Below, one piece after another: positions 1-37,354 of a stretch of 37,354 bases of DNA (positions within the stretch are counted from its first letter, which is position 1; each line of letters begins with the position of its first letter). A program made the translations under genes and the position numbers. This DNA is from Oscillatoriales cyanobacterium PMM_0080. GTDB lineage: Bacteria > Cyanobacteriota > Cyanobacteriia > Cyanobacteriales > Microcoleaceae. The stretch covers positions 1 to 37,354 of the forward strand of contig CASBQF010000074.1 in NCBI GenBank assembly GCA_949127775.1, in the 5' to 3' direction. The notes under the pieces are model-generated. The model did not search any database. It saw only the letters and a list, made by a program, of their open reading frames with translations, and was not told the DNA's origin.

Positions 1-408
1 GAAGAATACGGCAACCGCACGAAAGTTAAAGTTGCTAAAAATAAAGTTGCTCCGCCTTTCCGCATTGCCGAATTTGACATTGTATTCGGCAAAGGCATTT
101 CTACATTAGGCTGTCTGACTGACTTAGCCGACGAAATGGGAGTAATTCTGAAAAAAGGTTCTTGGTATAGCTACAACGGCGAAAACATAGCTCAAGGACG
201 AGACAAAGTGATCCAACACATGGAGAAAAATGTCGATTTCAAAAATGAAATTGAGCAGCTAGTTAAAAAGAAACTGGAGACTGGTGCTGTGGTTTCTGCT
301 AATTCTGTCGCTCCTGTTGATCCTGATTTAGATGATGATGTTGATGATGATGTTGATGATGATGTTGATGCTGTAGAAGATATGGAAGATTTGGGAGAAG
401 AAATCTAA
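1..408 (+). CDS. recA: RecA recombinase, C-terminal 135 residues (cut by window edge)
   Basis: This is the 3' end of recA, the DNA-dependent ATPase that forms the strand-exchange filament and triggers SOS responses. The frame is open from base 1; the methionine at 136 is internal. The visible part begins after the ATPase core, runs through the [13 protein letters not shown] segment and the [12 protein letters not shown] region, then the C-terminal domain with [18 protein letters not shown], matching RecA closely. It ends in a strongly acidic tail with three DDDV units and then [13 protein letters not shown]. Acidic tails are usual in RecA and modulate DNA binding, but here the tail is built from a 12-base tandem repeat. 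A T-rich run follows the stop codon. The ATP-binding region lies outside the window. Confidence 0.95.
331..366 (+). repeat. Three 12-base repeats coding the acidic RecA tail
   Basis: GATGATGATGTT occurs three times in perfect tandem (331-342, 343-354, 355-366), each unit coding DDDV. Because the unit is 12 bases, a change in copy number would lengthen or shorten the acidic tail without shifting the frame. Confidence 0.9.
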
Positions 409-433
409 GTTTTTTAGTCCTCAATTATTACTC

Positions 434-582
434 ATTTACTGGTTGTTTACTCGTTTTACTCGTTACTTTCGCCGTACCGCGAAAGTAACGCTCAACAGCG
501 ACAAGCGAGCCTCGAATTGAATTTTCCCTCGGCTCGCTTGTCGCTTACATGAATGAGAGGCACAGCCAGTAAACCAGTAAAT
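434..582. repeat. Palindromic, MITE-like element between recA and yefM
   Basis: The outer inverted repeats ATTTACTGGTT (434-444) and AACCAGTAAAT (572-582) are perfect over 11 bp. Inside are two perfect hairpins: a 12-bp stem CGTTACTTTCGC (461-472 with 479-490, 6-base loop) and a 14-bp stem GCGACAAGCGAGCC (498-511 with 531-544). There is no convincing ORF. The nested design resembles a small non-autonomous element, and the first hairpin could also serve as the recA terminator. No target-site duplication was identified. Confidence 0.6.
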
Positions 583-608
583 TGACCGAACCTGATATGA
601 GATCGGGA

Positions 609-637
609 TTGCCGAATATATTGCGGATTGGTATACT
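609..637 (+). promoter_or_regulatory. Candidate promoter of yefM-yoeB
   Basis: TTGCCG (609-614) and TATACT (632-637) are separated by 17 bases, a good match to a sigma-70-type promoter. The predicted start falls about 20-30 bases before the yefM ATG, inside the TGTACA-containing operator, as expected for an autoregulated toxin-antitoxin operon. Confidence 0.55.
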
Positions 638-667
638 TGTACAGTAAGTAGTACAAATGTCAAGTAC
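637..667. promoter_or_regulatory. Candidate YefM operator with TGTACA core
   Basis: TTGTAC (637-642) and GTACAA (651-656) form an inverted repeat, with TGTACA at 638-643 and a further GTAC at 664-667. E. coli YefM is known to bind palindromes with a TGTACA core. The site lies just downstream of the -10 box and ends at the yefM start codon, well placed for repression. Confidence 0.55.
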
Positions 668-922
668 ATGAATATTGTTTCTTTTAGCGAAGCGAGAACT
701 AACCTCAAGGCTGTTTTAGACAGAGTAGTCGAAGATACGGACTATACCATCATCACTAGACGGGATGCAGACGATGCCGTGGTGATGTCCCTAGAGTTTT
801 TTAATAGTTTGCTGGAAACAGTTCATTTACTCAAATCTCCCGCCAATGCTACCCATTTGGAGCGTTCTATTGCTCAGTTTAAGCAGGGGAAAGTGGTAGA
901 GCGAAATTTGTTGGATGACTAG
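668..922 (+). CDS. yefM: YefM antitoxin (Phd/YefM family)
   Basis: This 84-residue protein is the antitoxin and autorepressor of a type II toxin-antitoxin pair. The N-terminal part (MNIVSFSEARTNLKAVLD, then TDYTIITRRDADDAVVMSLEFFNSL) has the Phd/YefM DNA-binding and dimerisation fold pattern. The C-terminal tail (LKSPANATHLERSIAQFKQG) is the expected toxin-binding segment. The ATG at 668 is preferred because it begins the canonical MNIVSFSEAR start; no clear Shine-Dalgarno sequence is visible, so the message may have a very short leader. It overlaps the toxin gene by 8 bases (915-922), typical of translational coupling. Length is normal for the family. Confidence 0.93.
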   Translation: MNIVSFSEARTNLKAVLDRVVEDTDYTIITRRDADDAVVMSLEFFNSLLETVHLLKSPANATHLERSIAQFKQGKVVERNLLDD

Positions 923-1181
923 AAAGTTAGCATGGACGGATGAGGCTTGGGGCGATTATTTATATTGGCAAGGGCAAGACAAGAAAACATTAAAACGAAT
1001 TAACAAGCTAATTGAGGCAACAATCCGATTGCCCTTTGAGGGGATCGGAAAGCCAGAACCACTGAGGGAGAATCTGGCTGGTTTTTGGTCGCGGCGAATT
1101 GATGATACGAATCGATTAGTTTATGCTGTGGATGATGAGTATCTAACGATTATCTCTTGTCGATACCACTATTCTGATTGA
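915..1181 (+). CDS. yoeB: YoeB toxin, ribosome-dependent mRNA interferase
   Basis: This 88-residue RelE-superfamily toxin cleaves mRNA in the ribosomal A site when freed from YefM. It contains the diagnostic WGDYLYWQGQDKK, PFEGIGKPEPL, GFWSRRI, NRLVYAV and CRYHY blocks of YoeB. The residues matching E. coli Glu46, Arg65 and His83 are Glu48, Arg67 and His85, followed by Tyr86, so the active site looks complete. The antitoxin gene precedes and overlaps it by 8 bases. A strong hairpin repeat begins 15 bases after the stop codon and may end transcription. Confidence 0.95.
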   Translation: MTRKLAWTDEAWGDYLYWQGQDKKTLKRINKLIEATIRLPFEGIGKPEPLRENLAGFWSRRIDDTNRLVYAVDDEYLTIISCRYHYSD

Positions 1182-1196
1182 CATCCTCCTTGGCGA

Positions 1197-1259
1197 GGAC
1201 ACTCAAGATGCCGTTTCCCTACAATCGATCGCGGTAGGGAAACGGCATCTTGAGTGTCC
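1197..1259. repeat. Dispersed hairpin repeat A, copy 1 (26-bp perfect stem)
   Basis: Arms 1197-1222 and 1234-1259 pair perfectly over 26 bp around an 11-base AT/CG-rich loop. The outer ends read GGACAC and GTGTCC and the inner ends CCCTAC and GTAGGG. It belongs to a family with copies at 1287-1307 (half), 2987-3046, 3121-3180, 3263-3311 and 4675-4736. It could act as a terminator for yefM-yoeB, though no U-tract follows. Confidence 0.85.
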
Positions 1260-1286
1260 AATCTTGCTTGTTAAACCTTGACTGAT

Positions 1287-1307
1287 ACGGCAGTGCCGTT
1301 TCCCTAC
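1287..1307. repeat. Half copy of hairpin repeat A
   Basis: ACGGCAGTGCCGTTTCCCTA matches the left-arm core of the copy at 4675, but no right arm follows. It looks like a truncated member of the family, sitting in the 270-base gap before the nitrate transporter gene. Confidence 0.7.
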
Positions 1308-1374
1308 AATAATCATGATCAAATACGATATCTGCACGGAATTGATGCGCTAGTTTTAGTTTTCTGAATAAAAA

Positions 1375-1388
1375 GTAGCGAAGGATAC
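1375..1388 (+). promoter_or_regulatory. Candidate NtcA-binding site upstream of nrtP
   Basis: GTA (1375-1377), eight bases, TAC (1386-1388) exactly fits the NtcA consensus GTA-N8-TAC, with the frequent A after TAC. It lies 64 bases before the transporter ATG. NtcA activates nitrate-assimilation genes in cyanobacteria. The best -10 words (TAATCT at 1421, TATTAT at 1428) are further downstream than the usual ~22 bases, which lowers confidence. Confidence 0.5.
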
Positions 1389-1451
1389 AATTTTTTGTCG
1401 CAACATTAATTAAGAATTAATAATCTGTATTATTTCTTAGGATAACTTAAT

Positions 1452-2936
1452 ATGCTTCAAGGGCTTTTATCATTCAGAGGGCCTTTTCGGATTCTGAACC
1501 TGAGTTGGTTTGCTTTTTTCTTAACATTCATCGTGTGGTTTAACTACGCGCCCTTCAGCACAACGGTGCAGCAAGATTTGGGTTTGTCGATCGGGCAAGC
1601 GAGAATCATCAGTCTGTGCAACCTAGCCCTCACCATTCCTGCCAGCATCATTATTGGTATGTTGCTCGATCGCTTCGGGCCCCGCATCACCTTCTCTTCA
1701 ATCCTAGTCTACGCAGCATTTCCCACCCTGGCATTCGCCTGCGCCCAAGACTTCAACCAGTTGGTTTTGAGCCGTTTGGCAATGGGCATAGTCGGTTCTG
1801 GATTCGTGGTTGGCATCCGCTTAGTCACCGAATGGTTTCCCCCAGAAGAGATCGGATTCGCTCAAGGTATCTATGCCGGCTGGGGCAACTTTGGTTCCTT
1901 TGCCGCCGAAGCAGTGTTACCGTCGATCGCCGCAGCAACCGCTTTTCTCTCAGTCGGCGAAACCAATTGGCGATTGACGATCGCCCTTACCGGCATAGCC
2001 GCAGCAATTTTCGGAGTCATTTTTTACTTCAATGTTCAAGATACACCCCCCGGCAAAGTCTATCAGCGCCCAGCCCGTAACGGCGCAATGGAAGTCACCA
2101 GCGCTCAAAGTTTTTGGGCATTATTGCTCGCCAACATTCCTTTATTTGGCGCCTTAGCCTTAATTGTGTGGCGCTTGCAGAAAGCAGATTTTCTGACAAC
2201 AAATATCATGTACGGCATTTGGGCAGGTTTGATAGCACTCTATTTAATTCAGGCTTACAAAACCTGGGAAGTTAACCGAGAAGTGGTGACTGGCCAAAAA
2301 GATTACCCAACTGAAAAACGCTATCAAATCAGTCAAGTATTCGTATTACAACTAGCCTATGCCGTCACCTTTGGTTCTGAAATCGCTGTGGTGTCAATGC
2401 TACCAGAATTTTTCGAGAACACCTTCAACTTAAATCAGGCGATCGCCGGCCCAATAGCAGCCATGTTTCCCCTGATGAACTTGATCAGTCGTCCCACCGG
2501 AGGCTTAATTTCCGACAAAATCGGCAGTCGCAAATGGACGCTAACATTTCTGATCGCCGGAGTAGCATTAGGCTATTTAACCCTGAGCCAAATTACGGCT
2601 AATTGGCCATTACCCGTTGTGGTTGTCACGATCATGTTCTGTGCCTTCTTCGTCTTCGGTGCCGCAGGTGCAACCTTTGGCATCGTCTCTTTAATTAAAC
2701 GAGAAGTAACTGGTCAAATTGCGGGAAATGTCGGTGCTTACGGCAGTGTCGGCGCTGTAACTTATGCCACATTTTATAGCTTTCTGCCCCAAGAAATTGC
2801 CGGGAATCACACCTTTTTTCAGGTACTTGGAGGTGCGGCTGCGATCGTCTGCTTGCTTTGCGTTTTGATCCTGAAAGAACCGAAGACTTCTGAAAGCGAA
2901 GAGTTAGTAAAGGAAGCTGTGCTGGCAGGTCATTAA
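1452..2936 (+). CDS. nrtP: NarK/NrtP-family nitrate/nitrite transporter (MFS)
   Basis: This 494-residue polytopic membrane protein belongs to the major facilitator nitrate-nitrite porter family and probably imports nitrate. The loop motif GMLLDRFGPR sits after helix 2 (about residues 70-80). The first nitrate-signature region reads AGWGNFGSFAAE and the second GNVGAYGSVGAVTY. The second-half loop has ISRPTGGLISDKIGSRKW. About twelve hydrophobic segments are apparent and the C-tail is hydrophilic. The ATG at 1452 has AGGA nine bases upstream. An NtcA-type site upstream implies nitrogen control. No nir or nar genes adjoin it in this window. A 134-bp tandem duplication starts within its last codons. 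Nitrate is inferred from family membership; nitrite transport is also possible. Confidence 0.9.
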   Translation: MLQGLLSFRGPFRILNLSWFAFFLTFIVWFNYAPFSTTVQQDLGLSIGQARIISLCNLALTIPASIIIGMLLDRFGPRITFSSILVYAAFPTLAFACAQDFNQLVLSRLAMGIVGSGFVVGIRLVTEWFPPEEIGFAQGIYAGWGNFGSFAAEAVLPSIAAATAFLSVGETNWRLTIALTGIAAAIFGVIFYFNVQDTPPGKVYQRPARNGAMEVTSAQSFWALLLANIPLFGALALIVWRLQKADFLTTNIMYGIWAGLIALYLIQAYKTWEVNREVVTGQKDYPTEKRYQISQVFVLQLAYAVTFGSEIAVVSMLPEFFENTFNLNQAIAGPIAAMFPLMNLISRPTGGLISDKIGSRKWTLTFLIAGVALGYLTLSQITANWPLPVVVVTIMFCAFFVFGAAGATFGIVSLIKREVTGQIAGNVGAYGSVGAVTYATFYSFLPQEIAGNHTFFQVLGGAAAIVCLLCVLILKEPKTSESEELVKEAVLAGH

Positions 2937-3191
2937 AGACCAAATCCGGTTTTTAAGAGCATCGGAATTAATATTACCCGCCGTCAGGACACGGCAATGC
3001 CATGTCCCTACAATTAATTGGGTAGGGAAACGGCATTGCCGTGTCCTCCTCTATTTTGGTAGGTCACTAACAACCAAATCCGGTTTTTAAGAGCATCAGA
3101 ATTAATATTACCCGCCGTCAGGAGACGGCAATGCCGTGTCCCTACAATTAATTGGGTAGGGAAACGGCATTGCCGTCTCCTCCTCTATTTG
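2924..3191. repeat. 134-bp tandem duplication including the 3' end of nrtP
   Basis: Unit 1 (2924-3057) and unit 2 (3058-3191) align end to end with a constant 134-base offset and few substitutions. Unit 1 begins in the last codons of nrtP (GGCAGGTCATTAA); unit 2 carries the matching non-coding GGTAGGTCACTAA. Each unit contains one copy of hairpin repeat A (2987-3046 and 3121-3180) preceded by GAATTAATATTACCCGCCGT. The outer stem ends are GGACAC/GTGTCC in unit 1 and GGAGAC/GTCTCC in unit 2, so both arms changed together. Confidence 0.88.
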
Positions 3192-3215
3192 TAGGGTGCG
3201 CACGGCGCACCTTAC
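3191..3215. repeat. Short palindromic repeat B (GTAGGGTGCGC...GCGCACCTTAC)
   Basis: A 25-base near-palindrome whose centre is GGTGCGC-acg-GCGCACC. Related copies lie at 4820-4844, 9869-9889, 9967-9988 and 13898-13922. Confidence 0.7.
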
Positions 3216-3262
3216 ACTATTGGTAGTTTAAAAAAATAAAATTTGCGTAGAAATGATATAGA

Positions 3263-3311
3263 GGAGACGGCATTGCCGTGTCCCTACGCCCGATTAATTG
3301 TAGCCGTCTCC
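3263..3311. repeat. Damaged copy of hairpin repeat A
   Basis: The left arm (3263-3287) is complete, from GGAGACGG to CCCTAC. The right arm (3300-3311) reads GTAGCCGTCTCC and lacks about 13 internal bases compared with intact copies. It lies at the end of the repeat cluster downstream of nrtP. Confidence 0.7.
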
Positions 3312-3340
3312 TAATTTGGGCTACTAATAATTCCGATGCT

Positions 3341-3441
3341 AAGCTGTCCTGCATTTAAATTGCATATCAAAAAAAATCAAACAATGAGTGGGATGGGCGT
3401 CCCGCCCGTCCTAAATATACAATTTAAAGGTGCGACAGCTT
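3341..3441. repeat. MITE-like element with ~22-bp imperfect terminal inverted repeats
   Basis: The left end (AAGCTGTCCTGCATTTAAAT, 3341-3360) matches the reverse complement of the right end (TTTAAAGGTGCGACAGCTT, to 3441) with a few mismatches. The interior holds GGGATGGGCGTCCCGCCCGT, a member of the GGGATGGGC repeat family also found at 11995-12062. No ORF lies inside. A non-autonomous element or a nested repeat insertion fits. Confidence 0.6.
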
Positions 3442-3883
3442 ACCGGATTTGATATCAAATCTGCTAAACTTCACCCTACTTCAGCTCTCTTCAACTCGCT
3501 TTACTTACCTTCCCCGGGATCGCTGGTGTACACGCTTCAACTTCTAACTCATTGCAGCTTCAAATAATTAGCAGGAAAATAAATTTATATACGTAAGTAA
3601 AGGAGTTCAGATTCCCGCTAAATACTGTGGATTTTACGGGTGTTTCCCAGTCGGTTAAGTTGCGGTAACTAACACTCTGCCGATTTTGACAACTGGCCGA
3701 TTTCACATCTGAGAGTGTTTGTAAAGAAATATAAAAGCTCCGGAAACTTAATTACTGTGACAGAAGGTAGGATTTCTAAGCTGAACCTATAGAAAAGTCG
3801 TATTGATTCATTGCAAAAATGAACTTTTGAAATACGAATTTAACTGACGATAAACTTAGTTTCTTGTTCTAGGGAAATAGATT
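3442..3883. other. Non-coding gap before the Coq4-like gene
   Basis: No supported ORF or RNA gene. A perfect 16-bp palindrome GATTTGATATCAAATC lies at 3446-3461. An 8-bp inverted pair (AACACTCT and AGAGTGTT, near 3670 and 3711) encloses about 35 bases. The last 20 bases carry AGGGAAA, a plausible ribosome-binding site for the next gene. The promoter is not resolved. Confidence 0.5.
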
Positions 3884-4357
3884 ATGGCTGACGGTCAATT
3901 AGGAGTTATATTAAGGATGGCTCAAATAATTAATCCTCAAATTGAGAGCGATCGACACTTTGAAATCGATTTAGAAAAATTGCGGCAACTGCCAGCAGGA
4001 ACGTTAGGGTGCGAAGTGGCGCGATTTCTAGACGAACAAGGCTTTGAACCGATCGCATCGGGAGACTGGATTCAGCGAAACCACGACGTTTGGCACGTTC
4101 TGACGGCTCTGTCACCTTCAACTGAAGATGAATTTGTACTTCAAGCGTTTACTCGCGCTCAAGTATTTCGCCCTTCCTGTGCAATTTTAGTATTAGTTGG
4201 ACTGATCAGTGGCAAATGTGCGATCGGACAAATTATCAAAGGCTTAAAATATGGAAAATTAGCCGATCGACTAATTGACTGGAATCCTGAATCCGATTGG
4301 GAGACTCCTTTATCTGAAGTCAGAAAAAAGCTGGGCATTCTACTATTAAATGACTAA
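3884..4357 (+). CDS. Coq4-family protein
   Basis: This 157-residue soluble protein carries the Coq4 signature HDxxH-x11-E: His67, Asp68, His71 and Glu83, within RNHDVWHVLTALSPSTEDE. It is preceded by RQLPAGTLGCEVARFLDEQGF, also Coq4-like, and followed by a helical region rich in hydrophobic residues. In eukaryotes Coq4 organises the ubiquinone biosynthesis complex and the motif binds metal. Cyanobacteria make plastoquinone rather than ubiquinone, so the role here is unknown; quinone or lipid binding is only an inference. It is shorter than typical Coq4 (over 200 residues) at the N-terminus. The ATG at 3884 follows AGGGAAA, and a stop codon lies in frame six bases upstream. A LuxR-type gene starts 29 bases downstream, probably co-transcribed. 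Confidence 0.75.
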   Translation: MADGQLGVILRMAQIINPQIESDRHFEIDLEKLRQLPAGTLGCEVARFLDEQGFEPIASGDWIQRNHDVWHVLTALSPSTEDEFVLQAFTRAQVFRPSCAILVLVGLISGKCAIGQIIKGLKYGKLADRLIDWNPESDWETPLSEVRKKLGILLLND

Positions 4358-4386
4358 ATTTTAACTGGTAACAGCACTCCAAAACT

Positions 4387-4611
4387 ATGCAAAGCACAAT
4401 TTACAAACCGGTTGTCAGTCTGAGTCCACGGGAAAAGGCGATCGCGCAATTAGTCGCCCAAGGCCTACCAAACAAATGTATCGCCAAAAATTTAAACATC
4501 AGTCACTGGACGGTTGCTACTTACGTAAGGCGGATTTTTATCAAACTCGGTGTTTGTTCCAGAACAGCCATGATTGCACTCTTGATCAGAGAAAATTTGC
4601 TCTGGGATTAA
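4387..4611 (+). CDS. Stand-alone LuxR-type HTH regulator
   Basis: This 74-residue protein is almost entirely a LuxR/GerE DNA-binding domain: SLSPREKAIAQLVAQGLPNK (about residues 11-30), then CIAKNLNISHWTVATYVRRI with the recognition helix, then FIKLGVCSRTAMIALLI. There is no receiver, PAS or ligand-binding domain, so any signal input must come from elsewhere. Small LuxR-only proteins of this kind occur in cyanobacteria, for example PedR. The Cys at the GVCSR position stands where many homologues have another residue; a redox role is speculative. It lies 29 bases after the Coq4-like gene on the same strand. No strong Shine-Dalgarno sequence is seen. Confidence 0.8.
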   Translation: MQSTIYKPVVSLSPREKAIAQLVAQGLPNKCIAKNLNISHWTVATYVRRIFIKLGVCSRTAMIALLIRENLLWD

Positions 4612-4646
4612 AGATTTTGGGCCCAATGCTCTTGGGCATAATATCA

Positions 4647-4665
4647 ATTCCGGCTGCGCCGGAAT
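4647..4665. repeat. Small hairpin after the LuxR-type gene
   Basis: ATTCCGGC-TGC-GCCGGAAT forms a perfect 8-bp stem with a 3-base loop, 36 bases after the stop codon. It could help end transcription, although no T-run follows. Confidence 0.5.
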
Positions 4666-4674
4666 GACAAGCGA

Positions 4675-4736
4675 GGACACGGCAGTGCCGTTTCCCTACG
4701 CCAAATTAATTGTAGGGAAACGGCACTGCCGTGTCC
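4675..4736. repeat. Dispersed hairpin repeat A (25-bp perfect stem)
   Basis: Arms 4675-4699 and 4712-4736 pair perfectly over 25 bp around a 12-base loop. TAATATTAATTC follows at 4747-4758; its reverse complement precedes the copies downstream of nrtP, so the mobile or copied unit may include this flank. It lies between two convergent genes. Confidence 0.85.
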
Positions 4737-4819
4737 GGATTTCGGATAATATTAATTCGCCCTGCAACCGGAATCGATCTAACTTCTTTTTCTTCCTTGT
4801 TGCTTGTTTATCTAAAAAA

Positions 4820-4861
4820 GTAGGGTGCGCATTGCGCACCTTACTAATAGAGTGTGTGCGT
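4820..4861. repeat. Palindromic repeat B with GAGTGTGTGCG flank
   Basis: The core is GGTGCGCA-T-TGCGCACC. Its flank AGAGTGTGTGCG matches, in opposite orientation, the flank of the copy at 13882-13922, so the repeat unit is at least about 41 bp. It lies just past the 3' end of the hydrolase gene. Confidence 0.7.
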
Positions 4862-4894
4862 AAGTCCGTTCTCATTTCCAAGTTTTCAAAGCTT

Positions 4895-5794
4895 CTAAGT
4901 CACAGCCAAAGAAGGAGAAGAATTTCTCAGAAAACTCAGCAATTCTCGATTCACCGTTTGTGGTGCTTCCTGCTGAATCCAGTGACCGCAATTCGGAACT
5001 AATTTTAACTGAAATGGAGCCGTAATTAACCTATCTAAACCTTCTACAAGTTTATGGCTCAAAAACGCATCTTCTTCTCCCCAAAGCACCAAGGTAGGAA
5101 CATTCACCATTTCCCATTTTTGCCCCAAATTCCACATTCTCTGCGGATGAAACATTTGTCGGTAATAATTGATCGCGGCGCTTAATACTCCCGGTTTTTC
5201 TAAAGCATCCTGATAAATCTTAGTTTCTTCCGCACTAAAAGCTCCTTTGCGAACCGCTTGTCCTTGAAAAACATTGTGGACAAAATCTTTCAAGTTTTGC
5301 CGAATTAACCATTCAGGAATACCGGGAACCTGAAAAGCCAAAACGTACCAACTGCGCCGAAGTTGATCTAAATTACTCGCCATTTCCTGCACAAATCGCT
5401 GCGGGTGCGGAGCGTTTAAAATTGCCAAGCGGTTGAGTTTTTCGGGAAATTTTTGAGCTAAATGCCATGCAATTGCGCCTCCCCAATCGTGACCGACAAT
5501 GTGAGCCTTTGTATAGCCGAGTCGATCGATCAAACCCCGAATATCCGCACTCAGCGTATCCAAATCATAACCGCTTTCCGGCTTATCCGAATCGTTGTAG
5601 CCCCGCAAATCCGGCACCACAACCTTGAAATGACGCGCTAAAGCAGGGATTTGATGGCGCCAAGAGTACCAAAACTCGGGAAACCCGTGCAGGAGGATAA
5701 CCAGCTCGCCTTCCCCTTGAGCAACGCAGTGCAGGCGGATGTTGTTGGTTTCGACAAAGATGTGTTGTTGCTGTTGGGAATCTAAAGATTTCAT
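4895..5794 (-). CDS. Alpha/beta hydrolase, epoxide-hydrolase-like
   Basis: This 299-residue protein has the alpha/beta-hydrolase fold and the pattern of epoxide hydrolases or haloalkane dehalogenases. HGFPEFWYSWRHQ gives the oxyanion-hole region (about residues 36-47), GHDWGGAIAW places the nucleophile Asp at about 103, LWGEEDAF the acid Asp at about 242, and NCGHWIQQEAP the base His at about 271. The cap contains NYYRQMF, where epoxide hydrolases carry a ring-opening Tyr. There is no signal peptide, so it is probably cytoplasmic. The ATG at 5794 is chosen because homologues begin shortly before the first strand; a GTG at 5836 would add 14 residues. Neither start has a clear Shine-Dalgarno sequence. 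The substrate cannot be told from sequence. Confidence 0.9.
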   Translation of the reverse strand: MKSLDSQQQQHIFVETNNIRLHCVAQGEGELVILLHGFPEFWYSWRHQIPALARHFKVVVPDLRGYNDSDKPESGYDLDTLSADIRGLIDRLGYTKAHIVGHDWGGAIAWHLAQKFPEKLNRLAILNAPHPQRFVQEMASNLDQLRRSWYVLAFQVPGIPEWLIRQNLKDFVHNVFQGQAVRKGAFSAEETKIYQDALEKPGVLSAAINYYRQMFHPQRMWNLGQKWEMVNVPTLVLWGEEDAFLSHKLVEGLDRLITAPFQLKLVPNCGHWIQQEAPQTVNRELLSFLRNSSPSLAVT

Positions 5795-5836
5795 AGTGGG
5801 AAAGTTAGACTTATTTTCGGGAAGTACAGAATCCAC

Positions 5837-6201
5837 CGACTTGTAGCAGATGAGTACAAATAAACATTAGGAGATGGGAGAGGGCGGGTTTTGCCTTTAT
5901 ATTCTGGCTTGTATCACAGATTCTTAGAGATGGGAAAGAGGGCGGGTTTTGCCTTTATATTCTCGCTTTTCTCATAGATTCTTAGCTAAACCCGCCCCTA
6001 CCAGATACTATTGTTTTTTTGCCATTATCTACTTAGTCGGCTGAAACGACCCAATGGTTTTAATGTTTCTGCTTATATTATAGCTGTTTTTGGCTCTCTG
6101 TCGCTGTAATCTAATTAAACTTAAAACTTGTAGGGTTTTGCAGTGTCCGTTTTTTTAGGTGTAACTACTTATCTCAAATTTAGTGATTGAAATCAGTTGT
6201 T
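5837..6201. repeat. Non-coding gap with ~57-bp tandem duplication (5871-5985)
   Basis: Two adjacent units (5871-5926 and 5927-5985) share GAGATGGGA, AGGGCGGGTTTTGCC, TTTATATTCT and AGATTCTTAG, with small length differences. CTAAACCCGCCCCTACC after them is partly complementary to GGGCGGGTTT in the units, allowing alternative hairpins. On the minus strand TATAAT (6077-6082) could be a -10 box for the hydrolase gene, but no good -35 box is seen. Confidence 0.65.
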
Positions 6202-7743
6202 TTAACAGCGGCGGAGGCGATTCAATAATAGCACAATTTCGTCAGTTGCCGATCGCACTTTTGCAGCAGACAGTTCAGATTGATTGACGATAATGCTAAA
6301 TACCAGCGGCTCGTAATTCGCAACTTCGATATATCCCGACAGCGCCGAAACTCCGCTCAAAGTTCCAGTTTTTGCTTGCAAAATTACGCGGTTTGGTGTA
6401 TTGTTAATGCGATTTTTTAAAGTACCGCTTTCGCCAGCCACGGGCAGTGACGCGCGATAAATAGATCCAGCAGGTGAATTCGCCATCAATTTCAAAGTTT
6501 GCACCAAGGCTTCTGGACTAATTAAATTGTGGCGCGAAAGTCCCGAACCGTCGGCCAATATGTAGCTGTTTGGATTTACCCCTAATTGAGTTAAAGCTGT
6601 TTTTAACTCCTTTAAACCAATTTCACCTGTATCCTCTTGTGGCACAGGCATCTTGCCTGTGACTGTTTGTGGGACAGGCATCTTGCCTGTGACTTTCCCC
6701 AACAACCTCAATAAAACTTCTGCATAAAGATTGTTACTTTCCCGATTGGTTTCCTTCACCAACTCCGCCAGCGGTGGCGATTCAACAAAGGCTAATTCCT
6801 GATTGAAATTGCGAGAACTAGATGCAACTACAGCTTGTTTGACAGGGATTCCTTCAGCTACCAAAAATTGCTGAAAATGCTGCAAAAAATTGTTGGCGGG
6901 ATTGACAACTGCGACATAAGCTGATTCAGATTCCGCACCAACTTTCAACTGTCCGCCAACTCGAATTGCAGGCCGATCGAACTCCCGGCCAACTTCAATA
7001 AACTCCGATTCATTTTGAGAGACGGTGACTGAATTGTTCTGAATTTGCCACTGATTGGCTAACTTTGGTTCGGCAAAAGAGACTTTCAGAGGTTGCCCGA
7101 TCGCCTGTGGAGACAAAACAAGCTCGATCGCATTTTGATTGAAAATTAAACTGTTAATCGGCGCGCCATAGCCAGCTTGCGCGTCTTCCCATTCCCAATT
7201 CGGATTGACTGCATCGCCTTGAAAATAGCTGTCATCGCCAATCAACTGATTAACTTGACTAATGCCGCGCCCTTTTAACTGCTGAGCCAAGGATTTCAAC
7301 TGAGCCTCCGCAATGCTCGGATCGCCCCTCCCAGCAACATACAAATTACCATTTTCGCCACTATAAACCGATGTCTTAATCCGAAAATCTGCACCGAGTT
7401 TCTGCAAAGCAGCGGCTGTGGTTAGCAGCTTGACATTTGATGCTGGAATGAAATATTTGGCGGCGTCGCGGCTGTAGAGAGTCGCCGTAGATGATAGCGG
7501 TTGAATCAAAATACCCCAACGCGATCGGCTAAATTCAGCACGATCGGCGATCGCATCAACTTTCGCCCCCAATTCCCCAGGACAAATATCCCCAGCAACC
7601 GTAGCCGTTTGAGCGACTACCTGCACCGGATGCCCCAGAATTAGCACTAACAAACTAACCGCAATTCCTTTAATTCTCAAAGCGCAATTTCCATAATCAC
7701 TATTTAAATTAGATGCGCCAGAGCTGTGAATTGGCACTTTCAT
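6202..7743 (-). CDS. dacB: D-Ala-D-Ala carboxypeptidase/endopeptidase, PBP4 (S13) family
   Basis: This 513-residue exported penicillin-binding protein trims or cross-cuts peptidoglycan peptides in the periplasm. A hydrophobic stretch (about residues 27-40) ending VVAQ suggests a signal peptide. The three active-site motifs are present: SNVK (Ser102, Lys105), SNN in RESNNLYAEVLLR, and KTG starting at about Lys458. A long insert between the first two motifs is typical of PBP4. Around residues 350-370 two tandem TGKMPVPQ blocks are coded by a dispersed DNA repeat. The ATG at 7743 is preferred over a TTG just before it. It follows the ferredoxin-like gene by 10 bases on the same strand, so the two are probably co-transcribed. 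Confidence 0.92.
   Translation of the reverse strand: MKVPIHSSGASNLNSDYGNCALRIKGIAVSLLVLILGHPVQVVAQTATVAGDICPGELGAKVDAIADRAEFSRSRWGILIQPLSSTATLYSRDAAKYFIPASNVKLLTTAAALQKLGADFRIKTSVYSGENGNLYVAGRGDPSIAEAQLKSLAQQLKGRGISQVNQLIGDDSYFQGDAVNPNWEWEDAQAGYGAPINSLIFNQNAIELVLSPQAIGQPLKVSFAEPKLANQWQIQNNSVTVSQNESEFIEVGREFDRPAIRVGGQLKVGAESESAYVAVVNPANNFLQHFQQFLVAEGIPVKQAVVASSSRNFNQELAFVESPPLAELVKETNRESNNLYAEVLLRLLGKVTGKMPVPQTVTGKMPVPQEDTGEIGLKELKTALTQLGVNPNSYILADGSGLSRHNLISPEALVQTLKLMANSPAGSIYRASLPVAGESGTLKNRINNTPNRVILQAKTGTLSGVSALSGYIEVANYEPLVFSIIVNQSELSAAKVRSATDEIVLLLNRLRRC
6641..6692. repeat. Two in-frame copies of the ACAGGCATCTTGCCTGT hairpin repeat inside dacB
   Basis: ACAGGCATCTTGCCTGT occurs twice with a 30-base period. 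On the coding strand each period gives VTGKMPVPQ plus one residue. The sequence resembles the GGGATGGGCATCTTGCCCGT repeats in non-coding DNA at 11995-12062, so a dispersed repeat appears to have entered dacB without breaking the frame. Confidence 0.8.
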
Positions 7744-7753
7744 CAAGTCAAAA

Positions 7754-8080
7754 CTAATAATAGTAACGCATATGAATTCTCGGATTGAACAGCGCCTCTA
7801 CAGGTTTTCCGCCTTTGAGGTGCTCTTCCACAATCAACGGTACATCACTCGGTTTAACTCGACAATACCAGATTTCGTCTGGGGTGACTCGCACAGTCGG
7901 GCCAGTGTTGCACTGTCCCTGACAGCTACAGGCTTCAATTGTCACTCCTGGAACCGGTTGGGCTTCAAAAGCAGCTAGCACTGCTTCTGAACCACTTTTT
8001 AGGCAAGATTGATACTGGCAAACCAATACACGGCGGGTTTCTGCTTGGGAGTCTGGTTTTGAGGCGGGAGATTGGGACAT
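7754..8080 (-). CDS. 2Fe-2S thioredoxin-like ferredoxin domain protein
   Basis: This 108-residue small soluble protein resembles thioredoxin-fold [2Fe-2S] ferredoxins and NuoE-like domains. Cys21 and Cys26 (CQYQSC) and the CSCQGQC segment (Cys51, 53, 57) followed by NTGPTVRV supply the usual cluster-ligand pattern: two Cys near the first strand, two in a CxxxC-type block. About 15 residues before the domain are polar and probably disordered, and the C-terminus ends in Tyr residues. The ATG at 8080 is the only good start. It precedes dacB by 10 bases and diverges from the CBS gene. Its redox partner is unknown. Confidence 0.82.
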   Translation of the reverse strand: MSQSPASKPDSQAETRRVLVCQYQSCLKSGSEAVLAAFEAQPVPGVTIEACSCQGQCNTGPTVRVTPDEIWYCRVKPSDVPLIVEEHLKGGKPVEALFNPRIHMRYYY

Positions 8081-8327
8081 CGGTAAGGATTTATCGGCTG
8101 TTTAATTTATCTTAACCATGTTGTCAGGTCGATCGCCCGCACGCTTCTAAACACAGGGCAGAATTCGTGAGTGCGATCGCAAAAACCTCTCAAATTATGG
8201 CATTCAAACTTTTCGCCTCCTTCTCTTCTTGTAACGAATCGCTTCTGCATGGCTGCCTTTATTCAGTCTGTGTCACGCTTTCCCTATATGATCGGATTTG
8301 AAGCAAAAACTCAATCAACCGCCAATC
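8081..8327. other. Divergent promoter region, ferredoxin-like and CBS genes
   Basis: This 247-base gap must hold the leftward promoter of the ferredoxin-dacB pair and the rightward promoter of the CBS gene. A HIP1 octamer GCGATCGC lies at 8173-8180. No convincing -35/-10 pair or known operator was recognised. Confidence 0.5.
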
Positions 8328-8789
8328 ATGCCCAAAACAGTAGCCGATCTGATGAGTCGCGAGCCGATTTTGGCGCGCCCCGAAATGCCCTTAAATGAAG
8401 CGATTAAAATTTTAGCCGATCGACGTATTAGCGGACTTCCCGTCGTAGATGACAATGGCTTATTGGTAGGAGTCATCTCCGAAACCGACTTGATGTGGCG
8501 CGAAACCGGCGTCACTCCGCCCGCTTACATCATGGTACTCGATAGCGTGATTTACCTAGAAAATCCAGGTCGTTACGAGCGAGACCTGCACAAGGCTTTG
8601 GGACAAACAGTAGGAGAAGCGATGAGTAAAGAGCCAATTACCATCGGCCCCGACAAATCTGTCCCAGAAGCTGCAAAACTGATGCACGATCGCAGCATCC
8701 ACCGATTGCCGGTAGTCGATACTGCGGGCAAAGTAATCGGCATCCTCACTAGGGGAGATATTATCCGATCGATGGCAGCCGAATCTTAA
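8328..8789 (+). CDS. Two-CBS-domain regulatory protein
   Basis: This 153-residue protein is made of two CBS motifs forming one Bateman module, which usually binds adenosine nucleotides and regulates a partner. CBS1 spans about residues 4-60 (VADLMSREPILARPEMPLNE through LVGVISETDLM); CBS2 about 95-150 (VGEAMSKEPITIGPDKSVPE through VIGILTRGDIIRSM). The insert between them (TGVTPPAYIMVLDSVIYLEN) is of the kind seen in plant chloroplast CBSX proteins. The ATG at 8328 begins directly before the first motif; an upstream TTG at 8298 is possible. There are no membrane segments. The partner is unknown. Confidence 0.88.
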   Translation: MPKTVADLMSREPILARPEMPLNEAIKILADRRISGLPVVDDNGLLVGVISETDLMWRETGVTPPAYIMVLDSVIYLENPGRYERDLHKALGQTVGEAMSKEPITIGPDKSVPEAAKLMHDRSIHRLPVVDTAGKVIGILTRGDIIRSMAAES

Positions 8790-8963
8790 TTAACGGTTGC
8801 AGTTGAAGAATTGTATCAGAAAACGAACTTCTTTCACAAATATTTGATTGACTGGTTAAACCCAGATGCAAGGCAGATAAATGCAGATAGATTCAAGATG
8901 TTTTGCTACTTTTGCAATATTGTCTAATGAGTCGATCGTTTCTTCAATTCCTTCAATTTTGGC

Positions 8964-8998
8964 AATTACCAATTACCAATTACCCATTACCAATTACC
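8964..8998 (+). repeat. Heptanucleotide tandem repeat (AATTACC)5
   Basis: Five 7-base units, four AATTACC and one CATTACC, end 14 bases before the HEAT-protein start codon. Such heptamer tracts are frequent in filamentous cyanobacteria. There are no spacers, so this is not a CRISPR array. Confidence 0.85.
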
Positions 8999-9012
8999 AA
9001 ATTTAAAATCTA

Positions 9013-9687
9013 ATGAGCATTACCCCTGAGTCTGTCGAACAATTGCTGAATTCTGAGGATTTTGGTGAAAGGCTGCGAGGTGTCAACCAACTGCGACAGC
9101 TAGAACCCGCGATCGCCTATAATTTGATTCAAATCGCGATCGGCGACAAAAACGTCCGCGTTCGCTACGCAGCAGTCAGCCAAGTCTCAACCCTCGGCAG
9201 GCAGAATCTGCCGAACGCTTTAGAGGTACTCCGAAACTGCTTACACAACGACCCCGAACCCGACGTGCAAGCAGCAGCAGCGGATGCTTTAGGCGCTTTG
9301 AAATTAACCGATGCTTTACTCGACTTAGAGCAAATTTATAGCAGTACATCTGAATGGTTGGTGCAACTGAGTATCGTCGCGGCTTTGGGAGAAATGGGAG
9401 ATCCAAAAGCTTTTCCCATGTTAGAAAATGCCCTGACTTCTGAAAACGAATTGATCCAAACCATTGCGATCAGTGCATTAGGAGAATTGGGAGATAAACA
9501 AGCGTTGCCGCTGCTACTTCCCTACGCTGCCAATGCAGATTGGCAAATTCGTTATAGAGTCGCTCAAGCTCTGGGGCGGTTGGGCGGCGCCGAAGCAGAT
9601 GCAGCTTTGGAAATTCTTGCCAAAGATGAAGTTGAGCAAGTTGCTCAAGAGGCTAAAGTCGGACAAGAGAATAGTTTAAAATTGTAA
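9013..9687 (+). CDS. nblB: HEAT-repeat protein, NblB-like
   Basis: This 224-residue all-helical protein has about five HEAT/PBS-lyase-type repeats, visible as repeated AAxALGxLxD and ALGELGD blocks, for example VQAAAADALGALKL, LSIVAALGEMGDPKAF, IQTIAISALGELGDKQAL and RYRVAQALGRLGGAEA. Size and pattern match cyanobacterial NblB, a CpcE-type protein needed for phycobilisome breakdown under starvation. CpcE/F-type bilin lyases share the fold, so the exact assignment is less certain than the family. The ATG at 9013 has no strong Shine-Dalgarno sequence and lies just after a heptamer repeat tract. No phycobilisome genes adjoin it. Confidence 0.72.
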   Translation: MSITPESVEQLLNSEDFGERLRGVNQLRQLEPAIAYNLIQIAIGDKNVRVRYAAVSQVSTLGRQNLPNALEVLRNCLHNDPEPDVQAAAADALGALKLTDALLDLEQIYSSTSEWLVQLSIVAALGEMGDPKAFPMLENALTSENELIQTIAISALGELGDKQALPLLLPYAANADWQIRYRVAQALGRLGGAEADAALEILAKDEVEQVAQEAKVGQENSLKL

Positions 9688-9804
9688 GATGGGCACGCCG
9701 CGCTTCGCAATGCTGCGCGGTTATGAATTTTGAATTAATTTAAGATTATTTCTGAGGATTCTAGTAAAAACTGGGGTTGCTGATTTGGAGTATGATTTGC
9801 CTCC

Positions 9805-9867
9805 GAAATTTAGAGGCAATTCATGAATTGCCCGGGCAATTCATGAATTGCCCCTACTCTAAATTTC
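9805..9867. repeat. 63-bp nested palindrome with two GGCAATTCATGAATTGCC units
   Basis: The perfect 18-bp palindrome GGCAATTCATGAATTGCC occurs at 9815-9832 and 9835-9852, flanked by the inverted pair GAAATTTAGAG (9805-9815) and CTCTAAATTTC (9857-9867). The whole block can fold as one long stem or as two side-by-side hairpins. Confidence 0.85.
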
Positions 9868-9868
9868 A

Positions 9869-9988
9869 GTAGGGTGCGCATTGCGCACCAGCTCATCTTG
9901 TAGGGTGCGTCAAAAAGCATTGAAAAAGTCAATCATTACGCATTTTGATGGGTATCAAAGTCAACCGGTGCGCAGTGCACACCCTACT
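9869..9988. repeat. Cluster of palindromic repeat B
   Basis: A GTAGGGTGCGCATTGCGCAC copy (9869-9889), a TAGGGTGCGTC half-copy (9901-9911) and a reversed copy GGTGCGCAGTGCACACCCTA (9967-9988) lie within 120 bases. The ORF that can be read through this stretch is made of these repeats and is not considered a gene. Confidence 0.7.
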
Positions 9989-10486
9989 CGTAGAAACCGG
10001 GTTTCTAGCGTTCAGAATCGATGGCTGGGTGTGCCCGTGAACCTTACTAATCAGCAAAAATCTCAAATCTAAAACTCTATCCCACATTCCGTACTGTCAA
10101 CTATCACCATCGGTTTTTACTTATTTTGATCCAGGAATTAAACTATAAATTATATTTTTATACGTATATTAACGGATAAGATTCATCAACACGTATAATT
10201 TATTACTGCGCAGAAGATGATTGTGGGCAATTATTCTGTGTGACACGATCGCGGATGGGAATGTCGTTTATACTGATGCTACGGGCGATCGCACTCTGCC
10301 TTTTCTGAACAAGAGTCCGGATATTGACATCCGTACCTTGAGAATAACAATAGATACAACAGTGGCAGGCAGGGATTAACCAAATTATTGAATTGTACCC
10401 AGCCAGCCTGCGATCGGGGAAACTATCGTTAAGACGGTAAGCAATCTACCAGCTCTCGCCAAGTCTTAAAACTTTTTATCATCCCC
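9989..10486. other. Non-coding gap before the CAP-RTX gene
   Basis: A short palindrome AGAAACCGGGTTTCT lies near 9992-10006. TATAAT at 10194-10199 is a possible -10 box without a good -35. From about 10238 to 10377 one frame stays open and reads like ordinary protein (CDTIADGNVVYTDATGDRTL at its start) but has no start codon and ends in a stop, possibly a decayed gene fragment. No tRNA or known riboswitch was recognised. Confidence 0.4.
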
Positions 10487-11827
10487 ATGCTTGAACAACA
10501 AAATTCCAAGTCTCAGTCTATGGACATTTTAACAGGAGAGCGATCGGCCTCTCAACTTTCACAACCGACACCAACCACAACGAATCAAAACTTTATTTAT
10601 AAAGTTTTGGAACTCACCAACATAGAGCGCAGCAAATTAGGTTTGTCCGCCCTAACCTTGAATACTCAGTTATTAAGTGCGGCGCAAACTCAGAGCCAAA
10701 ATATGGCAGTACAAGACTTCTTTTCCCATACCGGAAAAGATGGTTCGTCAATGGGAAGTCGGATTACTGCAACGGGCTATAAATTCTCATCTGCGGCCGA
10801 AAACATCGCAGCCGGATCATCTACACCCGAAGCAGTTTTATCATCGTGGATGAACAGCAGCGGCCACCGCACGAACATTCTCAACCCGAATCTCAAAGAA
10901 ATTGGGATTGGTTACTATTTCTTAGCCAACGATACTGGCAGCGTCAATTACAATCACTATTGGACGCAAGTTTTTGCTACTTCCCTTGACGGTAGTGTCA
11001 ATCCCGCACCAACTCCAACTCCAACTCCAACTCCAACTCCCACACCAACTCCCACTCCCACACCAACTCCGACTCCGACACCAATTTCCAGCACAAGTAC
11101 GATATCTATTACATCACCAATCCCCAATGCTACAGGGGACGGCAGTCCGACAACTGCACCCAAGAATACAGCCAGTGGCGGCAATTATTTCCTATCTGAT
11201 GCTGGGGATACTCTGCTGCCTGCAACTGCTGCGGGATTGCCAATTTTTGCCCTTTCCGGCAAAGATAATCTCACCGGGACAGAAGGTGCTGATACGATTA
11301 ATGGGATGCAAGGTGCGGATACAATTAACGGCGCAGGCGGCAATGACATCTTATCTGGCGGGAAAGATTCGGATTTAATTGATGGCGGTGCTGGCAATGA
11401 TTTTATCACTGGCAATAACGATAACGATCGACTAATCGGAGGAGATGGTAACGATACTCTCCGCGGCGGTAAAGAAGATGATATCTTAATTGGCGGTAAC
11501 GGCGACGATTTGTTGGCGGGCGATCGCGGGCAAGACATTCTGACCGGCGGTGCTGGAAGTGATACGTTTATCCTAGGAGGAGGTTTGTCTGCTTCGACTA
11601 CTTTAGTCAGTGCGGATGTGATTACCGATTTTGCGATCGGGGATAAGATTGGTTTGACTGACGGTATCGGATTTGCTAACTTGACTTTTGAATCTGTGAA
11701 TTTGCAGTTGGATGGAGCCGCAGTCAGCGCTTCTACAGCGATTAAGTCTGGTAGCAATTATCTAGGCATCGTGCAGGGTGTCAGTCAAAGTCAGCTTACG
11801 GCTTCTGTTTTTGTGAGTGCAATTTAG
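10487..11827 (+). CDS. CAP/SCP-domain protein with Thr-Pro linker and RTX repeats
   Basis: This 446-residue protein is probably exported. Residues about 40-165 form a CAP (SCP/PR1-like) domain: LELTNIERSKLGLSAL, FFSHTGKDG, AAENIAAG, SSWMNSSGHRTNIL and GIGYYF match the core blocks and the His/Glu sites. Next is a Pro-Thr linker (about residues 171-198). From about 265 to 370 there are RTX nonapeptides (GGNDILSGG, GGAGNDFITG, GGDGNDTLRGG) that bind calcium, then a C-terminal DVITDFAIGDKIGLTD block common in type I secretion substrates. There is no N-terminal signal peptide, consistent with ABC-type secretion by a C-terminal signal. The function is unknown; cell-surface adhesion or hydrolysis are possibilities. 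The ATG at 10487 is the first start; Met12 is an alternative. Confidence 0.88.
   Translation: MLEQQNSKSQSMDILTGERSASQLSQPTPTTTNQNFIYKVLELTNIERSKLGLSALTLNTQLLSAAQTQSQNMAVQDFFSHTGKDGSSMGSRITATGYKFSSAAENIAAGSSTPEAVLSSWMNSSGHRTNILNPNLKEIGIGYYFLANDTGSVNYNHYWTQVFATSLDGSVNPAPTPTPTPTPTPTPTPTPTPTPTPTPISSTSTISITSPIPNATGDGSPTTAPKNTASGGNYFLSDAGDTLLPATAAGLPIFALSGKDNLTGTEGADTINGMQGADTINGAGGNDILSGGKDSDLIDGGAGNDFITGNNDNDRLIGGDGNDTLRGGKEDDILIGGNGDDLLAGDRGQDILTGGAGSDTFILGGGLSASTTLVSADVITDFAIGDKIGLTDGIGFANLTFESVNLQLDGAAVSASTAIKSGSNYLGIVQGVSQSQLTASVFVSAI
11008..11083 (+). repeat. 6-base (CCAACT-like) repeats coding the Pro-Thr linker
   Basis: CCAACT, CCCACA, CCCACT and CCGACT hexamers run in tandem and code alternating Pro and Thr. 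In-frame hexamer slippage would change linker length between the CAP and RTX parts. Confidence 0.85.
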
Positions 11828-12085
11828 GAATGATTCGTGATTAATTAAGGTGCGTCGCTATGAGATTGTCGATATACAAATTTAGGGCTTTTTCATGGCG
11901 ACATATCCTACGATTGGCAGCTTCTCAACTGGAACATTATAGCGATTTAACATGAATATTATACCTCTTGCAAAAGCCCTTTTAATCAAATTTGGGAACG
12001 GGCAAAATGCCCATCCCACAAGAAGAAAAGAACTTTTTGTGGGATGGGCATCTTGCCCGTCCTAAATATTTTTGAAAGAGGTTTA
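11828..12085. repeat. Gap holding the GGGATGGGC hairpin repeat C (11995-12062)
   Basis: Arms of about 26 bp (from GGAACGGGC at 11995 to CCCACAA at 12021, and TTGTGGGATGGGC at 12037 to CCCGTCC at 12062) pair with two differences around a 15-base loop. The right arm runs to within 23 bases of the next start codon. The rest of the gap shows no recognised signal. Confidence 0.75.
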
Positions 12086-12916
12086 ATGTCTAAATACAAG
12101 CAGGTGATTGCGACAATGATAGTGATGCTGCTGGCTGGATTTGGTTCCACCGCAACAACTCAACTGCCGACATCAATTCCTGTATCATCGGTAATATTTT
12201 TAGATAGATCCGGCCTATCTTTTCCAAATGGTGTAGAAGATGATGCTATTAAAAACAGGATATCCCTCGACATTATAGGTATCTGTTCCCTTGACAAAAA
12301 TGTGGCTTTTTTGTATGGCTTATCATCGGTAGGTTCCGTTCTACTCAGAACAGAAGATGGTGGCTTACAATGGCAGGAAGTCATGCAATCAGATCCTCGA
12401 AGCCAAGTGCGATGGGTAGGTTTTGCGGATGCTAAAACAGGTTGGGCGTTAGTTGAAGACTATTGGGGCGAAGCAGGTGGACCGATCGCACTATATCTTA
12501 CAACCGATACTGGCAAGACATGGAAACCATTGTCGATCGTACCAACAATCACGAGATATTGGTCTTTTGTCAACATTCAACTGTTCGATGCTCAAAAAGG
12601 ACAGATCGATCTTCTTGATGGCCAAGACTCGGAAGCGCTAAGCGAGTATGTTTTTACTTGGACAACTGTAGATGGAGGGCGGACATGGCAAGAAACTAAT
12701 CGACGCTATGTTTCTCAAGATGCGATTAAAGATATGCAATTGCCACATAAATTAGATCGATCCGCAGGTAAAGATGGCAGTCAATGGGAATACGACGATC
12801 GCTCCGATCCAGAAAAAATCATCGTCAAGCGCAGGTTGAGTGCCAACCAACCCTTGACTTCTGTTGCTATTCAAAAATATTGGGATTACAAAAATAAGCG
12901 AATTGTGCCTCGCTAA
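12086..12916 (+). CDS. Secreted Ycf48/BNR-repeat-like protein
   Basis: This 276-residue protein is likely exported. A basic N-terminus and hydrophobic run (YKQVIATMIVMLLAGFG) suggest a signal peptide ending near residue 25. Beta-propeller-like strands with Asp-box-type motifs follow: RTEDGGLQWQEV, TTDTGKTWKPL and TTVDGGRTWQET, as in Ycf48/HCF136 photosystem II assembly factors and sialidase-type repeats. It is shorter than Ycf48 and a specific photosystem role is unproven. The ATG at 12086 is chosen because GAAAGAGG lies 4 bases upstream; an ATG at 12044 would add 14 residues read from repeat C. The stop codon overlaps the murQ stop by 4 bases. Confidence 0.75.
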   Translation: MSKYKQVIATMIVMLLAGFGSTATTQLPTSIPVSSVIFLDRSGLSFPNGVEDDAIKNRISLDIIGICSLDKNVAFLYGLSSVGSVLLRTEDGGLQWQEVMQSDPRSQVRWVGFADAKTGWALVEDYWGEAGGPIALYLTTDTGKTWKPLSIVPTITRYWSFVNIQLFDAQKGQIDLLDGQDSEALSEYVFTWTTVDGGRTWQETNRRYVSQDAIKDMQLPHKLDRSAGKDGSQWEYDDRSDPEKIIVKRRLSANQPLTSVAIQKYWDYKNKRIVPR

Positions 12917-13827
12917 GATCCTACTGATGCCACAGCCGATCGCAAATTACCTTGAAATTCGCCCAAAATTCGATCGCACTCTTCTTTCTCCAAATTAGTC
13001 CAGTGCATCATCAAAGCCAGCTTTACAGACTTGCCGCTTTTTTCGAGCAAAAAACCCGCTTCATCCCGGCCCAAATCTGTTAAATCTTGTAACATCCGTA
13101 TAGCTCGATCGCGCAATTTCTTATTAGTCACCGCCACATCAACCATCCGATTGCCGTAAACCTTCCCCAGCTTCACCATTACGCCAGTCGAAAGAATATT
13201 TAAAGCCATTTTTGTCACAGTACCAGCTTTCAAGCGCGTCGAACCTGCCACTATCTCCGGGCCAACCAACAACCGAATATCCACATCAGCTTCAAAATTC
13301 ACCTGTTCGACTGGTACGCAGGCGATAAACACTGTTTTCGCTCCACGCTGGCGCGCCGCCTGCAAAGCACCGGCGACAAAGGGCGTTGTGCCCCCAGCCG
13401 TAATTCCGACAACTACATCTAAGTTGGTAATGTGACGGTGGGCGATCGACTCCGCCCCATCCTGGGCCCGATCTTCCAAATCCTCGGAACTCCGCACCAA
13501 AGCCCCAGCACCCCCGGCTATTATGCCCTGTACGAGTTCTGGTGGTGTGCAGAAGGTGGGGGGACACTCGGCGGCATCGAGCACCCCCAAACGCCCGGAA
13601 GTACCCGCACCGACGTAAAATAGGCGGCCTCCTTGACGCAGAGATTCGGCGCCGATGTCGATCGCCCGGGCTAACTGTTCGCGGGCACTGGCGATCGCGC
13701 TCAAAGTTTGGGCGTCTTCCCGGTTGAACAAGTCCACTAATTCGATCGAACTAAGTTGGTCTAAATTCGCGCTATTGGCATTCACCTGTTCCGTCAGCAA
13801 ATGCCCCCTTTCTTCCAAATTCTTCAT
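12913..13827 (-). CDS. murQ: N-acetylmuramic acid 6-phosphate etherase
   Basis: This 304-residue cytoplasmic enzyme removes the lactyl ether from MurNAc-6-phosphate, giving GlcNAc-6-phosphate in cell-wall recycling. The SIS-domain sugar-phosphate loop YVGAGTSGRLGVLDAAECPP (about residues 71-90) is intact. Glu87 and probably Glu118 correspond to the catalytic acids of E. coli MurQ (Glu83, Glu114). TAGGTTPFVAGAL, GSTRLKAGTVTKMALN and KVYGNRMVDV are family blocks. Length is normal. Its TAG (12913-12915) overlaps the TAA of the convergent Ycf48-like gene. No anmK or murP is adjacent. The ATG at 13827 has an A-rich leader and no Shine-Dalgarno sequence. Confidence 0.95.
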   Translation of the reverse strand: MKNLEERGHLLTEQVNANSANLDQLSSIELVDLFNREDAQTLSAIASAREQLARAIDIGAESLRQGGRLFYVGAGTSGRLGVLDAAECPPTFCTPPELVQGIIAGGAGALVRSSEDLEDRAQDGAESIAHRHITNLDVVVGITAGGTTPFVAGALQAARQRGAKTVFIACVPVEQVNFEADVDIRLLVGPEIVAGSTRLKAGTVTKMALNILSTGVMVKLGKVYGNRMVDVAVTNKKLRDRAIRMLQDLTDLGRDEAGFLLEKSGKSVKLALMMHWTNLEKEECDRILGEFQGNLRSAVASVGS

Positions 13828-14189
13828 TTTTTTTAATGAGTTATTAGTTATTTGTGATTAGTTATTGTGCTGGTTCTCGATCGCACACACTCTATCTGTA
13901 GGGTGCACAGTGCGCACCTTACCACTACTAAGGGCGGAGTCAACCATTTGTTTTACCGCGAGTCCTATGTTCATTGTTGATTAGTCATTGGTGTACAAGC
14001 CGAGGGTACGGAAGAGCCCAAATAGTCAGCTTGGTGAAGTCGTGACTCAAAGGCTGGAAATTTGCGCGATCGGGCGATCGGCTAAATCTACTTCCTCCAG
14101 AGGCAATTACCGATTACCGATTACCGATTACCGATTACCGATTACTGCTGACTAATGACCAATGACCAATGACTAATGACTAATGACTA
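13828..14189. repeat. Non-coding gap with repeat B (13882-13922) and heptamer tracts (14105-14187)
   Basis: Repeat B (GGTGCACAGTGCGCACC core) is flanked by CGCACACACTCT. Two heptamer arrays follow: AATTACC once, GATTACC four times and GATTACT (14105-14146), then five TAATGAC/CAATGAC units (14153-14187), ending two bases before the DUF3110 stop codon. Nothing else was recognised; the promoter of murQ must lie here or just outside repeat B. Confidence 0.75.
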
Positions 14190-14570
14190 TTACAAAAGTC
14201 CTTCCAGTCGGCGACGAATTGAATCCAGTTCGTTTTGGGAAACTTCAGAATCCGGCTCCGGTTCCGGCTCTGGCGGCCCATCGACCTGCCACTGAGTCTG
14301 TGTTACATTGTCTTCTGGCGGAATCGCTAGCGCGCCCGCTGGCACTAATTCCCAATCATAGTCAACACTATCGCAGAACTCCTTAATTTCTTCGTCGTCG
14401 ATCGCCTCGACAGCGGGCTCGGGGAAATCCTGAGCTTCCAGCATCACGCCAAAGCGGGTGGCGTCGTCTTCTGACTCAAACATCAGAACTTTGTTACGAT
14501 CGCCGAGTTGAATGGTATGAATTCCCTCATTCTCGGTGCGGGCATTGAAGAGTAAGACGAACACTCGCAT
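14190..14570 (-). CDS. DUF3110 family protein
   Basis: This 126-residue protein starts with the DUF3110 pattern MRVFVLLFNARTENEGIHTI, continues through NKVLMFESEDDATRFGVMLE and ends in an acidic Pro/Glu-rich tail (PPEPEPEPDSE) plus a short helix. DUF3110 is known mainly from cyanobacteria and plastid lineages; its function is not established. It is predicted soluble, with no signal peptide or membrane helix. The ATG at 14570 has AAGAAGG about 12 bases upstream. A heptamer repeat array starts directly after the stop codon. Confidence 0.88.
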   Translation of the reverse strand: MRVFVLLFNARTENEGIHTIQLGDRNKVLMFESEDDATRFGVMLEAQDFPEPAVEAIDDEEIKEFCDSVDYDWELVPAGALAIPPEDNVTQTQWQVDGPPEPEPEPDSEVSQNELDSIRRRLEGLL

Positions 14571-14646
14571 AAGTTTTAAAGACCTTCTTAACCACCGTTT
14601 TTTTATCTTAGAAGCGATCGGGCAATCGATCTGTCGATTTTAGATT

Positions 14647-14850
14647 TTAGCTTGACTGCGTATCCAGAACGCGTGGGAACCTTTGACGATGTGCGGGAGT
14701 TGGAGATGTGGGTTCTAGGTAATGTGGCGCGTTTTGATTAAGTTCGGTTAAGCTTTCTGGAGTCTGCCCCGGAGTTGGTGGCGGGAGTCTTGAAGTTGGA
14801 TCGATCGGCACTTCGAGCCTCTGTTCTGAGTCAACAAAGGTAAGAGACAC
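14647..14850 (-). CDS. Doubtful small proline-rich ORF
   Basis: This 67-codon frame starts with GTG and reads a polar, Pro-rich peptide (SRLPPPTPGQTPESL in the middle). It fills the gap between DUF3110 and the divergent tamB gene. AGAG directly abuts the GTG, too close for a normal ribosome-binding site. No family is recognised. It may be real, a remnant, or chance. Confidence 0.3.
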   Translation of the reverse strand: MSLTFVDSEQRLEVPIDPTSRLPPPTPGQTPESLTELNQNAPHYLEPTSPTPAHRQRFPRVLDTQSS

Positions 14851-14926
14851 CTCTGCGAATCAAACCAATTATACCGTATCGAACATTGGCTGATTTCCTG
14901 AATTCTCAAAAGCTCTGAGAAACACC

Positions 14927-17900
14927 ATGACTAACTTGGACGATGACAAAAATCAACTCGCACCCCGTCCCCAGCGCCGTTGGTGGCGTCTGCTGCTGCT
15001 TAGTGGTACGGGATTGGGTGTTCTCGCCTTGGTGGCGGTGGCGGCAGCCCAGGCCTGGGTGCAGGAAAAGTTAGCTCCGATTGTGGAATCTGAAGTCAGT
15101 CAGACACTGAAGCGGCCTGTAAAAATCGGGCGTTTGGAGCGATTTTCATGGGCAAGTTTGCGGTTTGGTCGATCGAGCGTACCGACAACTGCTACGGATC
15201 CAGATTATGCTTCCACAGAAGCAGTGGAAGTGCAATTTTCAATTTGGCCGCTGCTGTTCAATCGCACTCTCAAATTAGATATTACTTTAGTTAAACCCAG
15301 CGCTTATATCGAACAGGATAGTCAAGGCCGCTGGGTTAATCTCCCCACGCCCGATCCGAAACCTCCGGGTTTGTTTAAAACTGAAATTGCTGCTGTGCGA
15401 GTCGAAAATCTCGGCGCAGTTTTGGTTCCTAGTCCCGAAGCCCATCAGAAAACTTCGGCTCCGATTTCGGTAAGTCTCAAAAATGGCAGTGCTCTATTTC
15501 GCGAGCAAAATCAGCGCGTTCTCTACGAGCTAAACGGTCAATTCACTAATAATGACAATTTTGCCATCAAGGCTGATTCTCTGTTGTCTGCGGCTCAAAC
15601 AAACGTGCTTGTGCAAGGTCAAAACTTGCCTTTGTCAGACCTCGCCCGCTTGCTAAAACTTCCCGGCATTTCTTTACAAAAAGGTCTGGCAAATGGCAAT
15701 TTGACGGCGCAAGTTCGAGATAATAAACTCTCTGGAATTACCGGGACGGCTAGTTTTGCCGGAGTGGAGGCAAGCATCAATCCACTGAAACAGAAGATCC
15801 AAAATAGCAGCGGTCAATTGCGCTTTCAGGGAACTAATTTGATTGTCGATAGTTTGACTGGTAATTACGGTCTAGTTCCGGTTCAAATAGCTGGAACAGT
15901 GGCTGCTGGAGCTAATTTTAATCTGGATACAGCTAGCTTAAATTTGAACACTAATGTGCAGCCGGTAGCTGTGGCAAGTGTTGTCAGTGCGATCGAGCAA
16001 GAATTGGGTCAAAAAGTAGTATTGCCCTTTGCGGTGGTCGGGGAAGTTAAGGCGGATACTAAGCTGACGGGGACTGGGGCACAGCCGATACTTACAGGTA
16101 CGATCGCCTCAACAAAACCCGCTACGGTCGATCGCCTGCAATTAAACAATATTAGCACTAATTTTCAACTGGAACTCGGCAAAGTCGCTCAAACCCCAAC
16201 TCCCAATTCTCAATCTTTGGCTTTGACTTTAAGCGATATGTTGGTAGTGCCGGCGGCGGGTGGTAAAATTGGTGGCAAAGGTCAAATTCAGCTCGGGTTG
16301 GGAAGTGAGAATTCGCGATCGGGTTTGGTGTTTGACTTGCAAGCGGAAAATGTACCCGCAGATGCGATCGCCAAAATTTACGCTCTGCCAATTCCTGCTA
16401 CTGTAAAAATTGGTAGTGTCTCCGCCAAAGCTCAAGTTTTCGGGCCGTTAGATAACATTCAAACAAGAGTTCAATGGCAAGCACCGCAAGGGACTTTTCC
16501 CGCTGCGGGTGAAATCCGCGCCGGACGGAATTCGGCGGATTTGCAAAATACGGTTGTCAAAATTGGCGATGCTACGGTAAATGTGGATGCGGCGATCAAA
16601 GATCGTCGGTGGCAAGCTATGCTAAAGGGCGATCGCGTTGCAATCAAAAGTTTACAGCCACTGATTCCCGGACTTAATTTGTCTCCTGAATTAGCGGGTT
16701 TGTTCACCGGAACCGCTGAAGCAGCCGGAACTCTGGATGATTTGAGTTTAAAGGCGATAACTGCTAGCGGTAAAGGAACACTGAATATTGCTGATAGTAT
16801 TGTTGCCGTTGATGGCACACTGGAATCTGGGAAATGGCAAGTTTTGGGCAAGACCGAAAAAGTTGCTCTCAATCCCTTAATTGATATTGGCTTGCCGTTT
16901 TTAACCCTACAACCGCCCGCCAATTCTAACACATCACCCGCCGCAAATCTCGACAATCTAAAATCCAAAATCCAAAATCTAAAATCGCTGGGCGGACAGC
17001 TAGTAGGTGAATTTCAAGCTGCGGGAAATGTTGACAATTTGACGGCTAGCGGTATCAATCTGAGCACCAATGGCAAACTGAATATTGCCGACAGCAATGT
17101 CAATCTGAAAGCAGAATTGACAGACGGAAAATGGCAAGCAACCGCAGAAACCGATCGCACTTCCATCAGCCGCCTGGTAGACTTGACACTGCCACTGTTA
17201 GATGTGGCTTCCGCATTCAATCCCGAAAATCAACAATCTGCCAATCTTAACAATCTAAAATCTAAAATCCAAAATCTAAAATCGATAGACGGACAACTAT
17301 CGAGTCAATTTACAGCTTCGGGAAGTCTTGACAATTTGACGGCTAGTGGCATAAATGTCAACGGTAATGGCAAACTCAATCTGGCCGACAGTAATGTCAA
17401 TTTTAAAGGAGAATTGGCACGGGGAAATTGGCAAGGAACCGCCGAAACAGATCGCACTTCGATCGCCCGTTTGGTAAACTTAGGATTGCCACTGTTAGAT
17501 GTGGGCTTAGCTTTCACGGCTGACAATCCCCAAGTTGTAGCCAATATCAACAATCTAAAATCCAAAATCCAAAATCTCAAATCGATTGATGGACAAATAT
17601 CGAATCAAATTCAAGCGGCGGGAAGTCTTGACAAATCAAGCGTCGCCGATGTTTCTGTCAACAGCAGCGGTAAATTAAATATTGCCGACGGTACGGTTGA
17701 TTTTAAGGGAAAATTAGATGCTGGGCGCTGGCTTGCTGTCGCGGATCTCGATCGAGTTATTCTCAGTCGCTTAGAAAAAACCATCCGCGATACTCAACTC
17801 TTGACTCTCACCGCGACTTTGCCTAAAGGATTTGACGGTAGAGTTAACGGCCAATTCCAAGCGGCGGGTAGTTTGGATAATTTGACAGCGAAGGGAATTC

Positions 17901-18677
17901 GTGCTAGTGGGGAAGGGCGGATTTTGGTCGATCGACTAGGGGCGATCGATACTACGGCAAAATTGGAAAACGGCAACTTAGAAGCATTGTTGGCAACCAA
18001 CGGAGTTACCGTCAGCAATTTAGAACAAACCCTCAAACAAACCGGTTTACTGACAACCAATTTACCGCGAGAAATTGCCGGCACCCTCGATGGCAAAATC
18101 AGAATTGTGGGAAATACAGATAATCTCACCGCCAACGGCATCACCGCCAACGGCGACGGACAAATTCGACTCGCCAATGGCGGCGGAGTTGTCAAAGCCA
18201 AAGGTAGGGCGCAATCGGGGAATTGGCGCGCGTCAATTGAAGGCGACCAAATTGCCCTAAGTCGCTTCCAGAAAGCCTTTGAAGCCCAGCGCCAAAGCTT
18301 GCAAGCTGGAGGTTTAGTCTCCCAAGCCCAAAATCTCCCCTTACTCCGAGGACTATTTAATGGCAATGTCAATTTATCTGGCCCGATTGGGGCGGGCACG
18401 GGGGCACCGCCCCTACAAAATGTTCGCGCCGGCGGCAGTTTCCGCATCTCGGAATTGCCGTTTTTGAAACAACCTTTTGAGGCAATATTTAATTGGGATG
18501 GCAAACGGGTAGAAGTAGAAAAAGCTGTAACTCCGGGTTTGACGGCCAGCGGATTTGTCGGCGTTGAGTTAGCTGGGAAAGGATTACCGTCAATTTCCAA
18601 TCTAGATTTGGATGTAAAACTGTCCAATTTTAACCTGGAAGCCTTGCCAGCAGAGCAGTTGGCTTTTTTGAGACCCA
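14927..18677 (+). CDS. tamB: TamB/DUF490-type envelope biogenesis protein, cut at the fold point
   Basis: The first 1,250 codons of a very large envelope protein. Residues about 18-45 form an N-terminal membrane anchor (RRWWRLLLLSGTGLGVLALV). AsmA/TamB-like beta-rich repeats follow, each ending in blocks such as GSLDNLTASGI, GKLNIADSNVNF and ATAETDRTSISRLV with a period near 100 residues. TamB-like proteins bridge the periplasm and are linked to outer-membrane assembly and lipid transport. The C-terminal DUF490 domain is missing. After 18677 the frame continues to 19561, but those 293 residues are the gene's own antisense and not native. Three NLKSKIQNLKS segments are coded by a heptamer DNA repeat. 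The ATG at 14927 has a weak leader. Confidence 0.88.
16955..16986 (+). repeat. Heptamer repeat (CCAAAAT/CTAAAAT) inside tamB, copy 1
   Basis: A run of AATCTAAAATCCAAAATC-type heptamers codes NLKSKIQNLKS near residue 680. Because 3 x 7 bases is 7 codons, the peptide has a seven-residue period. Confidence 0.85.
17252..17283 (+). repeat. Heptamer repeat inside tamB, copy 2
   Basis: The same coded peptide recurs 297 bases after copy 1, with one heptamer varied (TCTAAAA for TCCAAAA). It separates two closely similar ~100-residue TamB units. Confidence 0.85.
17552..17583 (+). repeat. Heptamer repeat inside tamB, copy 3
   Basis: The third copy lies 300 bases after copy 2 and ends AATCTCAAATCG. The even spacing shows that the protein unit and its heptamer linker were duplicated together. 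Confidence 0.85.
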
Positions 18678-18691
18678 TGGGTCTCAAAAAA
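18664..18691. other. Fold point of the inverted duplication, inside tamB
   Basis: The symmetry axis lies between 18677 and 18678, in the middle of AGACCCATGGGTCT. On either side the sequence is the tamB reading frame on opposite strands. A short native palindrome such as CCATGG may have seeded a strand switch, but the unrearranged sequence is not visible here, so that remains inference. No origin, telomere-resolution site or mobile element is seen at the axis. Confidence 0.9.
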
Positions 18692-21600
18692 GCCAACTGC
18701 TCTGCTGGCAAGGCTTCCAGGTTAAAATTGGACAGTTTTACATCCAAATCTAGATTGGAAATTGACGGTAATCCTTTCCCAGCTAACTCAACGCCGACAA
18801 ATCCGCTGGCCGTCAAACCCGGAGTTACAGCTTTTTCTACTTCTACCCGTTTGCCATCCCAATTAAATATTGCCTCAAAAGGTTGTTTCAAAAACGGCAA
18901 TTCCGAGATGCGGAAACTGCCGCCGGCGCGAACATTTTGTAGGGGCGGTGCCCCCGTGCCCGCCCCAATCGGGCCAGATAAATTGACATTGCCATTAAAT
19001 AGTCCTCGGAGTAAGGGGAGATTTTGGGCTTGGGAGACTAAACCTCCAGCTTGCAAGCTTTGGCGCTGGGCTTCAAAGGCTTTCTGGAAGCGACTTAGGG
19101 CAATTTGGTCGCCTTCAATTGACGCGCGCCAATTCCCCGATTGCGCCCTACCTTTGGCTTTGACAACTCCGCCGCCATTGGCGAGTCGAATTTGTCCGTC
19201 GCCGTTGGCGGTGATGCCGTTGGCGGTGAGATTATCTGTATTTCCCACAATTCTGATTTTGCCATCGAGGGTGCCGGCAATTTCTCGCGGTAAATTGGTT
19301 GTCAGTAAACCGGTTTGTTTGAGGGTTTGTTCTAAATTGCTGACGGTAACTCCGTTGGTTGCCAACAATGCTTCTAAGTTGCCGTTTTCCAATTTTGCCG
19401 TAGTATCGATCGCCCCTAGTCGATCGACCAAAATCCGCCCTTCCCCACTAGCACGAATTCCCTTCGCTGTCAAATTATCCAAACTACCCGCCGCTTGGAA
19501 TTGGCCGTTAACTCTACCGTCAAATCCTTTAGGCAAAGTCGCGGTGAGAGTCAAGAGTTGAGTATCGCGGATGGTTTTTTCTAAGCGACTGAGAATAACT
19601 CGATCGAGATCCGCGACAGCAAGCCAGCGCCCAGCATCTAATTTTCCCTTAAAATCAACCGTACCGTCGGCAATATTTAATTTACCGCTGCTGTTGACAG
19701 AAACATCGGCGACGCTTGATTTGTCAAGACTTCCCGCCGCTTGAATTTGATTCGATATTTGTCCATCAATCGATTTGAGATTTTGGATTTTGGATTTTAG
19801 ATTGTTGATATTGGCTACAACTTGGGGATTGTCAGCCGTGAAAGCTAAGCCCACATCTAACAGTGGCAATCCTAAGTTTACCAAACGGGCGATCGAAGTG
19901 CGATCTGTTTCGGCGGTTCCTTGCCAATTTCCCCGTGCCAATTCTCCTTTAAAATTGACATTACTGTCGGCCAGATTGAGTTTGCCATTACCGTTGACAT
20001 TTATGCCACTAGCCGTCAAATTGTCAAGACTTCCCGAAGCTGTAAATTGACTCGATAGTTGTCCGTCTATCGATTTTAGATTTTGGATTTTAGATTTTAG
20101 ATTGTTAAGATTGGCAGATTGTTGATTTTCGGGATTGAATGCGGAAGCCACATCTAACAGTGGCAGTGTCAAGTCTACCAGGCGGCTGATGGAAGTGCGA
20201 TCGGTTTCTGCGGTTGCTTGCCATTTTCCGTCTGTCAATTCTGCTTTCAGATTGACATTGCTGTCGGCAATATTCAGTTTGCCATTGGTGCTCAGATTGA
20301 TACCGCTAGCCGTCAAATTGTCAACATTTCCCGCAGCTTGAAATTCACCTACTAGCTGTCCGCCCAGCGATTTTAGATTTTGGATTTTGGATTTTAGATT
20401 GTCGAGATTTGCGGCGGGTGATGTGTTAGAATTGGCGGGCGGTTGTAGGGTTAAAAACGGCAAGCCAATATCAATTAAGGGATTGAGAGCAACTTTTTCG
20501 GTCTTGCCCAAAACTTGCCATTTCCCAGATTCCAGTGTGCCATCAACGGCAACAATACTATCAGCAATATTCAGTGTTCCTTTACCGCTAGCAGTTATCG
20601 CCTTTAAACTCAAATCATCCAGAGTTCCGGCTGCTTCAGCGGTTCCGGTGAACAAACCCGCTAATTCAGGAGACAAATTAAGTCCGGGAATCAGTGGCTG
20701 TAAACTTTTGATTGCAACGCGATCGCCCTTTAGCATAGCTTGCCACCGACGATCTTTGATCGCCGCATCCACATTTACCGTAGCATCGCCAATTTTGACA
20801 ACCGTATTTTGCAAATCCGCCGAATTCCGTCCGGCGCGGATTTCACCCGCAGCGGGAAAAGTCCCTTGCGGTGCTTGCCATTGAACTCTTGTTTGAATGT
20901 TATCTAACGGCCCGAAAACTTGAGCTTTGGCGGAGACACTACCAATTTTTACAGTAGCAGGAATTGGCAGAGCGTAAATTTTGGCGATCGCATCTGCGGG
21001 TACATTTTCCGCTTGCAAGTCAAACACCAAACCCGATCGCGAATTCTCACTTCCCAACCCGAGCTGAATTTGACCTTTGCCACCAATTTTACCACCCGCC
21101 GCCGGCACTACCAACATATCGCTTAAAGTCAAAGCCAAAGATTGAGAATTGGGAGTTGGGGTTTGAGCGACTTTGCCGAGTTCCAGTTGAAAATTAGTGC
21201 TAATATTGTTTAATTGCAGGCGATCGACCGTAGCGGGTTTTGTTGAGGCGATCGTACCTGTAAGTATCGGCTGTGCCCCAGTCCCCGTCAGCTTAGTATC
21301 CGCCTTAACTTCCCCGACCACCGCAAAGGGCAATACTACTTTTTGACCCAATTCTTGCTCGATCGCACTGACAACACTTGCCACAGCTACCGGCTGCACA
21401 TTAGTGTTCAAATTTAAGCTAGCTGTATCCAGATTAAAATTAGCTCCAGCAGCCACTGTTCCAGCTATTTGAACCGGAACTAGACCGTAATTACCAGTCA
21501 AACTATCGACAATCAAATTAGTTCCCTGAAAGCGCAATTGACCGCTGCTATTTTGGATCTTCTGTTTCAGTGGATTGATGCTTGCCTCCACTCCGGCAAA

Positions 21601-22428
21601 ACTAGCCGTCCCGGTAATTCCAGAGAGTTTATTATCTCGAACTTGCGCCGTCAAATTGCCATTTGCCAGACCTTTTTGTAAAGAAATGCCGGGAAGTTTT
21701 AGCAAGCGGGCGAGGTCTGACAAAGGCAAGTTTTGACCTTGCACAAGCACGTTTGTTTGAGCCGCAGACAACAGAGAATCAGCCTTGATGGCAAAATTGT
21801 CATTATTAGTGAATTGACCGTTTAGCTCGTAGAGAACGCGCTGATTTTGCTCGCGAAATAGAGCACTGCCATTTTTGAGACTTACCGAAATCGGAGCCGA
21901 AGTTTTCTGATGGGCTTCGGGACTAGGAACCAAAACTGCGCCGAGATTTTCGACTCGCACAGCAGCAATTTCAGTTTTAAACAAACCCGGAGGTTTCGGA
22001 TCGGGCGTGGGGAGATTAACCCAGCGGCCTTGACTATCCTGTTCGATATAAGCGCTGGGTTTAACTAAAGTAATATCTAATTTGAGAGTGCGATTGAACA
22101 GCAGCGGCCAAATTGAAAATTGCACTTCCACTGCTTCTGTGGAAGCATAATCTGGATCCGTAGCAGTTGTCGGTACGCTCGATCGACCAAACCGCAAACT
22201 TGCCCATGAAAATCGCTCCAAACGCCCGATTTTTACAGGCCGCTTCAGTGTCTGACTGACTTCAGATTCCACAATCGGAGCTAACTTTTCCTGCACCCAG
22301 GCCTGGGCTGCCGCCACCGCCACCAAGGCGAGAACACCCAATCCCGTACCACTAAGCAGCAGCAGACGCCACCAACGGCGCTGGGGACGGGGTGCGAGTT
22401 GATTTTTGTCATCGTCCAAGTTAGTCAT
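18678..22428 (-). CDS. tamB: TamB/DUF490-type protein, mirror copy cut at the fold point
   Basis: Antiparallel duplicate of the tamB fragment, starting with ATG at 22428 and reading toward the centre. The membrane anchor and about 100-residue repeats are identical. The open frame runs on to 17794 through the other arm's antisense, so the two 1,544-codon frames overlap head-on across 17794-19561. Neither full frame is a native protein. Confidence 0.85.
19772..20103 (-). repeat. Heptamer repeats inside tamB mirror copy (copies 3 and 2)
   Basis: Heptamer tracts at 19772-19803 and 20072-20103 code NLKSKIQNLKS on the minus strand; a third lies at 20369-20400. Confidence 0.8.
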
Positions 22429-22504
22429 GGTGTTTCTCAGAGCTTTTGAGAATTCAGGAAATCAGCCAATGTTCGATACGGTATAATTGGTTTGATTCGC
22501 AGAG

Positions 22505-22708
22505 GTGTCTCTTACCTTTGTTGACTCAGAACAGAGGCTCGAAGTGCCGATCGATCCAACTTCAAGACTCCCGCCACCAACTCCGGGGCAGACTCCAGAA
22601 AGCTTAACCGAACTTAATCAAAACGCGCCACATTACCTAGAACCCACATCTCCAACTCCCGCACATCGTCAAAGGTTCCCACGCGTTCTGGATACGCAGT
22701 CAAGCTAA
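22505..22708 (+). CDS. Doubtful small proline-rich ORF, mirror copy
   Basis: GTG-started 67-codon frame between the divergent tamB copy and DUF3110. It has the same doubts as its partner: no usable ribosome-binding site and no recognised family. Confidence 0.3.
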   Translation: MSLTFVDSEQRLEVPIDPTSRLPPPTPGQTPESLTELNQNAPHYLEPTSPTPAHRQRFPRVLDTQSS

Positions 22709-22784
22709 AATCTAAAATCGACAGATCGATTGCCCGATCGCTTCTAAGATAAAAAAACGGTGGTTAAGAAGGTCTTTAAAACTT

Positions 22785-23165
22785 ATGCGAGTGTTCGTCT
22801 TACTCTTCAATGCCCGCACCGAGAATGAGGGAATTCATACCATTCAACTCGGCGATCGTAACAAAGTTCTGATGTTTGAGTCAGAAGACGACGCCACCCG
22901 CTTTGGCGTGATGCTGGAAGCTCAGGATTTCCCCGAGCCCGCTGTCGAGGCGATCGACGACGAAGAAATTAAGGAGTTCTGCGATAGTGTTGACTATGAT
23001 TGGGAATTAGTGCCAGCGGGCGCGCTAGCGATTCCGCCAGAAGACAATGTAACACAGACTCAGTGGCAGGTCGATGGGCCGCCAGAGCCGGAACCGGAGC
23101 CGGATTCTGAAGTTTCCCAAAACGAACTGGATTCAATTCGTCGCCGACTGGAAGGACTTTTGTAA
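22785..23165 (+). CDS. DUF3110 family protein, mirror copy
   Basis: 126 residues, beginning MRVFVLLFNARTENEG, with an acidic Pro/Glu tail. AAGAAGG lies 12 bases before the ATG at 22785. A heptamer array follows the stop codon at 23168-23250. Confidence 0.87.
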   Translation: MRVFVLLFNARTENEGIHTIQLGDRNKVLMFESEDDATRFGVMLEAQDFPEPAVEAIDDEEIKEFCDSVDYDWELVPAGALAIPPEDNVTQTQWQVDGPPEPEPEPDSEVSQNELDSIRRRLEGLL

Positions 23166-23167
23166 TA

Positions 23168-23250
23168 GTCATTAGTCATTAGTCATTGGTCATTGGTCAT
23201 TAGTCAGCAGTAATCGGTAATCGGTAATCGGTAATCGGTAATCGGTAATT
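23168..23250. repeat. Heptamer repeat arrays, mirror copy
   Basis: GTCATTA/GTCATTG units followed by GGTAATC units, the reverse complement of the arrays at 14105-14187. Confidence 0.85.
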
Positions 23251-23432
23251 GCCTCTGGAGGAAGTAGATTTAGCCGATCGCCCGATCGCGCAAATTTCCA
23301 GCCTTTGAGTCACGACTTCACCAAGCTGACTATTTGGGCTCTTCCGTACCCTCGGCTTGTACACCAATGACTAATCAACAATGAACATAGGACTCGCGGT
23401 AAAACAAATGGTTGACTCCGCCCTTAGTAGTG

Positions 23433-23473
23433 GTAAGGTGCGCACTGTGCACCCTACAGATAGAGTGTGTGCG
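23433..23473. repeat. Palindromic repeat B with flank, mirror copy
   Basis: GTAAGGTGCGCACTGTGCAC followed by CCTACAG and AGAGTGTGTGCG, upstream of the second murQ copy. Confidence 0.7.
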
Positions 23474-23527
23474 ATCGAGAACCAGCACAATAACTAATCA
23501 CAAATAACTAATAACTCATTAAAAAAA

Positions 23528-24442
23528 ATGAAGAATTTGGAAGAAAGGGGGCATTTGCTGACGGAACAGGTGAATGCCAATAGCGCGAATTTAGACCAAC
23601 TTAGTTCGATCGAATTAGTGGACTTGTTCAACCGGGAAGACGCCCAAACTTTGAGCGCGATCGCCAGTGCCCGCGAACAGTTAGCCCGGGCGATCGACAT
23701 CGGCGCCGAATCTCTGCGTCAAGGAGGCCGCCTATTTTACGTCGGTGCGGGTACTTCCGGGCGTTTGGGGGTGCTCGATGCCGCCGAGTGTCCCCCCACC
23801 TTCTGCACACCACCAGAACTCGTACAGGGCATAATAGCCGGGGGTGCTGGGGCTTTGGTGCGGAGTTCCGAGGATTTGGAAGATCGGGCCCAGGATGGGG
23901 CGGAGTCGATCGCCCACCGTCACATTACCAACTTAGATGTAGTTGTCGGAATTACGGCTGGGGGCACAACGCCCTTTGTCGCCGGTGCTTTGCAGGCGGC
24001 GCGCCAGCGTGGAGCGAAAACAGTGTTTATCGCCTGCGTACCAGTCGAACAGGTGAATTTTGAAGCTGATGTGGATATTCGGTTGTTGGTTGGCCCGGAG
24101 ATAGTGGCAGGTTCGACGCGCTTGAAAGCTGGTACTGTGACAAAAATGGCTTTAAATATTCTTTCGACTGGCGTAATGGTGAAGCTGGGGAAGGTTTACG
24201 GCAATCGGATGGTTGATGTGGCGGTGACTAATAAGAAATTGCGCGATCGAGCTATACGGATGTTACAAGATTTAACAGATTTGGGCCGGGATGAAGCGGG
24301 TTTTTTGCTCGAAAAAAGCGGCAAGTCTGTAAAGCTGGCTTTGATGATGCACTGGACTAATTTGGAGAAAGAAGAGTGCGATCGAATTTTGGGCGAATTT
24401 CAAGGTAATTTGCGATCGGCTGTGGCATCAGTAGGATCTTAG
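23528..24442 (+). CDS. murQ: N-acetylmuramic acid 6-phosphate etherase, mirror copy
   Basis: 304 residues with the SIS sugar-phosphate loop GAGTSGRLGVLDAAECPP and the GSTRLKAGTVTKMALN block. It starts at ATG 23528 after an A-rich leader. Its TAG overlaps the convergent Ycf48-like stop codon by 4 bases (24439-24442). Confidence 0.94.
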   Translation: MKNLEERGHLLTEQVNANSANLDQLSSIELVDLFNREDAQTLSAIASAREQLARAIDIGAESLRQGGRLFYVGAGTSGRLGVLDAAECPPTFCTPPELVQGIIAGGAGALVRSSEDLEDRAQDGAESIAHRHITNLDVVVGITAGGTTPFVAGALQAARQRGAKTVFIACVPVEQVNFEADVDIRLLVGPEIVAGSTRLKAGTVTKMALNILSTGVMVKLGKVYGNRMVDVAVTNKKLRDRAIRMLQDLTDLGRDEAGFLLEKSGKSVKLALMMHWTNLEKEECDRILGEFQGNLRSAVASVGS

Positions 24443-25269
24443 CGAGGCACAATTCGCTTATTTTTGTAATCCCAATATTTTTGAATAGCAACAGAAGTCA
24501 AGGGTTGGTTGGCACTCAACCTGCGCTTGACGATGATTTTTTCTGGATCGGAGCGATCGTCGTATTCCCATTGACTGCCATCTTTACCTGCGGATCGATC
24601 TAATTTATGTGGCAATTGCATATCTTTAATCGCATCTTGAGAAACATAGCGTCGATTAGTTTCTTGCCATGTCCGCCCTCCATCTACAGTTGTCCAAGTA
24701 AAAACATACTCGCTTAGCGCTTCCGAGTCTTGGCCATCAAGAAGATCGATCTGTCCTTTTTGAGCATCGAACAGTTGAATGTTGACAAAAGACCAATATC
24801 TCGTGATTGTTGGTACGATCGACAATGGTTTCCATGTCTTGCCAGTATCGGTTGTAAGATATAGTGCGATCGGTCCACCTGCTTCGCCCCAATAGTCTTC
24901 AACTAACGCCCAACCTGTTTTAGCATCCGCAAAACCTACCCATCGCACTTGGCTTCGAGGATCTGATTGCATGACTTCCTGCCATTGTAAGCCACCATCT
25001 TCTGTTCTGAGTAGAACGGAACCTACCGATGATAAGCCATACAAAAAAGCCACATTTTTGTCAAGGGAACAGATACCTATAATGTCGAGGGATATCCTGT
25101 TTTTAATAGCATCATCTTCTACACCATTTGGAAAAGATAGGCCGGATCTATCTAAAAATATTACCGATGATACAGGAATTGATGTCGGCAGTTGAGTTGT
25201 TGCGGTGGAACCAAATCCAGCCAGCAGCATCACTATCATTGTCGCAATCACCTGCTTGTATTTAGACAT
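24439..25269 (-). CDS. Secreted Ycf48/BNR-repeat-like protein, mirror copy
   Basis: 276 residues with a signal-peptide-like N-terminus and Asp-box-type motifs EDGGLQW, DTGKTW and DGGRTW. ATG at 25269 with GAAAGAGG just upstream; a longer start at 25311 would read into hairpin repeat C. Confidence 0.74.
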   Translation of the reverse strand: MSKYKQVIATMIVMLLAGFGSTATTQLPTSIPVSSVIFLDRSGLSFPNGVEDDAIKNRISLDIIGICSLDKNVAFLYGLSSVGSVLLRTEDGGLQWQEVMQSDPRSQVRWVGFADAKTGWALVEDYWGEAGGPIALYLTTDTGKTWKPLSIVPTITRYWSFVNIQLFDAQKGQIDLLDGQDSEALSEYVFTWTTVDGGRTWQETNRRYVSQDAIKDMQLPHKLDRSAGKDGSQWEYDDRSDPEKIIVKRRLSANQPLTSVAIQKYWDYKNKRIVPR

Positions 25270-25292
25270 TAAACCTCTTTCAAAAATATTTA

Positions 25293-25360
25293 GGACGGGC
25301 AAGATGCCCATCCCACAAAAAGTTCTTTTCTTCTTGTGGGATGGGCATTTTGCCCGTTCC
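25293..25360. repeat. GGGATGGGC hairpin repeat C, mirror copy
   Basis: GGACGGGCAAGATGCCCATC and its near-complement enclose a 15-base loop, upstream of the second Ycf48-like copy. Confidence 0.75.
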
Positions 25361-25527
25361 CAAATTTGATTAAAAGGGCTTTTGCAAGAGGTATAATATT
25401 CATGTTAAATCGCTATAATGTTCCAGTTGAGAAGCTGCCAATCGTAGGATATGTCGCCATGAAAAAGCCCTAAATTTGTATATCGACAATCTCATAGCGA
25501 CGCACCTTAATTAATCACGAATCATTC

Positions 25528-26868
25528 CTAAATTGCACTCACAAAAACAGAAGCCGTAAGCTGACTTTGACTGACACCCTGCACGATGCCTAGATAATTG
25601 CTACCAGACTTAATCGCTGTAGAAGCGCTGACTGCGGCTCCATCCAACTGCAAATTCACAGATTCAAAAGTCAAGTTAGCAAATCCGATACCGTCAGTCA
25701 AACCAATCTTATCCCCGATCGCAAAATCGGTAATCACATCCGCACTGACTAAAGTAGTCGAAGCAGACAAACCTCCTCCTAGGATAAACGTATCACTTCC
25801 AGCACCGCCGGTCAGAATGTCTTGCCCGCGATCGCCCGCCAACAAATCGTCGCCGTTACCGCCAATTAAGATATCATCTTCTTTACCGCCGCGGAGAGTA
25901 TCGTTACCATCTCCTCCGATTAGTCGATCGTTATCGTTATTGCCAGTGATAAAATCATTGCCAGCACCGCCATCAATTAAATCCGAATCTTTCCCGCCAG
26001 ATAAGATGTCATTGCCGCCTGCGCCGTTAATTGTATCCGCACCTTGCATCCCATTAATCGTATCAGCACCTTCTGTCCCGGTGAGATTATCTTTGCCGGA
26101 AAGGGCAAAAATTGGCAATCCCGCAGCAGTTGCAGGCAGCAGAGTATCCCCAGCATCAGATAGGAAATAATTGCCGCCACTGGCTGTATTCTTGGGTGCA
26201 GTTGTCGGACTGCCGTCCCCTGTAGCATTGGGGATTGGTGATGTAATAGATATCGTACTTGTGCTGGAAATTGGTGTCGGAGTCGGAGTTGGTGTGGGAG
26301 TGGGAGTTGGTGTGGGAGTTGGAGTTGGAGTTGGAGTTGGAGTTGGTGCGGGATTGACACTACCGTCAAGGGAAGTAGCAAAAACTTGCGTCCAATAGTG
26401 ATTGTAATTGACGCTGCCAGTATCGTTGGCTAAGAAATAGTAACCAATCCCAATTTCTTTGAGATTCGGGTTGAGAATGTTCGTGCGGTGGCCGCTGCTG
26501 TTCATCCACGATGATAAAACTGCTTCGGGTGTAGATGATCCGGCTGCGATGTTTTCGGCCGCAGATGAGAATTTATAGCCCGTTGCAGTAATCCGACTTC
26601 CCATTGACGAACCATCTTTTCCGGTATGGGAAAAGAAGTCTTGTACTGCCATATTTTGGCTCTGAGTTTGCGCCGCACTTAATAACTGAGTATTCAAGGT
26701 TAGGGCGGACAAACCTAATTTGCTGCGCTCTATGTTGGTGAGTTCCAAAACTTTATAAATAAAGTTTTGATTCGTTGTGGTTGGTGTCGGTTGTGAAAGT
26801 TGAGAGGCCGATCGCTCTCCTGTTAAAATGTCCATAGACTGAGACTTGGAATTTTGTTGTTCAAGCAT
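25528..26868 (-). CDS. CAP/SCP-domain protein with RTX repeats, mirror copy
   Basis: 446 residues: CAP domain, (PT)n linker coded by hexamers at 26272-26347, RTX nonapeptides and a C-terminal type I secretion-like region. ATG at 26868. Confidence 0.87.
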   Translation of the reverse strand: MLEQQNSKSQSMDILTGERSASQLSQPTPTTTNQNFIYKVLELTNIERSKLGLSALTLNTQLLSAAQTQSQNMAVQDFFSHTGKDGSSMGSRITATGYKFSSAAENIAAGSSTPEAVLSSWMNSSGHRTNILNPNLKEIGIGYYFLANDTGSVNYNHYWTQVFATSLDGSVNPAPTPTPTPTPTPTPTPTPTPTPTPTPISSTSTISITSPIPNATGDGSPTTAPKNTASGGNYFLSDAGDTLLPATAAGLPIFALSGKDNLTGTEGADTINGMQGADTINGAGGNDILSGGKDSDLIDGGAGNDFITGNNDNDRLIGGDGNDTLRGGKEDDILIGGNGDDLLAGDRGQDILTGGAGSDTFILGGGLSASTTLVSADVITDFAIGDKIGLTDGIGFANLTFESVNLQLDGAAVSASTAIKSGSNYLGIVQGVSQSQLTASVFVSAI

Positions 26869-27667
26869 GGGGATGATAAAAAGTTTTAAGACTTGGCGAG
26901 AGCTGGTAGATTGCTTACCGTCTTAACGATAGTTTCCCCGATCGCAGGCTGGCTGGGTACAATTCAATAATTTGGTTAATCCCTGCCTGCCACTGTTGTA
27001 TCTATTGTTATTCTCAAGGTACGGATGTCAATATCCGGACTCTTGTTCAGAAAAGGCAGAGTGCGATCGCCCGTAGCATCAGTATAAACGACATTCCCAT
27101 CCGCGATCGTGTCACACAGAATAATTGCCCACAATCATCTTCTGCGCAGTAATAAATTATACGTGTTGATGAATCTTATCCGTTAATATACGTATAAAAA
27201 TATAATTTATAGTTTAATTCCTGGATCAAAATAAGTAAAAACCGATGGTGATAGTTGACAGTACGGAATGTGGGATAGAGTTTTAGATTTGAGATTTTTG
27301 CTGATTAGTAAGGTTCACGGGCACACCCAGCCATCGATTCTGAACGCTAGAAACCCGGTTTCTACGAGTAGGGTGTGCACTGCGCACCGGTTGACTTTGA
27401 TACCCATCAAAATGCGTAATGATTGACTTTTTCAATGCTTTTTGACGCACCCTACAAGATGAGCTGGTGCGCAATGCGCACCCTACTGAAATTTAGAGTA
27501 GGGGCAATTCATGAATTGCCCGGGCAATTCATGAATTGCCTCTAAATTTCGGAGGCAAATCATACTCCAAATCAGCAACCCCAGTTTTTACTAGAATCCT
27601 CAGAAATAATCTTAAATTAATTCAAAATTCATAACCGCGCAGCATTGCGAAGCGCGGCGTGCCCATC
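26869..27667. repeat. 800-base gap with repeats, mirror copy
   Basis: Holds the mirror of the 63-bp nested palindrome (27488-27550), the repeat B cluster (27367-27486) and the possible gene remnant (26978-27117). No supported gene. Confidence 0.7.
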
Positions 27668-28342
27668 TTACAATTTTAAACTATTCTCTTGTCCGACTTT
27701 AGCCTCTTGAGCAACTTGCTCAACTTCATCTTTGGCAAGAATTTCCAAAGCTGCATCTGCTTCGGCGCCGCCCAACCGCCCCAGAGCTTGAGCGACTCTA
27801 TAACGAATTTGCCAATCTGCATTGGCAGCGTAGGGAAGTAGCAGCGGCAACGCTTGTTTATCTCCCAATTCTCCTAATGCACTGATCGCAATGGTTTGGA
27901 TCAATTCGTTTTCAGAAGTCAGGGCATTTTCTAACATGGGAAAAGCTTTTGGATCTCCCATTTCTCCCAAAGCCGCGACGATACTCAGTTGCACCAACCA
28001 TTCAGATGTACTGCTATAAATTTGCTCTAAGTCGAGTAAAGCATCGGTTAATTTCAAAGCGCCTAAAGCATCCGCTGCTGCTGCTTGCACGTCGGGTTCG
28101 GGGTCGTTGTGTAAGCAGTTTCGGAGTACCTCTAAAGCGTTCGGCAGATTCTGCCTGCCGAGGGTTGAGACTTGGCTGACTGCTGCGTAGCGAACGCGGA
28201 CGTTTTTGTCGCCGATCGCGATTTGAATCAAATTATAGGCGATCGCGGGTTCTAGCTGTCGCAGTTGGTTGACACCTCGCAGCCTTTCACCAAAATCCTC
28301 AGAATTCAGCAATTGTTCGACAGACTCAGGGGTAATGCTCAT
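27668..28342 (-). CDS. nblB: HEAT-repeat protein, NblB-like, mirror copy
   Basis: 224 residues of helical HEAT/PBS-lyase repeats (AALGEMGDPKAF, ALGELGDKQAL, ALGRLGG). ATG at 28342, 14 bases after a GGTAATT heptamer tract at 28357-28391. Confidence 0.71.
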   Translation of the reverse strand: MSITPESVEQLLNSEDFGERLRGVNQLRQLEPAIAYNLIQIAIGDKNVRVRYAAVSQVSTLGRQNLPNALEVLRNCLHNDPEPDVQAAAADALGALKLTDALLDLEQIYSSTSEWLVQLSIVAALGEMGDPKAFPMLENALTSENELIQTIAISALGELGDKQALPLLLPYAANADWQIRYRVAQALGRLGGAEADAALEILAKDEVEQVAQEAKVGQENSLKL

Positions 28343-28356
28343 TAGATTTTAAATTT

Positions 28357-28391
28357 GGTAATTGGTAATGGGTAATTGGTAATTGGTAATT
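28357..28391 (-). repeat. Heptanucleotide tandem repeat, mirror copy
   Basis: Five GGTAATT/GGTAATG units as read on the plus strand. Confidence 0.85.
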
Positions 28392-28565
28392 GCCAAAATT
28401 GAAGGAATTGAAGAAACGATCGACTCATTAGACAATATTGCAAAAGTAGCAAAACATCTTGAATCTATCTGCATTTATCTGCCTTGCATCTGGGTTTAAC
28501 CAGTCAATCAAATATTTGTGAAAGAAGTTCGTTTTCTGATACAATTCTTCAACTGCAACCGTTAA

Positions 28566-29027
28566 TTAAGATTCGGCTGCCATCGATCGGATAATATCTC
28601 CCCTAGTGAGGATGCCGATTACTTTGCCCGCAGTATCGACTACCGGCAATCGGTGGATGCTGCGATCGTGCATCAGTTTTGCAGCTTCTGGGACAGATTT
28701 GTCGGGGCCGATGGTAATTGGCTCTTTACTCATCGCTTCTCCTACTGTTTGTCCCAAAGCCTTGTGCAGGTCTCGCTCGTAACGACCTGGATTTTCTAGG
28801 TAAATCACGCTATCGAGTACCATGATGTAAGCGGGCGGAGTGACGCCGGTTTCGCGCCACATCAAGTCGGTTTCGGAGATGACTCCTACCAATAAGCCAT
28901 TGTCATCTACGACGGGAAGTCCGCTAATACGTCGATCGGCTAAAATTTTAATCGCTTCATTTAAGGGCATTTCGGGGCGCGCCAAAATCGGCTCGCGACT
29001 CATCAGATCGGCTACTGTTTTGGGCAT
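28566..29027 (-). CDS. Two-CBS-domain regulatory protein, mirror copy
   Basis: 153 residues, two CBS motifs (VADLMSREPI... and VGEAMSKEPI...). ATG at 29027 chosen directly before the first motif; a TTG at 29057 is the longer option. Confidence 0.87.
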   Translation of the reverse strand: MPKTVADLMSREPILARPEMPLNEAIKILADRRISGLPVVDDNGLLVGVISETDLMWRETGVTPPAYIMVLDSVIYLENPGRYERDLHKALGQTVGEAMSKEPITIGPDKSVPEAAKLMHDRSIHRLPVVDTAGKVIGILTRGDIIRSMAAES

Positions 29028-29274
29028 GATTGGCGGTTGATTGAGTTTTTGCTTCAAATCCGATCATATAGGGAAAGCGTGACACAGACTGAATAAAGGC
29101 AGCCATGCAGAAGCGATTCGTTACAAGAAGAGAAGGAGGCGAAAAGTTTGAATGCCATAATTTGAGAGGTTTTTGCGATCGCACTCACGAATTCTGCCCT
29201 GTGTTTAGAAGCGTGCGGGCGATCGACCTGACAACATGGTTAAGATAAATTAAACAGCCGATAAATCCTTACCG

Positions 29275-29601
29275 ATGTCCCAATCTCCCGCCTCAAAACC
29301 AGACTCCCAAGCAGAAACCCGCCGTGTATTGGTTTGCCAGTATCAATCTTGCCTAAAAAGTGGTTCAGAAGCAGTGCTAGCTGCTTTTGAAGCCCAACCG
29401 GTTCCAGGAGTGACAATTGAAGCCTGTAGCTGTCAGGGACAGTGCAACACTGGCCCGACTGTGCGAGTCACCCCAGACGAAATCTGGTATTGTCGAGTTA
29501 AACCGAGTGATGTACCGTTGATTGTGGAAGAGCACCTCAAAGGCGGAAAACCTGTAGAGGCGCTGTTCAATCCGAGAATTCATATGCGTTACTATTATTA
29601 G
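29275..29601 (+). CDS. 2Fe-2S thioredoxin-like ferredoxin domain protein, mirror copy
   Basis: 108 residues with CQYQSC and CSCQGQC cysteine clusters. ATG at 29275; the dacB copy starts 10 bases after its stop codon. Confidence 0.82.
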   Translation: MSQSPASKPDSQAETRRVLVCQYQSCLKSGSEAVLAAFEAQPVPGVTIEACSCQGQCNTGPTVRVTPDEIWYCRVKPSDVPLIVEEHLKGGKPVEALFNPRIHMRYYY

Positions 29602-29611
29602 TTTTGACTTG

Positions 29612-31153
29612 ATGAAAGTGCCAATTCACAGCTCTGGCGCATCTAATTTAAATAGTGATTATGGAAATTGCGCTTTGAGAATTAAAGGAATTGCGGTTAG
29701 TTTGTTAGTGCTAATTCTGGGGCATCCGGTGCAGGTAGTCGCTCAAACGGCTACGGTTGCTGGGGATATTTGTCCTGGGGAATTGGGGGCGAAAGTTGAT
29801 GCGATCGCCGATCGTGCTGAATTTAGCCGATCGCGTTGGGGTATTTTGATTCAACCGCTATCATCTACGGCGACTCTCTACAGCCGCGACGCCGCCAAAT
29901 ATTTCATTCCAGCATCAAATGTCAAGCTGCTAACCACAGCCGCTGCTTTGCAGAAACTCGGTGCAGATTTTCGGATTAAGACATCGGTTTATAGTGGCGA
30001 AAATGGTAATTTGTATGTTGCTGGGAGGGGCGATCCGAGCATTGCGGAGGCTCAGTTGAAATCCTTGGCTCAGCAGTTAAAAGGGCGCGGCATTAGTCAA
30101 GTTAATCAGTTGATTGGCGATGACAGCTATTTTCAAGGCGATGCAGTCAATCCGAATTGGGAATGGGAAGACGCGCAAGCTGGCTATGGCGCGCCGATTA
30201 ACAGTTTAATTTTCAATCAAAATGCGATCGAGCTTGTTTTGTCTCCACAGGCGATCGGGCAACCTCTGAAAGTCTCTTTTGCCGAACCAAAGTTAGCCAA
30301 TCAGTGGCAAATTCAGAACAATTCAGTCACCGTCTCTCAAAATGAATCGGAGTTTATTGAAGTTGGCCGGGAGTTCGATCGGCCTGCAATTCGAGTTGGC
30401 GGACAGTTGAAAGTTGGTGCGGAATCTGAATCAGCTTATGTCGCAGTTGTCAATCCCGCCAACAATTTTTTGCAGCATTTTCAGCAATTTTTGGTAGCTG
30501 AAGGAATCCCTGTCAAACAAGCTGTAGTTGCATCTAGTTCTCGCAATTTCAATCAGGAATTAGCCTTTGTTGAATCGCCACCGCTGGCGGAGTTGGTGAA
30601 GGAAACCAATCGGGAAAGTAACAATCTTTATGCAGAAGTTTTATTGAGGTTGTTGGGGAAAGTCACAGGCAAGATGCCTGTCCCACAAACAGTCACAGGC
30701 AAGATGCCTGTGCCACAAGAGGATACAGGTGAAATTGGTTTAAAGGAGTTAAAAACAGCTTTAACTCAATTAGGGGTAAATCCAAACAGCTACATATTGG
30801 CCGACGGTTCGGGACTTTCGCGCCACAATTTAATTAGTCCAGAAGCCTTGGTGCAAACTTTGAAATTGATGGCGAATTCACCTGCTGGATCTATTTATCG
30901 CGCGTCACTGCCCGTGGCTGGCGAAAGCGGTACTTTAAAAAATCGCATTAACAATACACCAAACCGCGTAATTTTGCAAGCAAAAACTGGAACTTTGAGC
31001 GGAGTTTCGGCGCTGTCGGGATATATCGAAGTTGCGAATTACGAGCCGCTGGTATTTAGCATTATCGTCAATCAATCTGAACTGTCTGCTGCAAAAGTGC
31101 GATCGGCAACTGACGAAATTGTGCTATTATTGAATCGCCTCCGCCGCTGTTAA
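29612..31153 (+). CDS. dacB: D-Ala-D-Ala carboxypeptidase/endopeptidase, PBP4 family, mirror copy
   Basis: 513 residues with a signal peptide and SNVK, SNN and KTG motifs in order. The repeat-coded TGKMPVPQ pair lies at about 30664-30715. ATG at 29612, preceded by an in-frame TTG. Confidence 0.91.
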   Translation: MKVPIHSSGASNLNSDYGNCALRIKGIAVSLLVLILGHPVQVVAQTATVAGDICPGELGAKVDAIADRAEFSRSRWGILIQPLSSTATLYSRDAAKYFIPASNVKLLTTAAALQKLGADFRIKTSVYSGENGNLYVAGRGDPSIAEAQLKSLAQQLKGRGISQVNQLIGDDSYFQGDAVNPNWEWEDAQAGYGAPINSLIFNQNAIELVLSPQAIGQPLKVSFAEPKLANQWQIQNNSVTVSQNESEFIEVGREFDRPAIRVGGQLKVGAESESAYVAVVNPANNFLQHFQQFLVAEGIPVKQAVVASSSRNFNQELAFVESPPLAELVKETNRESNNLYAEVLLRLLGKVTGKMPVPQTVTGKMPVPQEDTGEIGLKELKTALTQLGVNPNSYILADGSGLSRHNLISPEALVQTLKLMANSPAGSIYRASLPVAGESGTLKNRINNTPNRVILQAKTGTLSGVSALSGYIEVANYEPLVFSIIVNQSELSAAKVRSATDEIVLLLNRLRRC

Positions 31154-31560
31154 AACAACTGATTTCAATCACTAAATTTGAGATAAGTAGTTACACCTAA
31201 AAAAACGGACACTGCAAAACCCTACAAGTTTTAAGTTTAATTAGATTACAGCGACAGAGAGCCAAAAACAGCTATAATATAAGCAGAAACATTAAAACCA
31301 TTGGGTCGTTTCAGCCGACTAAGTAGATAATGGCAAAAAAACAATAGTATCTGGTAGGGGCGGGTTTAGCTAAGAATCTATGAGAAAAGCGAGAATATAA
31401 AGGCAAAACCCGCCCTCTTTCCCATCTCTAAGAATCTGTGATACAAGCCAGAATATAAAGGCAAAACCCGCCCTCTCCCATCTCCTAATGTTTATTTGTA
31501 CTCATCTGCTACAAGTCGGTGGATTCTGTACTTCCCGAAAATAAGTCTAACTTTCCCACT
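31154..31560. repeat. Gap with ~57-bp tandem duplication (31370-31484), mirror copy
   Basis: Two units with AAAACCCGCCCTC and AGAATATAAAGGC words. TATAAT at 31273-31278 could be a -10 box for the hydrolase gene, but no -35 box is evident. Confidence 0.6.
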
Positions 31561-32460
31561 ATGAAATCTTTAGATTCCCAACAGCAACAACACATCTTTG
31601 TCGAAACCAACAACATCCGCCTGCACTGCGTTGCTCAAGGGGAAGGCGAGCTGGTTATCCTCCTGCACGGGTTTCCCGAGTTTTGGTACTCTTGGCGCCA
31701 TCAAATCCCTGCTTTAGCGCGTCATTTCAAGGTTGTGGTGCCGGATTTGCGGGGCTACAACGATTCGGATAAGCCGGAAAGCGGTTATGATTTGGATACG
31801 CTGAGTGCGGATATTCGGGGTTTGATCGATCGACTCGGCTATACAAAGGCTCACATTGTCGGTCACGATTGGGGAGGCGCAATTGCATGGCATTTAGCTC
31901 AAAAATTTCCCGAAAAACTCAACCGCTTGGCAATTTTAAACGCTCCGCACCCGCAGCGATTTGTGCAGGAAATGGCGAGTAATTTAGATCAACTTCGGCG
32001 CAGTTGGTACGTTTTGGCTTTTCAGGTTCCCGGTATTCCTGAATGGTTAATTCGGCAAAACTTGAAAGATTTTGTCCACAATGTTTTTCAAGGACAAGCG
32101 GTTCGCAAAGGAGCTTTTAGTGCGGAAGAAACTAAGATTTATCAGGATGCTTTAGAAAAACCGGGAGTATTAAGCGCCGCGATCAATTATTACCGACAAA
32201 TGTTTCATCCGCAGAGAATGTGGAATTTGGGGCAAAAATGGGAAATGGTGAATGTTCCTACCTTGGTGCTTTGGGGAGAAGAAGATGCGTTTTTGAGCCA
32301 TAAACTTGTAGAAGGTTTAGATAGGTTAATTACGGCTCCATTTCAGTTAAAATTAGTTCCGAATTGCGGTCACTGGATTCAGCAGGAAGCACCACAAACG
32401 GTGAATCGAGAATTGCTGAGTTTTCTGAGAAATTCTTCTCCTTCTTTGGCTGTGACTTAG
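31561..32460 (+). CDS. Alpha/beta hydrolase, epoxide-hydrolase-like, mirror copy
   Basis: 299 residues from ATG 31561 (GTG at 31519 is the longer option). HGFPEFWYSW, GHDWGGA, LWGEEDAF and GHWIQQEAP mark the oxyanion hole and the Asp-Asp-His triad. Confidence 0.89.
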   Translation: MKSLDSQQQQHIFVETNNIRLHCVAQGEGELVILLHGFPEFWYSWRHQIPALARHFKVVVPDLRGYNDSDKPESGYDLDTLSADIRGLIDRLGYTKAHIVGHDWGGAIAWHLAQKFPEKLNRLAILNAPHPQRFVQEMASNLDQLRRSWYVLAFQVPGIPEWLIRQNLKDFVHNVFQGQAVRKGAFSAEETKIYQDALEKPGVLSAAINYYRQMFHPQRMWNLGQKWEMVNVPTLVLWGEEDAFLSHKLVEGLDRLITAPFQLKLVPNCGHWIQQEAPQTVNRELLSFLRNSSPSLAVT

Positions 32461-32493
32461 AAGCTTTGAAAACTTGGAAATGAGAACGGACTT

Positions 32494-32535
32494 ACGCACA
32501 CACTCTATTAGTAAGGTGCGCAATGCGCACCCTAC
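32494..32535. repeat. Palindromic repeat B with flank, mirror copy
   Basis: CGCACACACTCTATTAGTAA followed by GGTGCGCAATGCGCACC, just past the hydrolase stop codon. Confidence 0.7.
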
Positions 32536-32618
32536 TTTTTTAGATAAACAAGCAACAAGGAAGAAAAAGAAGTTAGATCGATTCCGGTTGCAGGGCGAAT
32601 TAATATTATCCGAAATCC

Positions 32619-32680
32619 GGACACGGCAGTGCCGTTTCCCTACAATTAATTTGGCGTAGGGAAACGGCACTGCCGTGTCC
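32619..32680. repeat. Hairpin repeat A (25-bp stem), mirror copy
   Basis: Perfect 25-bp stem with GGACAC/GTGTCC outer ends; the small ATTCCGGC hairpin adjoins at 32690-32708. Confidence 0.85.
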
Positions 32681-32743
32681 TCGCTTGTCATTCCGGCGCA
32701 GCCGGAATTGATATTATGCCCAAGAGCATTGGGCCCAAAATCT

Positions 32744-32968
32744 TTAATCCCAGAGCAAATTTTCTCTGATCAAGAGTGCAATCATGGCTGTTCTGGAACA
32801 AACACCGAGTTTGATAAAAATCCGCCTTACGTAAGTAGCAACCGTCCAGTGACTGATGTTTAAATTTTTGGCGATACATTTGTTTGGTAGGCCTTGGGCG
32901 ACTAATTGCGCGATCGCCTTTTCCCGTGGACTCAGACTGACAACCGGTTTGTAAATTGTGCTTTGCAT
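32744..32968 (-). CDS. Stand-alone LuxR-type HTH regulator, mirror copy
   Basis: 74 residues, nearly all LuxR/GerE HTH (SLSPREKAIAQL...NISHWTVATYV...KLGVCSRT). It follows the Coq4-like gene by 29 bases. Confidence 0.79.
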   Translation of the reverse strand: MQSTIYKPVVSLSPREKAIAQLVAQGLPNKCIAKNLNISHWTVATYVRRIFIKLGVCSRTAMIALLIRENLLWD

Positions 32969-32997
32969 AGTTTTGGAGTGCTGTTACCAGTTAAAAT

Positions 32998-33471
32998 TTA
33001 GTCATTTAATAGTAGAATGCCCAGCTTTTTTCTGACTTCAGATAAAGGAGTCTCCCAATCGGATTCAGGATTCCAGTCAATTAGTCGATCGGCTAATTTT
33101 CCATATTTTAAGCCTTTGATAATTTGTCCGATCGCACATTTGCCACTGATCAGTCCAACTAATACTAAAATTGCACAGGAAGGGCGAAATACTTGAGCGC
33201 GAGTAAACGCTTGAAGTACAAATTCATCTTCAGTTGAAGGTGACAGAGCCGTCAGAACGTGCCAAACGTCGTGGTTTCGCTGAATCCAGTCTCCCGATGC
33301 GATCGGTTCAAAGCCTTGTTCGTCTAGAAATCGCGCCACTTCGCACCCTAACGTTCCTGCTGGCAGTTGCCGCAATTTTTCTAAATCGATTTCAAAGTGT
33401 CGATCGCTCTCAATTTGAGGATTAATTATTTGAGCCATCCTTAATATAACTCCTAATTGACCGTCAGCCAT
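32998..33471 (-). CDS. Coq4-family protein, mirror copy
   Basis: 157 residues with the Coq4 metal motif HDVWH plus Glu83. ATG at 33471 after AGGGAAA. Confidence 0.74.
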   Translation of the reverse strand: MADGQLGVILRMAQIINPQIESDRHFEIDLEKLRQLPAGTLGCEVARFLDEQGFEPIASGDWIQRNHDVWHVLTALSPSTEDEFVLQAFTRAQVFRPSCAILVLVGLISGKCAIGQIIKGLKYGKLADRLIDWNPESDWETPLSEVRKKLGILLLND

Positions 33472-33913
33472 AATCTATTTCCCTAGAACAAGAAACTAAG
33501 TTTATCGTCAGTTAAATTCGTATTTCAAAAGTTCATTTTTGCAATGAATCAATACGACTTTTCTATAGGTTCAGCTTAGAAATCCTACCTTCTGTCACAG
33601 TAATTAAGTTTCCGGAGCTTTTATATTTCTTTACAAACACTCTCAGATGTGAAATCGGCCAGTTGTCAAAATCGGCAGAGTGTTAGTTACCGCAACTTAA
33701 CCGACTGGGAAACACCCGTAAAATCCACAGTATTTAGCGGGAATCTGAACTCCTTTACTTACGTATATAAATTTATTTTCCTGCTAATTATTTGAAGCTG
33801 CAATGAGTTAGAAGTTGAAGCGTGTACACCAGCGATCCCGGGGAAGGTAAGTAAAGCGAGTTGAAGAGAGCTGAAGTAGGGTGAAGTTTAGCAGATTTGA
33901 TATCAAATCCGGT

Positions 33914-34014
33914 AAGCTGTCGCACCTTTAAATTGTATATTTAGGACGGGCGGGACGCCCATCCCACTCATTGTTTGATTTTTTTTGATATGCAATTTAA
34001 ATGCAGGACAGCTT
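33914..34014. repeat. MITE-like element, mirror copy
   Basis: Imperfect ~22-bp terminal inverted repeats (AAGCTGTCGCACC... and ...GCAGGACAGCTT) around a GGACGGGCGGGACGCCCATC core. Confidence 0.6.
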
Positions 34015-34163
34015 AGCATCGGAATTATTAGTAGCCCAAATTAGGAGACGGCTACAATTAATCGGGCGTAGGGACACGGCAATGCCGTCTCCTCTATATC
34101 ATTTCTACGCAAATTTTATTTTTTTAAACTACCAATAGTGTAAGGTGCGCCGTGCGCACCCTA

Positions 34164-34431
34164 CAAATAGAGGAGGAGACGGCAATGCCGTTTCCCTACC
34201 CAATTAATTGTAGGGACACGGCATTGCCGTCTCCTGACGGCGGGTAATATTAATTCTGATGCTCTTAAAAACCGGATTTGGTTGTTAGTGACCTACCAAA
34301 ATAGAGGAGGACACGGCAATGCCGTTTCCCTACCCAATTAATTGTAGGGACATGGCATTGCCGTGTCCTGACGGCGGGTAATATTAATTCCGATGCTCTT
34401 AAAAACCGGATTTGGTCTTTAATGACCTGCC
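34164..34431. repeat. 134-bp tandem duplication at the nrtP 3' end, mirror copy
   Basis: Two 134-base units (34164-34297 and 34298-34431), the second entering the last codons of the nrtP copy. A damaged hairpin A copy (34044-34092) and a repeat B copy (34140-34164) adjoin. Confidence 0.87.
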
Positions 34432-35903
34432 AGCACAGCTTCCTTTACTAACTCTTCGCTTTCAGAAGTCTTCGGTTCTTTCAGGATCAAAACGCAAAGC
34501 AAGCAGACGATCGCAGCCGCACCTCCAAGTACCTGAAAAAAGGTGTGATTCCCGGCAATTTCTTGGGGCAGAAAGCTATAAAATGTGGCATAAGTTACAG
34601 CGCCGACACTGCCGTAAGCACCGACATTTCCCGCAATTTGACCAGTTACTTCTCGTTTAATTAAAGAGACGATGCCAAAGGTTGCACCTGCGGCACCGAA
34701 GACGAAGAAGGCACAGAACATGATCGTGACAACCACAACGGGTAATGGCCAATTAGCCGTAATTTGGCTCAGGGTTAAATAGCCTAATGCTACTCCGGCG
34801 ATCAGAAATGTTAGCGTCCATTTGCGACTGCCGATTTTGTCGGAAATTAAGCCTCCGGTGGGACGACTGATCAAGTTCATCAGGGGAAACATGGCTGCTA
34901 TTGGGCCGGCGATCGCCTGATTTAAGTTGAAGGTGTTCTCGAAAAATTCTGGTAGCATTGACACCACAGCGATTTCAGAACCAAAGGTGACGGCATAGGC
35001 TAGTTGTAATACGAATACTTGACTGATTTGATAGCGTTTTTCAGTTGGGTAATCTTTTTGGCCAGTCACCACTTCTCGGTTAACTTCCCAGGTTTTGTAA
35101 GCCTGAATTAAATAGAGTGCTATCAAACCTGCCCAAATGCCGTACATGATATTTGTTGTCAGAAAATCTGCTTTCTGCAAGCGCCACACAATTAAGGCTA
35201 AGGCGCCAAATAAAGGAATGTTGGCGAGCAATAATGCCCAAAAACTTTGAGCGCTGGTGACTTCCATTGCGCCGTTACGGGCTGGGCGCTGATAGACTTT
35301 GCCGGGGGGTGTATCTTGAACATTGAAGTAAAAAATGACTCCGAAAATTGCTGCGGCTATGCCGGTAAGGGCGATCGTCAATCGCCAATTGGTTTCGCCG
35401 ACTGAGAGAAAAGCGGTTGCTGCGGCGATCGACGGTAACACTGCTTCGGCGGCAAAGGAACCAAAGTTGCCCCAGCCGGCATAGATACCTTGAGCGAATC
35501 CGATCTCTTCTGGGGGAAACCATTCGGTGACTAAGCGGATGCCAACCACGAATCCAGAACCGACTATGCCCATTGCCAAACGGCTCAAAACCAACTGGTT
35601 GAAGTCTTGGGCGCAGGCGAATGCCAGGGTGGGAAATGCTGCGTAGACTAGGATTGAAGAGAAGGTGATGCGGGGCCCGAAGCGATCGAGCAACATACCA
35701 ATAATGATGCTGGCAGGAATGGTGAGGGCTAGGTTGCACAGACTGATGATTCTCGCTTGCCCGATCGACAAACCCAAATCTTGCTGCACCGTTGTGCTGA
35801 AGGGCGCGTAGTTAAACCACACGATGAATGTTAAGAAAAAAGCAAACCAACTCAGGTTCAGAATCCGAAAAGGCCCTCTGAATGATAAAAGCCCTTGAAG
35901 CAT
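34419..35903 (-). CDS. nrtP: NarK/NrtP-family nitrate/nitrite transporter, mirror copy
   Basis: 494 residues, MFS nitrate-porter blocks GMLLDRFGPR, AGWGNFGSFAAE and GNVGAYGSVGAVTY. ATG at 35903 with AGGA nine bases upstream. Confidence 0.89.
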   Translation of the reverse strand: MLQGLLSFRGPFRILNLSWFAFFLTFIVWFNYAPFSTTVQQDLGLSIGQARIISLCNLALTIPASIIIGMLLDRFGPRITFSSILVYAAFPTLAFACAQDFNQLVLSRLAMGIVGSGFVVGIRLVTEWFPPEEIGFAQGIYAGWGNFGSFAAEAVLPSIAAATAFLSVGETNWRLTIALTGIAAAIFGVIFYFNVQDTPPGKVYQRPARNGAMEVTSAQSFWALLLANIPLFGALALIVWRLQKADFLTTNIMYGIWAGLIALYLIQAYKTWEVNREVVTGQKDYPTEKRYQISQVFVLQLAYAVTFGSEIAVVSMLPEFFENTFNLNQAIAGPIAAMFPLMNLISRPTGGLISDKIGSRKWTLTFLIAGVALGYLTLSQITANWPLPVVVVTIMFCAFFVFGAAGATFGIVSLIKREVTGQIAGNVGAYGSVGAVTYATFYSFLPQEIAGNHTFFQVLGGAAAIVCLLCVLILKEPKTSESEELVKEAVLAGH

Positions 35904-35966
35904 ATTAAGTTATCCTAAGAAATAATACAGATTATTAATTCTTAATTAATGTTGCGACAAAAAATT

Positions 35967-35980
35967 GTATCCTTCGCTAC
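35967..35980 (-). promoter_or_regulatory. Candidate NtcA-binding site, mirror copy
   Basis: GTA-N8-TAC read on the minus strand, 64 bases before the nrtP copy's start codon. Confidence 0.5.
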
Positions 35981-36095
35981 TTTTTATTCAGAAAACTAAA
36001 ACTAGCGCATCAATTCCGTGCAGATATCGTATTTGATCATGATTATTGTAGGGAAACGGCACTGCCGTATCAGTCAAGGTTTAACAAGCAAGATT

Positions 36096-36158
36096 GGACA
36101 CTCAAGATGCCGTTTCCCTACCGCGATCGATTGTAGGGAAACGGCATCTTGAGTGTCC
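36096..36158. repeat. Hairpin repeat A (26-bp stem), mirror copy
   Basis: Perfect 26-bp stem with an 11-base loop, 15 bases beyond the yoeB copy's stop codon; a half copy lies at 36048-36068. Confidence 0.85.
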
Positions 36159-36173
36159 TCGCCAAGGAGGATG

Positions 36174-36440
36174 TCAATCAGAATAGTGGTATCGACAAGA
36201 GATAATCGTTAGATACTCATCATCCACAGCATAAACTAATCGATTCGTATCATCAATTCGCCGCGACCAAAAACCAGCCAGATTCTCCCTCAGTGGTTCT
36301 GGCTTTCCGATCCCCTCAAAGGGCAATCGGATTGTTGCCTCAATTAGCTTGTTAATTCGTTTTAATGTTTTCTTGTCTTGCCCTTGCCAATATAAATAAT
36401 CGCCCCAAGCCTCATCCGTCCATGCTAACTTTCTAGTCAT
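36174..36440 (-). CDS. yoeB: YoeB toxin, mirror copy
   Basis: 88 residues with YoeB blocks GFWSRRI, NRLVYAV and CRYHY and intact catalytic Glu48, Arg67 and His85. It overlaps the yefM copy by 8 bases. Confidence 0.94.
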   Translation of the reverse strand: MTRKLAWTDEAWGDYLYWQGQDKKTLKRINKLIEATIRLPFEGIGKPEPLRENLAGFWSRRIDDTNRLVYAVDDEYLTIISCRYHYSD

Positions 36441-36687
36441 CCAACAAATTTCGCTCTACCACTTTCCCCTGCTTAAACTGAGCAATAGAACGCTCCAAAT
36501 GGGTAGCATTGGCGGGAGATTTGAGTAAATGAACTGTTTCCAGCAAACTATTAAAAAACTCTAGGGACATCACCACGGCATCGTCTGCATCCCGTCTAGT
36601 GATGATGGTATAGTCCGTATCTTCGACTACTCTGTCTAAAACAGCCTTGAGGTTAGTTCTCGCTTCGCTAAAAGAAACAATATTCAT
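36433..36687 (-). CDS. yefM: YefM antitoxin, mirror copy
   Basis: 84 residues, MNIVSFSEARTNLKAVLD start typical of Phd/YefM antitoxins; ATG at 36687 directly after the TGTACA-type operator. Confidence 0.92.
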   Translation of the reverse strand: MNIVSFSEARTNLKAVLDRVVEDTDYTIITRRDADDAVVMSLEFFNSLLETVHLLKSPANATHLERSIAQFKQGKVVERNLLDD

Positions 36688-36746
36688 GTACTTGACATTT
36701 GTACTACTTACTGTACAAGTATACCAATCCGCAATATATTCGGCAA
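36688..36746 (-). promoter_or_regulatory. yefM-yoeB promoter and operator, mirror copy
   Basis: On the minus strand TTGCCG, 17 bases and TATACT (36718-36746) lead into the TTGTAC/GTACAA operator (36688-36718). Confidence 0.52.
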
Positions 36747-36772
36747 TCCCGATCTCATATCAGGTTCGGTCA

Positions 36773-36921
36773 ATTTACTGGTTTACTGGCTGTGCCTCTC
36801 ATTCATGTAAGCGACAAGCGAGCCGAGGGAAAATTCAATTCGAGGCTCGCTTGTCGCTGTTGAGCGTTACTTTCGCGGTACGGCGAAAGTAACGAGTAAA
36901 ACGAGTAAACAACCAGTAAAT
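36773..36921. repeat. Palindromic MITE-like element, mirror copy
   Basis: 11-bp outer inverted repeats and two inner hairpins (14-bp stem 36811-36857, 12-bp stem 36865-36894) between the yefM and recA copies. Confidence 0.6.
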
Positions 36922-36946
36922 GAGTAATAATTGAGGACTAAAAAAC

Positions 36947-37354
36947 TTAGATTTCTTCTCCCAAATCTTCCATATCTTCTACAGCATCAACATCATCATC
37001 AACATCATCATCAACATCATCATCTAAATCAGGATCAACAGGAGCGACAGAATTAGCAGAAACCACAGCACCAGTCTCCAGTTTCTTTTTAACTAGCTGC
37101 TCAATTTCATTTTTGAAATCGACATTTTTCTCCATGTGTTGGATCACTTTGTCTCGTCCTTGAGCTATGTTTTCGCCGTTGTAGCTATACCAAGAACCTT
37201 TTTTCAGAATTACTCCCATTTCGTCGGCTAAGTCAGTCAGACAGCCTAATGTAGAAATGCCTTTGCCGAATACAATGTCAAATTCGGCAATGCGGAAAGG
37301 CGGAGCAACTTTATTTTTAGCAACTTTAACTTTCGTGCGGTTGCCGTATTCTTC
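36947..37354 (-). CDS. recA: RecA recombinase, C-terminal 135 residues, mirror copy (cut by window edge)
   Basis: Same RecA C-terminal domain and DDDV-repeat acidic tail, broken at exactly the same base as the copy at position 1. That shared breakpoint is part of the evidence that the duplication is not an independent biological event. Confidence 0.94.

Follow-up and report, generated by a model that had tools for sequence, protein, structure and literature searches.

Contig C74 of the Oscillatoriales cyanobacterium PMM_0080 draft is almost certainly an assembly artefact: the assembly appears to have turned the contig back along its own sequence at a 26-bp perfect palindrome that occurs naturally within the tamB gene, and we do not take it for a giant palindrome of the chromosome. 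The window analyzed here is the entire contig (1-37354; 37,354 bases), which belongs to a draft genome of 6,361,364 bases in 431 contigs. A position-by-position comparison over the whole window found C74 identical to its own reverse complement, with 0 mismatches and no N, and the two arms of 18,677 bp meet without a spacer at an axis between 18677 and 18678. The spacerless, divergence-free palindrome described in the first-pass annotation is therefore exact, and its statement that both outer ends stop at the same recA base was also borne out. The contig stops at both ends of the window: the outermost loci carry flank on their inner side only and have none past bases 1 and 37354. Each arm thus stops at a contig end within recA, and unique outer flanks are absent for both. 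A search of the genome with the RecA profile (E <= 0.001) returned the two C-terminal pieces on C74 and nothing else of recA, in a draft that is listed as 96% complete and in which some short contigs read as N (12 of the 120 contigs fetched, each shorter than 3,000 bases), so that genome-wide absences may miss such contigs.

The features of the window are collected in Table 1. We refer to the left half as A and to its reverse complement as A', and to the sequence on a sister contig, C232, from its base 48 onward as B, with B' as its folded copy; A-B, A-A', and B'-B denote the corresponding junctions. The A arm runs from the recA 3' end through genes for an MFS transporter, a Coq4-like protein, an alpha/beta hydrolase, a D-Ala-D-Ala carboxypeptidase, and CBS-domain, HEAT-repeat, CAP/RTX, SIS-domain, and DUF3110 proteins to the 5' part of tamB, and it also holds a borderline Vps10-like match.

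Table 1. Features of the window (contig C74), with the observations on which each assignment rests.
Feature	Coordinates	Strand	Basis
A arm, real sequence, recA 3' end to tamB 5' part	1..18677	+	Same order in 7/7 relatives, compared to the extent of their fetched flanks
Mirror copy of 1-18677, considered artificial	18678..37354	-	0 mismatches to reverse complement; no fold here in relatives
recA 3' end, cut by contig end	1..408	+	Rest of recA not found in bin
Mirror copy of recA 3' end	36947..37354	-	Mirror identity, RecA match
tamB 5' part, fold-truncated, 1,250 codons plus 1 base	14927..18677	+	Long frame in 19/23 other same-genus genomes
Spurious extension of tamB frame into own antisense strand	18678..19561	+	Frame reading, A-B translation
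Mirror copy of tamB 5' part	18678..22428	-	Mirror identity, long frame in relatives
26-bp axis stretch, natural perfect tamB palindrome, proposed fold seed	18665..18690	.	Arm of 13 against C232; 13/13 paired in 7/22 relatives

Comparison with related genomes carries much of the argument. The tamB part of the window found loci in Microcoleus, Tychonema, Lyngbya, and other cyanobacteria (14 loci), and its matches to same-genus genomes had 70 to 86% protein identity over their longest pieces, each of at least 840 residues; judged by these relatives, the genome would belong to the Microcoleus group. The first-pass annotation had raised the question of whether tamB continues across the axis in relatives, and it does: the sequence over the C74 axis site is uninterrupted and shows no folding there. 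A single open tamB frame of at least 2,217 aa was present in 19 of the 23 other same-genus genomes, while the remaining four gave fragments or no match. In C74 itself the frame enters the axis and goes on as its own antisense, giving a false frame of 1,544 aa. The gene is named from its 3' part, which lies on C232 and is matched by the Pfam TamB family; a Pfam search with the 5' part by itself matched no family.

The true continuation of A was found in the same assembly. The 3' part of tamB on C232 begins at base 48, and the gene resumes there at the exact base where C74 folds. Joining A to B restored an in-frame TamB of 2,229 aa with 87.6% identity, end to end, to the protein of the relative L010 (2,236 alignment columns). 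In 7/7 relatives A stopped 0 to 15 bases from where B started, at adjacent bases in L011 and L021 (the latter forms one record set with L020), and the tamB portion of B (2.9 kb) was collinear with 7/7 relatives, matching to the gene end. C232 is also folded. It starts with a 94-base perfect palindrome (a 47-base fold-back) about the same center and then runs on as tamB; the tamB 3' part of a relative matched C232 from base 47 onward, with the contig's first 48 bases matching the same stretch reversed. A 40-mer spanning A-B occurred in neither C74 nor C232, and a 33-base A-B pattern had no match in a search of the assembly, one that may miss contigs reading as N. The resumption of tamB at the fold base, the uninterrupted gene in relatives, and the failure to find the A-B junction in the assembly all uphold the artefact reading of the first-pass annotation. 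That reading had been reached from the sequence alone, before either the seed palindrome or the mirrored stub of C232 had come to light.

Beyond tamB, C232 departs from the relatives. Matching ends at the end of the gene, and the 11,270 bases that follow had no match longer than 200 bases to any downstream flank fetched from 12 relatives, although 66/66 pairs of those flanks had at least some hundreds of bases in common. This part of C232 encodes a histidine kinase, response regulators with cyclase or DNA-binding domains, HisG, GST, and a metallophosphatase. The stretch downstream of tamB in L010 found only paralogue-like matches of 66-75% and short repeats in the genome of C74, and nothing close. 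Either a real rearrangement in the lineage or a second assembly fault accounts for the mismatch; the tamB part of C232 is unaffected by it.

The first-pass annotation saw no special site at the axis, and on this point it has to be corrected. The axis of C74 is the center of a natural, zero-spacer, 26-bp perfect palindrome inside tamB, which the giant palindrome masks and which is seen only by comparison with relatives and C232. Setting A against C232 from base 48 gave a natural arm of 13, or 26 bp in total. We compared the site in 23 sequences, with L023 being the window itself and loci that resemble one contig under two handles counted once; L041, whose sequence extends 14 bases past the axis, was left out; it too pairs at 13/13. 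All 13 arm positions paired in 7 of the 22 relatives and in the window's own A-B sequence, and 5 to 12 paired in the other 15. The 400 bases around the axis had no match in a phage collection.

The arms of this palindrome also showed signs of covariation among the 22 relatives (an alignment of 22 rows with the window left out). In statistics that ignore kinship, both sides had changed in 29 cells compared with 13.8 in shuffles (0/500 as high), and the covariation score was 0.253 compared with at most 0.085 for slid partners. The count of pairs with a double change was not above shuffles (206/500 as high), and further pair types were weakly above them (32/500 as high).

To place the site against its background, we used 108 readable contigs with 1,338,033 bases (120 were fetched of 431, of which 12 read as N), with 32 long contigs represented by their first 20 kb each. 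Perfect palindromes with arms of at least 13 numbered 19, including that of C232, and 15 of the 19 belonged to one repeat family. Because there were just 19 such palindromes in 1,338,033 bases, the chance of an axis coinciding with one at random is about 1 in 70,000 per position. Three of the 19 (that of C232 included) lay at most 60 bases from one of 184 examined contig ends, where 0.16 were expected. Only two palindromes had arms longer than 26, namely 47 on C232 and 37 on C419, and both begin at contig base 1, as would be expected of fold-back stubs. Palindromes with arms up to 26 were traversed elsewhere in the assembly without folding, and length alone therefore does not explain the fold of C74. 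No second large palindromic contig was found among the 108 readable contigs, in which no sampled 100-mer was common to a contig and its own reverse complement.

Contig ends were informative about the assembler. An overlap of exactly 119 bases was the commonest (6 of 16 overlapping end pairs), and the other 10 pairs overlapped by 20 to 118 bases, two of them being a contig end with itself. As given in the cited part of the COBRA paper (PMC10914622), such overlaps equal maxK for metaSPAdes and MEGAHIT and maxK-1 for IDBA_UD. The 119-base overlaps suggest a short-read k-mer assembly. They fit the maxK of MEGAHIT or the maxK-1 of IDBA_UD, so a final k of 119 or 120 is probable. A toy graph of the true locus had fold-back edges at k = 21, 23, 25, and 27 and none at k = 29, 39, 59, 79, 99, or 119. 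With a final k of 119 or 120, the source of the fold would have to be either fold-back fragments or a contig folded at low k and carried upwards.

We therefore picture the origin of C74 as follows. In the real chromosome A would continue straight into B, and the 26-bp perfect palindrome in tamB would consist of 13 bases from each, those that close A and those that open B. At this palindrome the assembly would have led A into its own reverse complement (A-A') and returned to the recA dead end; B would separately have been given its 47-base fold-back stub (B'-B), so that the true A-B junction was lost and A-A' and B'-B stood in its place. The fold may have entered with fold-back fragments made during library preparation, or as a folded low-k contig passed up by a multi-k assembler. 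Such a path, setting out from the recA dead end and turning round at the axis, would have to finish at the same recA base, which would explain the two identical ends.

It is very unlikely that the fold is partly real in cells, with repeated template switching by nascent strands at the tamB palindrome giving some chromosomes of the population true A-A' and B'-B fold-back ends and homogenizing the arms genus-wide; in yeast, coding sequences have been studied for template switching between inverted-repeat arms (PMC8604942, in the passages cited). A real head-to-head inverted duplication of 37 kb in the chromosome, arising by template switching at the same palindrome, is extremely unlikely. It takes the sequence as assembled at face value. 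In its favor, a short palindrome can act as the seed of an inverted duplication in vivo, and the unlikeness of C232 to the relatives past tamB makes some rearrangement near tamB possible in this lineage. Such a duplication would, however, leave tamB split with its other part elsewhere, whereas the sequence of C232 picks up again at the axis and carries a fold of its own. A unique flank is reached at neither outer end; the two halt at the same recA base, and the arms differ at 0 positions. Moreover, SbcCD cuts long palindromes, and the genome encodes two proteins above the SbcD cut-off.

Of the causes listed in the first-pass annotation, a missed-adapter long read fared worst, given that the 119-base overlaps suggest a short-read k-mer assembler. 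An artefact that owes nothing to the short palindrome, be it such a long read or an amplification chimera arising at random, has in its favor that such reads can produce spacerless palindromes. The coincidence of the axis with a natural palindrome and the folding of the other side too, together with the evidence for short reads, make this extremely improbable. Fold-back long reads are the subject of PMC12870357, and PMC7111523 deals with other kinds of assembly errors, as far as the cited parts of both go.

Extremely improbable, too, is that a telomere resolvase acts at the tamB palindrome and leaves covalently closed hairpin ends, which would be read round into A-A' and B'-B: that pair of junctions from one palindrome is what a resolvase (its reaction is described in the cited part of PMC3558466) would be expected to produce, but the ResT/TelK catalytic domain (PF16684) had 0 matches in the genome of C74 (a draft 96% complete, with some short contigs reading as N) and none in 14/14 other same-genus genomes searched, the cut would divide a gene that is kept whole in relatives, and the palindrome is imperfect in 15/22 of them. 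C74 and C232 do resemble the protelomerase hairpin telomeres of that source in having two folded ends from one palindrome; they differ in that no resolvase domain was found in the genome and in that the site lies within a gene intact in relatives.

Returning to the assembly fold-back, comparable contigs have been reported. In the passages cited, work on cyanobacterial single-cell genomes (PMC12755884) and on M. bovis genomes, where 81 such contigs were identified (PMC9455707), describes palindromic contigs as likely assembly artefacts. Those contigs and C74 are alike in being one exact palindrome over a whole contig of a draft assembly. C74 differs in that its axis is a natural 26-bp palindrome and a complementary fold stands on a sister contig; the same passages name no seeding site. 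The PDSM model, in the cited part of PMC10908179, describes palindrome-seeded chimeric library fragments in human capture libraries. These chimeras are like C74 in that a strand is joined to its own reverse complement at a natural palindrome, and unlike it in being seen as soft-clipped reads of such libraries rather than as a whole contig.

For palindromic contigs in general, a simple diagnosis is available: relatives can be checked for a short natural palindrome at the axis, and the assembly for a sister contig with a fold from the opposite side. In C74 the mirror copy doubles the genes of the arm, the recA 3' end among them, and yields the false tamB frame, and it could pass as a gene duplication. 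C74 should be given no weight as biology; its value is as a warning.

Of the 19 long palindromes that the sampled contigs contain, 15 belong to an interspersed, zero-spacer repeat with the core AATTCATGAATT. Its flanks are mostly GGGGC/GCCCC, its arms reach up to 26 bases in copies away from contig starts, and some contigs have double copies at their start or close to it.

Named copies of the AATTCATGAATT repeat (six positions, part of a larger set)
Feature	Locus	Position
Repeat copy	L055	6767
Repeat copy	L073	13846
Repeat copy	L074	3693
Repeat copy	L089	2618
Repeat copy	L098	4172
Repeat copy	L133	7753

Contig C419 (locus L156) begins, like C232, with a perfect palindrome exactly at its start (bases 1-74, arms of 37 bases); this may be another fold-back stub, again formed where a palindromic repeat lies. 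C232 itself (locus L055), which carries the 3' part of tamB, shows no match past base 2990, downstream of the gene, to the downstream flanks of 12 relatives; these flanks resemble one another, unlike C232. Either this lineage is rearranged after base 2990, or the assembly went wrong there a second time.

Two short stretches of the window (1195-1259 and 2923-3000) match dozens of genome sites, some on both strands, and are interspersed repeat families. In the TamB protein (14927-18677), repeated in-frame NLKSKIQNLKS stretches look like translated short DNA repeats. Elsewhere in the order, a cyanobacterium (G032, locus L157) has a 698-aa frame that matches PF16684, the domain of telomere resolvases, at E 5.7e-48; a match over the cut-off was likewise seen in Synechococcus elongatus, the control genome.

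Among 22 aligned relatives, the two arms of the short tamB palindrome (window 18665-18690) co-vary between species. Because they do so inside coding sequence, paired changes of the encoded residues are frequent. Where the palindrome is perfect or nearly so, the pair is mostly R..L, T..V or S..D, but R..D in one relative's locus (L039) and T..A in another's (L011). Template-switch homogenisation may underlie this co-variation, which may also reflect shared ancestry of the relatives.
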